DNA from: Hymenobacter sp. YIM 151858-1
GTDB taxonomy: Bacteria; Bacteroidota; Bacteroidia; Cytophagales; Hymenobacteraceae
Direction of reading: 5' to 3'
Assembly: GCF_025979705.1 (NCBI RefSeq)
Contig: NZ_CP110136.1
Coordinates: 2,666,001 to 2,730,000, forward strand
DNA length: 64,000 nt
Below are positions 1 to 64,000 of the stretch, in pieces. A program made the position numbers and the translations under genes. Numbering within the stretch: the stretch's first letter is position 1; every line of letters begins with the position of its first letter. The notes under the pieces were generated by a model that saw only the letters and a program-made list of their open reading frames with translations, was not told the DNA's origin and did not search any database.

Positions 1-1060
1 CGTGCGCAGCGGCGTGGATATTTTGCTGGCCACGCCGGGCCGCCTGATGGAGCTGTACTCCAAAGGCGACTTAGTGCTGAAGGAGCTGAAAACCCTGGTG
101 CTCGACGAGGCCGACAAGATGATGGACATGGGCTTTATGCCCCAGATTCGCCGCTTGCTCGAAATTATTCCGCGGAAGCGCCAGAACATGCTGTTCTCGG
201 CCACCATGCCGCCCAAGGTGGAGGAGCTGAGCGCCGAGTTTCTGGAGTTTCCGGTGAAAATTGAGGTGACGCCTTCGGCCGCGCCCGCCTCCACGGTGCA
301 GCAAACGCTGTATGAGGTGCCCAATTTTCTCACTAAGATTCACTTGCTCGAGCACTTGGTGGCCGATACGGAGGTATTCAACCGCGTCATCATTTTTGCC
401 CGCTCCAAGGAAACCGCCGACAACGTGTTCCACTTTCTGCACCGCAAGATCGAGGGCGAATCGCGGGTAATTCACGGCAACAAAGGCCAAAACACGCGCC
501 TGAACTCCATGGATGCCTTCCGCGAGGGCGGCGTGCGTTTTCTGGTGGCTACTGATGTAGCGGCGCGCGGCATTGATATTCCGGAGGTCAGCCACGTTAT
601 CAACTTCGATGTGCCGGTGGTGTACGACGACTACGTGCACCGCATTGGCCGCACGGGCCGGGCCGAGCGCACGGGCGCCGCCGTTACGTTTGCTACGCCG
701 GCCGAAATGCCGCACGTGCAGCGCATCGAGGAGCTGATGCGCCAACCCATTCCGCAGCAGCCCCTGCCGGCCGAGGTAAGCATTGCCGAAACGCCTTTTG
801 AAGAAGCGCAGCGCATGGCGCGCGAGCTGGATACCCTGCGCCGCAAAGCCGACCCGGAGTACAAAGGCGCCTTCCATGAAAAACAGGAATGGCTGAAAAC
901 CGGCGTTACCATCGACAAGCGCACCGGCAAAACCTACGATGGCCCGCAACGCAGCAAAAAGGGCAGCAAAATAAACCCATCGAAAGGCCGGGCCTCCTCG
1001 CCTACCGCCAAAGCCAGCAAAGCCGCGGCCGCTAAAAACCGGCAGGCGCGCCGCAAGTAG
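1..1060 (+). CDS. DEAD-box ATP-dependent RNA helicase, RhlE-like (5' end outside window)
   Basis: This is the C-terminal 352 residues or so of an RNA helicase that unwinds RNA duplexes with ATP, probably in ribosome assembly or RNA turnover. Visible motifs in order are TPGR (Ib), DEAD (II, seen as LDEADKMMDMGF), SAT (III), the second RecA domain with VATDVAARGIDIP (V) and HRIGRTGR (VI). The N-terminal Q motif and Walker A (motif I) lie left of the window, so the true start is not visible. The last 70 residues are a basic Lys/Ala/Ser-rich tail, as in RhlE-type helicases of Bacteroidota, likely for RNA contact. A strong hairpin terminator follows. The paralog class (RhlE versus another DEAD group) is inferred from the tail and is less certain than the family. 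Confidence 0.93.
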   Translation, partial: VRSGVDILLATPGRLMELYSKGDLVLKELKTLVLDEADKMMDMGFMPQIRRLLEIIPRKRQNMLFSATMPPKVEELSAEFLEFPVKIEVTPSAAPASTVQQTLYEVPNFLTKIHLLEHLVADTEVFNRVIIFARSKETADNVFHFLHRKIEGESRVIHGNKGQNTRLNSMDAFREGGVRFLVATDVAARGIDIPEVSHVINFDVPVVYDDYVHRIGRTGRAERTGAAVTFATPAEMPHVQRIEELMRQPIPQQPLPAEVSIAETPFEEAQRMARELDTLRRKADPEYKGAFHEKQEWLKTGVTIDKRTGKTYDGPQRSKKGSKINPSKGRASSPTAKASKAAAAKNRQARRK

Positions 1061-1075
1061 CACCCACAAACGTAG

Positions 1076-1119
1076 CCGAAGCTCCGCTCAGCCAAAAGCC
1101 CGAGCGGAGCTTCGGCATT
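1076..1119 (+). terminator. Intrinsic terminator after helicase gene
   Basis: A perfect 14-bp stem (CCGAAGCTCCGCTC at 1076-1089 with GAGCGGAGCTTCGG at 1102-1115) encloses a 12-base loop and is followed by CATTT. It sits 16 bases after the helicase stop and just before the convergent M43 protease gene, so it may serve both strands. Confidence 0.75.
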
Positions 1120-1144
1120 TGCGGGCCCTAGGTGGCCGATGGGC

Positions 1145-3316
1145 CTACCACTTAAGGAGGCGAAGCGAAGGCAGCGTGAGGCCCTTGGCGCTGAGCCGCA
1201 CCATGTACGTGCCCTGGCGCAGCTGATGCACCGATAAGTTGTGGGCCACGCCACCGGTTAGCTCCCATGCGGTGATAACGCGGCCCGACAAATCGACTAC
1301 CTCTGCGGTGCACGCAGCGGGCGGCAAACTGCGCAAATCGAGCGTTACGGCACCTTGGGTAAAAGTCGGGAACAAGCCCACGGCAAAGTTGCCAGAGCCC
1401 GCAACCACGCGTACCTGGCTGAGGCTGCTGGTGCCGTCATCGTCGATTTGGCGGAGGCGGTAGTACAGCGGCCTAGGTAGGTGGGCGGCAGCGGCATCGG
1501 TGAAGGCGTAGTTGATGGGGCTGCTGCTCGTGCCGCGCCCGGCCACGGTGCCAATGCGTTCGAACGTGCGCCCATCCAAAGCCCGCTCCACCTCAAATCG
1601 GTCGTTCTGCTTTTCGGAAGCGGTGCGCCATTCGGTGCGCACTACCCCGCCGGCCTGGGCACGGGCTTCAAAAGCAACCAGCTCCACAGGTAACGGGTCG
1701 GGGTCGCGCAGCTGCACGGCGTAATCCTCGGTGGCGCCGTAAGCGGCCCAATCGCAGGGCTCGTCGAGGGGGCCGCCGCTGATGTAGCGGGTGCGTACGC
1801 GCATGCGGCTAGTGCCGGGTGTTAGCTGCTTGGGCAGGGTAAACGTGGTTTGCTGCTGTTGCTGCCCGTCGGTGCCTCGGAAAACCTGCTCGCCGGCGTC
1901 GGTAAAGTCGCCGTTGCGGTTCAAATCAATCCAGATGGCCGTGTACTGGGGGTAGTATTGGTTGCTGGCGTTCACGAATAGCTTCAGCTGCGCGCTGTAC
2001 GCGCGTCCGCCTACCATAATAAAGTCCTGCCCGGCCGTAAAATCGAGGTAGCTGCCACAGCCCGCCACCGACGGGCGCGTCAGCAGCACCTTCTCGCCCT
2101 CGCTTACCTGAAAAGCCGACAGGTACACCGGCAAATCGGGCAGGCAGTTGCTGTTGGCGTACTCGGGGCGGCAATACGTTACATCCGACGTTACGGAAGC
2201 GCGGTTGCTGTACTCATCGACGGAGTTGATGGGCTTGACGCGGTAGTACACCGTTTGCTGGGCCGGCGGCGAGGCATCGACGAACGTAACGCCGGCCGGC
2301 CCGGTGGCCCCGATGGTAACGTAGTCGCCGTTCATTGATAAGCCGCGCTCGATGAAGTAACCTACCTCGTTGTCGGCCTGGTCGTTCCAGTCGAGTTTCA
2401 CGCCGCTTCGGCCCAGGTTGTTTGCGCTCAGGCCGGTGGGTGATTTCACGCGCTCGGTGCTGCACCCTAGGTTGTTGAGGTAGGCCGTGCGGTAGGCATC
2501 CATGCGGGCCAGTTGCCCGGGCGTGAACACGTTGCCGCAGCCCCAATACGCCATGCTGTTGCGCATGGCCGGGGCATATGCGGCCCCGTTGGCATCGGTA
2601 ATGGTGCCGGTGTAGCCGCACTCGTGCTGGGTAGCGCCGCTGCGCTCGTACGGGTCGGCGGGCGTGTCGCACACCAGGTCGCCGGTGGTTTGGCAATTGG
2701 TGCGGGCTACCAGCTCGCGCTGGTTTACATCGGCGTGGTTGCTGTTGAAGAACGTGTGCGGTAAACCCAGCACGTGGCCCAACTCGTGCTGCACCAGGTT
2801 ATGGTCGCCGAGCATGCCGTTGGTGAGCAGCACGCGTTGGCCAATGGCATACCCGCCGGCGCTGCCAAAACCGCCGACGTTGATGTTTTTGGTGCTGTAA
2901 ATGTTGATGACGCCGCTTTGGTCGTAGGCAGCGCCCAACGCACTATCGTCGGTGTGGTAGTCGAAATCGTAGTACTGGTCGCTGTTGATGTAGCGCACTT
3001 GCCCGCAGGCGTAGAACTGCACATTGGCGTTGCGGAAGCGGAAGTTGGTTTCGGCCAAAGCGCGCAGGAGTACTACCACATCGGCTCCGCCGCTGCCATC
3101 GGAGCGGCGAATGATGTTGAGCCGCACCGGCAAATTAGTAACCGCGCCGCTGGGCCGCGCCACCACGGGGCTCAGGGAAAGCTGCAGCAAGCGCACCTGC
3201 TCGGCCGCACTAGGTGGTGGCGTAGCGCACGGCAACAACGACTGAGCCTGTGCAGGCGCTGCACTCAAGGTTGCACCTGTTACCAAAGCCAACAAACCGG
3301 GTACAAGTCCTCTCAT
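1145..3316 (-). CDS. Secreted M43 (pappalysin-type) zinc metalloprotease with FN3, GEVED and T9SS sorting domains
   Basis: The 723-residue protein begins with a signal peptide (about residues 1-25, ending AQAQ). The zinc site HELGHVLGLPH is at residues 177-187, giving the HExxHxxGxxH signature with His177, Glu178, His181 and His187; a Met-turn (NSMAYWGC) follows about 75 residues later, so the active site looks intact. After the catalytic part come a fibronectin type III-like segment (about 290-385), a GEVED-type domain (about 435-545, with the DLNRNGDF calcium-like loop and GATEDYAV), and a C-terminal beta-rich domain typical of type A T9SS cargo (about 640-723). It is inferred to be exported by Sec, passed through the T9SS and released or anchored at the surface to degrade external protein. 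No operon partner is visible. Confidence 0.88.
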   Translation of the reverse strand: MRGLVPGLLALVTGATLSAAPAQAQSLLPCATPPPSAAEQVRLLQLSLSPVVARPSGAVTNLPVRLNIIRRSDGSGGADVVVLLRALAETNFRFRNANVQFYACGQVRYINSDQYYDFDYHTDDSALGAAYDQSGVINIYSTKNINVGGFGSAGGYAIGQRVLLTNGMLGDHNLVQHELGHVLGLPHTFFNSNHADVNQRELVARTNCQTTGDLVCDTPADPYERSGATQHECGYTGTITDANGAAYAPAMRNSMAYWGCGNVFTPGQLARMDAYRTAYLNNLGCSTERVKSPTGLSANNLGRSGVKLDWNDQADNEVGYFIERGLSMNGDYVTIGATGPAGVTFVDASPPAQQTVYYRVKPINSVDEYSNRASVTSDVTYCRPEYANSNCLPDLPVYLSAFQVSEGEKVLLTRPSVAGCGSYLDFTAGQDFIMVGGRAYSAQLKLFVNASNQYYPQYTAIWIDLNRNGDFTDAGEQVFRGTDGQQQQQTTFTLPKQLTPGTSRMRVRTRYISGGPLDEPCDWAAYGATEDYAVQLRDPDPLPVELVAFEARAQAGGVVRTEWRTASEKQNDRFEVERALDGRTFERIGTVAGRGTSSSPINYAFTDAAAAHLPRPLYYRLRQIDDDGTSSLSQVRVVAGSGNFAVGLFPTFTQGAVTLDLRSLPPAACTAEVVDLSGRVITAWELTGGVAHNLSVHQLRQGTYMVRLSAKGLTLPSLRLLKW

Positions 3317-3823
3317 GGGTCAAATCATTTGGGCAATCACCTAGGGCGCAACCGATTAAGACGCATGACAGAGCTCTGCTGCAGGCAATAACTATCCGTG
3401 CTGCCCGCGGCAACCGCGAGCAAGGCGTGGGCAGCCCGAAAAAGGAGGCACGGGCGCTGGGCAAATAGCGCCAGCCTACCAAGGGTTATGGCACGAGCAA
3501 GTCTCTGTCAGGCATTCGCTTATACTCTACACACGAGCCCGTTGCCAATGCTTCATCAGCACAACAGCACCTAGGGCTCAGCACGACAGACGATGGCTCC
3601 TGGCGAGAACCACGTACCAGCCTATTGGTGGAAAGCCGGCCGGACCAAGCAGCAGAACCAAAAAGCTCGACTGCCTTTATTATGACTTAAATAACAATAA
3701 ATTATACATAATCAACAAACAAAAAGTACGCATTTGTTAAGGGCTCCATCCGTTATGCCCCAAAAGCAATGCGGCCCAATGCGCAATTGCATTGGGCCGC
3801 AGCTGATGGCAAAGTGAGCAAGC
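3317..3823. other. Intergenic region without a gene
   Basis: These 507 bases lie upstream of the leftward M43 gene and downstream of the leftward membrane-protein gene. They hold an AT-rich patch near 3675-3735, two CCTAGG palindromes (3340 and 3570) and the hairpin at 3771-3800. I see no convincing reading frame; short frames here have no recognisable features. No clear TAnnTTTG promoter box for the protease gene was found. Confidence 0.6.
3771..3800 (-). terminator. Intrinsic terminator of the leftward membrane-protein gene
   Basis: A perfect 12-bp stem (GCGGCCCAATGC with GCATTGGGCCGC) closes a 6-base loop. Read leftward it is followed by ATTGCTTTTGGGG, a short U-rich run, 24 bases past the end of the gene at 3824. 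Confidence 0.7.
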
Positions 3824-4276
3824 TCAGCGGTGGAAAATGGGCAAATGGCTGAACTTGATGGTAAGAAACGTGAAGGCAGCCCCCCAGAACATGGCGCTCC
3901 AGAGCATGTGCAGCAAGATATGCCGGCGCTTTACGCCCAGCAGCGTGGCAATAACGGTTCCGCCGATGGGCGTAAAGAGCACCGGCGTCAGGAAAGCAAT
4001 GCCGCCGATGCCGAAGCGCCGAAACACGCGCACGATTTGCCGGGCCCTAGGTGTAAATACCGGCTTGTGGCGCAGGCGGCGGCGGCGCTGCAAGTGGGCC
4101 ACAAACACCCGCCCCAGGCCCGAAAACACCAGCACGCTCGTCATCATGCCGGCTACGGTGAGCACCCAGGTGGGTACAAACGACAGCCCCGCGGCGGCAC
4201 CGGCCAGAGGCCCACCGAAGAATTTAACCATGCTCAGCAGGAAAACGGACGCGTATTTGACGGCGTGCGGCATCAC
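3824..4276 (-). CDS. Small integral membrane protein, unassigned
   Basis: The 150-residue protein has about four hydrophobic segments (near residues 8-30, 36-58, 90-115 and 125-145), separated by a very basic loop (HLQRRRRLRHK, about 62-72). The segment PVLFTPIGGTVIATLLGVKRR has the Pro/Gly-rich re-entrant look seen in DedA/SNARE-associated and small multidrug-export proteins, but I cannot assign it to either. It is the last gene before a terminator, and the upp gene begins 105 bases upstream in the same direction. The start is the first of two adjacent Met codons; either could be used. Confidence 0.6.
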   Translation of the reverse strand: MMPHAVKYASVFLLSMVKFFGGPLAGAAAGLSFVPTWVLTVAGMMTSVLVFSGLGRVFVAHLQRRRRLRHKPVFTPRARQIVRVFRRFGIGGIAFLTPVLFTPIGGTVIATLLGVKRRHILLHMLWSAMFWGAAFTFLTIKFSHLPIFHR

Positions 4277-4381
4277 GGGCGTTCAGACGTTGATCGTTCT
4301 AAGCAAAGCAAGATACTTACCCGGGTAGCTTAGGCGGCAAAAATACGGTTGTACGGCAACTCAAACCGGCTGGCAGCCGCC

Positions 4382-5020
4382 TTACAGCTTGCTGCCGTAA
4401 GCCAGGTCGCCGGCGTCGCCCAGGCCCGGAACAATATACGCATGTTCGTTCAGGTGGTCGTCGAGGGCGGCCAGCCAGATGTTGGCTTCCGGCACTTCCT
4501 CCAGCACGTGCTTGACGCCCTCGGGCGAAGCAATTACGGCCGCGATGTGTACCTGCCGCGGCTGCCCGAAGCGCAGCATAGCCCGGTACGTAAGCGCCAA
4601 CGATTTGCCGGTGGCCAGCATGGGGTCGGCCAGGATGAGCACGCGCCCGTTGAGGTCGGGGGCCGAGAGGTAGTCGACCTGCACCTCTACCCGCGAGGTG
4701 GCCTCGATGCGGTACGCGGCCACAAAGGCACTGGGCGACTGATCGAAGTAATTGAGAAAGCCCTGGTGGAAAGGCAACCCCGCGCGCAACACCGTGGCCA
4801 GCACCGGAAAATCCGACAGCAGCTGCCCGCTCGACTCGGCCAAAGGCGTTTGCACCGTTTTCTCGGTGTAGCTCAGCTGCGAGCTGATGCGGTACGCGAT
4901 GATTTCGCCGAGGCGCTGCAGGTTGCGCCGGAATCGCAGCGAATCGCGTTGCACCTGCACATCGCGCAGCTCGGCCAAAAAGTGGTTGGCAATGCTCGGC
5001 TCAGAGGTCACGATGTGCAC
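4382..5020 (-). CDS. upp: Uracil phosphoribosyltransferase
   Basis: The enzyme makes UMP from uracil and PRPP in pyrimidine salvage. The PRPP-binding loop DPMLATGKS is present, with the family blocks ANHFLAELRD, FRRNLQRLGEI, VLRAGLPFHQGF and the C-terminal uracil-binding PGLGDAGDLAYG. A GTG at 5020 gives 213 residues, the usual family length, and starts at the conserved position (VHIVTSEPS). An ATG at 5086 in the same frame would add 22 residues and overlap the upstream gene by 52 bases; I prefer the GTG because the family aligns from there and it leaves a 14-base gap to the upstream gene. The gene probably shares a transcript with that upstream GNAT-like gene. Confidence 0.92.
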   Translation of the reverse strand: MHIVTSEPSIANHFLAELRDVQVQRDSLRFRRNLQRLGEIIAYRISSQLSYTEKTVQTPLAESSGQLLSDFPVLATVLRAGLPFHQGFLNYFDQSPSAFVAAYRIEATSRVEVQVDYLSAPDLNGRVLILADPMLATGKSLALTYRAMLRFGQPRQVHIAAVIASPEGVKHVLEEVPEANIWLAALDDHLNEHAYIVPGLGDAGDLAYGSKL

Positions 5021-5034
5021 TCGGCCGCTTTGGG

Positions 5035-5979
5035 TCAGCGCATCCAGGTCAGGTACCACGGGCGGGTAGTTTGGGTGATAGAACAATACGGCACGGGCCG
5101 CGCCCCGAAATTCGCAAAAAAGCGAGCAATACTGGGTATGGTGCCGCCCTCAAAATCGAGCACGAGGTTGGGCGTGCCCGCATGGCGGGCAATAACGTAA
5201 TCGAGCAACAGCATGGGCGCGTGCTGCTTTTTGCCCGCTGCCGAGGCCGCCGCAAACAAATACGTAATGCGGCCGCGGCTGTGCACAAACAAAGCCCCGG
5301 CCAGCAGCTCGCCGGTGCCGGGCTGCCGCACCTCCAGTAGCTGGGCCTGGCTACCTAGGGCTTCGACCAGCCGCTGCAACCGCGCAAAATGACCTTTGCG
5401 CAAGCGAGTTTGGCTATCGGGCTTGTAGCTGCGAAACAAGGTAATGGTTGGCGCCAACGAGGCACCCGGCACAATTTGCAGCGGCACGGCCCGCTCGCGG
5501 TGCTGCCGCAGGCGCCGCCGGAACTCGGGCGTGTAGTGCAGCAGCAGGCTGTGGTAATCGGCGGCAAGCCCTAGGTGGTACGTGGTGCGCTCGGCCATGC
5601 ACCAGCCGGGCGGGAAGCGGCCGGGCGGCGGGTTGTGGGTATTGAGCTGCAGGTGCAAACGCACAAAGCGGTTGGCCAGCAAAGCCAGGTACTCCTCGGG
5701 GTGGCGGTGCTGGCTGGCCGCGGTGGTAAGCAAACCCAGCTGCTGCGTAAAAGGCGGCTGCAAGCTTTCGGCTCCCCACCAGCGGCGGCGCACCGGCACC
5801 GGAAAAACCGAAGCGTAGCCGCCGCCGGGCAGGGTCTCCACCACTGCTGCCCAGGTGGGGCCGTTGGTGGCATCGAGCCACAGGGCCTGGGCATACGGCA
5901 CGCATTGCTCGGCTTGGGCTACGCAAGCCTGCCAGGCAGCCAAATCAAGCTCAGAGTATTGGAGGTAGCAAAGCGGCAC
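5035..5979 (-). CDS. GNAT/FemAB-like acyltransferase, substrate unknown
   Basis: The predicted 314-residue protein looks like two tandem GNAT-type folds as in the FemAB/BioF2-like group. The C-terminal half shows ELLAGALFVHSRGRITYLF and a final PNLVLDFEGGTIPSIARFFANFGARP segment, a pattern common in such proteins of Bacteroidota. The group aminoacylates or acylates cell-wall or lipid precursors, but nothing here fixes the substrate. I place the start at a GTG (5979), because a TACCTTTG promoter box ends 5 bases before it and a terminator hairpin occupies the region where a longer frame (to 6087) would start. It lies directly upstream of upp and is probably cotranscribed with it, although the functions seem unrelated. 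Confidence 0.65.
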   Translation of the reverse strand: MPLCYLQYSELDLAAWQACVAQAEQCVPYAQALWLDATNGPTWAAVVETLPGGGYASVFPVPVRRRWWGAESLQPPFTQQLGLLTTAASQHRHPEEYLALLANRFVRLHLQLNTHNPPPGRFPPGWCMAERTTYHLGLAADYHSLLLHYTPEFRRRLRQHRERAVPLQIVPGASLAPTITLFRSYKPDSQTRLRKGHFARLQRLVEALGSQAQLLEVRQPGTGELLAGALFVHSRGRITYLFAAASAAGKKQHAPMLLLDYVIARHAGTPNLVLDFEGGTIPSIARFFANFGARPVPYCSITQTTRPWYLTWMR

Positions 5980-5983
5980 AGCA

Positions 5984-5991
5984 CAAAGGTA
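5984..5991 (-). promoter_or_regulatory. TAnnTTTG promoter box for the GNAT-upp unit
   Basis: Read leftward the sequence is TACCTTTG, a perfect Bacteroidota -7 element. It ends only 5 bases before the preferred GTG start at 5979, so the mRNA would be leaderless or nearly so. Confidence 0.55.
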
Positions 5992-6056
5992 GCGGCTACC
6001 AAGCCCCCTTGCACCTAGGGCCGTAGCAGCAAGCGCATTGCCTTTTCTGAACGCAA

Positions 6057-6087
6057 AAAGCCGCCCCACGCGGGGCGGCTTTGGCAA
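6057..6087. terminator. Bidirectional-looking hairpin terminator
   Basis: The stem AAAGCCGCCCC / GGGGCGGCTTT with loop ACGC is flanked by A-rich and T-rich ends, so it can work in both directions. It lies between the end of yceI (6203) and the GNAT promoter, where a stop to leftward yceI transcription is expected. Confidence 0.75.
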
Positions 6088-6202
6088 AATCGGGCAGCAG
6101 CAGGCTTGCTTTAGTGGTCAGAGCCAACTTTCTCAGCTAGCTGATCAGCTCGCGAATTAGCCGGCAGGTTGCGCCTTGCCAATCCAGCCGCTGCCTAGGT
6201 GC

Positions 6203-6751
6203 TTAGGCGGCAACCTCAGCCGCTTGCTTGATAAGCTGTACGTTGGCAAACAGCTTTACCTCGTCGCCCACCACAATTGCACCGGCTTCGGTTACGGCGC
6301 TCCAGGTCAGGCCAAACTCTTTGCGGCTGATTTTACCCGTCAGCTCGAAACCGGCTTTGTGGTTGCCGTAGAAATCGGTGGCCGAACCGCCGTACTCCAC
6401 GTCCAGCTCCACGGGGCGCGTTTCGCCCTTGATGGTGAGGTTGCCCAGTAGCTTGTACCGGTCGTCGGACAGTTTGCGGAGCGAAGTCGATTCGAACGTA
6501 AGCTGCGGATGGTTTTCGGCGTCGAAGAAATCGGCCGACTTCAGGTGCTGGTCGCGTTGCTCCTGGTTGGTATCGATGCTGGCGATGCTGGCGGCAAAAC
6601 GCACTTTGCCCGTTCCGAAGTTGTCGTCCTGGGTTTCTACTTCGCCCTCAAATTGCTTGAATGAGCCCGTGACGGTAGAAATAACCAAGTGCTTGATTTT
6701 GAACTGAATTTCGGAGTGCGTGGGGTCGAGCACCCATTTGGTAGCAGCCAT
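6203..6751 (-). CDS. YceI-family lipid-binding-like protein
   Basis: The 182-residue protein shows the YceI pattern from its first residues: WVLDPTHSEIQFKIKHL, then VTGSFKQFEGEV, SIDTNQEQRDQHLKSADFFDAENHP, and LTIKGETRPVELDVEY. The family forms a lipocalin-like barrel that binds polyisoprenoids or other amphiphiles. This copy lacks a signal peptide, which suggests a cytoplasmic location unless exported otherwise. I chose ATG 6751 because the conserved domain begins immediately after it; the in-frame extension upstream has no family similarity. It is divergent from an HxlR regulator, an arrangement common in Bacteroidota, and the palindrome between them is the likely control site. Confidence 0.9.
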   Translation of the reverse strand: MAATKWVLDPTHSEIQFKIKHLVISTVTGSFKQFEGEVETQDDNFGTGKVRFAASIASIDTNQEQRDQHLKSADFFDAENHPQLTFESTSLRKLSDDRYKLLGNLTIKGETRPVELDVEYGGSATDFYGNHKAGFELTGKISRKEFGLTWSAVTEAGAIVVGDEVKLFANVQLIKQAAEVAA

Positions 6752-6822
6752 GGCAGAACAGTTGTTTGGGGCCGGAGCAGCCGGCCGGTGTTGCGTTGTT
6801 TGTTGATGCAAATATCAAAACT

Positions 6823-6834
6823 ATGTACGTACAT
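6823..6834. promoter_or_regulatory. Palindromic operator candidate between yceI and hxlR
   Basis: ATGTACGTACAT is a perfect 12-bp palindrome, with partly symmetric AAAC and GTTT flanks. It lies in the 147-bp divergent intergenic region, placed to overlap promoter elements. HxlR-family dimers bind such inverted repeats with GTAC-containing half-sites, so this is the likely operator for the adjacent regulator. Confidence 0.6.
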
Positions 6835-6898
6835 TTGTTTCAACTAACCTACAGGTAACCGGTTACTCCTAGGTTATCCATCATCAAACACCGCCGCC

Positions 6899-7237
6899 AT
6901 GCCCACCGCCAAACCCTGCACCGACTACCTGCTGCCCCTGCGCGATGCGATGGACGTGCTGGGCGGCAAGTGGAAAATCCCGGTTATCATGCTGCTCTCG
7001 CTGCGCGAACGGCGCTTCAAGGAAATTCAGCGCGAATTGGGCGTAGCAGCCAAGGTGCTATCGAAAGAGCTGAAAGACCTGGAAAGCCACGAGCTGGTGC
7101 GGCGCAAGGTGTTTGATACCGTGCCCCTGGCCGTTGAGTACTCGCTTACCGACTACGGCCGCACGCTGGAGAAACTAATCGGCGAAATCCGCGACTGGGG
7201 CCTGCACCACCGCGAGCGGATACTCGAGCGCACCTAG
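6899..7237 (+). CDS. HxlR-family winged-helix transcriptional regulator
   Basis: The 112-residue protein carries the family hallmarks: an early Cys (CTDYLLPLRDAMDVLGGKWK), the recognition-helix region RFKEIQRELGVAAKVLSKEL, and the wing (VPLAVEYSLTDYGRTLEKLI). HxlR proteins are dimeric repressors or activators that often sense electrophiles or redox state through a conserved Cys near the N-terminus; Cys7 here is in that position. It probably controls the divergent yceI gene and itself through the palindrome upstream. The TAG stop codon is embedded in a CCTAGG palindrome (7233-7238). Confidence 0.93.
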   Translation: MPTAKPCTDYLLPLRDAMDVLGGKWKIPVIMLLSLRERRFKEIQRELGVAAKVLSKELKDLESHELVRRKVFDTVPLAVEYSLTDYGRTLEKLIGEIRDWGLHHRERILERT

Positions 7238-7249
7238 GGCACGCACAGC

Positions 7250-7257
7250 TATATTTG
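7250..7257 (+). promoter_or_regulatory. TAnnTTTG promoter box
   Basis: TATATTTG matches the Bacteroidota -7 consensus and ends 20 bases before the ATG at 7278. It gives the following membrane-protein gene its own promoter, separate from hxlR. Confidence 0.5.
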
Positions 7258-7277
7258 GCCGACTATCCTTTTGCTCC

Positions 7278-8276
7278 ATGCTGCAGATTTCCGGCCGCCA
7301 CACTCCTAAACTGCTGGCGGTGCTTGCCGGCGTGGTATATGCCCTGGCCTTTCGGCTCGTATTCAACACGGGGCCCTTCGAGCGGTATGGCGGCCTGCTG
7401 ATGGTGTCGTTTCTGGTAGCGGTGCCGTATGGTTTGGGCATGCTTACGGCGCATTACACCCCGCCCGGACGCGGTAGTGCCTGGCGCTACGTTTTTGCGC
7501 CCTGGATAGCCACCACGCTCTTTCTGGTTACGGCGTTTATCGCGCACCTGGAGGGCGCTATCTGCCTGATCATCATTCTGCCGCTGTTCTTCTTTGTTTC
7601 GTGGCTGGGTGCGCGGCTTTATGGCTGGCTCGAAAAGCGCCGCAACAACAAGCCCGACGATTACGTGCTGGTTTCGGCCGTGGCGCTGCTACCCCTGGTG
7701 GTGGCTTTGGCCGAAAGCCGTTTCGCCACCCCCGACAGCCTGAGGCGCGTGCAAAACGTGGTAGAAATAGCCGCCGCGCCCGCCGCGGTGTGGCCGCACA
7801 TCGTGCGGGTGCCGCCCATCAGCGCCGCCGACCTAGGGCCCAGCCTCATCGACGACATCGGCTTTCCGCGCCCCGTAGAGGCTACCCTGACCCACGAAGG
7901 CATTGGCGGCGTGCGCCGCGCCACTTTTGAGCGCGGGGTGGAGTTCATCGAAACCGTGGATGAATGGGTGCCTTTGCAAAAGCTCTCCTTCAGCATCGAG
8001 CCCAACACGGCTACCATTCCGCCCACCACCTTTGATGAGCACGTGATTGTGGGCGGCCGCTTTTTTGACGTGTTGCGCGGCACCTACGAGTTGCAGCCGC
8101 TGCCCAACGGCCATACCAGGTTAGTACTCTACAGTCAGCAACGACTCAGCACCAACCTCAACCCCTACGCCGGGCTCTGGACGGATTACGTGATGAGCGA
8201 AATTCAGCGCCGCATTTTGCAAGTCGTAAAGCGACGCTGCGAGGCTCCACGGCGGCTCACTGCCCTGCAGCCCTAA
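7278..8276 (+). CDS. Membrane protein with C-terminal SRPBCC-like domain
   Basis: The 332-residue protein has about four to five transmembrane segments in its first 160 residues (near 14-30, 38-58, 75-92, 95-115 and 135-150). The C-terminal half (about 155-325) reads like an SRPBCC/polyketide-cyclase fold: VVEIAAAPAAVWPHIVRV, then the FERGVEFIETVDEW strand pair and a final amphipathic helix. That fold binds hydrophobic ligands. I do not recognise a characterised homolog. It has its own promoter box and ends at a strong bidirectional terminator shared with the convergent dxs gene. Confidence 0.7.
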   Translation: MLQISGRHTPKLLAVLAGVVYALAFRLVFNTGPFERYGGLLMVSFLVAVPYGLGMLTAHYTPPGRGSAWRYVFAPWIATTLFLVTAFIAHLEGAICLIIILPLFFFVSWLGARLYGWLEKRRNNKPDDYVLVSAVALLPLVVALAESRFATPDSLRRVQNVVEIAAAPAAVWPHIVRVPPISAADLGPSLIDDIGFPRPVEATLTHEGIGGVRRATFERGVEFIETVDEWVPLQKLSFSIEPNTATIPPTTFDEHVIVGGRFFDVLRGTYELQPLPNGHTRLVLYSQQRLSTNLNPYAGLWTDYVMSEIQRRILQVVKRRCEAPRRLTALQP

Positions 8277-8291
8277 AAATGACACCAACAA

Positions 8292-8319
8292 AAAAGCGCC
8301 AGCCGAAGCTGGCGCTTTT
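8292..8319. terminator. Bidirectional intrinsic terminator between the SRPBCC-type gene and dxs
   Basis: A perfect 12-bp stem (AAAAGCGCCAGC with GCTGGCGCTTTT) with tetraloop CGAA has A and T runs on both sides, so it fits transcription arriving from either direction. Confidence 0.85.
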
Positions 8320-8344
8320 GTAAGAATAGCTTGCGCATGGGGGG

Positions 8345-10288
8345 TTACCGCAGCAGTTGCTGCGTTGCGGCAGCGGCCACTTTGTCCTGCATCTGGCGCA
8401 CAGCCTGGGCAATGCCGGCTGCATCGTAGCCGCACTCCTTGTACAGCTCGTCCTGCGAGCCGTGCTCCACTACAAGGTCCGGAATACCTAGGCGCTTCAC
8501 GGGTACGGCGTAACCGTGGTCGGCCATAAACTCCAGCACCGCCGAACCGAAGCCGCCCTGCAGGCAGCCATCTTCTACGGTTACAACAGCCTTGTACCGG
8601 CGCAAAACCTGGTGCAGCAATTCCTCGTCGAGCGGCTTGCAGAAGCGCATGTCGTAGTGGCCGGTGTCGAGGCCTTCGGCCAGAAGCTGCTGGGTGGCTT
8701 TTACAGCGTAGTTACCGATGTGCCCGATGCTTAGGATGGCCACATCGCCGGCGCCTTGGCGCACGGTACGGCCCGTGCCCACGGCAAGGCGCTGCAAGGG
8801 CTTGCGCCACTCCGGCATCACGCCCTCGCCGCGCGGGTAGCGGATGGTAAACGGCCCGGCGTTTTCGGGCAGCGTGGCGGTGTACATCAGGTTGCGCAGC
8901 TCCTCCTCGTTCATGGGCGAGGCCACCACCATGTTGGGCACGCAGCGCATGTAGGCCAGGTCGTAGGCGCCGTGGTGCGTGGCGCCATCGGCGCCGGCAA
9001 AACCAGCGCGGTCGAGGCAGAATACCACGTGCAGGTTCTGCAGGGCTACGTCGTGCACCACCTGGTCGTAGGCGCGCTGCATAAACGACGAGTAGATGTT
9101 GCAGAACGGCACCAGGCCCTGCGTGGCCAAACCGGCCGAAAACGTAACGGCGTGCTGCTCGGCAATGCCCACGTCGAAAGCGCGGTCGGGCATGGCCTTC
9201 ATCATGATGTTGAGCGAGCAGCCCGAGGGCATGGCGGGCGTAACGCCCATTACCTTGGGGTTTTGCTCGGCCAGCTCCACCATGGTATGGCCAAATACAT
9301 CCTGGTACTTGGGCGGCTGAGGCTTATCGGGCACCTTCTTGTAAATCTCGCCGGTAATCTTGTCGAACAAGCCCGGGGCGTGCCACAGCGTCTGGTCTTT
9401 TTCGGCCAGGGCGTAGCCTTTGCCCTTCACCGTTACGCAGTGCAGCAGCTTGGGGCCCGGAATGCTCTTCAGGTCGTTCAGCAGGGTAGCCAGATGCTGC
9501 ACATCGTGGCCATCGACGGGGCCGAAGTAGCGGAACTTCAGCGCCTCAAACAGGTTGCTCTGCTTCAGCAAAGTAGCCTTCATGGCCGACTCCACCTTGC
9601 TAGCAATCTGCTGCGGGTTAGGCCCGAACTTCGAAAGCTTCCCCAACACGTTCCACAGCTCGTCGCGCACGCGGTTGTAGGTGCGCGAGGTGGTAATGTC
9701 AGTCAGGTATTCTTTGAGCGCGCCCACGTTGGGGTCGATGCTCATGCAGTTATCATTGAGGATAACCAGCAGGTTGGTATTCGTGACGCCGGCGTGGTTC
9801 AGGGCCTCGAAAGCCATGCCCGCCGTCATGGCGCCGTCGCCGATTACGGCTATGTGCTGCCGGTCGAACTCCTTCTTGTAGTCAGAAGCCACGGCCATAC
9901 CCAGGGCCGCGCCGATGCTGGTGGAGCTGTGCCCCACGCCAAAGGCATCGTACTCGCTTTCGGAGCGTTTCGGAAAGCCCGACAGCCCGCCGTACTTACG
10001 GTTGGTATGAAACTGCGCGCGGCGCCCCGTCAGAATTTTGTGGCCGTACGCCTGGTGCCCCACGTCCCACACCAACTGGTCGTACGGGGTGTTGAACACG
10101 TAGTGCAGCGCCACGGTAAGCTCTACCACACCTAGGGAAGCCCCGAAGTGCCCGCCGTAGATCGAGACCGAATCGATGATAAACTGCCGTAGTTCTTGGC
10201 TTAGCTGAACCAGCTGGTCTTCGCGCAACTCTTTAAGGTCGGCAGGCGAGTTGATAGCCGCCAGCAGGGGTCCGGGTTCGACAATCAT
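8345..10288 (-). CDS. dxs: 1-deoxy-D-xylulose-5-phosphate synthase
   Basis: Dxs condenses pyruvate and glyceraldehyde-3-phosphate to DXP, the first step of the MEP isoprenoid pathway, with thiamine diphosphate. The 647-residue length is typical. Visible motifs include the conserved HFGASLGVVELT with the catalytic-region His, DVGHQAYGHKILTGR, the ThDP site GDGAMTAGMAFEALNHAG followed by NDNCMSI, and the transketolase central domain with GIAEQHAVTFSAGLA and DRAGFAGADGATHHG. No neighbour belongs to the pathway. A TAACTTTG box lies about 100 bases upstream on the same strand (10386-10393). Confidence 0.97.
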   Translation of the reverse strand: MIVEPGPLLAAINSPADLKELREDQLVQLSQELRQFIIDSVSIYGGHFGASLGVVELTVALHYVFNTPYDQLVWDVGHQAYGHKILTGRRAQFHTNRKYGGLSGFPKRSESEYDAFGVGHSSTSIGAALGMAVASDYKKEFDRQHIAVIGDGAMTAGMAFEALNHAGVTNTNLLVILNDNCMSIDPNVGALKEYLTDITTSRTYNRVRDELWNVLGKLSKFGPNPQQIASKVESAMKATLLKQSNLFEALKFRYFGPVDGHDVQHLATLLNDLKSIPGPKLLHCVTVKGKGYALAEKDQTLWHAPGLFDKITGEIYKKVPDKPQPPKYQDVFGHTMVELAEQNPKVMGVTPAMPSGCSLNIMMKAMPDRAFDVGIAEQHAVTFSAGLATQGLVPFCNIYSSFMQRAYDQVVHDVALQNLHVVFCLDRAGFAGADGATHHGAYDLAYMRCVPNMVVASPMNEEELRNLMYTATLPENAGPFTIRYPRGEGVMPEWRKPLQRLAVGTGRTVRQGAGDVAILSIGHIGNYAVKATQQLLAEGLDTGHYDMRFCKPLDEELLHQVLRRYKAVVTVEDGCLQGGFGSAVLEFMADHGYAVPVKRLGIPDLVVEHGSQDELYKECGYDAAGIAQAVRQMQDKVAAAATQQLLR

Positions 10289-10385
10289 TGGTTTCGGTTA
10301 CGGCAACGAGTGGGATGGTAGCGGCTAACCACCGTAGTGGCCAGTTTGTTGCGGCCACCCGTTAAGGTAGGCCGACATTAGCCGG

Positions 10386-10393
10386 CAAAGTTA
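10386..10393 (-). promoter_or_regulatory. TAnnTTTG promoter box for dxs
   Basis: Read leftward it is TAACTTTG, matching the Bacteroidota -7 element, with the dxs ATG about 98 bases downstream. No clear -33 TTTG partner is seen, so the call is moderate. Confidence 0.4.
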
Positions 10394-10543
10394 CGACATT
10401 TTCAGCCTGGCGGTTCGTAGCTTAACGTGCTGCCGCGGGGCCGGGGTTCCGGTTGAGGTGCATTGTACCTACATGCTTTGTGTTCCGGCTTTGCCCTCAC
10501 CGGGGTTAGAATAATTTTAACGACCCCGCCTAGGTCAACTACG

Positions 10544-10551
10544 TATTTTTG
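10544..10551 (+). promoter_or_regulatory. TAnnTTTG promoter box for the YbhN-type gene
   Basis: TATTTTTG ends 24 bases before the ATG at 10576. It overlaps the alternative upstream TTG start (10549), which supports the downstream ATG. Confidence 0.5.
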
Positions 10552-10575
10552 CCTGACCACTACCCGCCTACTTGC

Positions 10576-11649
10576 ATGACCACTCCCCAGCAGGACCGCC
10601 AGCTGCTCGAAAAATTATCGCCTTCGCGGATGCTGCTGCCGGTTGCTATTGGCCTCGGGGTAGTGGGCTTTATGTTCTGGCGCAGCTACCGCCCCGGCGA
10701 CCTGGCCCCCCTGGCCGACGCCCGCCCGTTGTGGCTGCTGGTGGTGCTGGCCGTGCTATTTGTGCGCGATGTAGGCTATATGTACCGCATCCGGCATATT
10801 TCGGAGCGGCAGCTGTCGTGGCGGCAGAGCATCGATGTGATTATGATTTGGGAGCTGGCTTCGTGCGTGCTTCCATCGGCCGTGGGCGGTACCACGGTGG
10901 CTACGTTTATCATCAACAAAGAGGGCGTGCCCTTAGGTAAGTCGCTGGCCTACGTGATGGCAACAGCCATGCTCGATAACTTGTACTTTGTGGTGGTGGT
11001 GCCCTTTGTGCTGCTCCTGGCCGGCGACAGTCTTTACCCCACCGAGGTGCTCGAAAGCGGCTTTATTACCACGCTCAAAGTCGCGTTTTGGCTAAGCTAC
11101 GTACTCACGTTTCTGTACTCCGGCCTGATGGCGTGGGCGCTACTTATCAACCCCCACGTGGTAAAGCGCCTGATTATGCGCCTGTTTTCGGTACGCGGGC
11201 TGCGCCGCTGGCGCCGCCGCGCCTGGCAGCACGGCACCGAGCTGGTGTGGGCCTCGGCGCAGCTGCGCGGCAACGGCTGGGCTTACTGGAGCCGCGCGGC
11301 CCTCTCCACGGCATTCGTCTGGACGGCCCGCTACCTCGTTATCGGCTGCCTGATTGCGGCTTTTGTGCCGGTAAGCTGGGCTACGTTTGGCGTCATCTTC
11401 GCCCGCAACCTGGTGTACAAAGTAGTGCTGCTGGTGGCTATTACGCCGGGCGGCGCGGGCTTTGCCGAGGGTGCCTTCCCGTTCTTCTTCCGCAGCTTCG
11501 CCGGCTCGGCAACCATGACGAATTTCATCCTGCTGCTCTACCGCATTGCTACCTATTACCTGTACCTCGTGCTGGGCTCCATCTTCCTGCCGCGCTGGGT
11601 CGGCCGGGTGTTTGGCAAAAAGGTGGCACACGAGGTCATGGCTTCCTGA
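10576..11649 (+). CDS. YbhN/LPG-synthase-TM family polytopic membrane protein
   Basis: The 357-residue protein has about eight transmembrane segments and resembles the UPF0104/lysylphosphatidylglycerol-synthase transmembrane family: VLPSAVGGTTVATFIINKEGVPLGKSLAYVM near residue 100-130 and the late conserved TPGGAGFAEGAFPFFF near 290. In MprF that domain flips aminoacyl-phospholipids; the stand-alone members have no settled function. No aminoacyl-transferase domain is attached here. ATG 10576 is preferred over an in-frame TTG at 10549, which lies within the promoter box. It ends at a very strong hairpin. Confidence 0.8.
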   Translation: MTTPQQDRQLLEKLSPSRMLLPVAIGLGVVGFMFWRSYRPGDLAPLADARPLWLLVVLAVLFVRDVGYMYRIRHISERQLSWRQSIDVIMIWELASCVLPSAVGGTTVATFIINKEGVPLGKSLAYVMATAMLDNLYFVVVVPFVLLLAGDSLYPTEVLESGFITTLKVAFWLSYVLTFLYSGLMAWALLINPHVVKRLIMRLFSVRGLRRWRRRAWQHGTELVWASAQLRGNGWAYWSRAALSTAFVWTARYLVIGCLIAAFVPVSWATFGVIFARNLVYKVVLLVAITPGGAGFAEGAFPFFFRSFAGSATMTNFILLLYRIATYYLYLVLGSIFLPRWVGRVFGKKVAHEVMAS

Positions 11650-11673
11650 TTGGCAACCAATACCTAGGCAACA

Positions 11674-11715
11674 AACAATAAGCCCCGCGGCGTAACTGCC
11701 GCGGGGCTTATTGTT
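11674..11715. terminator. Bidirectional intrinsic terminator with 18-bp perfect stem
   Basis: AACAATAAGCCCCGCGGC pairs perfectly with the sequence at 11698-11715 around a 6-base loop. It separates the convergent YbhN-type and lipoprotein genes, and both sides carry A/T-rich ends. Confidence 0.88.
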
Positions 11716-11742
11716 TTATCAGCAAGTGAGGCTGTTGAGCTA

Positions 11743-12162
11743 TTACTCAGCTTCTAGCTGCAGCTCAGCCCCGTCGGCGCTGCGCAGCGTCAGGCGGTCG
11801 TCGGTAAGCGTTGCCACATCGAAGGTATTGGCCACGTTTCCGTTGTCGGGCGTCATGGTAATCTTCTTGTTGGCCTGATCGAAGGTGTACTTGCCGTTGA
11901 TCGACTGCGTGGGCGAGGTCATGACGTACTGGCCATTGCCGAAGAAGCGGATTTCCTCCTGCTTTTGCTCGGAGGTCTGCTTCACTTTGTCGCCGGTAGC
12001 GTCTTCTTCGCGGCGGGTTTTCCACACTTTGCTATCGGTGCCGTAGAGCATGTTTTGCCCTTCTACCTTGCCTTCTTTGCTGCCGCAGGCATACATAACG
12101 AGGGTCATCAGCAGCAGGAGCGTGCCTAGGTAGTGGAGCGGTGTGTTAAATGCGCGTGTCAT
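11743..12162 (-). CDS. Small lipoprotein, lipocalin-like beta protein of unknown role
   Basis: From ATG 12162 the protein has 139 residues. It starts with a hydrophobic signal sequence ending in a lipobox-like LVMYACGSKEG, so Cys near residue 26 is the likely lipidation site. The mature part is beta-strand rich (GNGQYVMTSPTQSINGKYTFD, then KKITMTPDNGN and DDRLTLRSADGAELQLE), the pattern of lipocalin-like domains in Bacteroidota lipoproteins. It is likely anchored in the envelope, with unknown ligand. A longer in-frame start would put an Arg-rich stretch before the signal and is rejected. Confidence 0.68.
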   Translation of the reverse strand: MTRAFNTPLHYLGTLLLLMTLVMYACGSKEGKVEGQNMLYGTDSKVWKTRREEDATGDKVKQTSEQKQEEIRFFGNGQYVMTSPTQSINGKYTFDQANKKITMTPDNGNVANTFDVATLTDDRLTLRSADGAELQLEAE

Positions 12163-12373
12163 AAATGGGTGTCTGGAATGGGGATGGAACAGGGTTCGGC
12201 AACTGCGGCGCGGCCGAGTTGGCAAGCGCTGCGCCGTTACTTACGCACCCCCGCTGCAAAGGGTTAAGCGCGCAACTATCTGCTACCTAGCCCGTACACT
12301 TTAGCCGAGCCAATGGGTTGCTACCCAGCACCTGTTGCTCGCATCCGCACCCACTTACAAAGACCACACAACC

Positions 12374-12682
12374 ATGGGACTGTTCGATTTCCTCAGCGAT
12401 AAGGGCGAGAAAAAGCCCGTACAACCTACCCAACCCCAAAAGCCGGCCGGCGGCGCTACCGATTTCTTCGGCAACCAAGCGCAACCGCAGGCAGCCCAAC
12501 CCGCCGCCGCCCAAGGCGAAACCTACACCGTAGTAAGCGGCGACTCGCTTTCGAAGATTGCCAAAAAGCACTACGGCGACGCCTCCAAGTGGCACCAGAT
12601 TTACGATGCTAATAAGTCGACGATTGGCAGCAACCCCGACCATATTGAGGTAGGCCAGGTGCTGAAACTGCCCAAGATGTAG
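12374..12682 (+). CDS. Small LysM-domain protein
   Basis: From ATG 12374 the protein has 102 residues: a short start (MGLFDFLSDKGEKK), a Gln/Pro/Ala-rich linker, and one LysM domain (about 52-102) with GETYTVVSGDSLSKIAKKHYGD and the closing IEVGQVLKLPKM. It resembles the C-terminal half of YgaU/Kbp-type proteins, which bind potassium or peptidoglycan; the BON domain of those proteins is missing. There is no signal peptide, so a cytoplasmic location is more likely. It is followed at once by a CCTAGG-containing terminator. Confidence 0.82.
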   Translation: MGLFDFLSDKGEKKPVQPTQPQKPAGGATDFFGNQAQPQAAQPAAAQGETYTVVSGDSLSKIAKKHYGDASKWHQIYDANKSTIGSNPDHIEVGQVLKLPKM

Positions 12683-12707
12683 GCCTTATTTCTGCTTGAT
12701 ATTGCAA

Positions 12708-12737
12708 CGCCTAGGTCCGACCCCTAGGCGTTTTTTT
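12708..12737 (+). terminator. Intrinsic terminator whose stem is built from two CCTAGG sites
   Basis: CGCCTAGG (12708-12715) pairs with CCTAGGCG (12723-12730) across a 7-base loop and is followed by seven T. Each arm contains the palindrome CCTAGG that is abundant in this window. Confidence 0.88.
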
Positions 12738-12852
12738 GTGTAAAATCACTGCCACACCTTATTAATAATCATCTTATAACCAATATTTTACTTCGAACCA
12801 AAGCGCAATTGGTTACATCTGACTTCTCGTCCTGAAAAAACTTTTCGCCAGA

Positions 12853-12883
12853 TTTGCGTTTAATGCAACCGGTACTACCTTTG
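12853..12883 (+). promoter_or_regulatory. Promoter of the methionine locus
   Basis: A TTTG at 12853-12856 lies 19 bases upstream of TACCTTTG (12876-12883). This matches the Bacteroidota -33/-7 pair with normal spacing, and transcription would start about 30 bases before the riboswitch. Confidence 0.65.
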
Positions 12884-12921
12884 TGCCAGCCCGGCTTACG
12901 GCCCGGCGTTTTTTGAAGCAT

Positions 12922-13032
12922 GGTTTATTCCGAAGCGGCGAGAGAACAGGCTCGATGACCCGCTGGCAACCACCAGCAACGCACAAGCTGGCAGGTGCCA
13001 AGTCCTGCCCCTACGAGGGGACAAATAAATAG
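12922..13032 (+). ncRNA. SAM riboswitch (SAM-I-like)
   Basis: The RNA carries the SAM-I core signatures: GATGACCCGCTGGCAACC near 12954-12971 (compare the family GAUGAAGC..GGCAACC) and GGTGCCAAGTCCTGCC near 12994-13009. A possible closing P1 helix is TTTATT (12924-12929) with AATAAA (13024-13029). It lies between a promoter and three genes of the homoserine-to-homocysteine route, the expected target of SAM repression. There is no U-run terminator directly after it; instead the 3' strand of P1 ends about ten bases before the ATG of a small reading frame, suggesting control of translation initiation. The exact SAM subclass (I, IV or I/IV) is not resolved by eye. Confidence 0.85.
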
Positions 13033-13038
13033 CGTGCT

Positions 13039-13200
13039 ATGGATACCTACCCGCACCCCTACAACACTCCTTCGCAGTTCCGCGCTACCGCGGCGCCCGC
13101 TACAACTATGCTTGTAGCCGCTCGCCCCGCTACCGCGACGATGATGCAGCCGCAGGCTATGCGCGCTGCCGAAACGGCGTGTTGTTGCTGTTGTTGGTAG
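13039..13200 (+). CDS. Putative poly-cysteine leader peptide (53 codons)
   Basis: An ATG directly behind the SAM riboswitch opens a 53-codon frame that ends AETACCCCCW and stop: five consecutive Cys codons (TGT TGT TGC TGT TGT) and Trp just before TAG at 13200. The rest is low-complexity Ala/Thr/Pro/Met-rich with no fold evident. A run of identical rare amino acids just before the stop is the mark of attenuation leader peptides; poly-Cys leader frames act as cysteine sensors in mycobacteria. Cysteine or sulfide supply is linked to the downstream sulfhydrylase. I infer a regulatory peptide rather than a functional protein. No canonical terminator is visible between it and the next gene at 13410, so the mechanism is open. 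Confidence 0.55.
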   Translation: MDTYPHPYNTPSQFRATAAPATTMLVAARPATATMMQPQAMRAAETACCCCCW

Positions 13201-13220
13201 TTGGCCCCGCGGGCGCTTAA

Positions 13221-14795
<1,575 letters not shown>

Positions 14796-15027
14796 AGGGA
14801 GGGAAAACTGAGGAAGCCCGCTTCTGCCATGGGGCAGGGCTTCCCTTCCAGCATTGGCACCTAGGCGAAGCGCTTCGGGAGAAAGTGCTTCGCCGCCGCT
14901 TCGGCTCCTTTGCTTTCCGGCCCCTTCTTCTGCTCGAGGGGGCCGGGAGCAAAGCATTTCTGACCGCTGCAGCCGCGGGCTGCGGTGTTTTACCACTCCT
15001 TTCAGCCTTACCCGAAAGGACCCCGCT

Positions 15028-16062
15028 ATGAGCGAACAACAAACGCTAACCTTGGCCCAACCGCTGCCGCTGGAGTGCGGCGGCGAGCTGGCCGGCGTAC
15101 AAATTGCCTACCACACTTACGGCACCCTGAGCCCCGCGCGCGACAACGTATTGTGGGTGTGCCACGCCCTCACGGCCAACGCCGATGTGCCGAGCTGGTG
15201 GCCCGGCCTGGTGGGCCCCGGCCACTACTACGACCCGGCCGAGTGGTTTATCGTGTGCGCCAACGTGCTGGGCTCGTGCTACGGCACCACGGGCCCTACC
15301 TCGCCGGTGCCGCCGCTGGGCCGGCCGCTGTACCAGGCTTTTCCGCGCCTTACGGTGCGCGACCTGGTTGCCGCCCACGAGCAACTGCGCCAGCACCTAG
15401 GGCTGGCGAAAATTCATACCGTTATCGGCGGCTCGCTGGGTGGGCAGCAGGCGTTGGAGTGGGCCATTGCGCAACCCAAACTGTTCGAACACCTGGTGCT
15501 GCTGGCTACCAACGCGCGGCACTCGCCCTGGGGCATTGCCTTTAATGAGGCGCAGCGGCTGGCCATTCAGGCCGATTGTACCTACCAGGGCGGCGGACCC
15601 GAGGGCGGCGTGGCCGGGTTGCGGGCGGCCCGGGCCGTGGCCCTGCTCAGCTACCGCAGCTACGATGCCTACGGCCGCACCCAGGCCGAGCCCGACGAGG
15701 ACGCCCTACCGGCTTTTCACCGGGCCAGCTCCTATCAGCAGTATCAGGGCGACAAGCTCACGGCGCGCTTCAACGCCTACAGCTACGTTACGCTGTCGCA
15801 CATCATGGATTCGCACAACGTGGGGCGCGGGCGCGGTGGGCTGGAGGCCGCGCTGCGGCAGGTGCAGGCCCGCACGCTGGTGCTGGGCATTTCGTCGGAT
15901 GTGCTGTTTCCGCCGGCCGAGCAGCAGTTTATTGCCCGCCACGTACCCGGCGCCATGTACGCCGAAATGGATTCGCCCTACGGCCACGACGGTTTCCTGA
16001 TCGAAACCGCGCAAATCACGCATTTTCTCGAACGATTCTATGTCCAAACCTTCGTCCACTAA
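15028..16062 (+). CDS. metX: Homoserine O-acetyltransferase
   Basis: MetX acetylates homoserine with acetyl-CoA, giving the substrate of the sulfhydrylase encoded just upstream. The 344-residue alpha/beta-hydrolase shows VCHALTANADV, GSCYGTTGPTSP, the nucleophile elbow IGGSLGGQQ with Ser136, and a C-terminal YGHDGFLIE that carries the catalytic His, with an Asp before it in the ISSDVLFPP region. ATG 15028 is chosen because the family N-terminus begins there. The 232-base gap before it contains several hairpins and no visible promoter; the end overlaps the homoserine dehydrogenase gene by 23 bases, so those two are translationally coupled. Confidence 0.95.
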   Translation: MSEQQTLTLAQPLPLECGGELAGVQIAYHTYGTLSPARDNVLWVCHALTANADVPSWWPGLVGPGHYYDPAEWFIVCANVLGSCYGTTGPTSPVPPLGRPLYQAFPRLTVRDLVAAHEQLRQHLGLAKIHTVIGGSLGGQQALEWAIAQPKLFEHLVLLATNARHSPWGIAFNEAQRLAIQADCTYQGGGPEGGVAGLRAARAVALLSYRSYDAYGRTQAEPDEDALPAFHRASSYQQYQGDKLTARFNAYSYVTLSHIMDSHNVGRGRGGLEAALRQVQARTLVLGISSDVLFPPAEQQFIARHVPGAMYAEMDSPYGHDGFLIETAQITHFLERFYVQTFVH

Positions 16063-17305
16063 CCCCCGCACCCGCATTGGGCTGATTGGTTTCGGCTGCG
16101 TTGGGCAAGGGCTGTTCGACATTCTGGAGCGCCACCCCGAGGCCGGTTTTGCGGTAGCGCGCATCGCCGTGAAGAACCCCACCAAGCTGCGCCCGCTGCC
16201 GGCCAGCCGCTTCGAGTTTCAGGCCGAGGCGCTGCTGCACGACGCGGAGCTCGATATTCTGGTTGAAGTTATCGACGATGCGGCCGAGGCTTTCCGATTG
16301 GTGAGCGAAGCGCTGCGCCTAGGTCGGCGGGTGGTTACGGCCAATAAGGCCATGGTGGCCCGGCACCTGCCCGAGCTGCTGCAGCTGCAGCGCCAGTTTG
16401 GCGGCACGCTGCTCTACGAAGCCGCCGTATGCGGCAGCATTCCGGTCGTTCGCACCCTCGACAGCTACTTCGGCCAGGAGCCGCTGCGCTCGGTAAGCGG
16501 CATCTTCAACGGCTCCTCCAACTACGTGCTCACGCGCATGACGGAAGGCGGCTCCGACTACGCCGAAGCTTTGGCCGAAGCCCAGGCGCAAGGTTTTGCC
16601 GAAACCGACCCCACGCTCGATATGGCCGCTTTCGACCCTAGGTCGAAAGCGGTGATACTGGCCGCCCACGCCTACGGCCTGCTGCTGAACCCTGACGACG
16701 TACTGAACCTGGGCATCGAGAACATTTCGTTGGCCGACATTCGCTACGCCGCCGAGCGCGGGCAGAAGATTAAGGTAGTAGCCAGCCTGCAGCCCTTGCC
16801 CGGCGGTGGCGCTACCGTGTTCGTAACGCCGCAGCTGGTTTCGGCCGATTCGCCGCTGTACGCCGTGGAGCGCGAGTTCAACGGCGTGGTGGTGGAGGCT
16901 GAGTTTGCCGGCCAGCACTTTTTGCGCGGCCGCGGCGCCGGCGGCCACCCCACCGGCTCGGCCGTGCTAGCCGACCTGGTAGCCCTGCGCAACGACTTCC
17001 GCTATCAGTATGATAAGCTTAGCGACACAGCAGGTGCTGCAGAAACACCTGATTTGGAGCTGGAAGTATACCTACGCAACGCTCCCGAAGAGCTGCAGAA
17101 AATCCTAGGTATTGCTAAGGAATCAGGCGAGACCATTACGGCTGCTCCAGCTTCGGAGGGCACCCTAGGTTATATCAGCCTGAATAAGCTGCACAAGCAC
17201 CGCGACGCGCTACGGGCCGCCGGCACTTTCGTGGCCCGAACAGGCAGAACCCGGCAAGCCGTTGCTCAGCCAAGGCAATTAGCTAGCGAGCTTCTCGCTG
17301 AGTAA
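16040..17305 (+). CDS. hom: Homoserine dehydrogenase
   Basis: The enzyme reduces aspartate-semialdehyde to homoserine, feeding MetX. The Rossmann nucleotide site GFGCVGQG is at residues 17-24; NKAMVARHLPEL, the GIFNGSSNYVLTRM block and the DPTLDMAAFDPRSKAVILAA block of the catalytic domain follow. The 421-residue length fits a monofunctional enzyme, but the C-terminal part after residue 330 is not clearly an ACT domain; it may be a diverged regulatory domain. It starts inside metX (23-base overlap) and ends the methionine-branch unit at a terminator. A monofunctional hom here implies that aspartate kinase is encoded elsewhere. Confidence 0.93.
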   Translation: MSKPSSTNPRTRIGLIGFGCVGQGLFDILERHPEAGFAVARIAVKNPTKLRPLPASRFEFQAEALLHDAELDILVEVIDDAAEAFRLVSEALRLGRRVVTANKAMVARHLPELLQLQRQFGGTLLYEAAVCGSIPVVRTLDSYFGQEPLRSVSGIFNGSSNYVLTRMTEGGSDYAEALAEAQAQGFAETDPTLDMAAFDPRSKAVILAAHAYGLLLNPDDVLNLGIENISLADIRYAAERGQKIKVVASLQPLPGGGATVFVTPQLVSADSPLYAVEREFNGVVVEAEFAGQHFLRGRGAGGHPTGSAVLADLVALRNDFRYQYDKLSDTAGAAETPDLELEVYLRNAPEELQKILGIAKESGETITAAPASEGTLGYISLNKLHKHRDALRAAGTFVARTGRTRQAVAQPRQLASELLAE

Positions 17306-17309
17306 TTGA

Positions 17310-17344
17310 ACGGGCCGCCCACCTAGGTGGCCCGTTTTGTTTTA
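17310..17344. terminator. Terminator between hom and the convergent hydrolase gene
   Basis: ACGGGC..CAC pairs with GTGGCCCGT around a CTAG loop taken from a CCTAGG site (17322-17327), with a 4-base bulge on the left and TTTTGTTTT after it. It lies between the two convergent stops. Confidence 0.7.
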
Positions 17345-18565
17345 CTGCAAAATGATGGTGAGGCCCTGCAGCCCTTCACCGCTGAGGTAATAAGTACCCT
17401 CGGGCAAATTGCCGCGGGGAATCAGCATGCGCGGCTTGTCCCACATAAAGCGCCGTACCACGCGGCCTCTTGCGTCAATCAGCTCCACTTGCCGCGGCCT
17501 GAATGGCTGCTGGCCCGTTGCTTCCAATACAATAAGCTGCTGCGCCGGCACAGGATATATCTGCAGTTCGCCTGCCAGAATATTGCTCCGCGCCGCGCTC
17601 AGCACTGTACCGGGTTGCCGCAGCAACGGCCGCAAAAACGCCCGCACCGTTTGGTACGTGGTATCGAAGTACGCGACGCTGCTCGGGCTGCTGCCGTTGT
17701 AGGGCACGTGCGGGGCGTTGCGCAAGGTGCGCAGCACGTTCGGAATACCCAGGGCATCGGCGCGGGGCTTGATGGCGCCGCTGCCGAACAGCCGCGGCGA
17801 GGCTGCGTAGTTCCAGGCTTTTCCCACCCCGTAGGGCACTACGCCATCGGCGGTGCCGTGCACGCTGCACAGGGGCACGTTGCCGGGCTCCAGCCAGCTC
17901 AGGCTACCTAGGGCGCCGCACAGGTTGACGACGCCCGCCACCCGGCTGCTGTAGCCCGGGTTGCCGCTGTTGCCCTCGAGGCCGCCCAGCTGGTTGAGGT
18001 TGATATACGACGGTACTTCGGCAGGCTTATCGAGGTAGCCGACCTGCAAAGCCATAAACCCGCCGGCCGATGAGCCGGCGGCAAAAATGTAGCCGGGGTG
18101 CACGCGGTACTGGCGCACGGTGGCGGCATCGCGCCGGAAAAACCGGATGGCGGCCCGCATGTCCTGCGTGGCGCGCAAGGCAGCCTGGCCCACGTTCAGG
18201 CTATCGAGTGGGAAGAAGCCGGTGCGGTAATCGATGCTGGCGGCTACGTAGCCCAGCTGCGCCAGGCGCGTGCAGATGGCCGCCATAAAGGCATCGTCGC
18301 GGTTGCCGGTAAGAAAAGCGCCCTCGTGCGCAAACACAATGAGCGGGCGCCGCCGCACAGTGTCGTTGGTGGGCTCGTAGAGGTCGAGGCGCAGCGTTTG
18401 GGTGGTGCCACTGAGGTTGGGCGCCGCGCCGTACTCCACGCCGCGCGTAACGGTTACCTGCTGAAAGCGGGGCTGCCAGTAGCGGCCACCGGTGGTGTCA
18501 ATCTGCGCGAAAGCAGGGCAGCAGCTCAGCAGTAGCGTAACCCAGATAAGCAGTAGCTGTTTCAT
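17342..18565 (-). CDS. Secreted alpha/beta-hydrolase (esterase/lipase-like) with T9SS sorting domain
   Basis: From ATG 18565 the protein has 407 residues. A signal peptide ends near residue 21 (CCPAFAQ). The hydrolase has the oxyanion-type AHEGAF (the HGGGF position of hormone-sensitive-lipase relatives), the nucleophile elbow GSSAGGF, and a later VHGTADGVVPYG containing the likely catalytic Asp. The last 75 residues (LQIYPVPAQQLIVLEATG... to the end) form the Pro/Leu/Gly-patterned C-terminal domain of type A T9SS cargo. It is predicted to be exported and surface-attached or released. The substrate cannot be told; short-chain esters are likely from the family. A longer in-frame start (18625) would lack a clean signal peptide. 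Confidence 0.83.
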   Translation of the reverse strand: MKQLLLIWVTLLLSCCPAFAQIDTTGGRYWQPRFQQVTVTRGVEYGAAPNLSGTTQTLRLDLYEPTNDTVRRRPLIVFAHEGAFLTGNRDDAFMAAICTRLAQLGYVAASIDYRTGFFPLDSLNVGQAALRATQDMRAAIRFFRRDAATVRQYRVHPGYIFAAGSSAGGFMALQVGYLDKPAEVPSYINLNQLGGLEGNSGNPGYSSRVAGVVNLCGALGSLSWLEPGNVPLCSVHGTADGVVPYGVGKAWNYAASPRLFGSGAIKPRADALGIPNVLRTLRNAPHVPYNGSSPSSVAYFDTTYQTVRAFLRPLLRQPGTVLSAARSNILAGELQIYPVPAQQLIVLEATGQQPFRPRQVELIDARGRVVRRFMWDKPRMLIPRGNLPEGTYYLSGEGLQGLTIILQ

Positions 18566-18634
18566 GGCAAACAACGTGAGCATTAGCGTACGGCAATAAG
18601 CAGCGTCGGTAGTATAGTACCGCATTCTTCGGCG

Positions 18635-18642
18635 TAGGTTTG
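18635..18642 (+). promoter_or_regulatory. TAnnTTTG promoter box for the LD-carboxypeptidase gene
   Basis: TAGGTTTG matches the -7 consensus and ends 19 bases before ATG 18662 in the 96-base divergent region. Confidence 0.5.
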
Positions 18643-18661
18643 CGGCTCAGCTTCACTTGCC

Positions 18662-19567
18662 ATGCCTACTACGCCTCCTGCGCTGCGCCCCCACGACCGG
18701 GTAGCCATTGTGTGCCCCGCCCGCAAAGTTTCGCGCGATGAACTCGCGGCCGCCATTGCCGTGCTCGAAAGCTGGAACCTGGAGGTAGTGCTGGGCGAAA
18801 CCGTGGCCGCTGAGCACCACCAGTTTGCCGGCTCCGACGAAGTACGCATCCGCGACTTCCAGCGCCAGCTCGACGACCCCAGCATCCGGGCTATTTTGTG
18901 CGCCCGCGGCGGCTACGGCACCCCGCGCATCATCGACCATATCGATTTTTCGCGCTTTGCCGAGCAACCCAAGTGGATTGCCGGCTTTTCCGACATCACT
19001 ACCCTCAACTGCCACCTGCTGGCCCTAGGTCACGAGAGCATCCACGGCGTGATGCCGCTGCTTTTCAACCAGCCCGGTGGCGAGCTGGCCCTCGAAAGCC
19101 TGCGCCGTGCTTTGTTTGGTGAGCCGGTGAGCTACGCTGCCCCCACGCACGCGCTTAACCGCCTAGGTACTGCCGAAGGCGAGCTGATCGGTGGCAACCT
19201 GAGTTTGCTGCAAACCCTGAGCGGCACGCCCTCCGACTGCCCCACCGCCGGCCGCATTCTGTTTTTGGAGGACATCGACGAGTACCTCTACAACGTCGAC
19301 CGCATGCTGGTGCACCTCGACCGCTCGGGCAAGCTCCGCGACTTAGCCGGCTTGGTAGTTGGCCACTTCACCAACCCGCAGGACAACGCCATTCCGTTCG
19401 GCCAAACCAGCTACGAAATCATCGACAGCTACGCCCGCAAGTACCGGTTTCCGGTGGCCTATAACTTCCCCGTAGGCCACGAGCCCGAGAACATGGCCCT
19501 GATTTGCGGCCGCCGCGCCCGGCTGGTGGTTACCGAAGACGGCACGCGGCTGGAGTACGTGCAGTAG
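18662..19567 (+). CDS. LD-carboxypeptidase (S66 family, LdcA-like)
   Basis: S66 peptidases remove the terminal D-Ala from murein tetrapeptides during cell-wall recycling. The 301-residue protein has ILCARGGYGTPRI and the nucleophile block KWIAGFSDITTLN with Ser110, followed by LFLEDIDEYLYNVDRML carrying the likely catalytic Glu and VGHEPENMALICG with the catalytic His, spaced as in LdcA. There is no signal peptide, so it is cytoplasmic, as expected for recycling. It stands alone, divergent from one hydrolase gene and convergent with another. Confidence 0.92.
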   Translation: MPTTPPALRPHDRVAIVCPARKVSRDELAAAIAVLESWNLEVVLGETVAAEHHQFAGSDEVRIRDFQRQLDDPSIRAILCARGGYGTPRIIDHIDFSRFAEQPKWIAGFSDITTLNCHLLALGHESIHGVMPLLFNQPGGELALESLRRALFGEPVSYAAPTHALNRLGTAEGELIGGNLSLLQTLSGTPSDCPTAGRILFLEDIDEYLYNVDRMLVHLDRSGKLRDLAGLVVGHFTNPQDNAIPFGQTSYEIIDSYARKYRFPVAYNFPVGHEPENMALICGRRARLVVTEDGTRLEYVQ

Positions 19568-19585
19568 CCCGGTGCCACTGCCTGG

Positions 19586-20917
19586 CTAGTGCGTACTACC
19601 TAGGGGCTGCAAAAACTGCAAAACGGTTTCGTTGAACAGGGCAGCGTCTTCGCGCGGTGCGTAGTGCGTTAGCTTAGGCAGGATAACCACCTTCGCGCCG
19701 GGTATGCTGCTGCCAATGAGGCGAGTATGCGGCTCCAGAATAATATCCTTTTCGCCGGCCAGCACCAGCGTAGGCGCCTGCACCTGGGCCAGCTGCCCGG
19801 GCTTGAGGCGCGGGTAGCGCAGCAGCAAATTGGCCAACCGATGCGCCCGCCGGAACTGCGCCCTGAAAGGGTACAACACCGTGCTCAGCAGCTGCATCTG
19901 CCGCACCTCACGCAGCATTTTGGCGTCAACGGCGGTGCGGTCGGCAAACAGGTTGCCGCCCATCATCACCAGGCTTTTAACCCGGTTTGGGTAGCGCAGG
20001 GCCATGCTCAGCCCGGTGTTGGCGCCGTCGCTCCAGCCTACAACGTGCGCGGCCGGCAGGCGCAGGGTATCAAGCAGGGCTTGCATATCATCGCCAAAAA
20101 GGTCGTAGGTGTAGCGGGCCGGCCCGTTGCCCGATTGCCCGTGGCCGCGCGTATCAACGGCAATAACCCGGTAGTGGGCCGCCAGCGCGGCAATTTGCTC
20201 GCTAAACGACACGATGGACTCGCCGTTGCCGTGCAACAACAGCAGCGGCTCGCCCTGGCCGTAGGTTTCGTAGTACAGCTTCACGCCATTGGCGGTGGCA
20301 AAGCGGCCCGCCTGCCGGTTGCGCCCGTAGGGCACTACCCCGCGCCCTTGCACCTGGTACACGTGCTGGCCGGGCGCGGTTTCGAGCACAGCGCCCGAAA
20401 AACCCTGCACCTCCCGGAACTGGTGCCAGCCGCGCGGCACGGCGTCCGGTGCTATTTCACCAGATTCCTCAAACCCCGGGTTTTTCAGCGGCACGGGCAC
20501 CCATTCGTTGGGCTTCTGCTCTATTTCCAGCGCAAAATCATCGAACCGGAAGGTGCCGTTTCGGTTGTAAACCACCACTACGCCCAAGCTGTCGGCCTTC
20601 TTGCTGATGCGGCCCGTAACCGTGTAGGTCTGCCATTCGCGGTTGCGCAAGGCCTTTTGATCGTACCTGAACACCCCGAGCAGCCGCTTGCTTTTCGCGG
20701 CGGTTGTCATGGCCAGCAGCCGAACGGTAGCGCCGCCCGATTGGGTGGTATCCAGCCACACTTGTGCCCTCAGCCGGAACGCTTTGCCCGCATAAGGCTT
20801 AGCATCGAGGCGCTGATCGAAAGAATTGGCTGTGCCAACAACCGCTTTGTTCTGGGCTTGGGCGACCCCTAGGTGCATGCAGCCCCACGCGAAACAGGCA
20901 AGTAAAAGGTGCTTCAA
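19586..20917 (-). CDS. Exported alpha/beta-hydrolase with N-terminal carbohydrate-binding-like domain
   Basis: The 443-residue protein has a signal peptide (ends near AQAQ, residue 22). Residues 25-160 form a beta-rich jelly-roll-like segment (AGKAFRLRAQVWLD, WQTYTVTGRI, RFDDFALEIEQKP), as in CBM-type domains. The hydrolase domain follows (about 185-440): YYETYGQGEPLLLLHGNGES, VDTRGHGQSG, the elbow GWSDGAN, and the His block LTHYAPRED. It probably acts in the periplasm or outside. No T9SS sorting domain is evident. The family fits esterases, haloperoxidase-like enzymes and similar hydrolases; the substrate is unknown. Confidence 0.8.
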   Translation of the reverse strand: MKHLLLACFAWGCMHLGVAQAQNKAVVGTANSFDQRLDAKPYAGKAFRLRAQVWLDTTQSGGATVRLLAMTTAAKSKRLLGVFRYDQKALRNREWQTYTVTGRISKKADSLGVVVVYNRNGTFRFDDFALEIEQKPNEWVPVPLKNPGFEESGEIAPDAVPRGWHQFREVQGFSGAVLETAPGQHVYQVQGRGVVPYGRNRQAGRFATANGVKLYYETYGQGEPLLLLHGNGESIVSFSEQIAALAAHYRVIAVDTRGHGQSGNGPARYTYDLFGDDMQALLDTLRLPAAHVVGWSDGANTGLSMALRYPNRVKSLVMMGGNLFADRTAVDAKMLREVRQMQLLSTVLYPFRAQFRRAHRLANLLLRYPRLKPGQLAQVQAPTLVLAGEKDIILEPHTRLIGSSIPGAKVVILPKLTHYAPREDAALFNETVLQFLQPLGSTH

Positions 20918-20960
20918 AACAATATTTTAGCAGGTGAATATTTATGCCAAATAACGACAA

Positions 20961-20988
20961 CGCCCCGGCAACTTACGCTGCCGGGGCG
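20961..20988. terminator. Hairpin after the M28 peptidase gene
   Basis: CGCCCCGGCA pairs perfectly with TGCCGGGGCG around an 8-base loop, 25 bases past the M28 stop when read leftward. The trailing U-run is weak, so it may be a terminator or a stabilising 3' hairpin. Confidence 0.6.
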
Positions 20989-21013
20989 GAGGTGAGGGCA
21001 ACCTGACCTAGGG

Positions 21014-22048
21014 TTACTCCTGGTACAACGTCGTCAGCACGGTTTGGCCCACGGCTTTCAGCGTGTTGCGGTCGATGATGCTCATGTTGTCCTGCGTGGT
21101 GTGGTGGTACGGCGGGAAGTACTCCTCGCCAAACGGCACATGGTCGATGATGTCAATGGTACGCACGCCGGCCTGGTTCGTGAACACGTGGTCGTCGGTG
21201 ATGCCGGGCGAGTCCTGGGCAATGAAGTAGTCGGAATAACCTAGGCGGTTGGCTACGTTCCAGACTTTGCCGATAACCTCGTTGGCGTTCTGGCGCGAAA
21301 TCTCCTCGCGCGAGAAACGGGCACCCTTCGCCCCTACCATATCGAGCAGAATGCCATACTCGGCTTTGTAGTTGGCGGGCACCTTGTTTTTGGCCCAGTA
21401 CTGCGAGCCCAGGCACCAGCTTTCGAGGCCTTGCGCGGCCAGCTTGTTTTCTTTGTTGCCTTGGGTGGAGGTGTCGTGGCCGTAGTCTTCGGCATCGAAC
21501 AGAATGATATCCACGCCTACCGTGGGCTGCAAGGAATCGGGCTGCGCAGCTAGTTGCCGAGCAATTTCCATGGCCACCGCCACGCCCGAGGCCCCGTCGT
21601 TGGCGCCGTCGAAGGGGGCATTGGGCGTTTGCTTGTCCTTATCGGCGAAGGGGCGGGTATCCCAGTGAGCAAACAGCGCCACCCGCCGCGCCGCCGTGGG
21701 GTTGAAGCGGGCAATGATGTTGCGGCTGCGCAGCATCACGCCATCGAAAGCCATGGTGGTGAAAGGCTGCTCCAGCACTTGCAGGCCCATTTTTTTGAAC
21801 TCGCTGACAATCCAGTCGCCGGCTTGGGTGTGGGCTTTGGAGTTGGGCACCCGCGGCCCGAAGCTTACCTGCTTGGCCGTGTACTGGTAGGCCGAATCGG
21901 CGCTGAATACCGGGGCCTTGCGCAGCGGCGGCTCGGCAGTGGTTTCGGTTTCGCTGGCGGCCGGCTTTTTATCGGGGCACGCCGTGAGCAGCACCGTAGC
22001 AGCAAGCAGAGCAGCAGGGCGCCACAACAGGCGCAAGGGGTTCCACAT
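21014..22048 (-). CDS. M28-family zinc peptidase / glutaminyl cyclase-like lipoprotein
   Basis: From ATG 22048 the protein has 344 residues. The N-terminus carries a lipoprotein signal with lipobox LLTAC followed by PDKKP. The catalytic core has VALFAHWDTRPFAD (zinc His and Asp), FDGANDGASGVAVAMEIAR (bridging Asp), ILFDAEDYG, and the late HTTQDNMSIID with another zinc His. This order fits both M28 aminopeptidases and bacterial glutaminyl-peptide cyclotransferases; the DGANDGASG and FDAEDYG blocks favour the cyclase-like subgroup common in Bacteroidota. It is probably outer- or inner-membrane anchored and periplasmic. The upstream region holds a palindromic repeat. Confidence 0.85.
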   Translation of the reverse strand: MWNPLRLLWRPAALLAATVLLTACPDKKPAASETETTAEPPLRKAPVFSADSAYQYTAKQVSFGPRVPNSKAHTQAGDWIVSEFKKMGLQVLEQPFTTMAFDGVMLRSRNIIARFNPTAARRVALFAHWDTRPFADKDKQTPNAPFDGANDGASGVAVAMEIARQLAAQPDSLQPTVGVDIILFDAEDYGHDTSTQGNKENKLAAQGLESWCLGSQYWAKNKVPANYKAEYGILLDMVGAKGARFSREEISRQNANEVIGKVWNVANRLGYSDYFIAQDSPGITDDHVFTNQAGVRTIDIIDHVPFGEEYFPPYHHTTQDNMSIIDRNTLKAVGQTVLTTLYQE

Positions 22049-22085
22049 CATGAGAAAGCAAAACAAATCATCAGAGGTAACAAAG

Positions 22086-22190
22086 AACGTCATGCTGAGC
22101 GTGGCCGAAGCATCTCTACCGCTTCGTCGGATAGTGGTTTCTATCCGGCGTCAGCACGCGAGATGCTTCGGCTACGCTCAGCATGACGTT
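22086..22190. repeat. REP/MITE-like palindromic repeat, copy 1
   Basis: Two 31-base arms (22086-22116 and 22160-22190) are reverse complements with one mismatch; each contains TCATGCTGAGC and CGAAGCATCTC. An inner GGATAG/CTATCC stem sits between them. A second copy of the family lies at 61942-62044. It occupies the gap between cysS and the M28 gene and may act as a transcript end or be a non-autonomous mobile palindrome. Confidence 0.85.
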
Positions 22191-22212
22191 CTAAAACTAA
22201 GCGCAAACCAAC

Positions 22213-23715
22213 TTATTCTTCGTAGGCCCAATCAACGCCGGCTTTGGTGTCCTTCACCAGAATGCCCTGCTCCTTGAGCGCGGCCCGAATGACATCGACC
22301 TTAGCGTAGTCTTTGGCGGCTTTGGCCTCCTGGTAGAACTGCAGCGTGAGACCCAACAGCTCCTCGGCGTTGGCGCGGGGCTCGTCGCGCAGGCCCAGGA
22401 TGTCCTGCACCAGCGTCCGGAACGCCTGCACGGCCTCGCCCAACGCCGCCTCGCCTACCTGCGCCAGCGTGGCCGGCTGGTTGTAGAAGCCGTTGAACTT
22501 ACGCAGCAGGTTGAACAGCGAAGCAATGCAGCGGGCCGTGTTCAGGTCGTCGTTCAGGCCTAGGTAGCAATCGGCCACCAGCTTGCGCAGCTCGGCATCG
22601 GCCGTTGAGGTGTCGGCGGCGCGCTCGGTGCCTTCGGGCAGTTGCAGCCGCTCGATCTGGCGCAGGCCGTTCATCAGCTTGCGGTAACCTTTGCGGGCCG
22701 CCTGCAGGCCTTCGTCACTGATATCAACGGTGCTGCGGTAATGCGCTTGCAGCAGGAAGAAGCGCACCACCATGGGCGAGTACGCCTGCGAAAGCAATGC
22801 GTGCTGGCCGCCAAACAGCTCCGAAATGGTGATGAAGTTGCCGAAAGACTTGCTCATCTTCTGGCCGTTCACCGTAATCATGTTGTTGTGCAGCCACACG
22901 CGGGCCTCGTCGGTGTGCGAGTGGCTGGCCTGGCTTTGCGCGATTTCGCACTCGTGGTGCGGAAACATCAAATCCAAGCCGCCGCCGTGGATATCCGACA
23001 CCTGCCCTAGGTACTTCCGGCTCATGGCCGAACACTCGAGGTGCCAGCCGGGGAAGCCTTCGCCCCACGGCGAGGACCAGCGCATGAGGTGGCGTTCGTC
23101 GGCGCGCTTCCAGAGGGCAAAATCCAGCGGCGAGCGTTTTTCGTCCTGGCCGGCGAGGTTGTCGCGCGAGCCGGAGAGCAGCTCCTCGGGCACGCGGCCC
23201 GACAGTTTGCCGTAGTTGTTGCCGGCGCTGTTGTACTTGGGCACATCGAAGTACACCGAGCCGTTGGCTTCGTAAGCAAAGCCGTTGCTGATGATTTCTT
23301 CGATCAGCTGAATCTGCTCGATGATGTGGCCCGTGGCCAGCGGCTCGATATCGGGCGGCAAGCAACCTAGGGCCTCCATGTGGCGGCGGTAGCGGTTGGC
23401 GTAGTCCTGCGCTACCTGCATGGGCTCGAGCTGCTGGGCGCGGGCCCGCTTGCTGATTTTGTCCTCGCCCTCGTCGGCGTCGCCTTCGAGGTGGCCTACG
23501 TCGGTGATGTTGCGCACGTAGCGCACGGTGTACCCCAGGTGACGCAGGTAGCGCGTCAGCACATCAAACACCACTGGGCCGCGGGCGTTGCCCACGTGCG
23601 CCTCCGAGTACACCGTGGGCCCGCACAAGTACACGCCCACAAAGGGCGAGTGCAGCGGTACAAACGGTTCTTTGCGGCGCGTGAGCGTGTTGTGGAGCGA
23701 CAGTGGGTGTTGCAT
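22213..23715 (-). CDS. cysS: Cysteinyl-tRNA synthetase
   Basis: The class I enzyme charges tRNA-Cys. From ATG 23715 it has 500 residues, the usual length. Signatures are the zinc-binding [15 protein letters not shown] containing the HIGH-like [34 protein letters not shown] with further zinc ligands, and KMSKS. The frame continues upstream to 23790, but those residues read through an inverted repeat and are not family-like. A TACCTTTG box ends 5 bases before the ATG, so the transcript may be leaderless. Confidence 0.96.
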
Positions 23716-23719
23716 GGGG

Positions 23720-23727
23720 CAAAGGTA
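23720..23727 (-). promoter_or_regulatory. TAnnTTTG promoter box for cysS
   Basis: Read leftward it is TACCTTTG, ending five bases before the cysS ATG. Either the mRNA is leaderless or transcription starts within the first codons. Confidence 0.5.
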
Positions 23728-23731
23728 GTGA

Positions 23732-23823
23732 GATGGATGCGTGGATGAGTAAATGAGTAGATGAGCGGATGGAACAGCGTTTCTGCCCATCCATTCATTT
23801 ACTCATCCACTAATCCGCTCATC
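23732..23823. repeat. Imperfect inverted repeat between cysS and the phosphatase-fold gene
   Basis: Arms containing GTGGATGAGTAAATGA and its complement TCATTTACTCATCCAC flank a short centre. The right arm overlaps the stop codon of the gene ending at 23819. It contains repeated ATGAG(T/C) units and is unlike the other palindromes in the window. Confidence 0.75.
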
Positions 23824-24970
23824 GTAATCGGTACGTGGCCTCCAGCGGAAAGTGGTCGGAGTACGGAATATCGCGGCGCACCTCGCAGCTTAGCACTTGC
23901 CATTGCGGGCTGGCAAACTGGTTATCGATGCGCACGAAAGGCAGCTTGCCGTTGTAGCTGGCGCCAAAGCCCAGGCCCGCGGTAGCCCAGGCATTTTGCA
24001 TGTTATCGGCCAGTTGGTCGTAGGTGTAGCTGTAGGGCAAGTCGTTCAGGTCGCCGCAGAGCAGCACGGGGTAGCGGCTGGCCTCGATGCGGCGCACCAG
24101 CGTATCAACCTGCACGCTGCGCTTTACCATGCCCCGCTTCAGGCGCCGCAGCAAGCTGGCGCCCTTGGCCTTTAGCCCGGCTTTGCTCGAGTAGCTATCC
24201 ACGATGTCCTGCTCGTCCATGCTCATGCTTTGCAGATGGGCGTTGAACACGCGCACGGTGTCGCCCTGGGGCAAGCGCAAATCGGCCCACATGGCATGGT
24301 TTTGCGAAAGTTTGCCGAAGCTGATAACCCCGCGCCGCACAATGGGAAAACGCGAAAAAATGGCCATGCCAAACTTGGCGCCGATGCTGTTGGTGAGCGT
24401 GGTAGAAACAAAACTCTCGCGGCCGCTGAGCTTGCCAATTTTGCGCTCGGTGTTGAACACCACACCATCGGCCGTGGGTCGGGGCTCGGTGTAAAACTCC
24501 TGCAGGCACAGCACGTCGGCCGGGTGCTCGGCCAGCCACTTAATCATGCTCTTGGAGGATTGCAGGTTGGGGTCGCGCAGCTGCGGGTACACATTAAATA
24601 TGCGCACGTTGGAGCTGAGCAGGCGCACCGTAGCCGGCGCTGCGGCATTGTTGCCAAAAGGGTGCAGGGCCACGCCGCGCATCAGGTGCGGCCAGGTAAG
24701 CACCAACACGGCCAGCGGCAGCAGGGCCACGGGCCAGCGCCGCATCAGCCAATACCCCAGCATGGCGGCGTTGAGCGCCAAAGCCCCCGGCAACGACAAG
24801 GCCACAAAAGCTGCAGGCCAAAACAACCTAGGCGGCACCTGGGTGCATCCTATGGCTACCAACAGCCACGCAATAACCAGTAAAGTGAATTTGAAAGCTA
24901 ATGAACGACGCACCGGTACCAACCAAGCTTGGAGCCGCAAACCTACAATGCAATTCGGCGCCCGCCACAT
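23819..24970 (-). CDS. Membrane-anchored endonuclease/exonuclease/phosphatase-family protein
   Basis: The 383-residue protein has about three hydrophobic segments in its first 110 residues (LLVIAWLLVAIGC, AAFVALSLPGALALNAAMLGYW, VALLPLAVLVLTW). The rest is an EEP domain: LLSSNVRIFN, the catalytic-region CLQEFYTEP (metal-binding Glu), FNAHLQSMS, LLCGDLNDLPYSYTYD (Asp and Asn) and the closing YSDHFPLEATY with the catalytic His. All key residues appear present. This topology is common in Bacteroidota, with the EEP domain probably outside the cytoplasm; substrate (nucleic acid, phospholipid head group or inositol phosphate) is unknown. The exact start is uncertain. Confidence 0.83.
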   Translation of the reverse strand: MWRAPNCIVGLRLQAWLVPVRRSLAFKFTLLVIAWLLVAIGCTQVPPRLFWPAAFVALSLPGALALNAAMLGYWLMRRWPVALLPLAVLVLTWPHLMRGVALHPFGNNAAAPATVRLLSSNVRIFNVYPQLRDPNLQSSKSMIKWLAEHPADVLCLQEFYTEPRPTADGVVFNTERKIGKLSGRESFVSTTLTNSIGAKFGMAIFSRFPIVRRGVISFGKLSQNHAMWADLRLPQGDTVRVFNAHLQSMSMDEQDIVDSYSSKAGLKAKGASLLRRLKRGMVKRSVQVDTLVRRIEASRYPVLLCGDLNDLPYSYTYDQLADNMQNAWATAGLGFGASYNGKLPFVRIDNQFASPQWQVLSCEVRRDIPYSDHFPLEATYRLR

Positions 24971-25040
24971 CTATAAGTGATATGCACAATAAGGCCGCCC
25001 GTTCGTCGTACCTTCATGTCGATATTTTAGTTGCCTCTCT

Positions 25041-28000
25041 ATGCTTCTTTCTACGCTTTACCGGGCCAGTTTAGCCTTGGGCTTTCTGCTGCTGCCTGTT
25101 GCTATGCTAGCCTCTGCGCCGCCCGAGCGCAGCCTGGAGTTTATCGAAAACAAAGGCCAGTGGGATGCCCGCGCCCGGTACGCGGCACCGCTGCCCGCAG
25201 GCGGCCGCATGTTTGTGGAGCCGGGCGGGCTTACCTACTCGCTCTTCGACCCCAAAGCCTTTGCCCACGCCCACAACACCGAGGCAGGCAAACGCGCCGA
25301 TATGGCTCCGCAAAAGATTAAAGCCCACGCTTACCGCATGCGCTTTGTCGACGGCCGCAAGAATACCAAGCTCGAGCCCATCGAGGCCACCAAAGAGGTA
25401 CGCAACTACCTGCTGGGTGCCGACGCGAAAAACTGGGCCAGCAACGTGGGCAGCTACCGCGAGCTGCGCTACCGCGGCTTGTGGCCGGGCATCGATGCGC
25501 ACCTGTACGAAAACAAGCAGGGCCTGTTCGAGTACGACTTCGAGCTGCAGCCCAAAGCCAACCCCGACGCTATTAGGCTGCGCTACGAGGGGGCCGATGC
25601 CGTTCGGCTGCGGGCCGACGGCGCGCTGGAAATAACCACCTCGGTGGGCGCGGTGACGGAGCTGGCGCCTAGGGCCTGGCAGCCGGGTCCGGGCGGGGAG
25701 CGGCAGCCGGTGGCCTGCCGCTACACCTTGCGCGGCGCCGACGTAAGCTTTGCTTTGGGCCGCTACGACCGCGCACGCCCCTTGGTGATTGACCCCACCG
25801 TGGTCTTCTCCACCTTCACCGGCGCCACGGCCGACAACTGGGGCTTCACGGCCACCTACGACCCGCAAGGCAACATGTACTCCGGCGGCATCGCCGACAA
25901 TTCGGGCTATCCGGTTTCGCAGGGGGCTTACGATACCAGCTTTGGCGGCGTATGGGATATGGCCATCATCAAGTACAACACCGCCACCACGGGTGCTGCC
26001 TCGCGCGTGTGGGCCACCTACCTAGGCGGCAGCGCCATGGAGGCCCCGCACAGCATGGTGGTAAACAGCCGCGGCGAGCTGATCGTATTTGGCTCTACTT
26101 CGTCGAGCAATTACCCCACCACCAGCAGTGCCTACGACCGCAGCTTTGCCGGCGGACGGAGCCTCACGGCCAACGGACTATCTTATTCGAACGGGGTGGA
26201 TATCGTGGTGACGCGCCTGAATGCCACTGGCTCGGCTTTGCTGGGCTCTACGTACGTAGGTGGCACCAGCAACGATGGCGTGCTCGAGTCCATTACGCTG
26301 GCCAACAACTACGGCGACCAGTTTCGGGGCGACGTAATAGTTGATGCCAACGACAACGTTTACTTCGCTTCGAGCACCAGCAGCAGCTCCACCAGCATCG
26401 GCTCCAACAACTTCCCGGTGGTGCGTGGGTTTCGCAGCACCTACCAGGGCGGCACCTCCGATGCCGTGGTGTGCAAGCTCGCCCCCGACCTCTCTTCCCT
26501 GATCTGGAGCACTTTCCTGGGCGGCGCCAACAACGATGCCGCTTACTCCATTCAGCTGAATGCAGCCGGTGAGGTGTACGTGGCGGGCGGCACCGACAGC
26601 GACAACCTCGGCAACACCGCCGGGGCCTACTTTGCTACGCGCCGGGGCGGCATCGATGGGTTTATAGCCCGCATCGGTACCACTGCCGATCAGCCAACCC
26701 TGATTCGCACCACTTACCTAGGCACCAGCTCCTACGATCAGACCTACTTTATCCAGGTTGATGACCGGGGCGGCGTGTACGCACTGGGGCAAACGCGCGG
26801 CACGGTGCCCGTAACCGCGGGCGTGTACAGCAACGCCAACGGCAAACAGTTTATCCAGAAACTTTCGCCTGATCTGTCGGATCTGCTCATCAGCACCACT
26901 TTCGGCTCGGGCCGCTCGGCGCCCGACCTCTCCCCCACGGCCTTCCTCGTAGACCAGTGCGAGCGGATTTACGTGTGCGGCTGGGGCGGCACCAACAACG
27001 TGGGCAACGGCAACGTGATGGGCCTGGTAACCACCGCCAACGCCATGCAGCGCACCACCGATGGCAACGACTTCTACCTGATTCAGCTGGCGCCCTACGC
27101 CACGGCCGTTGAGTACGCCACGTATTTCGGGGGTACCGGCCCGGGCGGCGAACACGTCGACGGCGGCACTTCGCGCTTCGACCGCCGCGGCTTTGTGTAC
27201 CAGGCGGTTTGCGGCGGCTGCCGGGGCAGCTCGTCGTTTCCGTTTCCGCCGGGTGCCGGCTCGTATTCTACGGCCAACAACTCCAGCAACTGCAACAACG
27301 CGGCTTTCAAAATCGACTTCGGCATTAACGCCGCCGTGGCCGGCCCGAACCAGAACATTTGCATTGATGCCGCGCCATTGCGCCTAGGTGGTCAGCCCTC
27401 GGGCGGCACGTGGTCGGGCGTGGGGGTAACGGGTTCGGTGGCGGGCGGCTTCACGTTTACGCCCACGGTGGCCCAGGCCGGCACGCATCGGCTTACGTAC
27501 TCGGTGGCCAGCACCGGCACCTGCGTAACCACCAGCACGCTCGACATGACGGTGGTACCGATCAGCACCATCAACTTTACGCCGGTGGGGGCAGCTTGCC
27601 TCAACGGCAACACGGTGCAGCTTACTGCCACGCCGGCTGGGGGCACGTTTTCGGGCCCTGGGGTGTCGGGCAGCACGTTTTCGCCGGCAACGGCCGGCAC
27701 GGGCACCCATACCATTACCTATACCCTGCCGGCTCCGCTGTGCGGCAGCACCACCCAACGCGTGGTGGTAAGCCCCACCCCGCAAGTAGCAGCCGGCCCC
27801 GATACGGCCTTGTGCAGCTTCCAGCGCGCACCGTACATGCTGAAGGGCGCCTCGCCCGCCGGTGGCACCTGGAGCGGCCAGGGTTGCACGCCGCAAGGCC
27901 TGTTTACGCCGCCCGCCGGGGTGTATGGCCCCATTCTGCTCACGTACAGCTACACCAGCACCGATGGCTGCACCCAAACGGCGCAGCGCCGCGTGATGCT

Positions 28001-28535
28001 GGTACCCGAAAACCGCACCAACGTGCCCCTGCAGCTGCCGAGCTGCCCGCTTACGCCGCGCCGCAGCGAAGGCATGCCGGCCTACACCGGGTTGGCGCCT
28101 TTTACGCACGTGTTCAACCACGATATGCTGTTTGCCAGCCGCTACAGCTGGGATTTTGGCGACGGCACCACCAGCACGGAGCAGTTCCCGACGCACACCT
28201 ACGAGAAACCCGGCACGTACGAAATCGGGTTCACGGCTTACTACAATGGCAACTGCGAGGCCAAAACCGTGTTTGCGCCGGTGTATGTAGGCACTCCGTT
28301 CATCCCGAACATCATCACGCCCAACGCCGACGGCCAAAACGATGTGTTTGAGCAGCGCCTGAGCTGCCTGCCCGTTACGCTGAAAGTGTTTTCGCGCTGG
28401 GGCAAAGAGGTGTACAGCACTGCCAACTACCAAAATAACTGGAACGGCGGCACCCTGCCCGACGGGGTATATTACTACCACGTAATGGACACCGAAGGCC
28501 GCAAAGCCAAGGGTTGGGTAGAAATCCGGCGTTAG
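25041..28535 (+). CDS. Giant secreted SBBP/PKD protein with gliding-type (type B) T9SS C-terminal domain, paralog 1
   Basis: The 1164-residue protein starts with a signal peptide (about 1-27, ending ASA) and the N-terminal EFIENKGQW domain common in Bacteroidota surface proteins. A beta-propeller-like region follows (about 255-750), with repeated VWATYLGGS, STYVGGTSND and STFLGG units of SBBP type. Then come three Ig-like repeats of the form GGTWSG/GGTFSG...LTY, a PKD domain (SWDFGDGTTSTEQFPTHTY, near 1035) and a C-terminal domain (about 1085-1164) beginning IPNIITPNADGQNDVFE and ending in VFSRWGKEVY...GWVEIRR, the gliding-motility-associated type B sorting domain. It is likely a surface adhesin moved by the T9SS. 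The next gene is a tandem paralog. Confidence 0.87.
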   Translation: MLLSTLYRASLALGFLLLPVAMLASAPPERSLEFIENKGQWDARARYAAPLPAGGRMFVEPGGLTYSLFDPKAFAHAHNTEAGKRADMAPQKIKAHAYRMRFVDGRKNTKLEPIEATKEVRNYLLGADAKNWASNVGSYRELRYRGLWPGIDAHLYENKQGLFEYDFELQPKANPDAIRLRYEGADAVRLRADGALEITTSVGAVTELAPRAWQPGPGGERQPVACRYTLRGADVSFALGRYDRARPLVIDPTVVFSTFTGATADNWGFTATYDPQGNMYSGGIADNSGYPVSQGAYDTSFGGVWDMAIIKYNTATTGAASRVWATYLGGSAMEAPHSMVVNSRGELIVFGSTSSSNYPTTSSAYDRSFAGGRSLTANGLSYSNGVDIVVTRLNATGSALLGSTYVGGTSNDGVLESITLANNYGDQFRGDVIVDANDNVYFASSTSSSSTSIGSNNFPVVRGFRSTYQGGTSDAVVCKLAPDLSSLIWSTFLGGANNDAAYSIQLNAAGEVYVAGGTDSDNLGNTAGAYFATRRGGIDGFIARIGTTADQPTLIRTTYLGTSSYDQTYFIQVDDRGGVYALGQTRGTVPVTAGVYSNANGKQFIQKLSPDLSDLLISTTFGSGRSAPDLSPTAFLVDQCERIYVCGWGGTNNVGNGNVMGLVTTANAMQRTTDGNDFYLIQLAPYATAVEYATYFGGTGPGGEHVDGGTSRFDRRGFVYQAVCGGCRGSSSFPFPPGAGSYSTANNSSNCNNAAFKIDFGINAAVAGPNQNICIDAAPLRLGGQPSGGTWSGVGVTGSVAGGFTFTPTVAQAGTHRLTYSVASTGTCVTTSTLDMTVVPISTINFTPVGAACLNGNTVQLTATPAGGTFSGPGVSGSTFSPATAGTGTHTITYTLPAPLCGSTTQRVVVSPTPQVAAGPDTALCSFQRAPYMLKGASPAGGTWSGQGCTPQGLFTPPAGVYGPILLTYSYTSTDGCTQTAQRRVMLVPENRTNVPLQLPSCPLTPRRSEGMPAYTGLAPFTHVFNHDMLFASRYSWDFGDGTTSTEQFPTHTYEKPGTYEIGFTAYYNGNCEAKTVFAPVYVGTPFIPNIITPNADGQNDVFEQRLSCLPVTLKVFSRWGKEVYSTANYQNNWNGGTLPDGVYYYHVMDTEGRKAKGWVEIRR

Positions 28536-28563
28536 CCGCTGGGCTCCGGGCCCGCAGTTACCG

Positions 28564-28600
28564 CGCAGGCGGCAGGTACACTACCTGCCGCCTGTTTTGC
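28564..28600 (+). terminator. Intrinsic terminator after paralog 1
   Basis: CAGGCGGCAGGTA pairs with TACCTGCCGCCTG around CAC, followed by TTTTGCTTTT. It ends the first giant gene before the second begins. Confidence 0.88.
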
Positions 28601-28604
28601 TTTT

Positions 28605-28644
28605 GGCACCTAGGGCAGCGGCCAAGAGCGCTGCCCTAGGTGCC
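28605..28644. repeat. 16-bp perfect inverted repeat carrying two CCTAGG sites
   Basis: GGCACCTAGGGCAGCG (28605-28620) and its exact complement (28629-28644) enclose an 8-base spacer. No U-run follows, and a good terminator already lies 4 bases upstream, so simple termination does not explain it. Confidence 0.85.
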
Positions 28645-28742
28645 CTGGCCCGTGCCTTACCGGCCGGCCTCGCTCCGCACCCCTGAAATAGCATCAGCAT
28701 CAAACCCGACAGATTTCTTCCGCCTAAGCCCGTAGCTGTGTG

Positions 28743-28750
28743 TAGCTTTG
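28743..28750 (+). promoter_or_regulatory. TAnnTTTG promoter box for paralog 2
   Basis: TAGCTTTG is a perfect -7 element about 80 bases upstream of the ATG at 28830, so the second giant gene has its own promoter. Confidence 0.5.
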
Positions 28751-28829
28751 TCCGATTATATACCAAGTTTTAGTTCGGGCACCGGGCTGCTGAAGTGCTT
28801 TGGGCTGAGCTGCTTTCTTCAATTATCCA

Positions 28830-31800
28830 ATGTCTTCTTCGGCCTGGCACCGAAGCCTTGTGGCTTGTTGGCTTTTCCTATTGATTGCTGCCGCAGCAGG
28901 AAGCCCCCTTTTGGCCGCGCCCGCCCCGGCGCAGCACATCGAGTTTATTCCGAATAAGGGGCAATGGCCGCAACCGGTGCACTACATGGCGCCGCTGGTG
29001 CATGGCCGCCTATTTTTAGAAGCCACGGGCTGGACGTACGCCCTAGCTGAGCCCATCGACCCACACACCAAATCGGCCACCTCGGGGCAGGCGCAACTGC
29101 GGGCCCACGCCGTGCGCATGGAGTTTGTGGGTGCCCGCCCCGAAACGCAGCTGCAACCCGCCACGCTCACCGGCGAAGTGCGCAACTACCTGCTGGGTGC
29201 CGACCCGAAAAACTGGGCCAGCAACGTGGGCAGCTACCGCGAGCTGCGCTACCTGGGCGTGTGGCCGGGCATCGACGTGCGCCTGTACGAAAACAAGCAG
29301 GGCCTGTTCGAGTACGACTTCGAGCTGGCGCCCGGCGCCGATGCCTCGCTGATTCGGCAGCGCTATACCGGCGCCGAGCAGCTTAGCCTGGGCGAAGGCG
29401 GCACCCTCCAGATCCGGACTTCCCTAGGTACGATTACCGAGCTGGCGCCTAGGGCCTGGCAACTGGGGCCGGGCGGGGAGCGGCGGCCCGTCAGCTGCCG
29501 CTACACCTTGCGCGGCACCGACGTAAGCTTTGCTTTGGGCCGCTACGACCGCGCACGCCCTTTGGTGATTGACCCCACCGTCGTCTTCTCCACCTTCACC
29601 GGCGCCACGGCCGACAACTGGGGCTTCACGGCCACCTACGACCCGCAAGGCAACATGTACTCCGGCGGCATCGCGTTTGGCCTGGGGTACCCCGTAACGG
29701 CCGGCGCCTACAGCACCACCTTCAGCGGCAACATCGACATTGCCATCATCAAGTACAACACGGCCACCACGGGCCCGGCCTCGCGCGTGTGGGCCACCTA
29801 CCTAGGCGGCAGCAGCTCCGATTATCCGCAGAGCCTGGTGGTGAACAGCCGCGGCGAGCTGGTAATCCTGAGCACCACCGGCTCGGCCAATTACCCCACC
29901 ACGCCCGATGCCTTCGACCGCACTTTTGCCGGCGGCCCCTCCGTCAGCCCCTACGGCTTCAACGACCCGCTTTACACCATCGCGCAAGGCACCGATCTGG
30001 CCATAACCAGCCTGAGTGCTTCCGGCTCGGCCTTGGTAGGCTCTACTTACCTGGGCGGCACCAGCGTTGAGGGCCTGAACATGCGCACGGGCATGGTGGC
30101 GGAGCTGATGCGCAACTACGGCGACCAGTTTCGGGGCGACGTGCTGGTAGATGCCAACGACAATATCTACATCGCTTCCAACAGCTCCTCGCCCGATTTC
30201 CCTACCCGCAACAACTTTCAAGCGGCGCGCGGCGCCGGGCTCGATGCCGTGGTGTGCAAGCTCACGCCGAGCCTCAACAACCTGTTGTGGAGCAGCTACC
30301 TAGGCGGCGGCAACCCCGATGCGGCGTACTCGCTGCAGCTCGATGCGGCAGGGCGGCTGTACGTGTGCGGCGGCACCACCAGCGTCAACTTTCCGACCAC
30401 GCCGGGGGCGCTGCAAACCACCCACCGCGGCGATGTTGACGGCTTTGTGGTGCGCATCAGCGCCGACGGCAGCAAAATGGAGCGCTCGACCCTGCTTGGC
30501 ACGGCGCAGTACGATCAGACTTACTTCGTGCAGCTGGATACCAACGGCGACGTGTACCTGCTCGGGCAAAGCCTAGGTCAGTACCCCGTTACAGCCGGTA
30601 GGTACGCCAACGCCAACGGCCGCCAGTTTATTCATAAGCTGAACGCCGACCTTACCACCACCAGCTTTTCGACAGTGTTTGGCGCGGGCCGCCCTACCAT
30701 CGACATTTCGCCCACCGCGTTTCTGGTCGATCAGTGCAACCGCATTTACGTTAGCGGCTGGGGCGGCAGCACCAACGCGAGCCAGGGCAACGGCTACACC
30801 ACCAACCTGCCCACCACGCCCACGGCGGTGCAGCCCACCACCGATGGCAGCGACTTTTACCTGATGCAGCTGGCCGAGGGCGCCACGCACCTGGAGTACG
30901 CCACTTTCTTCGGCGGCTCCAGTTCCGACCACGTCGACGGCGGCACCTCGCGCTTCGACCGCCGGGGGTTTGTTTACCATGCCGTGTGTGCTTGCGGTGG
31001 CGGCAATGCCACCTTCCCGATTCCGCCCGGCGCCGGCACCTACAGCACCCGCAACGGCTACTCCAACTGCAACAACGCCGCCTTTAAGTTCGACTTTGAG
31101 CCGCAACGCGCCGTAGTTGGCCCCGACATGACGGTGTGCCTCTCGGCCGGCGCTATTCCATTGGTTGGTTCGCCGGCGGGCGGTATCTGGTCGGGGCCGG
31201 GCGTAAGCGGCTCGGTTGCCACGGGGTACGTGTTCAATCCTACGGCCGTGGGCCTGGGCCAAAGCACGCTCACGTACAAAGTGGTCAACAACTTCTGCCA
31301 AAGCCAAACCACCCAGAACGTTACGGTGGTGCCTACGCCCACCGCTACCTTCCAGCCGCTGCCGTTCAACGAGTTCTGCGTCAACTCGCCCGCTGTATCG
31401 CTCGCGGCTTTGCCGGCAGGTGGTACGTTTTCGGGGCCGGGCGTATCGGGCAGCACGTTTTCGCCGGCAACGGCAGGGCCGGGCACCCACACCATTACTT
31501 ATAAGTATACCGTAACGGGCTGTTCCGTTACGGCTACCCAGCAGGTAAGCGTACTAACCGCCAACGCCGGCCCCGATTTCAACCTGTGCCTACCGGCTGC
31601 CCCGGTGCGCCTAGGTGGCTCGCCCGCCGGGGGCACCTGGGCAGGGCAATACGTTACCGGTTCGGCGGCTACGGGCTACTTTTTTGCGCCGCCCGCTACC
31701 CTTACCGGCAACGTGGCGCTTACCTACACCATTGCCACCGCCAGCGGCTGCACCAGCAGCAGCACCTTGCAGGCCAGCGTATTTGCCGCGGCCGTGGTAG

Positions 31801-32732
31801 CAGCGCCCGCCCAAACCAATTTCTGCGCCACCGACAACACCCCGCTCAAGCTGCCCAACGCCGCCTACTGGAGCGGGCGCGGCGTGCAAGGCCCGTCGTT
31901 TCAGGGCTTCACCTTCAACCCGGCCGTAGCCGGCCCCGGGCAACACACGCTCACGTACGTAACCTACAACGGCCCCTGCGAAACCCGCGGCAGCGTCACG
32001 ATGTCGGTAGGCAACCCGCCCGCCATTGCCTTGCCGCCCGATACGCTGCTGTGCCCGGGCTCCGTGCAGGCCTTCCGCCTGCGCGGCCTGCCCCTAGGTG
32101 GTACGTGGTCGGGGCAGCATGTAACAGCCGCCGGGGTATTCACGCCCCCGGCGGGTTTTGCGGGCTCCGTAGCTCTTACCTACACGGTTAATAATGGCGG
32201 CTGCATCAGCAGTGCCACGCGCCGTGTGGGCGTGGCCCCCATGCCAGCTTTTGGGCCTAGGTGGCAAGCCACCAATTGCCCCACCGACCGCCAGGCTCCG
32301 CTGCAGGTCCAGTTTCGCGGGGTTGATGTAGCCGATGTGCAGTGGGACTTCGGCGACGGCAGCACCGCCACCGGCCTAAATCCGGCACACATTTACGCCC
32401 AGCCTGGCCGCTACCAGCCGAAGGTAGTGATGTACTATAACAGCCGCCTCTGCCGCACCGAGCTTCAGCTTGCTCCCATCGAGGTGCTCGAAACCAAACC
32501 CATCCCAAACATCATCACGCCCAACGCCGACGACAAGAACGACGTGTTTGAGGTATCGGCCGGCTGCCCACCTGGCTTGCAGGTGTTTTCGCGCTGGGGC
32601 CAGAAAGTGTACGACGATGCCGCTTACCGCAACAACTGGGGCGGTGGCAACCAGCCAGCGGGCACCTACTATTACCTGTTGCGCTACGTTGATGGGCGCA
32701 CGGTGAAAGGCTGGCTCGAAATTCAGCGTTGA
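28830..32732 (+). CDS. Giant secreted SBBP/PKD protein with gliding-type (type B) T9SS C-terminal domain, paralog 2
   Basis: The 1300-residue protein has the architecture of its upstream neighbour: signal peptide (ends LLAAPA, near 30), EFIPNKGQW domain, SBBP propeller region (about 250-750), Ig-like repeats, a PKD domain (WDFGDGSTATGLNPAHIYA, near 1170) and a type B sorting domain (IPNIITPNADDKNDVFE to the end). It has five Ig-like GG(T/I)WSG...LTY units where the first paralog has three, which accounts for most of the length difference. Long DNA tracts are nearly identical between the two genes (for example 25785-25895 with 29570-29680), suggesting a recent duplication or gene conversion. 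Likely a surface adhesin used in gliding or attachment. Confidence 0.87.
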   Translation: MSSSAWHRSLVACWLFLLIAAAAGSPLLAAPAPAQHIEFIPNKGQWPQPVHYMAPLVHGRLFLEATGWTYALAEPIDPHTKSATSGQAQLRAHAVRMEFVGARPETQLQPATLTGEVRNYLLGADPKNWASNVGSYRELRYLGVWPGIDVRLYENKQGLFEYDFELAPGADASLIRQRYTGAEQLSLGEGGTLQIRTSLGTITELAPRAWQLGPGGERRPVSCRYTLRGTDVSFALGRYDRARPLVIDPTVVFSTFTGATADNWGFTATYDPQGNMYSGGIAFGLGYPVTAGAYSTTFSGNIDIAIIKYNTATTGPASRVWATYLGGSSSDYPQSLVVNSRGELVILSTTGSANYPTTPDAFDRTFAGGPSVSPYGFNDPLYTIAQGTDLAITSLSASGSALVGSTYLGGTSVEGLNMRTGMVAELMRNYGDQFRGDVLVDANDNIYIASNSSSPDFPTRNNFQAARGAGLDAVVCKLTPSLNNLLWSSYLGGGNPDAAYSLQLDAAGRLYVCGGTTSVNFPTTPGALQTTHRGDVDGFVVRISADGSKMERSTLLGTAQYDQTYFVQLDTNGDVYLLGQSLGQYPVTAGRYANANGRQFIHKLNADLTTTSFSTVFGAGRPTIDISPTAFLVDQCNRIYVSGWGGSTNASQGNGYTTNLPTTPTAVQPTTDGSDFYLMQLAEGATHLEYATFFGGSSSDHVDGGTSRFDRRGFVYHAVCACGGGNATFPIPPGAGTYSTRNGYSNCNNAAFKFDFEPQRAVVGPDMTVCLSAGAIPLVGSPAGGIWSGPGVSGSVATGYVFNPTAVGLGQSTLTYKVVNNFCQSQTTQNVTVVPTPTATFQPLPFNEFCVNSPAVSLAALPAGGTFSGPGVSGSTFSPATAGPGTHTITYKYTVTGCSVTATQQVSVLTANAGPDFNLCLPAAPVRLGGSPAGGTWAGQYVTGSAATGYFFAPPATLTGNVALTYTIATASGCTSSSTLQASVFAAAVVAAPAQTNFCATDNTPLKLPNAAYWSGRGVQGPSFQGFTFNPAVAGPGQHTLTYVTYNGPCETRGSVTMSVGNPPAIALPPDTLLCPGSVQAFRLRGLPLGGTWSGQHVTAAGVFTPPAGFAGSVALTYTVNNGGCISSATRRVGVAPMPAFGPRWQATNCPTDRQAPLQVQFRGVDVADVQWDFGDGSTATGLNPAHIYAQPGRYQPKVVMYYNSRLCRTELQLAPIEVLETKPIPNIITPNADDKNDVFEVSAGCPPGLQVFSRWGQKVYDDAAYRNNWGGGNQPAGTYYYLLRYVDGRTVKGWLEIQR

Positions 32733-32764
32733 CGGAGCTCCTTGCGTTTCGGCTTCGGAAGTTG

Positions 32765-32772
32765 TATATTTG
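32765..32772 (+). promoter_or_regulatory. Promoter of the rimP-nusA operon
   Basis: TATATTTG is a perfect -7 element, with a TTG-containing partner 20 bases upstream (32742-32744). The start of transcription would lie just before the leader hairpin. Confidence 0.6.
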
Positions 32773-32793
32773 CAGTAGTTAATCGTAATCAGA

Positions 32794-32823
32794 GGAGGGG
32801 ACGCGTAGTCCCCTCTTTCTTTT
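32794..32823 (+). promoter_or_regulatory. Leader attenuator hairpin before rimP
   Basis: GAGGGGAC (32795-32802) pairs perfectly with GTCCCCTC (32808-32815) around GCGTA and is followed by TTTCTTTT. It has the form of an intrinsic terminator but sits between the promoter and the rimP ATG (32837), so it should reduce or regulate read-through. NusA, encoded in this operon, affects pausing and termination and could control its own synthesis here; that is inference. Confidence 0.7.
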
Positions 32824-32836
32824 ACTACCCTTTTCC

Positions 32837-33310
32837 ATGAGCTTCGAACGCACCCGCATACAGCAAATGCTGGAGGCCAGCCTGCCCGGCCCCGAGTACT
32901 TTGTGGTAGGCCTGACGGTGAGCGACACGGCTGTCCGTCCGAAAATCACGGCTACCATCGACGGCGACCAAGGTATCGGCATCGATGAGCTTGGCTCCAT
33001 CACGCGTCGTCTTACCCGCCAGATCGACGAAGCTTACGGCGAAGATGCTGCCTACTCATTGGAAGTCACTTCGCCCGGCGCCGATCAGCCCTTGGTGAGC
33101 CCGCGCCAGTATGCCCGCCACACCGGCCGCACGCTTAGCCTGAAAATGACCGACGGCACCGAAAAAACCGGCACCCTGGAAGAAGCCACCGCCGAAGGCG
33201 TTGTGGTGAGCGAGGTGGTAAAGGAAAAGAACAAGAAAAAGACTCTTGAGCCTGCGCTGGTACCGTTTGCGGACATTCAGGAGGCAAAAGTCGTCATCTC
33301 ATTTAAGTAA
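32837..33310 (+). CDS. rimP: Ribosome maturation factor RimP
   Basis: RimP helps assemble the 30S ribosomal subunit. The 157-residue protein shows the family blocks GIGIDELGSITRRLTRQID and YSLEVTSPGADQPLVSPRQYARHTGR (compare family LEVSSPGLDRPL), then a C-terminal SH3-like segment (about 90-157). It is first in the rimP-nusA-infB order conserved across bacteria, located 101 bases upstream of nusA, and is preceded by a promoter and terminator-like leader. Confidence 0.95.
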   Translation: MSFERTRIQQMLEASLPGPEYFVVGLTVSDTAVRPKITATIDGDQGIGIDELGSITRRLTRQIDEAYGEDAAYSLEVTSPGADQPLVSPRQYARHTGRTLSLKMTDGTEKTGTLEEATAEGVVVSEVVKEKNKKKTLEPALVPFADIQEAKVVISFK

Positions 33311-33411
33311 ATTACCGACTGGTTTACTGTTGCACAGATAGTTAGCATCTTGCCTGGGTATCAGGCACCTGCTCGCTGCCGGCAACAGTACGGCATTCAA
33401 ACACCACCCAT

Positions 33412-34704
33412 ATGAACACGCTCAACCTCATCGAGTCGTTCTCGGAGTTTGCCAAGTTCAAGAACATCGACCGTCCTACCATGATGAGCATCCTCGAAGA
33501 GGTGTTCCGGACGATGATTCGTAAGAAGTACAACGACGACTCCAACTTCGACGTCATCATCAACCCCGACAACGGCGACTTAGAAATTTGGCGTAACCGC
33601 GAAATCGTGGACGACGAATCCGAGGACATCTGGGACCACGACAAAATTCCGCTGTCGGAAGCCCAGAAGATCGAGCCGGACTTTGAGGTAGGCGAAGAAG
33701 TATCGGAACAGGTGAAGCTGGAAGAGTTTGGCCGCCGTGCCGTGCTTATGGCCCGCCAAACGCTGATTCAGCGCATCAAAGACCTGGAGCGCGACAACCT
33801 GTACCAGAAGTACAAGGACATGGTTGGCGAAATCATCGCCGGCGAAGTGTACCAGGTATGGGGCCGCGAAACGCTGGTGCTTGATCAGGAAGAAAACGAG
33901 CTAAGCCTGCCCAAAACGGAGCAAATCCCCAAGGACCGCTACCGCAAGGGCGACACCATTCGGGCGGTGGTGCACCGCGTCGATGTCATCAACGGTGCTC
34001 CCAAGATTATCCTGTCGCGTGCGGCCCCGGCTTTCCTGGAGCGCCTCATGGAGCAGGAAGTGCCCGAAATCTTCGATGGCCTGATTACCATCAAGAACAT
34101 CGTGCGCGAACCCGGCGAGCGTGCCAAAGTAGCCGTTGAAAGCTACGACGACCGCATCGACCCGGTAGGCGCCTGCGTGGGCATGAAAGGCTCGCGTATT
34201 CACGCCGTGGTGCGCGAACTCGAAAACGAGAACATCGACATTATCAACTACACCGACAACCTCGAGCTGTACATTCAGCGTGCGTTGTCGCCGGCCAAAA
34301 TTTCATCGATGAAAATCAATGAACAAACCGGCCGTGTTTCGGTGTTCTTGAAACCAGACCAAGTGTCGCTGGCAATCGGCCGGGGCGGTGCCAACATCAA
34401 ACTGGCCTCCCGCCTTGTGGGCATGGAAATCGACGTGTTCCGCGAAGCCGACTCTTACGAAGAGGATATTGCGCTGGAGGAATTCAGCGACGAGATTGAC
34501 CAGTGGATTATCGATGAGTTGAAGAAAATCGGCCTCGACACGGGCCGTGCCGTATTGGCTGTGAACAAAGCCGATATCGTACGCCGTACCGAACTGGAAG
34601 AGGAGAACGTAGAAGACGTTTTCCGCGTCATCCAGGCCGAATTCGACGGCGAGGACGAAGCTGCCGAGCCTGCTGAGGGCGAAGCAGCAGAACCCAACGC
34701 GTAA
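33412..34704 (+). CDS. nusA: Transcription termination/antitermination factor NusA
   Basis: NusA binds RNA polymerase and nascent RNA to control pausing, termination and antitermination. The 430-residue protein has the N-terminal RNAP-binding domain (about 1-125), the S1 domain (about 130-200, with GEIIAGEVYQVWGRETLVL), then two KH domains including IDPVGACVGMKGSRI and the second-KH VSLAIGRGGANIKLASRL. The acidic tail (EEENVEDVF... to EAAEPNA) lacks the extra AR repeats of Escherichia coli NusA, as usual outside Gammaproteobacteria. It lies between rimP and infB. Confidence 0.97.
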   Translation: MNTLNLIESFSEFAKFKNIDRPTMMSILEEVFRTMIRKKYNDDSNFDVIINPDNGDLEIWRNREIVDDESEDIWDHDKIPLSEAQKIEPDFEVGEEVSEQVKLEEFGRRAVLMARQTLIQRIKDLERDNLYQKYKDMVGEIIAGEVYQVWGRETLVLDQEENELSLPKTEQIPKDRYRKGDTIRAVVHRVDVINGAPKIILSRAAPAFLERLMEQEVPEIFDGLITIKNIVREPGERAKVAVESYDDRIDPVGACVGMKGSRIHAVVRELENENIDIINYTDNLELYIQRALSPAKISSMKINEQTGRVSVFLKPDQVSLAIGRGGANIKLASRLVGMEIDVFREADSYEEDIALEEFSDEIDQWIIDELKKIGLDTGRAVLAVNKADIVRRTELEEENVEDVFRVIQAEFDGEDEAAEPAEGEAAEPNA

Positions 34705-34756
34705 CCGGCGGACCGGCCTCCAACGTAGGCGACCGACACCCGCTTCGGATATCATC

Positions 34757-34792
34757 GGCGGAAAGCCTGTCCGTACTGGCAGGTTTTCCGCC
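34757..34792 (+). terminator. Hairpin between nusA and infB
   Basis: GGCGGAAA pairs with TTTTCCGCC and an inner CCTG with CAGG, giving a long imperfect stem after nusA. Only a weak T-rich tail follows. It may attenuate read-through to infB or process the transcript. Confidence 0.55.
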
Positions 34793-34812
34793 GTTTGGCA
34801 ATAATTAAATCG

Positions 34813-34820
34813 TACTTTTG
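34813..34820 (+). promoter_or_regulatory. Internal promoter box for infB
   Basis: TACTTTTG matches the -7 consensus 33 bases before the infB ATG at 34854. It also covers an alternative upstream start (34818), making that start unlikely. A TTTG lies 15 bases upstream, closer than the usual spacing. Confidence 0.5.
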
Positions 34821-34853
34821 CAACAAACTACGAGTATCGCACGCGACCAAAGA

Positions 34854-37800
34854 ATGGCGGAAGCAGCAAGCAAACGACTGAAACAAGCGGCCACGGACCT
34901 GAACGTCGGGACCCACACGATTGTGGATTTTCTCGCGACGAAGGGAATTTCTGTTGAAAATAAACCCACCACCAAGCTGTCGGCCGATCAGGTTGCACTG
35001 CTGAACAAAGAGTTTGCGTCGTCGGCTCAGGATAAAGCCGAGGCTACCAAACGAAGCCAGTCGCTGCGTCATACTGAGCTTGAGCAAGCCTCCCAAGCCA
35101 AGGAAGCTGCCAAGGTGGTAACGACCCCAAAGCCAGCCGAACCGGCTGCCCCGGCTCCGCAACCGGCTGCCGCTCCGGCAGCAGAAGCTAAGCCCGCAGC
35201 TCCGGCCCCGCAGCCCGCTCCCGCTCCTAGCGCGGACAACGGCCGCCCCGTACCCGGCCTTAAGGTGTTGGGTAAAATCGAACTCGATGCGAAAGGGCGT
35301 CCGGTACCGCCAAAGCCTGCGCAACCTGCTCCAGTGCCAGCCCCGGCTGCGGCCCCTGCAGCTACTACTGTTCAGCCCGCTCCGGCACCTGCGCCCGCAC
35401 CGGCTCCCAAGCCTGCACCGGCACCGCAACCCGCACCTGTAGCACAGCAGCCAGTTGCGCCTAAGTCTGCGCCAGCCCCTGCCGCCACGCCGGCACCGGT
35501 AGCTGCGCCCCAGGCTGCAGCGTCGGCACCGGCTTCTGCTCCAGCAGCCCCGGCTCAGCCTGTTGCTCCGGCGCCAGCGCCAGCAGCTCCGGTTGCCGAA
35601 GCTAAGCCTGCTGCGCCGGTAGCGGCTGCCCCCGCTCCTACCCCGGCTCCGGCCGAGCCAACTCCTGAGCAAGGCACTATCATCGCTCGCGCCGATCAGC
35701 TGAAAGGCCTGACGGTGCTAGGCAAGATTGAGTTGCCCACCGACGCTTCGCGTCGTGGTGGTGGCAACCGTGGTGCCCGCCCGGTAGCCTCTTCGGATGT
35801 GCGCAAGGCAGGCATTGGCGATAAGAAAAAGCGCCAGCGTATTACTACGCCCGGTGGACAGCAGCAAGGCCCCGGCCAGGGCGGCAATCAGCAACAAGGC
35901 GGCAACCGCCCCGGCGGTACCGGCAACGACCGCCCGACGCGTCCGGCCAATCAGGGCAACCGCCCGGGTGGGCCCGGCGGCCGCGACAACCGCGGTGGCA
36001 ACCCCAACCGTCCGGCTCCTGCTGTATCGCCCGAACAGAGCGACAAGCAGATTCAGGACCAGATCAAGGCTACGCTGGCTCGTTTGAGCGGTGGCCGTGG
36101 TGGCAATCAGCAAAACCGCGCTAAGTACCGCCGCGATAAACGCGCTGGTATTGCCGAAGCGCAAGAGCTGGCCCGTCAGCAAAGCGAGCTGGCCTCGAAG
36201 ACGCTGAAGTTGACCGAGTTCATCTCGGCCAATGATTTGGCTTCGCTGATGAACGCCTCGGTGAACGACGTTATCAAGGTTTGCTTGAACATGGGCATGT
36301 TCGTGTCCATCAACCAGCGCCTCGATGCCGAAGCCATTACGGTTATTGCCGATGAGTTTGGCTACGATGTAGAATTCCTGTCGGCTGAAGACGAGCAGGA
36401 TGTGGCCATCGTTGACGAAGACGATCCGGAAGCACTGCAGGATCGTGCTCCGATTGTGACCATCATGGGTCACGTCGACCACGGTAAAACCTCGCTGCTC
36501 GACTACATCCGCAATGCGCAGGTAGCCAAAGGCGAAGCCGGTGGTATCACGCAGCACATCGGTGCTTACGAAGTAACCACCGACTCGGGCCGCAAAATCA
36601 CCTTCCTCGATACCCCTGGTCACGAAGCGTTTACCGCTATGCGTGCCCGCGGTGCCAAGGTAACCGACATTGCCATCATCGTGGTGGCTGCCGACGACTC
36701 GGTGATGCCGCAGACGAAGGAAGCCATTAACCACGCGCAAGCTGCCGGTGTACCCATCGTGATTGCGCTGAACAAGATTGATAAGCCGGGTGCAAACCCC
36801 GACAAAGTCCGCGAGGAACTGTCGGCCATCAACATTCTGGTTGAAGAATGGGGTGGTAAGTACCAGTCGCAGGAGGTATCGGCCAAAACCGGTGCTGGCA
36901 TCAGCGACCTACTCGAGAAGGTTCTGCTGGAAGCCGAACTGCTTGAGCTGAAGGCCAACCCCGACCGTCGGGCTGTGGGCTCGGTTATCGAAGCTTCGCT
37001 CGACAAAGGCCGTGGCTACGTAACCACCATTCTGGTGCAAACGGGTACACTGAACGTAGGCGACATCGTGTTGGCTGGTCCGCACTATGGCCGCGTGAAG
37101 GCTATGACCGACCACCGCGGCAAGAAGATGAAATCGGCTGGTCCTTCGACTCCGGTTCAGCTCCTGGGTTTGCAGGGCGCGCCGCAAGCCGGCGACAAGG
37201 TTGTGGCAATGGAAACGGAGCGCGAAGCCCGCGAAATTGCTACCCAGCGCCTGCAGCTGCAGCGCGAGCAGTCGATGCGCACGAAAAAGCACATTACGCT
37301 CGACGAGATTGGCCGTCGTTTGGCTATCGGTTCGTTCAAAGAGCTCAACATCATTGTTAAGGGCGACGTGGACGGCTCGGTGGAAGCACTGTCGGACTCG
37401 CTGCTGAAGCTCTCGACCGGCGAAGTGGCCGTAAACATCCTCTCGAAGGGTGTAGGCGCCATTTCCGAATCGGACGTATTGCTGGCCTCGGCTTCGGATG
37501 CTATCATCATCGGTTTCCAGGTGCGCCCGTCGCTGGGTGCCCGCAAACTGGCCGAGCAGGAGCAAATTGACATCCGTCTCTACTCGATCATCTACAACGC
37601 CATCAACGAGGTGAAGGATGCGATGGAAGGCATGCTGGCCCCGACGGTGCAGGAGGTGACGGTAGCTACGGTGGAGGTACGCCAGGTGTTCAACATCACG
37701 AAAGTGGGTACGATTGCCGGCTGTATGGTTACCGACGGCACCATCGCGCGCAACACCAAAGTGCGTGTGGTACGCGACGGCATCGTGCAGCACACCGGAG

Positions 37801-37949
37801 CAATCCTGGCCCTCAAGCGCTTCAAGGACGATGCGTCGGAAGTGCGCCAAGGCTACGAATGCGGTATCTCGATCAAAAACTTCGATGACCTACGCGAAGG
37901 CGACATTATCGAAGGCTTCGAGGAGAAAGAAGTTAAGCGTACGCTGTAA
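34854..37949 (+). CDS. infB: Translation initiation factor IF-2
   Basis: IF-2 is the GTPase that brings initiator tRNA to the ribosome. From ATG 34854 it has 1031 residues, long for the family because of an Ala/Pro/Gln-rich, low-complexity N-terminal region (about 85-430) followed by Gly/Asn/Arg-rich stretches. An IF2-N helix-turn-helix-like domain ([20 protein letters not shown]) opens the protein and a second occurs near 430-500. The G domain has GHVDHGKT (539-546), [15 protein letters not shown] (G3) and NKIDKP (G4), followed by IF-2 domains II-IV. It has its own promoter box and ends at a strong terminator. Confidence 0.96.
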
Positions 37950-37976
37950 GCCAACGGCTTACTACCATACCGAAGA

Positions 37977-38004
37977 CCCCAGCCCGCAACGGCTGGGGTT
38001 TTTT
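37977..38004 (+). terminator. Intrinsic terminator after infB
   Basis: CCCCAGCC pairs with GGCTGGGG around CGCAAC and is followed by TTTTTT. It ends the rimP-nusA-infB unit. Confidence 0.9.
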
Positions 38005-38096
38005 GTTGCGGTACAGGCAACGCCTTCGCGCTTATATGACTCTATGTGCCCGGTGTGTTGTATCTTATGAGTGCGCCACCCACACTTGCTTAGCAA

Positions 38097-41096
38097 ATGA
38101 AATACCTGTTACTCGGCGTATACCTGTGCTTATCGACAACCTGGGCCGCTGCGGCACCTAGGCCCGGTGTATTGGTGGTGGAAGACACCGCGCGAGTGTA
38201 CCAGCTGCGCACGCAAGGCTCTGTACTGGCCACGAGCCAGCCCTTGAGCCTCGCTCAGGTACGCTCGGCCAGCTGGCACAACCGGTTTGCGCCAGCTACC
38301 CAGGCTGCCGGGGCGCCAACCGCAACTGAGCTGTGGTGGCGCTTTAACATTACTTCCGTGGCTCATCCGGCGACGCACTGGGTGCTGAGCACGAACACGG
38401 AGTACATGGACGGGCTGGATGTGTACGTGGTGCCGGCCAATGGGCAAGTGCAGCATCAGCGCATGAGCACGGCCTTGCCGCACAAGCAAACCCATGCCCT
38501 GCGTACGCGCTACTTTAACCTAGGGCTGAGTTTGCCACCTGGGCAAGTTGTAACGGTGTACCTCAGAGCTCCGGCTCAACAAGTAGTGTACCCCACCCTG
38601 GCGGAGCAGGCGCATTTACTACAGCAATACCGCGAAGCCGACTGGGCAATGGGCCCTTATTTCGGCATTTTGCTGGCGCTGCTGGCCTACAACCTGCTCC
38701 TGTATGTGTCCGTCCGCGACAGAAGCTATTTGCTGTACGTGCTCTACGTAGGCTTTTTTGCCGCGCTGCAGTTTGATATGACGGGTTATTGGCGGCAAGT
38801 GTGGCCCAACAACTGGTCGGGTTTTGCCCTGGATATGCGTCAGAACCTGGTGCTGGCCTGCACCATCTTCTTCGGCACGCTCACGGCTCGGGCTTTTCTG
38901 GATTCGTGGCGCCTGTTGCCGCGCTTTGATAAAGTTCTGAAGCTTACGTTGCTGGTGGCATGGCTGCCTTTGGCCAGCGGCTTCTTCGCCAACCCCAACC
39001 ACGCAATTTGGTGGCAAGCCCTGCCCGCCCTCTGGACGTGCGTAGTGCTTTTGGCGGCTGGGGTGCTGGTGTTGCGCACCGGCTACCGCCCAGCCAGGTA
39101 CTACATGGCTGGCTGGACGCTCCTGCTCGTGGCGGTGGCCAATTTTTACCTAGGGCTGCTGGGCATTACGCCCCGTACCGGATTTTGGGCCGCGCACGGC
39201 GTGCACGTAGCCTCTGCCTTGGAGATGTTGCTGCTGTCGTTTGGCTTTGCCGACCGCATCAACCTGGCCAAGCACGACAAAGAATTGGCGCAGGAGGCGG
39301 CCATGCATGCGCTGCAGCAAAAAGAAGCGGCCCAAAGCCAAGCACTGGCCGCCCTACGCGAAACCCAACGTGCGCAGGAAGTAGCGCTGGTATTATCGCG
39401 CGAAAAGGAGGAATTGCAGGAGCGCACCAACCACGAGTTGGCCGAACGTGCGGCGGAGCTGCAACATGCTTACCAAGAGCTGCACGAAAGCATCCGCACG
39501 TCGCACCACTTGCAGGAGCTTGATGAACTCAAAACCAAGTTCTTCACCAATATTTCGCACGAGCTGCGCACACCGCTTACCCTTATCATCAGCCCGCTGG
39601 AGCAACTACTCAGCGAGGCACAACAACACCCCCGGCTGCCCGCTCCGCCCGAGTACGCGCTGATGCTGCGCAACGCCCGCCGGCTGCTGCAGCTCATCAA
39701 TCAGTTGCTCGATATTGCTCGGCTGGAAGCAGGCCAGATGCACCTAGGCGCCGCGCCCGCCGACATGGTGCGCACGGTACGAACAGGGGTATCGTCGTTC
39801 GAGTCGTTGGCGGTGTCGCATGGAGTGGCCTTGCGTTTCGAAACAGAACTGGAAAGCCTGGAAGTGTACCTCGATGCCGACCAGTTCGACAAAATCCTGT
39901 ACAACTTGCTTGGTAACGCATTCAAGTTTACGCCCGCCGGTGGCGAGGTACTCGTGAGCGTGGGCCAGCAAGCCGGGCGGGCAGTGCTGCGCGTGCAGGA
40001 TACCGGCGTGGGCATACCCGCCGAGCACGTACCGCTTATCTTCGACCGGTTTCATCAGGTTGATGACACCCACACCCGCCGGCACGAAGGCTCGGGCATT
40101 GGGCTGGCACTGGTAAAAGAATTGGTAGCCCTCCACCACGGCAACATTCGCGTGCTGAGCGCCCTAGGTGAGGGAACCACCTTTGTGGTGGAGCTGCCGC
40201 TGGGCAAGGCCCACTTGCAGCCCAACGAGCTACGCGCCGCAGCCGCTGCATCTGCCACCGGTTTGGCCGCGCCCCTCCCCGATTTTATCGACCAACCCGA
40301 TACCAACTTGCCGGTGGCGCCTGCCGATGCGCGCCCGTTGGTGCTGGTGGTAGAAGACAACCCCGAAGTACGCGACTACATCCGTACGTGCCTGGCCGCC
40401 GAGTTTAGGGTGCGTACGGCCAACGACGGTGCTCACGGACTGGCCTTGCTGAAGGACCTTGAGCCGGACTTGGTTGTTTCCGATCTGATGATGCCGCAGC
40501 TGGATGGGCTTGAGCTATGCCGGCGCCTGCGCGCAGACGAGCACACTTCCCATATTCCGGTGATACTGCTCACGGCCCGGGCGGGCGACGAAGCTCGCCT
40601 GACCAGCTTTGGCCTGGGTGCCGATGAGTACCTGACGAAACCTTTTCATCCGGAGGAGCTGCGCGTGCGCATTCATAACCTGGTGCAGCAGCGCCGGCTG
40701 TTGCGGCAGCGCTTTGGCCGCGAGGTTACGCTGCAGCCGCGCGACATCAGCATCACCTCAGCCGACGAAACGTTCCTCAACCGTGCCATGGGCGTGGTGG
40801 AACAACACATGGCCGATACCGGGTTCAGCGTAGAGCGGTTTGCCGACGAAATGGCCATGAGCCGTGTGCAGCTGCACCGCAAGCTGAAAGCCCTTACCGA
40901 CCAATCCACCTCGGAGTTTGTGCGCACGGTTCGGTTGCGCCGGGCGGCGGTGCTGCTGCAGGCCCACGCCGGCAACGTGGCCGAAGTGGCGGAGGCGGTG
41001 GGGTTTGCCAACCTTTCCTACTTCAGCAAATGCTTCCGCGAGCTGTACCAACAGTCGCCATCGGAATACGCGGCGCAGGCAATTACCACCACCTGA
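38097..41096 (+). CDS. Hybrid two-component sensor/regulator: 7TMR-DISM sensor, histidine kinase, receiver and AraC-type DNA-binding domain
   Basis: The 999-residue protein joins a full phosphorelay to a DNA-binding output. A signal sequence (about 1-22) is followed by a periplasmic 7TMR-DISMED2-like beta domain (about 35-165) and seven transmembrane segments (about 185-390). Then come a coiled coil, the HisKA domain with FFTNISHELRTPLT (His488), the HATPase domain with a DTGVGIP glycine box and GSGIGLALVKEL, a receiver domain with phospho-acceptor in LVVSDLMMP (Asp796) and T/K residues, and an AraC HTH (about 895-995, VAEVAEAVGFANLSYFSKCFRE). This resembles Bacteroidota hybrid two-component systems, but with a 7TMR-DISM sensor instead of the usual beta-propeller/Y_Y_Y sensor. 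Ligand and targets are unknown; no adjacent target operon is obvious. Confidence 0.92.
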   Translation: MKYLLLGVYLCLSTTWAAAAPRPGVLVVEDTARVYQLRTQGSVLATSQPLSLAQVRSASWHNRFAPATQAAGAPTATELWWRFNITSVAHPATHWVLSTNTEYMDGLDVYVVPANGQVQHQRMSTALPHKQTHALRTRYFNLGLSLPPGQVVTVYLRAPAQQVVYPTLAEQAHLLQQYREADWAMGPYFGILLALLAYNLLLYVSVRDRSYLLYVLYVGFFAALQFDMTGYWRQVWPNNWSGFALDMRQNLVLACTIFFGTLTARAFLDSWRLLPRFDKVLKLTLLVAWLPLASGFFANPNHAIWWQALPALWTCVVLLAAGVLVLRTGYRPARYYMAGWTLLLVAVANFYLGLLGITPRTGFWAAHGVHVASALEMLLLSFGFADRINLAKHDKELAQEAAMHALQQKEAAQSQALAALRETQRAQEVALVLSREKEELQERTNHELAERAAELQHAYQELHESIRTSHHLQELDELKTKFFTNISHELRTPLTLIISPLEQLLSEAQQHPRLPAPPEYALMLRNARRLLQLINQLLDIARLEAGQMHLGAAPADMVRTVRTGVSSFESLAVSHGVALRFETELESLEVYLDADQFDKILYNLLGNAFKFTPAGGEVLVSVGQQAGRAVLRVQDTGVGIPAEHVPLIFDRFHQVDDTHTRRHEGSGIGLALVKELVALHHGNIRVLSALGEGTTFVVELPLGKAHLQPNELRAAAAASATGLAAPLPDFIDQPDTNLPVAPADARPLVLVVEDNPEVRDYIRTCLAAEFRVRTANDGAHGLALLKDLEPDLVVSDLMMPQLDGLELCRRLRADEHTSHIPVILLTARAGDEARLTSFGLGADEYLTKPFHPEELRVRIHNLVQQRRLLRQRFGREVTLQPRDISITSADETFLNRAMGVVEQHMADTGFSVERFADEMAMSRVQLHRKLKALTDQSTSEFVRTVRLRRAAVLLQAHAGNVAEVAEAVGFANLSYFSKCFRELYQQSPSEYAAQAITTT

Positions 41097-41370
41097 CGTG
41101 GTTGCCTTGCGCACGTTTTGCAACTTCTGTTGAGTTTACCCAGGGCTTTAGTATAAATACAAAATATTGATTATTAACTACTTACATACAATGAAACATA
41201 TGCAACAGCATTTGAAACATGGGTATTAGCAGTCTGGCAGCCTGAGCCCCCACATTTGTGCCGTCGAAAGCAAAGGGCCAGCTCACCACGCACAACGGCT
41301 GCTTTGCTTCGGGCACCAGCTGCCTACCTAGGCGCTGGCCCAGTTATCCCTATCATTTTTTCTCACCGTT
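41097..41370. other. AT-rich intergenic region
   Basis: The 274 bases after the hybrid regulator gene are AT-rich around 41145-41225, then turn GC-rich. One CCTAGG lies at 41327. I see no gene, terminator with a clear U-run or repeat. Confidence 0.5.
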
Positions 41371-41832
41371 ATGCTTGCTTTGGAGAGGTTGTTGGCCGCT
41401 GATGTAGTGTTACGCTTTAGTAGCCGCTTAGGAAGTTGGTTGGGTGATTTCGACGAAGTGGGAATTGCGCCGGGGGGCTCGCCCGAACACCGCGGCAGTA
41501 CCGAGCAGCTCGACCGGAAAATGGCCATTATGTGCTACCTATCGGTGTTTGGCTGGTTGGTAGCTTACCGGGCTTCGCGGCACGAACGCGGCCCGCTGGC
41601 AACCTTTCATTTGCGCCAGATGACGCTGCTCCTGCTGCTTAGCGTGGGCATACTCGGGGCCCAAATCGTAGTACTGCCATTCTTCGGCTGGAGCAGCCTG
41701 GTGGTTGCGGGCGGCGGCCTTGCGCTTACGCTCCTCATGCGCATGCTCGGCGTAATGGCTGCCATGAGCGGCTTGCAGGAGCCGTTGCCCTTTATCGGCC
41801 GCTTCGCCTACCGCTTGCTGCCGGGCTTTTAG
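41371..41832 (+). CDS. Small membrane protein, DUF4870/Tic20-like
   Basis: The 153-residue product has a hydrophilic N-terminus (about 1-48) and four hydrophobic segments after residue 50: AIMCYLSVFGWLVAY, TLLLLLSVGILGAQIVVLPF, SSLVVAGGGLALTLLMRMLG. The FHLRQ motif (ATFHLRQMT) after the first segment is the mark of the DUF4870/Tic20-like group (Y/F-H-x-R/Q). Function is unknown. An internal Met (about residue 51) could start a shorter form containing only the membrane domain, which is the usual length for the family; the N-terminal extension is thus doubtful. Confidence 0.65.
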   Translation: MLALERLLAADVVLRFSSRLGSWLGDFDEVGIAPGGSPEHRGSTEQLDRKMAIMCYLSVFGWLVAYRASRHERGPLATFHLRQMTLLLLLSVGILGAQIVVLPFFGWSSLVVAGGGLALTLLMRMLGVMAAMSGLQEPLPFIGRFAYRLLPGF

Positions 41833-41913
41833 CCGGCCGCACCTAGGGTTTGCCTCACATAAACAGGTGCCTTGGTTGCTCGCGCTTCGCGTAGCCAACT
41901 ACTTCAATTTCGG

Positions 41914-41957
41914 TGTGCGCCCCGCCTCTAGGCCAATTGGCCTGGGGGCGGGGCGCA
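41914..41957. terminator. Long hairpin downstream of the DUF4870-like gene
   Basis: TGCGCCCCGCC pairs with GGGCGGGGCGCA, with an inner TAGGCC/GGCCT stem around AATT; TTTG follows. It is probably the terminator for the gene at 41371 and is almost symmetric, so it may act in both directions. Confidence 0.7.
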
Positions 41958-42045
41958 TTTGCTAAGGCAAGCCCTGGGTTTTATCAGCGCGTGTTACGGA
42001 TGTGCTCACATCATCATGCTATTGCCGCCGGGTAGGGCCACACGG

Positions 42046-42053
42046 TAGCTTTG
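42046..42053 (+). promoter_or_regulatory. TAnnTTTG promoter box
   Basis: TAGCTTTG, with an ATTG 21 bases upstream (42021-42024), lies about 73 bases before ATG 42126 and probably serves the outer-membrane-barrel, lipoprotein and OmpA-like genes that follow. Confidence 0.55.
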
Positions 42054-42125
42054 TCGCAGACGGATGGCCGCTTTGGCCGCCGCGCTCCTGGCTCGTTTCT
42101 CACACCGTTCTAACCCCATAACCCT

Positions 42126-42899
42126 ATGAAAACGCTTGGCATCTCTACCCTTATTGCTGTATCGGCACTGGTAACCAACACGGCCGTGGGCCAAACGCGG
42201 CCTGCCAGCAAACCAGCTGCTACGGCCAGCAAATCAGTAGCGGCCAAGCCGGCTACTACCGCCAAAGCCGCGCCGGCGGCCACCAAAGCCACCGCGGCCA
42301 AACCGGCCGCAGTGGCCCCCGCCACCGAGCCAGCCGCGCAAGCCGCGCCCGAAACGGCCGCTAAGCCAGCTGCCGCTACTACCATAAGCCAGGCGGCCAC
42401 CGCGCACGAGTTTGGCAAGGGCAGCATGGCCGCCAACCTGGGCGTTGGGTTTGGCCTGGGCTACGGCTACTCGCTGTTTTCGGGTATTCGCTCTACCCCG
42501 GCCCTGAGCCTGTCGGTTGAGCGCGGCATCATCGACAACCTAGGGCCGGGCGTGATTGGCGTGGGCGGCATGATCGGCTACAAAGCCTACTCCTGGAAGT
42601 CGGGCGACTACAAGGGCTCGTGGAAGAACTTCCTGGTCTCGGCCCGCGGCGCCTACCACTACAACGTATTCGATGTGCCGAAGCTGGATACCTACGCCGG
42701 CATCAGCCTTGGCGTGCGCGTCGAGTCGTATTCCGATAACTACCTCGACCGCGAATACACCCGCCAGTACGGCGGTAGCTACGTCACGTCGGGCTTCTTC
42801 GTAGGCGGCCGCTACATGTTCAGCGACAACCTGGGGGCCTTTGGCGAAGCCGGCTACGATATGTCGTACCTGAAGCTCGGACTAACGGCCCGATTCTGA
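42126..42899 (+). CDS. Outer-membrane beta-barrel-like protein with Ala/Lys/Pro-rich linker
   Basis: The 257-residue protein has a signal peptide (about 1-23, ending AVGQ), then a striking linker of about 65 residues composed almost only of Ala, Lys, Pro and Thr (about 24-92). The C-terminal part (about 95-257) alternates aromatic/Gly-rich strands (AANLGVGFGLGYGYSLF, VGGRYMFSDNLGAFGEAGY) and ends in an aromatic residue (LTARF), as small outer-membrane barrels do. The linker may cross or bind peptidoglycan, by analogy with Lys/Ala-rich histone-like or periplasmic spacer segments; this is inference. It starts a run of three small envelope genes. Confidence 0.75.
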   Translation: MKTLGISTLIAVSALVTNTAVGQTRPASKPAATASKSVAAKPATTAKAAPAATKATAAKPAAVAPATEPAAQAAPETAAKPAAATTISQAATAHEFGKGSMAANLGVGFGLGYGYSLFSGIRSTPALSLSVERGIIDNLGPGVIGVGGMIGYKAYSWKSGDYKGSWKNFLVSARGAYHYNVFDVPKLDTYAGISLGVRVESYSDNYLDREYTRQYGGSYVTSGFFVGGRYMFSDNLGAFGEAGYDMSYLKLGLTARF

Positions 42900-42944
42900 T
42901 CGGCCCCCACATCCGCCCTTCCACCTCCCGCTGCCCCCCCCGCC

Positions 42945-43571
42945 ATGAACGCTCCGCGCACCTTTGCCGGCAATGCCTTGCTGCTCGCGCTGCTCGTGAG
43001 CTGCGGCCAGGGGCATCAAAGCCAAGCCCCTCCCGAAGCAGCTGCCGAGCACCCCACGGAGCAACTCGAGCAACAGTTGGTTGATGCCGAGCTGCGGTAC
43101 CAGGAGCGGGCTTCGCGCGGCGATACGCTCTCGATGCGCCACCAGGAGCTGCAACGGTTTCTGCCGCTGGAGGTGGCCGGGTTTGTGCGCGAAGGCGAGC
43201 CGCAGGGCGCATCGGTGAACATGGGCAGCGTGCGCTACTCTACCTGCGAGCAGCGCTACCGCAAGGGCAACCAGCAGCTGAAAGTGCAACTCGTGGACTA
43301 CAACGGCGCCAATGCCCTGTACGCCGGCGCCACGGCCCTGATGGGCCTTGGCTCGCAGGAGAGCGACGAGCAGCTGATGCAAAGCTGCGACCTGGGCCTG
43401 CCGGGGGTGCGCGGGTACGAAACCCTGCAAAAACAAGAGCACCGGGCGGCCGTGGCCCTAGGTGTCGGCGACCGGTTTTTCGTGTCGGTCGAGTCGACGC
43501 AGCAACCCGATACCAAGCTGGTAAAGGAAGTTGCGCGCCAGCTCAACCTCACCCGCTTAGCCAGCCTTTAG
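42945..43571 (+). CDS. Lipoprotein of unknown function
   Basis: The 208-residue protein has a lipoprotein signal with lipobox LLVSC (Cys near 20). A Gln/Glu-rich helix follows (about 28-65), then a domain containing VNMGSVRYSTCEQRYRKGNQQLKVQLVDYNGANALYAG and a C-terminal ALGVGDRFFVSVES strand set. The Asn/Gly-rich YNGANALYAG region resembles domains in small Bacteroidota lipoproteins of unknown role. It lies 45 bases after the barrel gene and 78 bases before the OmpA-like gene, probably on one transcript. Confidence 0.68.
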   Translation: MNAPRTFAGNALLLALLVSCGQGHQSQAPPEAAAEHPTEQLEQQLVDAELRYQERASRGDTLSMRHQELQRFLPLEVAGFVREGEPQGASVNMGSVRYSTCEQRYRKGNQQLKVQLVDYNGANALYAGATALMGLGSQESDEQLMQSCDLGLPGVRGYETLQKQEHRAAVALGVGDRFFVSVESTQQPDTKLVKEVARQLNLTRLASL

Positions 43572-43649
43572 GCACCGGCCTGTGTGCCGGGCCGCGCTGC
43601 CACCTAGGGCCGGCATTCTACTTCCTCATCCATTTCGCAACTACTCGCC

Positions 43650-44162
43650 ATGAAATCGTTTCTGCTCATTCTGGGTACGCTGCTGCTGTACCCGGCGCTG
43701 TCGCAAGCCCAATACGGCATTCTGGAGCGGGCCGTGCAGCGCGCCGCCGAACGCAAGATCGAAGCCGCCGTGGAGCGCAAAATCACCGAGCGTACCGGCG
43801 ACTATTATACCCAGCTGCTCGAAAACGGCCGCATCGTATCGCACACCATTCAGTTTGAAGAAGGCTCGGCCACGCTCCTGCCCGATTCGCAGCCTTTTGT
43901 GAAAGGCCTGGCCGATATGCTGCGCCGCGACGCCGCCATCCGCGTGCGCATCGAGGCCCATACGCTGCTCGGCGGCGATGCGGCGGCCAACCAAAAACTC
44001 TCGCAGCGCCGCGCCGACGCCGTGCGCGCTGCTTTGGTAGCACTCGGCATCGATGGCACCCGCCTGGCCGCCAAAGGCCTGGGGGCCTCGCAGCCCCTCT
44101 ACTCCGAACCCGACGACGAGTACGCTCCGCTCAACCAGCGCGTGGAACTCGTGAAGCTGTAA
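43650..44162 (+). CDS. OmpA-family peptidoglycan-binding protein
   Basis: The 170-residue protein has a signal peptide (ends near residue 20, SQAQ), an Arg/Glu/Ala-rich helical segment (about 25-55) and a C-terminal OmpA-like domain (about 65-168): IQFEEGSATLLPDSQPFVKGLADML, then VRIEAHTLLGGDAAANQKLSQRRADAVRAAL and the final NQRVELVKL. The Asp and Arg of the diaminopimelate site (the family NxxLSxxRA) are present in NQKLSQRRADAV. It likely tethers the outer membrane or a complex to peptidoglycan. It has no N-terminal barrel. Confidence 0.82.
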   Translation: MKSFLLILGTLLLYPALSQAQYGILERAVQRAAERKIEAAVERKITERTGDYYTQLLENGRIVSHTIQFEEGSATLLPDSQPFVKGLADMLRRDAAIRVRIEAHTLLGGDAAANQKLSQRRADAVRAALVALGIDGTRLAAKGLGASQPLYSEPDDEYAPLNQRVELVKL

Positions 44163-44165
44163 CCC

Positions 44166-44252
44166 ATGGCAGCGGTACCCAACATAGTACTCCGTCGGTG
44201 CGCGGGCTTGCTGCTGGCGGCGCTGCTCGGCTATGGCCTGGCACTTGGCTAA
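44166..44252 (+). CDS. Possible 28-residue membrane microprotein
   Basis: An ATG 3 bases after the OmpA-like stop opens a 28-codon frame with a short basic N-terminus followed by a hydrophobic helix (CAGLLLAALLGYGLALG) and stop. Its tight spacing to the upstream gene and membrane-helix composition make translation possible, but such a short frame can arise by chance and there is no other support. Confidence 0.25.
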   Translation: MAAVPNIVLRRCAGLLLAALLGYGLALG

Positions 44253-44375
44253 AGTATCCCGGCTCCTTCCCGTTCCTTCTCTCAACCCAGGCTTTACTTG
44301 GTTGCCCCGGCAACACCCGTCAATTCTTCTGCGACTCAGAGGCGAACGGTGGCTCTGAAACGACACGAAGAAGCA

Positions 44376-44412
44376 AAAAGCCCCGGAGCGCTGCGCCGGG
44401 GCTTTTTCTTTA
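44376..44412. terminator. Bidirectional terminator between OmpA-like run and convergent gene
   Basis: AAAAAGCCCCGG pairs with CCGGGGCTTTTT around a short loop with GCGC symmetry. T-runs lie on both sides in the sense needed by each strand. Confidence 0.85.
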
Positions 44413-44426
44413 CTAAGTGCTGCTTG

Positions 44427-44870
44427 TTACTTGAAGAACAGGAAGCCCTTTTTGGGGTGCTTATGCTTCAGCGGCTTGCCTTTGGGGTCGATGCCCGGCG
44501 CCGGGCGCGTTTGGCCGCGCTTTTGTGGGCGCACACCCACGCGCTTGTCTTTAAACTTGCGCACCGTAAAGGCGCCCGAAGACCGATCGTACTGCCGCGC
44601 CGACGACGAGCCGCGCGTGAGGCTGCTGTTGCCCACGCCCGAGCGCGCCTCCAGCACTTCCATTTGCTGGTCGCGCTTCACATCGTCAGCGTTCATGCTC
44701 ATGCGCTGCTGCATGCGCGCAATATCCTGAGTCGAGGCCTTCCGCTTTTTCGGAGCCTCGCGGCGGGGCCCGTTGCCCGTGAAGGGGGTAGCCGAAGTTT
44801 GCGCCTGCGCGGCAGGGGTGGCCAGCATACCAGCGGCCAGCAGGGCAGCGGCGGCAATGTATTTTTTCAT
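44427..44870 (-). CDS. Small exported, very basic protein of unknown function
   Basis: From ATG 44870 the protein has 147 residues. A signal peptide ends near residue 23 (AAQAQ). The mature part is rich in Lys, Arg, Ser and Pro with no predicted fold: TQDIARMQQRMSMNADDVKRD, then a C-terminal series of RPQKRG, KGKPLKHKHPKKGFLFFK. I do not recognise a family. The high positive charge suggests binding to anionic polymer (LPS, DNA or acidic polysaccharide); this is inference. Bidirectional terminator at its 3' end. Confidence 0.55.
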   Translation of the reverse strand: MKKYIAAAALLAAGMLATPAAQAQTSATPFTGNGPRREAPKKRKASTQDIARMQQRMSMNADDVKRDQQMEVLEARSGVGNSSLTRGSSSARQYDRSSGAFTVRKFKDKRVGVRPQKRGQTRPAPGIDPKGKPLKHKHPKKGFLFFK

Positions 44871-45043
44871 GTCAGCAGAAACGAGAAGTTGGCAGCTACG
44901 CCGGGCCAACGGGCCCCTAGGCAAGTTAGTTCAAAATGCCCCACGCCGGCTTGGGCGGGCACAATAAACGCGTTGCAGTACGTAGCCAATGCAAGTAACG
45001 CCGTTCTGGCAAAAACAATGCCTCACCGGCCCAGCCAACCAAA

Positions 45044-45088
45044 AGCCGGTGCCGGGCCTGCGCATTGGCAGCTGCCCCGGCACCGGCT
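45044..45088 (-). terminator. Terminator after mscL
   Basis: AGCCGGTGCCGGG pairs perfectly with CCCGGCACCGGCT across an 18-to-19-base loop; read leftward it is followed by TTTTGG. It lies about 30 bases beyond the mscL stop. Confidence 0.7.
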
Positions 45089-45119
45089 ACCTTGGTGCAC
45101 CTAGGCCCAACCGCGTGTG

Positions 45120-45545
45120 CTAGGCACGTGCCCGGAGCGCGTCGCGGATTTCGGCCAGCAGAATTGCCTCTTTCGTGGGTGCAGGCTCCGAAACCACGGC
45201 CACCGGGGCGGGCTTCTTGAAACGGTTGGCCAGCTTCACCACCCAAAAGATGACAAAGGCAATGACCAGGAAGTAAATAAGGGCATTGATGAAGTTGCCG
45301 TAGTTGAGCGTGGCGGCTTTGGCGGCCTGCGCTGCCTCCAGGGTTTCGTAGTGGTTGCCGTCGAGCGACACGAACATCTGCTTGAAATCGATGCCGCGCG
45401 TGAACAGGCTCAGCACCGGCATGATGATGTCGTCGGTAAGCGACGTCACGATACGGCCGAACGAAGCGCCGATGATTACACCAACGGCGAGGTCGAGCAC
45501 ATTGCCCTTCGAGATGAACTCTTTGAACTCGGAAACGAAACCCAT
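45120..45545 (-). CDS. mscL: Large-conductance mechanosensitive channel MscL
   Basis: MscL opens under hypo-osmotic stress to release solutes. The 141-residue length is typical. The N-terminal FKEFISKGNVLDLAVGVIIGASFGRIV is the S1 amphipathic helix and pore-lining TM1 with the Gly-zipper pattern, followed by the periplasmic loop and TM2 (FINALIYFLVIAFVIFWVVKL), then the C-terminal cytoplasmic helix with EAILLAEIRDAL. It is a single gene ending at a terminator. Confidence 0.97.
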   Translation of the reverse strand: MGFVSEFKEFISKGNVLDLAVGVIIGASFGRIVTSLTDDIIMPVLSLFTRGIDFKQMFVSLDGNHYETLEAAQAAKAATLNYGNFINALIYFLVIAFVIFWVVKLANRFKKPAPVAVVSEPAPTKEAILLAEIRDALRARA

Positions 45546-45753
45546 AGTGATGTGGAGTAGAAGTGTTTGGGATTGATGCGGTTGGGTGTAAGTATAGGAG
45601 AAATCGAATTACCTCCTAGGGGTGCAGCGAGCATAACAAAGGTGCAGCGCGGTGCCAGCTGTTGTGCTTGCCTGTTGGCCGGGGCACCGATTTGCTTTCC
45701 GAACCGGGGCTGCTCCTTTCTTGATGCCCCAAAGCCGAGGTGCGCATTGTCTC

Positions 45754-45761
45754 TATCTTTG
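45754..45761 (+). promoter_or_regulatory. TAnnTTTG promoter box for the enoyl-CoA hydratase gene
   Basis: TATCTTTG lies 33 bases before ATG 45795. No -33 partner at normal spacing is clear. It supports the ATG at 45795 over longer in-frame starts. Confidence 0.45.
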
Positions 45762-45794
45762 CCGGCACGCTTCGCAAACCACCCTACTAGCCTC

Positions 45795-46583
45795 ATGCTT
45801 CCAGAACTCGAAAACCTTGCGCTCGACCGCACCGACGACGGCATTCTGACCATCACGCTCAACCGCCCCAGCAAACTCAACGCCCTGAACGCGGCCACCA
45901 TCGAGGAAATCGGCCAAGCCATTCAGTTTGCCCTCGACGAGCCCTCCGTGCGCGGCGTAATCCTGACCGGCGCCGGCGAAAAGGCGTTTGTAGCCGGGGC
46001 CGACATTGCCGAGCTTTCGGCCCTGAGCGAGCCGCTGGCCCGCCGCACGGCCGAGCGCGGGCAAGAGGTGTTTTGCACCATCGAGGAAAGCAACAAGCCC
46101 GTAATTGCGGCCGTCAACGGCTTTGCCCTAGGTGGCGGTTGCGAGTTGGCCATGGCCTGCCACATTCGGGTCGCCTCCGACAATGCCCGCTTCGGCCAGC
46201 CCGAAGTAAACCTAGGGCTGATTCCGGGCTACGGCGGCACGCAGCGCCTTACCCAACTGGTAGGCAAAGCCAAGGCCTTGGAACTAATGATGACGGCTGA
46301 CCAAGTGAAAGCCGACGAGGCCCTGCGCCTGGGTTTGGTAAACCACGTGGTGCCGCAGGCCGAGCTGCTGGGCTTCTGCCGCCAGCTGCTGGGCCGCATC
46401 CTCACCAAAGCCCCGCTGGCCGTGGGCCAGGTAATCGACTGCGTGAATGCGTACTTCGAGCCCGAGCGCCACGGCTACCAAACCGAGGTAAACGCCTTTG
46501 CCCGCTGCTTTGCCTCCGAAGACTTCAAAGAAGGCACCCAGGCTTTCCTGGAAAAGCGCCCGGCAGCGTTCCGGGGCGAGTAA
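45795..46583 (+). CDS. Enoyl-CoA hydratase/isomerase (crotonase family)
   Basis: The 262-residue protein has the crotonase fold: early LTITLNRPSKLNALNAATIEEI, GVILTGAGEKAFVAGADIAEL and oxyanion/active-site FALGGGCELAMACHIRVASDNARFGQPEV, then LGLIPGYGGTQRLTQLVG with the second Glu position. These support hydration of trans-2-enoyl-CoA; a 3-hydroxybutyryl-CoA dehydratase role is common for such stand-alone Bacteroidota copies. The protein is cytoplasmic. It has its own promoter and is followed by a palindromic repeat. Confidence 0.9.
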   Translation: MLPELENLALDRTDDGILTITLNRPSKLNALNAATIEEIGQAIQFALDEPSVRGVILTGAGEKAFVAGADIAELSALSEPLARRTAERGQEVFCTIEESNKPVIAAVNGFALGGGCELAMACHIRVASDNARFGQPEVNLGLIPGYGGTQRLTQLVGKAKALELMMTADQVKADEALRLGLVNHVVPQAELLGFCRQLLGRILTKAPLAVGQVIDCVNAYFEPERHGYQTEVNAFARCFASEDFKEGTQAFLEKRPAAFRGE

Positions 46584-46586
46584 ATC

Positions 46587-46703
46587 AATTAAAAATGAAG
46601 AATTAAAAATTAAACGTGAGCACAGGCAGGCACCCAGTCTAGGCCAAGCGGTCAGCCGGGCGCTCTGCTGATTCTTCATTTTTAATTTTTAATTTTTAAT
46701 TCC
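46587..46703. repeat. AT-rich palindromic repeat downstream of enoyl-CoA hydratase
   Basis: AATTAAAAATGAAGAAT (46587-46603) and its exact complement (46671-46687) flank a GC-rich centre; extra TTTTTAATT units extend the right arm. Its AT-rich arms contrast with the GC-rich genome. It occupies the whole gap before the next gene. Confidence 0.85.
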
Positions 46704-46708
46704 TCCCC

Positions 46709-48232
46709 GTGAGCGGACTAGCAAAACGGCTGGCCAGCCAAACTGCCATCTACGGCATCAGCAGCATTGTGGGGCGCGTGCTCAACTTCTTGCTGACGCC
46801 GCTTTACACCGGGCGCTTTGCGCCCGCGGCATTCGGCATTATTACCGGGCTGTTCGCTTACATGTCGTTCCTGAACGTAGTATTCACCTACGGCATGGAA
46901 ACGACGTACCTGCGTTTTGCCAACCGACCAGGCACCGACCGCCGCGACTTATACGACCGGGTGCTCACGCTGCTCCTGTTGAGCAGCGTTGTACTAACGG
47001 CCCTGCTGATAGCACTGGCTCCCACGTTGATGCGTCTGCTCGGCATTCCGCCGGGCAGCGAACGGTACGCCGTGTGGCTGGCCCTGATTCTGGGTCTCGA
47101 TGCCGTGGCGGCCATTCCGTTTGCGCGGCTGCGCCTGGAAAACAAGGCCGTAAAGTTTGCCTCCATCCGGATGGCCAACATCTTGCTGAACGTAGGGCTG
47201 AACCTGTTCTTTCTGGTCCTCTGCCCCGATGTGCTGGCCGGCAAGTACCTAACGGGGCTTGCGCCGCTGCTGCGCCCCCTCTACGACCCCAACATTGGCG
47301 TGGGCTACGTGTTCCTGTCCAACTTAGCGGCCAGTGCCTTTACGCTGCTGCTGCTGGGCCGCGAGCTGCTCGATTTCCGGCCGCGCCTGGGGGTTACGTA
47401 CCTAGGGCCGCTGTGGCGCTACGCCTACCCGATCATGCTGATGGGCTTGGCCGGCATGGTCAACGAAACACTCGACCGCGTTCTGCTGGCGCGCTGGTTG
47501 CCCGAGGGCTTCTATCCGGGGCGCAGCAGCCTGGCGGCTGTGGGCATTTACGGAGCATGTTACAAGCTTGCTATTCTGATGAGCCTGGTCATTCAGGCTT
47601 TCAAGTACGCCGCCGAGCCGTTTTTCTTTGCCCAAAGCGAGGACAAAAACTCGCCCCGCACCTTTGCGCTGGTGCTGAAATGGTTTACCATCAGCTGCAC
47701 CATTCTTTTCGTGGCAGTAAGCGTCAACATCGATTTGATTGCCCCGCGGTTTCTTACCAGCCCCGAGTACCTGGAGGGCTTGCCTGTGGTGCCGGTGCTG
47801 CTGATGGCCAACCTGTTTCTGGGCGTATACTACAACCTGTCGGTGTGGTTTAAGCTCACCGATAAAACCTACTTCGGCACCTACATCAGCTTTGGTGGCG
47901 CTATCCTGACCATTGCGCTAAACTTTGCGCTTATTCCGCTGCTGGGCTACATGGGCTCGGCCATTGCTACCCTGGTGTGCTATGCTACTATGGCCTTGGT
48001 TTGTTGGTGGCTGGGCGAGCGGCACTTTCCGGTTCCTTATCCAATGAGCCGGCTCCTGCTGTGGCTGCTGGTGGCCGTGGCCGTGGTGGCCGGTAGCTGG
48101 GCCCTGCCCCCATTAGGGGTTTGGACAACCCATGTAGTACACTTTCTGATTACGCTCGCTTTTGTGGCCACGGTGTGGCTGGTGGAGCGGCCCGAGCGGG
48201 CATTCCGCCGCCCGCAGGTTAAAGCGGTATAA
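46709..48232 (+). CDS. Polysaccharide flippase-like (MOP superfamily) membrane protein
   Basis: The 507-residue protein has about 14 hydrophobic segments with sparse charged loops. The N-terminus [33 protein letters not shown] matches the first helix of Wzx/MurJ-like oligosaccharide transporters in this superfamily. It likely moves a lipid-linked sugar unit across the inner membrane. The start codon is GTG (46709), after a palindromic repeat. It heads a run that includes dut and an NDP-sugar nucleotidyltransferase in the order common in Bacteroidota, supporting an envelope-polymer role, but substrate is unknown. Confidence 0.87.
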
Positions 48233-48263
48233 GCCCTATTCTTCCTTCTTTCGTTCTCTTCGC

Positions 48264-48698
48264 ATGCAAGTTGCCGTCATCAACCGTTCGCACCACCCGT
48301 TGCCCGCTTACCAAACCGAGCACTCGGCCGGGCTCGATGTGCGCGCCAACCTTACCGAGCCGGTTACCCTAGGTCCGCTGCAACGGGCGCTGATACCGAC
48401 GGGCCTGTACCTCGAAATTCCGGCCGGCTACGAGGCGCAGGTGCGCCCTCGCAGCGGCCTGGCCTACAAGCACGGCATTGGCCTGGTAAACAGCCCGGGC
48501 ACCATCGATGCCGATTACCGCGGCGAAGTGAAGGTGCTGCTGGTAAACCTGTCGAACGAAGCTTTTGTAGTAAACGACGGCGAACGTATTGCCCAGCTGG
48601 TATTTGCACGCTACGAAGCCATTGAGTGGCAAGAGGTAACCGAGCTGAGCGAAACCGTACGCGGCGCAGGCGGCTACGGCAGCACGGGTACTAAATAG
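48264..48698 (+). CDS. dut: dUTP diphosphatase
   Basis: dUTPase hydrolyses dUTP to dUMP. From ATG 48264 it has 144 residues. The five trimeric-dUTPase motifs are visible: SAGLDVRA (1), [10 protein letters not shown] (2), [13 protein letters not shown] with the catalytic Asp (3), [11 protein letters not shown] (4) and [10 protein letters not shown] (5), which closes over the active site. The frame could extend upstream, but that would overlap the flippase and is not family-like. Confidence 0.96.
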
Positions 48699-48836
48699 CC
48701 GCAGAGTTTCGTTGGGTAGGATGATAAAATATTCGCCTAACGCTAGATATTACTTTGCCAAGAGCGAATTTTACACAGCGTTTCGTAGCAACTTACGTAC
48801 ACGCCACCTGAACTAAATATTGACAACGCACCCCTT

Positions 48837-49847
48837 ATGAAAATCATCGTCCCGATGGCCGGCATGGGCAAGCGCATGCGCCCGCACACGCTCACCGTTC
48901 CCAAGCCGTTGATTCCTATTGCTGGTAAACCTATCGTTCAGCGCCTCGTCGAGGACATTGCCAAGGTTGTAGGCCAACAGGTTACGGAGGTTGCGTTTAT
49001 CGTGGGCCGTTTCGGCGAAGAAGTAGAAAAGAGCCTCGTGCAGATTGCCGAATCGGTAGGTGCCAAAGGCTCTATTCATTACCAGGATGAGCCCCTAGGT
49101 ACTGCCCACGCCATTTTGTGCGCGCAGTCGGCCCTGAGCGGCCCCGTGGTAGTGGCCTTTGCCGATACCCTCTTCAAAGCCGATTTCACGCTCGACACTT
49201 CCGCCGACGGCACCATTTGGGTGCAGCGCGTGGAAGACCCGCGCCCCTTCGGCGTGGTAAAGCTCAACGAGCAAGGCCACATCACCGAACTGATCGAGAA
49301 GCCTCAGGAGTTTGTGTCGGACCTAGCCATTATCGGCATTTACTACTTCCGCGACGGCGAGTACCTGAAGCGCGAGCTGCAGTACCTGATCGATAACGAC
49401 ATCAAGGATAAAGGTGAGTACCAGCTCACCAACGCCCTCGAAAACATGAAAAACCAAGGCGCGGTGTTCATCCCCGGCCGCGTGACGGAGTGGCTCGACT
49501 GCGGCAACAAGGACGCGACCGTGTTCACCAACCAGCGCTACCTCGAGTACCTGCACGAAGCCGGCGAAGACACGGTGGCCAAATCCGCCAAGCTCACCAA
49601 TACCGTACTCATTCCGCCGGTATACATCGGCGAGAACGTGGTGCTCGAGCACAGCATTATCGGCCCGCACGTATCGGTGGGCGATGGTTCGACGGTGCGC
49701 CACTCGGTAGTGGTCAACAGCATCGTGCAGAAGTCGGCGGCCGTGCAAAACGCCAACATCACCAACTCCATGATCGGCAGCTTTGCCACGCTCACCGGCA
49801 CCCCCGCCGACCTAAGCGTAGGCGATTACAACGCCCTGAAACTGTAG
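48837..49847 (+). CDS. NDP-sugar nucleotidyltransferase (glucose-1-phosphate thymidylyl/uridylyl-like)
   Basis: The 336-residue enzyme begins KIIVPMAGMGKRMRPHT with the nucleotide-binding GxGxRM(R)P and continues PKPLIPIAGKPI, both hallmarks of the NTP-transferase family. GTAHAIL and FADTLFKADF (metal Asp) are present, as are WLDCGNKDA and a C-terminal left-handed beta-helix of hexapeptide repeats (about 250-330). It makes an activated sugar for envelope polymers; the exact sugar cannot be decided. It lies between dut and a TPR protein. Confidence 0.88.
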   Translation: MKIIVPMAGMGKRMRPHTLTVPKPLIPIAGKPIVQRLVEDIAKVVGQQVTEVAFIVGRFGEEVEKSLVQIAESVGAKGSIHYQDEPLGTAHAILCAQSALSGPVVVAFADTLFKADFTLDTSADGTIWVQRVEDPRPFGVVKLNEQGHITELIEKPQEFVSDLAIIGIYYFRDGEYLKRELQYLIDNDIKDKGEYQLTNALENMKNQGAVFIPGRVTEWLDCGNKDATVFTNQRYLEYLHEAGEDTVAKSAKLTNTVLIPPVYIGENVVLEHSIIGPHVSVGDGSTVRHSVVVNSIVQKSAAVQNANITNSMIGSFATLTGTPADLSVGDYNALKL

Positions 49848-49948
49848 CGACAGCCGGGTGGTTTCGGGGTAAATGCCGTATCTTTTCCTAGGTTCGGCTT
49901 GCCCCGAAACCACCTGTTTTTACGTTTTCTGCTGCCGCAGCTTTTGCC

Positions 49949-51760
49949 ATGATTCGCTCCGCTTCCCTCCTGCTTCTTGTGTTAGGCCTGCTCATGGCCG
50001 AGCCCGGCTATGCCCAGCAGAAGCGCGCGGCCGGCAAGGCGGGCACCGAAAAACCGCGCAAGCTTACGCGCCGCGAAAAAAAGGAAATGCAGCGCCAGGC
50101 AGCCCTCGAAGCGGCCAAAGCCCAGCAGCAAAGCCAGCTTACCGAGAAAGACCGCGAAATGAGCGCGGCCTACTTCGTGGACGGCGTGAAGTACATGCTG
50201 CTGGAGGATTACCCCAAGGCCCAGGAGCGGCTGCTGAAGGCGTACCAGATCGACCCGAACAACGCGGCCATCAACTACAAGATTGCCGAAAACAACCTGC
50301 TGATCGGCAACCTTAAGGACGCCGCCAACTTTGCACAGGCCGCTTTGCGCCTCGACGCGAAGAACCCGTACTACTACCTGATTCTGGCCCAGATTTACGC
50401 TACCCAGAAGCAGTACGACCAGGCCGCGCAGGTATACACGCGCCTGATTCAGGACGTGCCGGAGTCGAAGTCCTACCTGTTCAACCTGGCCGACTTGTAT
50501 TTGGCGCAGGGCAAGCTCAACGAGGCGTTAACCACCTTCGATCAGGCCGAAAAGGAGTTTGGTACGCTCGACGAGGTGTCGTTTAAAAAGCAGCAGATCT
50601 ACCTCAAGCAAAACAATCTCGACAAGGCCCTGAAAGAAGGCGAAGCCCTGATTTCGGCCAACCCCGAGGACATCCGCTACGTGCTGGCGCAAGCCGAAAT
50701 GTACGCGGCCAACAACCGCCTGCCCGATGCTATTCGGGTAGCCAACCAGGCCCTGCGCAAGGACCCCGACAACCCGCAGGCGCACATGATTCTGGCCGAT
50801 GCGTACCGCCAGCAGGGCAACCAGGCCGAATCGGAAAAGCAGATCAAGCAGGCCTTCCAGAGCCCGGCCCTAGGTATCGATCAGAAGGTACGCATCCTGG
50901 TCGACTACCTGAAGCAGCTGCCGAACCCGGCCGTGCAACAAACCGCGCTGGAGCTGGCCGACATCACTACGCGCGTACACCCCAAAGAGGCCAAAGCCTA
51001 CTCGGTGGCCGGCGATGTGCAATTGCTGTCGGAGAAAAAAGCCCTGGCGCGCGACAACTACCTGCGGGCCCTGCGCCTCGATAACTCGCACTTCAAAATC
51101 TGGCAGCAGGTGGTGCTGATTGATGCCGAGCTAACGCAAACCGACTCGTTGCTGCGGCACACCAACCAAGCGCTGGAGCTGTTCCCGAACCAGGCGGTGT
51201 TCTGGTTTTACAACGGCGTGGGGCACATGTTTGCCAAGCAGCCGCAAAAGGCCGTAAAGGCGCTGGAGCAGGGCAAAAAACTAACGACAGACAACCCCGA
51301 GCTGGCTGCGCAGTTTGATACGCAGCTGGGCGACGCTTACCACGAGCTGAAGGAGTACGACAAGTCGGATGCAGCCTACGAGGCAGCGCTTACCTTCGAT
51401 GCCAACAACGCGCAGGCCCTGAACAACTACAGCTACTTCCTGTCGTTGCGCGGCAAGGACTTACCTAGGGCCAAAGAGCTTGCGGGCAAGCTGGTTAAGC
51501 TTTTCCCCGAAAACGACACTTACCTCGACACCTACGCGTGGGTGTTGTACAAATCCAAAGACTACGCCGGCGCGCGCCAATACCTCGAAAAAGCCATCAA
51601 AACCTCGAAAGATGGCACTGTATTGGAGCACTACGGCGATGTGCTGTATCAACTAGGCGATACGGCGGCGGCCGTGGAGCGGTGGCAGCAGGCTAAAAAG
51701 GCCGGTGGCACCTCCGCCCTCATCGACCGCAAGATCAAAGACCGAAAACTGTATGAATAG
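49949..51760 (+). CDS. TPR-repeat protein (envelope-associated)
   Basis: The 603-residue protein has a signal peptide (about 1-23, ending GYAQ), a basic segment with RRKKEM, and about ten tetratricopeptide repeats from residue 70 to the end (recurrent A/Y..L/A.A.....P patterns such as INYKIAENNLLIGNLKDA and NNYSYFLSLRGKDLPRAKEL). It likely scaffolds partners in the periplasm. The stop overlaps the start of the DUF4292 lipoprotein gene by 8 bases. The TPR-DUF4292-EnvC-like order is conserved in Bacteroidota and may form one envelope complex; that is inference. Confidence 0.88.
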   Translation: MIRSASLLLLVLGLLMAEPGYAQQKRAAGKAGTEKPRKLTRREKKEMQRQAALEAAKAQQQSQLTEKDREMSAAYFVDGVKYMLLEDYPKAQERLLKAYQIDPNNAAINYKIAENNLLIGNLKDAANFAQAALRLDAKNPYYYLILAQIYATQKQYDQAAQVYTRLIQDVPESKSYLFNLADLYLAQGKLNEALTTFDQAEKEFGTLDEVSFKKQQIYLKQNNLDKALKEGEALISANPEDIRYVLAQAEMYAANNRLPDAIRVANQALRKDPDNPQAHMILADAYRQQGNQAESEKQIKQAFQSPALGIDQKVRILVDYLKQLPNPAVQQTALELADITTRVHPKEAKAYSVAGDVQLLSEKKALARDNYLRALRLDNSHFKIWQQVVLIDAELTQTDSLLRHTNQALELFPNQAVFWFYNGVGHMFAKQPQKAVKALEQGKKLTTDNPELAAQFDTQLGDAYHELKEYDKSDAAYEAALTFDANNAQALNNYSYFLSLRGKDLPRAKELAGKLVKLFPENDTYLDTYAWVLYKSKDYAGARQYLEKAIKTSKDGTVLEHYGDVLYQLGDTAAAVERWQQAKKAGGTSALIDRKIKDRKLYE

Positions 51761-52529
51761 AAGCTGGCCGCTACTGCTGGCCTTGGCCGGAAGCCTTGCC
51801 CTGGGTGCTTGTCAGCGCCGCGCCGTTCCTACCAAATCTACCGCCGCTACGCGGCCGCAGGCACCCGAAGTGCGTGCCCGCAACCTCGAGTTCACGTACC
51901 TGGCGGCCAAAGGCAAAGCGCAGATCAACGCCAACGGCGAGCAATACACGGCCAACCTGAACGTGCGCATGCGCAAGGACAGCGTTATCTGGGTATCGGC
52001 TTCGTGGCTGGGTATTGAGGGCGTTCGTGCCCGCATCACCCCCGATTCGGTGCAGGTAATGAACAAGCTGGAAAAGACGTATTACGCCGGCAACTTCGAC
52101 TACCTGAGCCGCCAGTTTAACGTGCCCGTAACGTTTGCGCAGCTGCAGGCCCTGCTTGCCGGCGATTATTTGCCCGCCGCCATCCAAACCCCGCTCACGG
52201 CTACCGAAGAGGGCCCCGTGCAAAAGGTAAGCTACCAGCAAGCCGGCTTGCTGGTGGAGCAGCTGATTGAGCTAAACCGCGCCCGGCTGCAAAAGCTTAC
52301 CGTGCAGGATAGCGGCACCCAAAGCTCTTTGGATGTAACTTACGCCGACTTTCAGCCGCTCGAGCCGGGTGGCCAGCTGTTTGCGCGTGGCGTTATGCTG
52401 CAGGCGCAGCAGCCGGGGCGCTCGGCCGCCACCGTGATGATTAATTACCGCAACGTGGACCTCGACAAAGAACGGCTTTCCTTCCCCTTCTCCGTACCGG
52501 CCGAGTATGGGCGTAAAAATCGTAAGTAG
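51753..52529 (+). CDS. DUF4292 lipoprotein
   Basis: From ATG 51753 the protein has 258 residues. The lipobox ALGAC puts the lipidated Cys near residue 20. The mature domain matches DUF4292 by its beta-rich pattern: YLAAKGKAQINANGEQYTANLNVRMRKDSVIWVSAS, then KLEKTYYAGNFDYLSRQFNVPV. Similar LolA/LolB-like half-barrels bind lipids, so lipoprotein or lipid handling is possible. The gene overlaps the TPR gene by 8 bases and the EnvC-like gene by 23 bases, so the three are translationally coupled. Confidence 0.85.
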   Translation: MNRSWPLLLALAGSLALGACQRRAVPTKSTAATRPQAPEVRARNLEFTYLAAKGKAQINANGEQYTANLNVRMRKDSVIWVSASWLGIEGVRARITPDSVQVMNKLEKTYYAGNFDYLSRQFNVPVTFAQLQALLAGDYLPAAIQTPLTATEEGPVQKVSYQQAGLLVEQLIELNRARLQKLTVQDSGTQSSLDVTYADFQPLEPGGQLFARGVMLQAQQPGRSAATVMINYRNVDLDKERLSFPFSVPAEYGRKNRK

Positions 52530-53901
52530 CCGTTGGCAAGCCTGGCTGCTGGGCGGAGCACTGCTGCTTGCGCTAACCACAGCCCCGGCTCAGCAACGCC
52601 GATCGGCGCGCCGCGAGCCGCCCAAAACCAAGGCCCAGCTGGAGCGCGAGCGGCGCAATAACCTGCGCCGCATACAGGAAGCAAGCCGCATTCTGGAGCA
52701 AACCAAGCAACAAAAGCAAAGCACCCTAGGTCAGCTGAACGCCCTGAAGGAAAAGATTACCGTGCAGCAGCAGGTAATCAAATCCACTTCCTCGGAGCTG
52801 CGTTACATTGATACCGGCGTAAAGCAAACCACCACCAACGTACAGCTTACCAAGGCCGAGCTCGACCGCCTGAAAGCCGAGTACGCCCAGCTGATTTACG
52901 CGTCGGCCAAAACGGCCAACTCGTACAACCGGCTTATGTTTCTGTTCGCCGCCGACTCGTTCAACGAGTTTATGCGGCGTTTGCACTACGTACGGCAGTA
53001 TGCGGAGGCCCGCCGGCAGCAGGTAAGCGGCATTTTGCGCACCCAGCAAGAGCTAAGCCAGCAGCTAACCAGCCTTACCGAAAAGCGCCAGCTAAAAAGC
53101 TCGCTGCTGACCACGCAGCTCAGCGAACGGCGCAGCCTGCAAACCATGCGCGTGCAGCAAGACCAGGTAGTGCAGCAGCTAAGCCAAAAAGAGCAACAAC
53201 TGCAGAAAGAGCTGGCGCAGCGGCAACAAGCTGTTCGCAAGCTCGATAACCTGATTGCCCAGCGCGTACGCGAGGAAATTGCCCGCGCCGCACGGGCTGC
53301 CGCTGCCCGAGCCGCCGCCAAAGCCGCCGCCGCCAAAGCCGCTGCCGAACGCGCCGAGCGAACCGACGCCACCGCCGCCGAACGCACCACGGCCCGCCGC
53401 GAAGCCGCCGAAGCCGCCGAGGCTGCCGATGCCGCGGCCAATACCTCTACCAGCCGCGTTACGCTCACGCCCGAAACGGCGGAGCTGTCGTCGTCGTTTG
53501 CCGAAAACCGCGGGCGCCTGCTGTGGCCGGTGGCCCGGGGCTTTATCTCGCAGCCGTTTGGGCGGCACCCGCACCCCGTGCTGAAAAACGTAACGGTAGA
53601 TAACCGGGGCGTTGACATCCAGACCGGCGCGGGCGAGTCGGTGCGGGCCATTTTCGACGGCAAAGTGCTGACCGTAGCCAACATTGCCGGCATGAACAAC
53701 GTGGTAATGGTGCAGCACGGCGAGTACTTCACGGTGTACGCCAAGCTGCGCTCGGTTAACGTTTCCGAAGGCCAGCAGGTAAAGATGCGTCAGCCGATAG
53801 GCACGGTTTCGACCAACGCCGACGGCACCACCGAACTGCAGTTTCAGGTTTGGAAGAACAGCACCAACCTGAACCCCGAGCAGTGGCTGGGTCGCAAATA
53901 G
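52507..53901 (+). CDS. EnvC/NlpD-like murein hydrolase activator with degenerate LytM (M23) domain
   Basis: The 464-residue protein has a signal peptide (about 1-29), a long coiled coil (about 33-255; RRIQEASRILEQTKQQ, KEKITVQQQVIKSTSSELR), an Ala/Arg/Glu-rich helix and a C-terminal LytM domain (about 340-464). The usual zinc motif HxGxD is replaced by NRGVDI and the C-terminal HxH region reads QFQVWK, so the zinc site is broken. Such non-catalytic LytM proteins activate cell-wall amidases during division or remodelling. The coiled coil is as in EnvC. It ends with a hairpin terminator; upstream coupling to DUF4292 and TPR genes suggests joint control. Confidence 0.88.
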   Translation: MGVKIVSSRWQAWLLGGALLLALTTAPAQQRRSARREPPKTKAQLERERRNNLRRIQEASRILEQTKQQKQSTLGQLNALKEKITVQQQVIKSTSSELRYIDTGVKQTTTNVQLTKAELDRLKAEYAQLIYASAKTANSYNRLMFLFAADSFNEFMRRLHYVRQYAEARRQQVSGILRTQQELSQQLTSLTEKRQLKSSLLTTQLSERRSLQTMRVQQDQVVQQLSQKEQQLQKELAQRQQAVRKLDNLIAQRVREEIARAARAAAARAAAKAAAAKAAAERAERTDATAAERTTARREAAEAAEAADAAANTSTSRVTLTPETAELSSSFAENRGRLLWPVARGFISQPFGRHPHPVLKNVTVDNRGVDIQTGAGESVRAIFDGKVLTVANIAGMNNVVMVQHGEYFTVYAKLRSVNVSEGQQVKMRQPIGTVSTNADGTTELQFQVWKNSTNLNPEQWLGRK

Positions 53902-53948
53902 TGTTGCTACACCAAAGCCGACAATTTGCCGCTGCCCGGAAATAAAAA

Positions 53949-53975
53949 AACACCGTACAGCGTACGGTGCCTTTC
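53949..53975 (+). terminator. Intrinsic terminator after the EnvC-like gene
   Basis: CACCGTAC pairs with GTACGGTG around AGC and is followed by CCTTTCT, a moderate U-run. It lies about 50 bases after the EnvC-like stop. Confidence 0.65.
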
Positions 53976-54161
53976 TGAGCTATGAAAACAAACTTAGCTA
54001 TCAGTTAATCCCTCCTTGGCAAGCCCGAAGGCTCGTCGCCAAAAGATTAATCCCCCGATAACAGCCGAAAGATACAGCACCTAGGGTATTCCTTGAGTAC
54101 TATTTTCGGCGAATGGACTAAAATTCTTTTTAAACCACCAAAATTTCTTAGCCGGGGTACG

Positions 54162-55091
54162 CTACACCAAATTCAAGCGGCTCATCAGGTCCTGTTTGTA
54201 GGAGTTACCGATGGGTACCGACGAGGCGCGCCCCCCGTCTACCACCAGCGAATCGCCGTCGATGGTCACGATGCGGTCGAGGCGCACGATGTACTTGCGG
54301 TGCACGCGCACGAAGTCGCGCGAGGACAGGCGCGTGAGCATGTCCTTCATGGTGGTGTACACGGTGTAGCGTTCGTTGCCTACGTAAATATTTACATAAT
54401 CACCTAGGGCCTCCACGTACGAAATATCCGTGGCGCACACGCGCACAAGTTTGTGGTCTTGCTTCACAAACAACTCCGTGCGGCCGTTGGAGTACAGCGA
54501 AGCGGCCGTATCGTTGGCCATGCGCAGCAAGCCCTCCAGCTTAGCGCGCTCCTGCTCCAGTTGCAAGCGGGCCCGGCGAAGCTCCAAGTGCGAAACCACC
54601 TCGCGGGCCAGCGTTTTCAGCGCGTCGCGTTGCTCATCCGTGAGGTGCCGCGGCTGGGTATCGATGGCGCACAGGGCACCTAGGGGCTGCCCCGTGGGTG
54701 CAACCAGCGGAGCACCGGCGTAAAAGCGAATATTTGGGTCGCTGGTTACCAGCGGATTGTTGCGGAACAGTGGGTCGTCGGCGGCATTCTCTACCTCGTA
54801 TACCCCATCCGACACCATGGCGTACTGGCAAAAGGAGTACGCACGGGGCGTTTCGCTCACGCCCAGGCCGAAGCTCGACTTAAACCACTGCCGGTCGCTA
54901 TCGATCAACGACACCAGCGAAATCGGCGTGCCGCATATGTAAGCCGCAAGGCGCGTCAAGGCATCAAAGTCTTCTTCGGGCGAGGTATCCAGAATTCGGT
55001 ACGCCCGCAACGCCTCAAGACGGTCTTCTTCACCGAACATGTTTGCCACTCCGGGGATAATCATGGGCGGGGAAAGGGTTTGAACATTCAT
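54162..55091 (-). CDS. GAF-domain / LytTR transcriptional regulator
   Basis: The 309-residue protein has an N-terminal GAF domain (about 25-185; LRAYRILDTSPEEDFDALTRLAAYICGTPISLVSLID and AGAPLVAPTGQPLGALCAID), a short coiled coil and a C-terminal LytTR DNA-binding domain (about 215-305; ISYVEALGDYVNIYVG, DFVRVHRKYIVRLDRI). GAF could bind a small ligand or a redox/light cofactor; no chromophore Cys is certain. LytTR proteins often control virulence, surface or cell-wall genes. No receiver domain is present, so it is a one-component regulator. Targets unknown. Confidence 0.88.
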   Translation of the reverse strand: MNVQTLSPPMIIPGVANMFGEEDRLEALRAYRILDTSPEEDFDALTRLAAYICGTPISLVSLIDSDRQWFKSSFGLGVSETPRAYSFCQYAMVSDGVYEVENAADDPLFRNNPLVTSDPNIRFYAGAPLVAPTGQPLGALCAIDTQPRHLTDEQRDALKTLAREVVSHLELRRARLQLEQERAKLEGLLRMANDTAASLYSNGRTELFVKQDHKLVRVCATDISYVEALGDYVNIYVGNERYTVYTTMKDMLTRLSSRDFVRVHRKYIVRLDRIVTIDGDSLVVDGGRASSVPIGNSYKQDLMSRLNLV

Positions 55092-55385
55092 GGCTGGGGT
55101 CGGATAAGCGGCGGCAGTGTCTTCGCCCTATGGGCAGAATAAGCCCACTAAGTACCTACGAACAAATGCAATTTGGCGGTTTCCCTCGCCAAACATTTCT
55201 TTTCACTCGCTGAACCTCGCCTCTGCCCGGGCAAAAATGCAAAGCAACATACGTTCTGCTGCTCATTCTTCATTTCGGAATGTGGTACGCAAGAATCGGG
55301 TTTGGAAATTATAGGGTACCTTTACAATCCGTTTGGCAGGCCTGGCCGTAAGCCTAACTATCATTCACTTTCCACTCCGGAAACC

Positions 55386-55610
55386 ATGCTAGCTTCTCTT
55401 TTTCTGTTTGTCGGTGGCCTCGGCACTACCGAGGTTCTGCTGATAGTTGTTGCGTTAGTTCTGTTGTTTGGGGCTAAGCGCATTCCGGAATTGTTCCGGG
55501 GTATGGGTCAGGGCATTCGCGAGTTCAAGGATGCTTCGAAGGAGCAAAAGCCCGAATACCGCGACACCAACCCGACGAGCCCGCGAGACCCGCAGCAGCC
55601 GAGCCGCTAA
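55386..55610 (+). CDS. Sec-independent translocase TatA/E-like protein, copy 1
   Basis: From ATG 55386 the protein has 74 residues: one transmembrane helix (TEVLLIVVALVLLFGAKRIPEL) with the conserved FGAKRIPEL hinge, then the amphipathic helix RGMGQGIREFKDASK and a polar tail. TatA oligomers form the twin-arginine export pore. No tatC is in this window. A second tatA gene follows 12 bases later. The upstream in-frame region has no family similarity. Confidence 0.88.
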   Translation: MLASLFLFVGGLGTTEVLLIVVALVLLFGAKRIPELFRGMGQGIREFKDASKEQKPEYRDTNPTSPRDPQQPSR

Positions 55611-55622
55611 TCTGTTACCGCG

Positions 55623-56000
55623 ATGAGCACCTCTGTGTTTCTTTTCCTGCCCGATGTTGGCGGCGGCGAAATGCTGGTCATTCTGCTTTTCATCCTGATC
55701 TTCTTCGGCGCCAACAAAATTCCGGAGCTGGCGCGTGGCCTGGGCAAGGGCATCCGCGAGTTCAAGGACGCCTCGCGCGAGATTCGCAGCGAAATTGAAA
55801 ACGCCGGCACCCAGCCCGCCGGCTACCAGCAGCCTACGCCCCAGCCGCAACCATACCAGCAGGCGCCGCCTGCCCCGGTAGCCTACCAGTCGTCGGGCCT
55901 CGATCAGCCGCAAGGCGGCCCCGTTCCGGCGCCGGAGCAACCCACCGTAACCCCGGCCGGTTTGCCCCACCCCCCCTCCGATCAGCATCCTACCACTTGA
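55623..56000 (+). CDS. TatA/E-like protein with Pro/Gln-rich tail, copy 2
   Basis: The 125-residue protein has the same membrane helix and hinge (MLVILLFILIFFGANKIPEL) and amphipathic helix (ARGLGKGIREFKDASRE), followed by a Pro/Gln-rich tail of about 65 residues, much longer than in copy 1. The pair is probably cotranscribed and may make mixed complexes or divide substrate roles. gatA begins 16 bases after its stop, probably on the same transcript. Confidence 0.85.
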   Translation: MSTSVFLFLPDVGGGEMLVILLFILIFFGANKIPELARGLGKGIREFKDASREIRSEIENAGTQPAGYQQPTPQPQPYQQAPPAPVAYQSSGLDQPQGGPVPAPEQPTVTPAGLPHPPSDQHPTT

Positions 56001-56016
56001 TCTAAGCCAAGCTCCC

Positions 56017-57462
56017 TTGAGACGCTTTAACTCCCTAACGGAAGTTCGTAACGAGCTGGCGGCCGGTAACATCACCTGCCGCCAGCTCGTGGAGTATTAT
56101 CTGGATAACATCGGCCGCAAAGCCCACCTCAACGCTTTTCTGGAAGTGTGGGCCGACGAAGCCCGCGCCCAGGCCGACGCCGTTGACGCCAAACTAGCGG
56201 CCGGCACGGCCGGCAAGCTGGCCGGCATGGTTATCGGCCTGAAAGACGTGCTGGCCTACCAGGGCCACACGCTGCAATCCAGCTCCCACATTCTCGATGG
56301 TTTCAAGTCGCTGTTTACCGGCACGGCCGTGCAGCGCCTGCTCGACGAAGACGCCATCCTCATCGGCCGCCAGAACTGCGACGAGTTTGCCATGGGCGCT
56401 TCCAACGAAACCTCGTACTTCGGGCCGGCCCGCAACGAACTCGACCCCGAGCGTGTGCCCGGCGGCTCGTCGGGGGGCTCGGCGGTAGCTGTGCAGGCCG
56501 ATATGTGCCTGGCCTCTATCGGCTCCGACACGGGCGGCTCCGTGCGCCAACCGGCCGCTTTCTGTGGTGTGGTGGGCCTGAAGCCTACTTACTCGCGTAT
56601 TTCGCGCTACGGGCTGATTGCCTACGCCTCGTCGTTCGACCAGGTCGGGCCCATCACGCGCTCCGTCGACGATGCCGCTTTGCTGCTGGAGGTAATGGCC
56701 GGCCCCGATGAGTTCGACTCGACCGTAAGCCAGCAGCCCGTGCCCAGCTACAGCCAACTGCTCGAGCCGCAGGCCCACTACCGCATCGGTTATATCCGCG
56801 ACACGCTGGAGCGCCCGGGCCTGTCGCCCGACATTAAGCAAGCTACAGAGAACGTAATCGAGCAACTGCGCGGCCAAGGCCACGTGGTGGAAGCCGTCGA
56901 CTTCCCGTACCTCGATTACATGGTGCCCACGTACTACATCCTCACCACGGCCGAAGCCAGCTCGAACCTAGGGCGCTACGACGGGGTAAAGTACGGCTAC
57001 CGGGCTCCTGATGCTACCGACCTGGCCTCGCTGTACAAGAAATCGCGCAGCCAGGGTTTCGGCAAAGAAGTGCAGCGCCGCATCCTGCTGGGCACCTTTG
57101 TGCTGTCGGCCAACTACTACGACGCTTACTACACCAAAGCCCAGCGCGTGCGTCGCCTGATTAAGGAGCAAACCGACGAGCTGCTGCGCCAGTACGACTT
57201 CCTGATTTTGCCGACTTCGCCCACCACGGCGTTCCGCATCGGCGAAAACACGAAAGATCCGCTGGCAATGTATTTAGCTGATATATTTACTGTTCAGGCT
57301 TCGCTGGCTGGCGTGCCCGCTATTTCGCTGCCCATCGGCAACGACCAAGCCGGGCTGCCCATTGGCATGCAGGTGATGAGCGGCGCTTTCCGCGAAGCTG
57401 AGATGCTGGCCTTTGCCAAGCACCTGACCGAAAGTGTTGTTGCCTCTGCTGTAGCTCCGTAG
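56017..57462 (+). CDS. gatA: Asp-tRNA(Asn)/Glu-tRNA(Gln) amidotransferase subunit A
   Basis: GatA is the amidase subunit that turns Glu-tRNA-Gln or Asp-tRNA-Asn into the correct aminoacyl-tRNA. The 481-residue protein has the amidase catalytic triad at Lys76 (VIGLKDVL), cis-Ser151 and Ser175 within PGGSSGGSAVAV...GSDTGGSVRQPA. The start appears to be TTG at 56017; no ATG is suitable and the family N-terminus RRFNSLTEV begins there. gatB and gatC are not in the window. It is followed 4 bases later by a lytic transglycosylase gene. Confidence 0.94.
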   Translation: MRRFNSLTEVRNELAAGNITCRQLVEYYLDNIGRKAHLNAFLEVWADEARAQADAVDAKLAAGTAGKLAGMVIGLKDVLAYQGHTLQSSSHILDGFKSLFTGTAVQRLLDEDAILIGRQNCDEFAMGASNETSYFGPARNELDPERVPGGSSGGSAVAVQADMCLASIGSDTGGSVRQPAAFCGVVGLKPTYSRISRYGLIAYASSFDQVGPITRSVDDAALLLEVMAGPDEFDSTVSQQPVPSYSQLLEPQAHYRIGYIRDTLERPGLSPDIKQATENVIEQLRGQGHVVEAVDFPYLDYMVPTYYILTTAEASSNLGRYDGVKYGYRAPDATDLASLYKKSRSQGFGKEVQRRILLGTFVLSANYYDAYYTKAQRVRRLIKEQTDELLRQYDFLILPTSPTTAFRIGENTKDPLAMYLADIFTVQASLAGVPAISLPIGNDQAGLPIGMQVMSGAFREAEMLAFAKHLTESVVASAVAP

Positions 57463-57466
57463 TTGC

Positions 57467-59512
57467 ATGAAAAGAACGTTCCGCGCCTCTGCCCTGCTGT
57501 TGTTGGCTGCTGCCTTTGCTCGCCCGGTTGCGGGCCAAACGCAGGTGCCACCCATAGCTCCGCCGGAGGCCGGAACGGATTTCGACTCGACGCAGGTACA
57601 GCTGGAGCTGGCGCCCGATTCGCTGGTGGCTGAGCCTGTGCTGAGCCCCGAAAAGCTGGCCTGGATGCAAACCCCGCCCGCCATGCGCGATTTGGTGGGC
57701 GACCGGCTCAGCTGCATCGACTCCGACATGCCGCTGGTGTTCAACAACGTGGTGATGTCGCACGTCACGTTCTTCACCCAGCGCAACCGCACCTACATGC
57801 AGCGGGTACTGGAGCGCGAGAACCTCTACTTCCCGCTTTTCGAGAAGTACCTGGCCAAGTACAACCTGCCGCAGGATTTGAAGTACCTGGCCGTGGTGGA
57901 ATCGGCCCTGATCCCGACGGCCAAATCGCGCGTGGGCGCTACTGGCCTGTGGCAGTTTATGGGCCCTACCGCCGGTGATTTGCGCCTGCGCCGTGACGAT
58001 TGGGTTGACGAGCGTATGGACCCCGAAAAGGCCACCGAAGCCGCTTGCAAACACCTGCGCTTCTTGTACGGCATGCTCCACGACTGGGAGTTGGTACTGG
58101 CTGCCTATAACTGGGGCCCGGGCAACGTACAGCGCGTAATGCGCCGTACCGGCAAGCGCAATTACTGGGACCTGCACCCGCACATGCCGCAGGAAACGCG
58201 CAACTACGTGCCTAGCTTCACGGCCATTTTGTACGCCATGAAGTACGCGCAGCAGCACAACCTGCACGCCCCCGACCTGCGCTACCAGTACGCGCAGCCC
58301 ATGGATACGCTGCAAATCGGCGGCCGTGCCTTCGATGTAGCGCGCCTCGGCCAGGCCGCCGGCCTCGACTCGGTGGCCCTGCTGCGCATGAACCCTGAGC
58401 TGCGCAAAACCTACCTGCCCGAGGGCTACCGGCCCTACGCCGTTAAGTTTCCGGCTTCGGCCAGGCCGTTGCTGCAACAGGTCGACCGCGCCACGCTGTT
58501 TGGCTACTGCCTGCCGCAGGCAACCCTGCCGCAGCCCATTGCGGCCTTGCCACCCAGGCTGCAAGGTATTGAGCCATTCCCCTCGGCACTGGCTGCCAAC
58601 AGCAACAACGCGCCAAAGAACACCAAGCGCGAAGTAGGCGCAGTTGCCGAGGCGCCGCGCACGCGCCGTAAGGTGCACACCGTGCGTAAAGGCCAAACCC
58701 TAGGTGAGCTGGCCGAATGGTACGGCGTAAGCACTGCTCAACTCCGGCGTTGGAACCACCTGCCCAAAGGCAAAGCCCTGCGCCCCAAACAGCAAATTGT
58801 GGTGTTTGTGCCCGCGCAAGAAACCAACACCACGGCCACGGCGGTGGCCGTTACGCGCAAGCCCACCGCACCTGCGGTTGCTGCCGCGCCCCGCACACCC
58901 AGCGAAATGGGCGTGAAAGTAACCAAGCGCCCGGTCGCCACCTCGGAGTCTTCCGAACCCGCTACGGCGGCAGTAGCCGAGCCGGCAAGTGCGCCCGTTG
59001 CAGCAGCTGCGCCTCGCACGCAACCGCCCCGTTCGGCGCGTGCAGTGGCGGCAGAAACTACGGCCGCTGAGCCCGAGGCCGTGGTTGCGCAGGCTCAGGC
59101 TCACATTGAAGCTGCCACCGAATACGTGGTGCGGAAAGGCGACTACCTGAACAAGGTGGCACGCGAGCGTGGCCTAACGGTAACGCAGCTGATGGAGTGG
59201 AACAACCTGCAATCGGCAGCGGTAGCGCCCGGCCAGAAGCTGCGCCTCACCCAACCCGCCGACAGCGAAACCACTGCGCCCGTAACCCCGGCCGCTAAAG
59301 CAGCTACAGTAGCCCACCTCCCTGCCAAGGCTACAAAGCAGCGCCAGCACCTAGGGGCCGCGCAGCAGCGGGTGCACATCGTGCAGCCCGGCGATACGCT
59401 GTTTAACATCTCGCGCCGCTACCAGGGCCTTACGGTGGAGCAGCTGCGCAAGCTCAACAACCTCAAATCCGACGAGGTGAAACCCGGCCAAAAGCTGATT
59501 GTGGCCAGCTAG
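57467..59512 (+). CDS. Lytic murein transglycosylase (MltD-like) with three LysM repeats
   Basis: The 681-residue protein has a signal peptide (ends near 23), a spacer region, and an SLT catalytic domain with the key Glu in LKYLAVVESALIPTAKS (about residue 144) and ATGLWQFMGPTAG and AAYNWGPGNVQRV blocks. Three LysM domains follow: about 405-452 (VRKGQTLGELAEWYGVS), 547-593 (YVVRKGDYLNKVARERG) and 634-681 (HIVQPGDTLFNISRRYQG), separated by Ala/Thr/Pro-rich linkers. It cleaves peptidoglycan glycan strands in the periplasm. Location 4 bases after gatA suggests one transcript. Confidence 0.93.
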   Translation: MKRTFRASALLLLAAAFARPVAGQTQVPPIAPPEAGTDFDSTQVQLELAPDSLVAEPVLSPEKLAWMQTPPAMRDLVGDRLSCIDSDMPLVFNNVVMSHVTFFTQRNRTYMQRVLERENLYFPLFEKYLAKYNLPQDLKYLAVVESALIPTAKSRVGATGLWQFMGPTAGDLRLRRDDWVDERMDPEKATEAACKHLRFLYGMLHDWELVLAAYNWGPGNVQRVMRRTGKRNYWDLHPHMPQETRNYVPSFTAILYAMKYAQQHNLHAPDLRYQYAQPMDTLQIGGRAFDVARLGQAAGLDSVALLRMNPELRKTYLPEGYRPYAVKFPASARPLLQQVDRATLFGYCLPQATLPQPIAALPPRLQGIEPFPSALAANSNNAPKNTKREVGAVAEAPRTRRKVHTVRKGQTLGELAEWYGVSTAQLRRWNHLPKGKALRPKQQIVVFVPAQETNTTATAVAVTRKPTAPAVAAAPRTPSEMGVKVTKRPVATSESSEPATAAVAEPASAPVAAAAPRTQPPRSARAVAAETTAAEPEAVVAQAQAHIEAATEYVVRKGDYLNKVARERGLTVTQLMEWNNLQSAAVAPGQKLRLTQPADSETTAPVTPAAKAATVAHLPAKATKQRQHLGAAQQRVHIVQPGDTLFNISRRYQGLTVEQLRKLNNLKSDEVKPGQKLIVAS

Positions 59513-59537
59513 ACCAAACTTGCGGCATTCATTTACT

Positions 59538-59545
59538 TAATTTTG
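59538..59545 (+). promoter_or_regulatory. TAnnTTTG promoter box for maeB
   Basis: TAATTTTG matches the consensus and is followed by a GC-rich imperfect hairpin and TTTTCGTTTT (59564-59596) in the leader before ATG 59612. The hairpin may be an attenuator. Confidence 0.5.
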
Positions 59546-59611
59546 TCGCAACTTGCTTTCGGGCGCTGCCTTTAGCAGGCGGCGCCTTTTCGTTTTCGCT
59601 CAAACCGGTTT

Positions 59612-61882
59612 ATGCTGAAAATAAATAAGGAAGACGCGCTTCACTACCACGAGCAAAACCCCGCGGGGAAGATCGAGGTGGTACCTACCAAGCCCGTCAG
59701 CACGCAGCTCGACTTAGCCCTGGCTTACTCGCCGGGCGTAGCCGAGCCCTGCAAAGAAATTGCTGCTAACCCCGACGACGTTTACAAGTACACCGCCAAA
59801 GGCAACCTCGTGGCCGTTATCAGCAACGGCACGGCGGTGCTGGGCCTGGGCAACATTGGCGCGGCGGCCTCCAAACCCGTGATGGAGGGCAAGGGCGTAC
59901 TATTCAAGAAGTTTGCCGGCATCGACTGCTTCGACATTGAGATTGACGCCACCGACCCCGACGAGTTTATTCGCATCGTGAAGGCCCTGGAGCCTACGTT
60001 CGGCGGCATCAACCTCGAGGACATTAAGGCGCCGGAGTGCTTCCGCATCGAAACGGAGCTGCGCCAGCTGATGAACATTCCGCTGATGCACGACGACCAG
60101 CACGGCACGGCCATTATTTCGGCGGCGGCGCTGCTGAGCGGCCTGGAGCTGGTGGGCAAAAAAATCGGCGAAATTAAGGTAGTGGTGAGCGGTGCCGGCG
60201 CGGCGGCCATCAGCTGCCTGCGCCTGTACCTGGAGCTGGGCCTGAAGCGCGAAAACGTGGTGGTGTTCGACAAGGACGGCGTCATTAACCCGCAGCGCAC
60301 CAACCTGGCCGAGCTGCAGATGCAGTTTGCCACCGAGCGCCCCATCAGCACCCTGGCTGAGGCCATGGAAGGCGCTGACTTCTTCCTGGGTCTGTCGGCG
60401 GCCAACGTGCTGGCCCCGGAGCTGCTGCTGAAGATGGCGAAAGACCCGATTGTGTTTGCGCTGGCCAACCCCGACCCGGAAATTGCCTACGAGGTAGCCA
60501 TGGCCACCCGCGAGGACATTATTATGGCTACGGGCCGCTCCGACCACCCCAACCAGGTAAACAACGTACTCGGCTTCCCCTACATTTTCCGCGGGGCCCT
60601 CGACGTACGCGCTACCGAAATCAACGAGGCCATGAAGCTGGCCGCCGTGCGCGCCCTCACGGAGCTGGCCAAGGAGCCGGTGCCCGAGATGGTGAACAAG
60701 GCCTACGGCGACAACACCCTCAGCTTTGGCCGCACGTACCTGATTCCGAAGCCGCTCGACCCGCGCCTGATTACTACCATTTCGCCGGCCGTGGCTAAGG
60801 CGGCTATGGAAAGCGGCGTGGCCCGGCGCATCATCACCGACTGGCACGGCTACGAGGACGAGCTTCGCTCGCGCCTGGGCGTCAACCAGAAGCTGATGAA
60901 CCGCATTACCTCGCGGGCCCGCGCCACGCCCAAACGCGTGGTGTACCCCGAGGCCGACAACTACAAAATTCTGAAGGCGGCCCAAATCGTGCACGACGAG
61001 GGCATTGCCACGCCGATTTTGCTGGGCAACCGCGCCAAAATCGAGCAGATTGCCCGCGAAAACTCGCTCGACCTCGAGGGTTGCGAAATCATCGACATCC
61101 TGGAAGACGAGGCCAAGCGCCACGAGTACGCCGAAATCCTGTTCCGGAAGCGCCAGCGCAAAGGCATGACGCTGTACGAAGGCAAGCGTCTGTTGCGCGA
61201 GCGGAACTACTACGGCGCCCTGATGCTCGACAACGGCGAGGCCGATGCCTATATCACCGGCCTCACCAAGGACTACGGCAAGAGCATTTTGCCCGCGCTG
61301 CAGATCATCGGCGTGGAAGACGGCGTGCAGCGCGCGGCGGGCATGTACATCATTCTGCACAAAAAAGGCCCGTTCTTCTTCTCCGATACTACCGTCAACA
61401 TCGACCCTACGGCCGAGGAGCTGGTGGATATTATCGGCCTGACGGCCCGGGCGGTGCGCTTTTTCGACACGGAGCCGCGCATTGCCGTGCTCAGCTACAC
61501 CAACTTTGGCTCGAACGTAGGCCCGCTGCCCGACAAAATGCGCCGCGCCACCGAAATGGCCAAGCGCCGCTTCCTCGATTTGATTCTGGACGGCGAGATG
61601 CAGGCCAACACGGCCCTGAACCCGCAGCTGCTGCGCGAGCATTACCCGTTTTCGGAGCTGGCCGAAAAAGGCGCCAACACGCTCATTTTCCCCGGCCTTA
61701 CCTCGGGCAACATCGCCTACAAAGTGCTGCAGGAGATTGGCGGCGCCGAGGTAATTGGCCCGGTGCTGATGGGCATGCGCAAGCCGGTGCACATTCTGCA
61801 GCTCGGCGCCTCGGTGCGCGACATCGTGAACATGACAGCCATTGCCGTGGTGGACGCGCAGACGTACAATCACCCGCTGTAG
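59612..61882 (+). CDS. maeB: NADP-dependent malic enzyme with C-terminal phosphotransacetylase-like domain
   Basis: The 756-residue enzyme decarboxylates malate to pyruvate with NAD(P)H formation. The N-terminal malic domain (about 1-430) has [14 protein letters not shown], the substrate and metal site [12 protein letters not shown] and [11 protein letters not shown], and the nucleotide region [16 protein letters not shown]. The C-terminal half (about 430-756) is a phosphotransacetylase-like domain with no shown activity that acts as regulator in MaeB enzymes. Length is as expected. The gene is followed by a MITE-like insertion placed between its stop and its terminator. Confidence 0.95.
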
Positions 61883-61910
61883 GACTGGCTCTAGCGCCAC
61901 CAAAGAACTT

Positions 61911-62084
61911 CCTAGGTCGTGTGGACACATAAGCTACAGGGGCGTCATGCTGAGCGAAGTCGAAGCATCTCTACCGCTGACGGCCGGTAGTAACTTCTAT
62001 CTGACGAAGCGGGAGAGATGCTTCGACAAGCTCAGCATGACGGGCTGCGGTATACTTTGCTTTTAGTGTCCACACAGCCCTAGG
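61911..62084. mobile_element. MITE-like palindromic element with nested inverted repeats
   Basis: The outer arms are CCTAGGTCGTGTGGACAC (61911-61928) and, on the other strand, CCTAGG-GCT-GTGTGGACAC, giving about 18-base terminal inverted repeats. Inside lies a second palindrome (61942-62044) whose arms contain TCATGCTGAGC and CGAAGCATCTC and match the repeat at 22086-22190. No gene is inside. It sits between the maeB stop and the terminator that follows. Confidence 0.75.
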
Positions 62085-62086
62085 TC

Positions 62087-62120
62087 GCCCAGAGCCTCAC
62101 CGGCTCTGGGCGTTTTTTTT
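62087..62120 (+). terminator. Intrinsic terminator of maeB
   Basis: GCCCAGAGCC pairs perfectly with GGCTCTGGGC around TCACC and is followed by G and eight T. It lies just beyond the MITE-like element, about 205 bases after maeB. Confidence 0.9.
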
Positions 62121-62154
62121 ATGCCGCCCCCCCCAGGGCATCGGCAACCCTGCC

Positions 62155-62193
62155 CCTAGGTGCCGGCGCCTCCGGCACCGCGCGGCACCTAGG
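62155..62193. repeat. CCTAGGTGCC/GGCACCTAGG inverted pair
   Basis: CCTAGGTGCC (62155-62164) and GGCACCTAGG (62184-62193) are perfect 10-base complements around 19 bases. The same arm sequence makes the inverted repeat at 28605-28644. Confidence 0.75.
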
Positions 62194-62307
62194 CGAATTG
62201 TTTGGCCGGTTTTACTGTTGACCTGAGACCCGAACGCCGCCGCGCGGCCGCGTTCGGAATGTCGGCTTAACTTAGCCCGAGTTACCTGTCATCACACCGC
62301 TGCCTAC

Positions 62308-62913
62308 ATGATTGCCTACCTCGACGGTAAGATTGTCTACAAAGACCCTACGCAAGTCATCATCGACGTTCAGGGCGTCGGATACGAAGTAAAGATTTCG
62401 CTGGCTACCTATTCCAAGCTGCCGGCCGAGGGCGAGAAAATCAACCTCTTCACCTACCACCACATCAAGGAAGACGCGCAGGCGCTCTACGGTTTCCTCG
62501 ATCCGAACGAGAAAGCGCTGTTCATGCACCTGATTTCGGTGTCGGGCATTGGGCCGGGCACGGGCATCGTGATTGTGTCGTCGATGTCGGTGGGCGAAAT
62601 CCGCCAGGCCATTATTCAGGAAGACGTGCGCTCGATTCAGGCCATCAAGGGCGTGGGGCCAAAAACGGCGCAGCGCATCGTGCTCGATTTGCGGGACCGG
62701 CTCCGCAAAGACGAACTATTGGCCAAAGCCGGCGTAGAAACCGTGCCTTTGGCGAAGCAACACAATACCAACCGCTCCGAAGCGTTAGCCGCACTGGTTA
62801 CCCTGGGCTTTGCGCGGGCGGCTGCCGAGAAAACGCTCGACCAGATTCAGCAACGACACGGCAACGACCTGAGCGTGGAGGATTTAATTAAATTTGCTCT
62901 TAAGTCGAATTAG
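62308..62913 (+). CDS. ruvA: Holliday junction branch migration protein RuvA
   Basis: RuvA binds Holliday junctions and recruits the RuvB motor. The 201-residue protein has the N-terminal OB-fold (about 1-65, AYLDGKIVYKDPTQVIIDVQGVGYEV), two helix-hairpin-helix motifs (ISVSGIGPGTGIVIVSS and IKGVGPKTAQRIVLDL, about 71-125), and the C-terminal RuvB-interacting helix domain (about 150-198, SEALAALVTLGFARAAAEKTL). ruvB is elsewhere. It lies upstream of sprA, as in other Bacteroidota. Confidence 0.97.
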   Translation: MIAYLDGKIVYKDPTQVIIDVQGVGYEVKISLATYSKLPAEGEKINLFTYHHIKEDAQALYGFLDPNEKALFMHLISVSGIGPGTGIVIVSSMSVGEIRQAIIQEDVRSIQAIKGVGPKTAQRIVLDLRDRLRKDELLAKAGVETVPLAKQHNTNRSEALAALVTLGFARAAAEKTLDQIQQRHGNDLSVEDLIKFALKSN

Positions 62914-62921
62914 TTTTCCCT

Positions 62922-62943
62922 GGGCCTTCGGGCCCTTTTGTTT
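62922..62943 (+). terminator. Small hairpin after ruvA
   Basis: GGGCC and GGCCC flank a TTCG tetraloop and are followed by TTTTGTTT. It lies 9 bases after the ruvA stop and immediately before the likely sprA start; read-through into sprA is probable because no sprA promoter is seen. Confidence 0.6.
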
Positions 62944-62952
62944 CGCCTTTGC

Positions 62953-64000
62953 TTGACACCTGGTACTAAGAAGTACGTTGCCGCTTTTTCCTCTGTTGCC
63001 GTAGCCTTCCTGCTGACCTGGTGGTCGCAGGCTGGGCCGGCGCGGAATCGCACGTTCGAGTTTTCGCAACTGTGGAGCTGGTTGCGGGTGCAGCCGCACG
63101 GGCCTTTGCTCGCCGGCCTGCCCGACACCACGCGCCCCGCCGCGGCCGACACCGCACGCTACCGCAGCAGCCGGCGCCCCAAAGTGGCCCCGCGCGACCG
63201 GCAGGGCAACTTCCTGACGGAACGGCGCCGCTCGCCCCTGGTGCTGCCCTTGCCCGACAACGTGAAGCCCCAGGTTACGGTGAGCGACTCGCTCGACTAC
63301 GTGGACGTGGAGGAAAACATCGGTACCGACCTCGACTACCGCGACCCGGCCCGGTTATCGTTCCGGGAGTTTGAGCGCCTGCAGCAGCAGCAAGCCATTC
63401 GTAATTACTTCCGGACCAAATCGGAGGGCGGCGTGGCCGGCGAGGCGGGCAATGCCACGGCGGCCAAGCGCCTGATTCCGAAAATTGCGCTGGCTCCGGG
63501 CCTAGGTCGCATTTTCGGCGGCGAGTTCATCGACATCCGGCCCAACGGCGCGGCCACCATTTCCCTAGGTTGGCGCCAGAACTTCAACGACAACCCGGCC
63601 CTGACGCTGCGCCAGCGCCGCAACGGCGACTTCAACTTTCAGCAAAACTTCAATCTGAACCTCACGGGCCAGATTGGCGACAAGCTGCGCCTGCTGTTCA
63701 ACTACGACACGCGCGCGGCGTTCGACTTCGAAAACCAGATTAAGGCCGACTTTACGGGCTACGACACCGACATCATCCGCAAAGTGGAGATGGGTAACGT
63801 GTCGTTGCCGCTGAACAACTCGTTGGTGCAAGGCGGGCAAAACATGTTCGGCATCAAAACGCAGCTGCAGTTTGGCAAGTTGAGCGTAACGGGCGTGGCA
63901 GCCCAGCTGCGCGGCACCGCCGACGAGGTACGAGTGCAAAACGGCGCCCAAAGCCGCAATTTCGAAATCAAAGCCTCGCAGTACGAGGCCAACCGGCACT
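62953..64000 (+). CDS. sprA: T9SS translocon / gliding protein SprA (3' end outside window)
   Basis: The reading frame opens after ruvA, in the same frame as the ruvA stop, and runs off the right edge uninterrupted (about 349 codons). Likely start is TTG at 62953; an upstream in-frame TTG at 62938 lies within the hairpin tail. The product has a hydrophobic signal segment (about 6-24) and the SprA N-terminal pattern: FERLQQQQAIRNYFRTKS, the LGWRQNFNDNP block, EFIDIRPNG, and FGIKTQLQFGKLSVTGVAAQ with GNVSLPLNN. SprA is the giant barrel of the T9SS translocon; its full length is about 2300-2400 residues in relatives. Confidence 0.87.
   Translation, partial: MTPGTKKYVAAFSSVAVAFLLTWWSQAGPARNRTFEFSQLWSWLRVQPHGPLLAGLPDTTRPAAADTARYRSSRRPKVAPRDRQGNFLTERRRSPLVLPLPDNVKPQVTVSDSLDYVDVEENIGTDLDYRDPARLSFREFERLQQQQAIRNYFRTKSEGGVAGEAGNATAAKRLIPKIALAPGLGRIFGGEFIDIRPNGAATISLGWRQNFNDNPALTLRQRRNGDFNFQQNFNLNLTGQIGDKLRLLFNYDTRAAFDFENQIKADFTGYDTDIIRKVEMGNVSLPLNNSLVQGGQNMFGIKTQLQFGKLSVTGVAAQLRGTADEVRVQNGAQSRNFEIKASQYEANRH

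Follow-up and report, generated by a model that had tools for sequence, protein, structure and literature searches.

Why does the hexamer CCTAGG occur so often in this stretch of the Hymenobacter sp. YIM 151858-1 genome (64,000 nucleotides; hereafter, the window), and what maintains it? The first-pass annotation had estimated about 87 copies by eye, with about 21 expected from composition. Exactly 87 were found, and base composition predicted 21.0 (Poisson P = 5e-27). An order-3 Markov model predicted about 15 (29.7 over both strands; P = 2e-37), and the z-score of CCTAGG was the highest among all hexamers of the window under the order 1, 2, and 3 models. Under the order-4 (maximal-order) model, the word looks ordinary (87 observed, 75.1 expected), because this model takes CCTAG and CTAGG, both raised by the word, as given. 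Furthermore, 87 of the 114 CTAG in the window lie inside CCTAGG. The whole genome of 4.62 Mb contains 5,325 CCTAGG against 75 copies of the reversed control word GGATCC. Neither a genome-wide count near the Markov expectation nor a similar enrichment of unrelated hexamers, which the annotation had named as evidence against its own claim, was observed. The frequency falls within the range of about 500-2,500 per Mb given for HIP and alternate HIP words (PMC4390886).

As judged by our own crude gene caller, 54 of the 87 words are coding, 31 are intergenic and two lie on an edge. The intergenic excess described earlier was confirmed, with figures (31 words; coding fraction 0.854) that differ from the 28 words and 11% intergenic DNA originally given. 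With the word-poor stretch L065 and two plasmid loci (L078, L079) set aside, the density was 0.95 per kb in genes and 2.11 per kb between genes, similar values were obtained for convergent, tandem, and divergent gaps (2.43, 2.32, and 2.06 per kb, respectively), and 126 units were in the sense and 133 in the antisense orientation. Since there is no sense bias and the density is equal in all gap types, a transcription signal was rejected. The reading frames of the genic words were as described earlier, C-CTA-GG (Leu-Gly) in 47 and CCT-AGG in 7 of the 54. Both codons are rare otherwise in the window: CTA accounts for 116 of 1,883 Leu codons, 47 of them in the word, and AGG for 20 of 1,155 Arg codons, 7 of them in the word. 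The TAG stop of the presumed HxlR gene was also found inside a word. The coordinates are collected in Table 1.

Table 1. Positions of CCTAGG words and related features in the window
Feature	Position	Strand	Details
CCTAGG words, 87	1..64000	both	80 oriented units ACCTAGGV, 40 per strand
Full two-part site	3543..3576	+	distal TGCC 3543-3546, word ACCTAGGG 3569-3576
CCTAGG with TAG stop of ORF 6899-7237	7233..7238	+	from the ORF list
Closest word pair, 13 bp apart	12710..12728		from the word positions
Longest word-free stretch, 5.9 kb	32262..38156		covers ORFs 32837-33310, 33412-34704, 35715-37949
Two overlapping full sites, opposite orientation	62154..62194		their two CCTAGG are 33 bp apart
(-) site of the overlapping pair	62154-62161	-	word ACCTAGGG; distal TGCC 62184-62187
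(+) site of the overlapping pair	62187-62194	+	word ACCTAGGC; distal TGCC 62161-62164

The three ORFs of the longest word-free stretch are presumably rimP, nusA, and infB, and its lack of words probably reflects codon constraint. The octamer-variant, second-contact, TSCC, spacing, intergenic-conservation, and sister-density counts reported here were made on the loci other than L065, L078, L079, and the word-poor L084 of genome G007. The spacing of the words was almost random (CV 0.957), and regular spacing was therefore rejected. CCTAGG pairs 33 bp apart were in excess (6 against 1.07 expected).

The word had been described as a palindrome. In the functional sense this does not hold: 428 of 509 sites (464 kb) are ACCTAGGS or its complement, and only 8 of 509 are ACCTAGGT, so that the palindromic octamer or hexamer of the HIP kind is not found here. 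The coupling of the flanking bases had been overlooked in the first-pass annotation. This coupling makes the unit directional and extends it beyond the palindrome. In G000 (the genome of the window) and two sister species, the unit has the strict, oriented form ACCTAGGV, an octamer, and is accompanied by a weak second contact. At positions 1-7 of ACCTAGGG, no one-base change in G000 was clearly above background; the largest variants were ACCCAGGG (27 against 14.8) and ACCTAGAG (7 against 3.6). Position 8 was G in 286, C in 141, A in 39, and T in 16 cases. ACCTAGGT and ACCTGGGG are single-base variants of ACCTAGGG.

The second contact was detected as a T at -26, namely 26 bp upstream of the word, with a chi-square of 127 for 731 sites; the maximum outside this region was 16. 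The T signal also appeared in G005 alone (chi-square 24, n=145) and in G007 alone (12, n=100). The tetramer TSCC was present at -26 in 8.5% of the sites, against 3.0% at -27, 2.3% at -25, and 0.3-1.9% elsewhere. Its frequency was similar whether the sites were coding (9.2%, n=283) or intergenic (10.4%, n=154), and its bases did not clearly covary as pairs with those on the proximal side. Thus, the second contact is neither a codon bias nor a hairpin, and the hairpin was rejected. Nine of the 80 oriented units of the window are full two-part sites. With G196, which has the same word ACCTAGGV, the second contact was not seen (T in 12 of 41, outside the top positions), nor was it seen in the ACCTAGST dialect.

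The sister species were compared as rich (G000, G005, which is Hymenobacter oligotrophus, and G007) and poor (G001, G002, G003, G004, and G006). ACCTAGGS occurs at 1.079 per kb in the three rich species against 0.012 in the five poor ones, a 90-fold difference in which the poor-species rate rests on about 5 sites in 430 kb. At the aligned sites of the window, the word was kept in G005 at 54 of 74 (control hexamers, 221 of 501) and in G007 at 49 of 70 (183 of 464), and in none of the aligned sites of G006 (0/37), G004 (0/48), G002 (0/29), G001 (0/29), and G003 (0/26); the control hexamers were kept at 107 of 327 in G006 and 78 of 252 in G001. For the intergenic words, the figure in G007 was as low as 10 of 18 (controls, 26 of 60). 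At the word positions, the poor species carry near neighbours such as CCTGGG and CCTCGG. Within the genes of the window, the change is mostly synonymous, from CTG or CTC to CTA. Both transitions and transversions make sites. The word arose in place by point substitution and is conserved above control hexamers. Since the sites arise by substitution in ungapped alignments, a mobile mini-element was rejected. The maintenance process acting on the word itself, which the annotation had proposed, is supported across the genome, in a manner resembling HIP1. No word reached a comparable strength in 40 kb samples of G001, G002, G003, G004, G006, G020, G055, and G067; weaker excesses were GGGGCCCC in G055, TGCGCA in several samples, and GCAGCTGC in G004 (50 against 12.3 on both strands).

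Across 204 genomes of the family, the distribution of the word is on or off: nine genomes have more than 5,000 CCTAGG, three have 2,000-2,400, and most are without the word. Eleven others have more than 2,000 CCTACCCC. No genome is rich in both words, which is weak evidence since chance alone would give about one such genome. The dialects in the sampled genomes are ACCTAGGV (G000 and G196), SCCTAGGS (G058, for which the chi-square values count each site twice), ACCTAGST (G079), and SCCTACCCC; apart from G000, single-genome dialects rest on 20 to 130 kb. In G210, with 8,591 words, no strict flank was seen in 42 kb. GGCTAGCC and GGGSCCC are perhaps further dialects. CCTA is common to the four dialects and absent from these two words. 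Iterated genomic words are a known kind of element; our literature search found none in Bacteroidota.

Stretches of plasmid contigs were word-poor, with 5 words in 80 kb in G000 (contigs C2 and C3) and 1 in 40 kb in G005 (C2 and C3). In a gene scan of contigs, none of the 80 loci kept (3.7 to 22 kb each) had at least six CCTAGG. The units were balanced between the replication strands (214 against 213, the strand being assigned by the sign of the GC skew per locus, which is small in many loci), and a replication-strand signal was rejected.

Our reading is that the word is recognized by a putative chromosomal machinery and most resembles the dialects of DNA-uptake sequences. Our proposal, a tentative one, is that CCTAGG may be the core of the oriented ACCTAGGV, read together with the contact about 26 bp upstream by one putative chromosomal self-DNA machinery. 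As no DNA-marking enzyme that we found explains the word, this putative machinery may recognize the cell's own DNA. It would be chromosomally inherited and would read the word on duplex DNA. Word-bearing DNA would be preferentially accepted or retained, as self-DNA recognition in import and recombination, and a point mutation that completes a word would therefore be more likely to fix. The outcome would be a density of about 1 word per kb throughout the genome, except in recently acquired DNA. A shift in the specificity of the machinery would change the dialect, and its loss would lead to decay of the word. One machinery, acting on self DNA, would lie behind all dialects, and the engine would be biased fixation, not selection on each site.

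Somewhat less probable is an abundant chromosome-organizing or DNA-repair protein, for which thousands of binding sites would be held by weak selection and whose specificity would diverge between species. The orientation of the word, its second contact on duplex DNA, the lack of a link to transcription or replication strand, the rarity in the plasmid stretches read, and a scaled strength of about 3 to 5, computed from the sister-species odds, are consistent with such a protein. However, the spacing is almost random, and most relatives would need either to do without the protein or to have one of different specificity, because most of the 204 genomes are without the word. Selection for the binding of a chromosome-organizing protein would leave a nearly identical pattern.

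That an orphan or restriction-linked DNA methyltransferase creates and maintains the word, the explanation proposed for HIP1 in cyanobacteria, is unlikely. Likeness to HIP1 (GCGATCGC) and the alternate HIPs exists in the density of about 1 per kb and in the fact that some relatives have lost the word or carry other words in its place (PMC4390886); in contrast, the Hymenobacter unit is oriented and has a second contact. The dialect cores CCTAGG, GCTAGC, and GGGCCC are restriction-type hexamers. The oriented, two-part site also resembles the action of MmeI-type (Type IIL) and Type III enzymes, whose recognition words are oriented and whose cuts fall about 20 to 27 bp from them, and G000 carries both kinds. 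The three cores are the sites of AvrII, NheI, and ApaI. The MmeI-family proteins of G000 and G058 are 57% identical, the Eco57I-type proteins of G079 and G210 are 54% identical, and other Eco57I-type proteins of G160 and G196 are 50% identical; in this comparison, which included the Eco57I-type frames of G079, G210, G196, G160, G166, G164, and G233, all remaining pairs showed less than 34% over parts or no hit. Enzyme genes lie in word-rich stretches in G058 (16 words per 12 kb) and G079 (15), and the Type III-like pair of G000 is similarly placed (10 words per 14 kb).

However, these similar pairs ignore dialect where it is known, as ACCTAGGV (G000) is paired with SCCTAGGS (G058) and ACCTAGST (G079) with a genome without a strict flank (G210). 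Six further Eco57I regions (G210, G196, G160, G166, G164, and G233) contain 1 to 4 words per 12 kb, like recent arrivals. Moreover, none of the six methyltransferase families searched, PF00145 (36 genomes), PF01555 (36), PF02384 (18), PF02086 (18), PF20473 (40), and PF07669 (25), was present in all of G000, G005, and G007. PF00145, PF01555, and PF02086 were unmatched in G005, where an HsdM-type gene and an MmeI-like frame of 1,204 aa are present. PF00145, PF02384, PF02086, PF20473, and PF07669 were unmatched in G007, whose gene is from a different family (PF01555; 297 aa) and lies on a contig of 12.5 kb that contains 2 words. Thus, with PF01555 not found in G005 and PF20473 not found in G007, neither the Type III nor the Type IIL kind occurs in all three rich species. 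MmeI-like frames are also present in poor genomes, and the MmeI-type protein of G000 and G058, being absent from G007 and present in poor genomes, was rejected as the factor. The earlier suggestion of a methylation target, in the HIP1 sense, is not supported by the six families searched.

A Chi-type recombination signal read by RecBCD or AddAB is very doubtful. Chi sites are strict oriented 7-8-mers that are common in the chromosome, and the Hymenobacter word is likewise strict, oriented, and species-specific, with many copies in the chromosome and few in the plasmid stretches read. In contrast to the leading-strand preference of such signals, the word has no strand bias; in addition, its second contact lies 26 bp away on duplex DNA, and the five poor sister species are without a comparable word in their 40 kb samples.

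At least as improbable is a DNA-uptake sequence of a type IV pilus, of the Neisseriaceae (DUS) or Pasteurellaceae (USS) kind. The suggestion of an uptake word gives the best fit to the dialect pattern: a short, strict, oriented word at about 1 per kb, thousands per genome and also within genes, has several dialects with a shared core in one family, as for DUS (PMC3630211). However, the pilus ATPase PilT (TIGR01420) was found in 0 of 20 genomes, whereas the same search gave a signal in 13 of 14 control genomes (above the cut-off in 5). Therefore, the best-known uptake machinery seems absent. The possible GGGSCCC words also share little with the rest, unlike DUS dialects. The Pasteurellaceae USS consists of a core with weaker flanking elements at about helical-turn distances; a core plus a weaker flanking element is found here too, the second contact being a weak GC-rich tetramer upstream. 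A literature search for Hymenobacter and natural competence gave nothing relevant by title.

Finally, a by-product of base or codon composition or of chemical mutation bias, to which the dependence of word density on coding constraint might point, is practically untenable: sister species of near composition (GC 0.640 against 0.599) have only 0.012 per kb, which refutes this reading, the excess acts on each of the seven positions (odds ratios, 23 to 109, computed from the sister densities), and one mutation type cannot make sites by both transitions and transversions.

Returning to the self-DNA machinery, we hold it slightly more probable than the specific proposal above, and still short of an even chance, that the Hymenobacteraceae possess a self-DNA system of their own. 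It would rest on a directional word in two parts, repeated about once per kb, and on a core machinery distinct from both methyltransferases and type IV pili. Its dialects would number at least four and perhaps six or more, with gain, switch, and loss occurring often between closely related species. The origin and maintenance of HIP1 is a long-standing question, and one that is difficult to address because most cyanobacteria share HIP1. In the present case, sister species still aligning at about 70-82% show a 90-fold difference in the word and several dialects occur in one family; therefore, gain, switch, and loss can be compared directly. An association analysis of 128 genomes from two genera could be used to look for the responsible gene. 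If a word system had no evident methyltransferase or pilus, the phenomenon would be set apart from both of the standard explanations.

The first-pass annotation had estimated about 87 copies of CCTAGG in the window, with about 21 expected from composition. The exact count was 87 and the composition expectation 21.0, and an order-3 Markov model gave about 15. Under order 1, 2, and 3 models, CCTAGG had the top z-score among hexamers in the window. In the whole genome of Hymenobacter sp. YIM 151858-1 (G000; 4,621,779 bases, three contigs), 5,325 copies were detected, versus 75 for GGATCC, the reversed control. Neither a Markov-like genome count nor equal enrichment of other hexamers, on which the annotation had staked its claim, was found, and the enrichment stands. 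Counts of GGATCC ranged from 0 to 1,805 among genomes and were below 10 in a good number of Hymenobacter, as if avoided.

CCTAGG had also been taken for a functional palindrome, a view that must be given up: of 509 sites in 464 kb of G000, 428 matched ACCTAGGS on one strand or the other, and the palindrome ACCTAGGT accounted for only 8. The flanks were coupled, a left A pairing with a right G or C and a left G or C with a right T. At positions 1–7 of ACCTAGGG, one-base variants were at or near background (biggest excess, ACCCAGGG, 27 versus 14.8), and position 8 was G, C, or some A, and hardly ever T. Therefore, the unit is the strict oriented octamer ACCTAGGV.

Among eight genomes of the same genus, three were rich in CCTAGG (5,325, 5,678, and 6,212) and five were poor (123 to 249). 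The rich sisters of G000 are Hymenobacter oligotrophus (G005) and G007. The window was syntenic over the 20 kb searched, at 86% for G005, 84% for G007, and mostly 70–82% for the poor species where aligned. At ungapped places of the 87 window sites, the word was kept at 54/74 in G005 and 49/70 in G007, as compared with 221/501 and 183/464 for control hexamers (a set of 16, one of which was absent). Coding versus intergenic retention was 37/50 versus 17/23 in G005 and 38/51 versus 10/18 in G007. The poor species had the word at 0/37, 0/48, 0/29, 0/29, and 0/26 aligned window sites; control hexamers were kept at 107/327 in G006 and 78/252 in G001. Since the poor species hold near neighbours at the word sites (for example, CCTGGG, CCTCGG, and CCGAGG), the word must have arisen in place through substitution.

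The source codon in genes was mostly CTG or CTC. Leu was kept at word sites in 25/32 (G006), 28/37 (G004), 19/23 (G002), 19/23 (G001), and 17/21 (G003), and in control Leu-Gly pairs in 62/73, 78/90, 53/60, 48/59, and 40/53, respectively. Thus, amino-acid change at word sites was similar to or slightly above that of the controls. The density of ACCTAGGS was 1.079 per kb in rich versus 0.012 per kb in poor species, and that of one-mismatch words 1.44 versus 1.11 per kb. The per-position odds ratio computed from the rich and poor densities was 23 to 109; at equilibrium, this would correspond to a scaled selection or drive coefficient of about 3 to 5, a force both weak and uniform. CCCAGG was rarer in rich species (0.776 versus 1.137 per kb in poor; 0.33 in G007), and TCTAGG and CTTAGG were about 2.2 times commoner, as expected for source and decay products of the word. 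GACGTC was also rarer in rich sisters (18 in 624 kb versus 68 in 430 kb of poor), and CGATCG commoner (26 versus 6 in the same lengths). An inverted repeat rich in AT, with arms of 39 nt that are 79% complementary, lies between two genes at 46587-46701 of the window; short pieces of it recur at several places in sister genomes, like a miniature mobile element.

Words in 404 kb of G000 were placed relative to genes by means of a crude caller. Coding words numbered 306 (0.95 per kb), intergenic words 172 (2.11 per kb), and 28 lay on edges. Intergenic densities were 2.43, 2.32, and 2.06 per kb in convergent, tandem, and divergent gaps. The coding sites were sense (126), antisense (133), or unoriented (47), and 283 of the 306 were in the frame C|CTA|GG; the word holds 28 of 148 TAG stop codons. 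Gaps between words were near random (CV 0.957), short ones being mildly depleted (51 versus 75.5 below one tenth of the mean). Five words were found in 80 kb read of the two smaller G000 contigs, which were treated as plasmids from partial matches to plasmid records, and one in 40 kb read of contigs C2 and C3 of G005; the first 20 kb of C3 is 100% identical to plasmid NZ_CP032319.1. A chromosomal region within 1.08–1.19 Mb of G000 was also word-poor (5 words in 64 kb read) and is possibly a large island or prophage. Five of seven long frames scanned in its locus L065 had no Pfam match; one had GDSL and Big_7 domains and one a pectate-lyase-like domain.

A second weak contact was observed upstream of ACCTAGGV. 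In 731 stacked oriented sites from G000, G005, and G007, T at −26 gave a chi-square of 127 (maximum outside the region, 16). TSCC containing this T occurred at 8.5% of sites, at 3.0 and 2.3% one base either side, and at 0.3–1.9% for other offsets. The T signal was also detected in G005 alone (chi-square 24) and G007 alone (chi-square 12), with positions numbered from the first C. Because TSCC was similar in coding and intergenic sites and no clear covariation with the proximal side of the word was found, a codon effect and a stem were ruled out. Word pairs lay 25 bp apart in 5 cases and 33 bp apart in 6, versus 1.07 expected for each. Position +22 was biased to purine in SCCTACCCC words (chi-square 31, n=119); this lies about 19 bp from the word centre, and at a similar distance G058 (SCCTAGGS) had a spot enriched in T. 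The ACCTAGGV contact, at 29 bp, lies one helical turn beyond the roughly 19 bp of these dialects, a relation that may be chance. Neither the ACCTAGST words nor the 41 sites of G196 showed a second contact.

Dialects (related words) in family genomes (G), and a word-poor stretch of G000 (C, contig; L, sampled loci)
Feature	Genome or position	Source
Dialect ACCTAGGV	G196	sampled genome
Dialect SCCTAGGS	G058	sampled genome
Dialect ACCTAGST	G079, G227	sampled genomes
Dialect SCCTACCCC	G052, G089, G206	sampled genomes
Weaker candidate dialect GGCTAGCC	G032	sampled genome
Weaker candidate dialect GGGSCCC	G055, G081	sampled genomes
Word-poor chromosomal stretch	G000:C1 ~1,084,001-1,186,000	L253, L065, L256, L252

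The census covered 204 family genomes: 8 from the genus of G000, 120 from genus g5 (taken to include Hymenobacter norwichensis and H. armeniacus), and the remaining 76 from four other genera. CCTAGG exceeded 5,000 in 9 and was 2,000 to 2,400 in 3, all in the genus of G000 or g5. CCTACCCC exceeded 2,000 (both strands summed) in 11 and was 1,000 to 1,521 in 3, all in g5. None of these was among the 12 CCTAGG-rich genomes; since chance alone gives about one shared genome, this non-overlap is only suggestive. G210 has many CCTAGG, yet no strict flank in 42 kb. Among the 80 loci retained from a gene scan of Hymenobacter and other Bacteroidota, none reached six CCTAGG. GAGATGCT- and GCATCTCTAC-like words, possibly a REP-type element, were repeated in G058 (L085–L089; 24–34 counts per 100 kb, both strands) and G055 (L109–L110). 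TATATA was enriched in L133 (G009, genus g3), with 34 sites in 20 kb versus about 8 expected.

As for the reader of the word, the main rival explanation is a chromosome-organising protein that binds it, which we consider rather improbable and still place ahead of a methyltransferase. Suspicion fell first on a HIP1-type methyltransferase creating or keeping the word, since in cyanobacteria, according to PMC4390886, alternate HIPs accompany matching methyltransferases; the results make it unlikely. Six families were searched: PF00145, PF01555, PF02086, PF02384, PF20473, and PF07669. G005 had no match to PF00145, PF01555, or PF02086, and G007 none to PF00145, PF02384, PF02086, PF20473, or PF07669; the methyltransferase genes present in the two come from different families. 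Two of these genes had few words around them: the HsdM gene of G005 (2 per 16 kb) and the PF01555 gene of G007 (2 per 12.5 kb). Word density was high around the genes of G058 and G079 (16 and 15 per 12 kb) and around the Type III-like pair of G000 (10 per 14 kb), so old-resident methyltransferase or restriction genes exist; however, they fall into three kinds that fail to track the dialects where known. Eco57I-type pairs were 54% (G079-G210) and 50% (G160-G196) identical. G000 and G058 carry MmeI-type proteins that are 57% identical; they were attractive as readers, since enzymes of this type recognise oriented words and cleave about 20 bp from them. The type is missing from G007 and present in poor genomes, and this candidate was rejected. 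The case for uptake by a Neisseria-like type IV pilus is weakened by a search for PilT, which detected it in none of 20 genomes. A Chi-type signal is weakened by the strand balance of the word (214 versus 213 by GC skew).

In the titles and abstract openings of the papers listed, with subscription journals mostly outside the scope, we found no comparable word in Bacteroidota, no publication linking Hymenobacter with CCTAGG, and none naming H. oligotrophus. CCTAGG combines a strict oriented word, thousands of copies in coding and intergenic DNA, dialects sharing a core within one family, rarity in the plasmid stretches read, and a weak uniform force; as a set, these traits come nearest to DNA uptake sequences (PMC3630211). 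On this likeness, our tentative preference among the candidate engines maintaining the word is self-DNA recognition coupled to biased recombination; the word would be read by a chromosomally inherited DNA-recognition machinery with evolving specificity.
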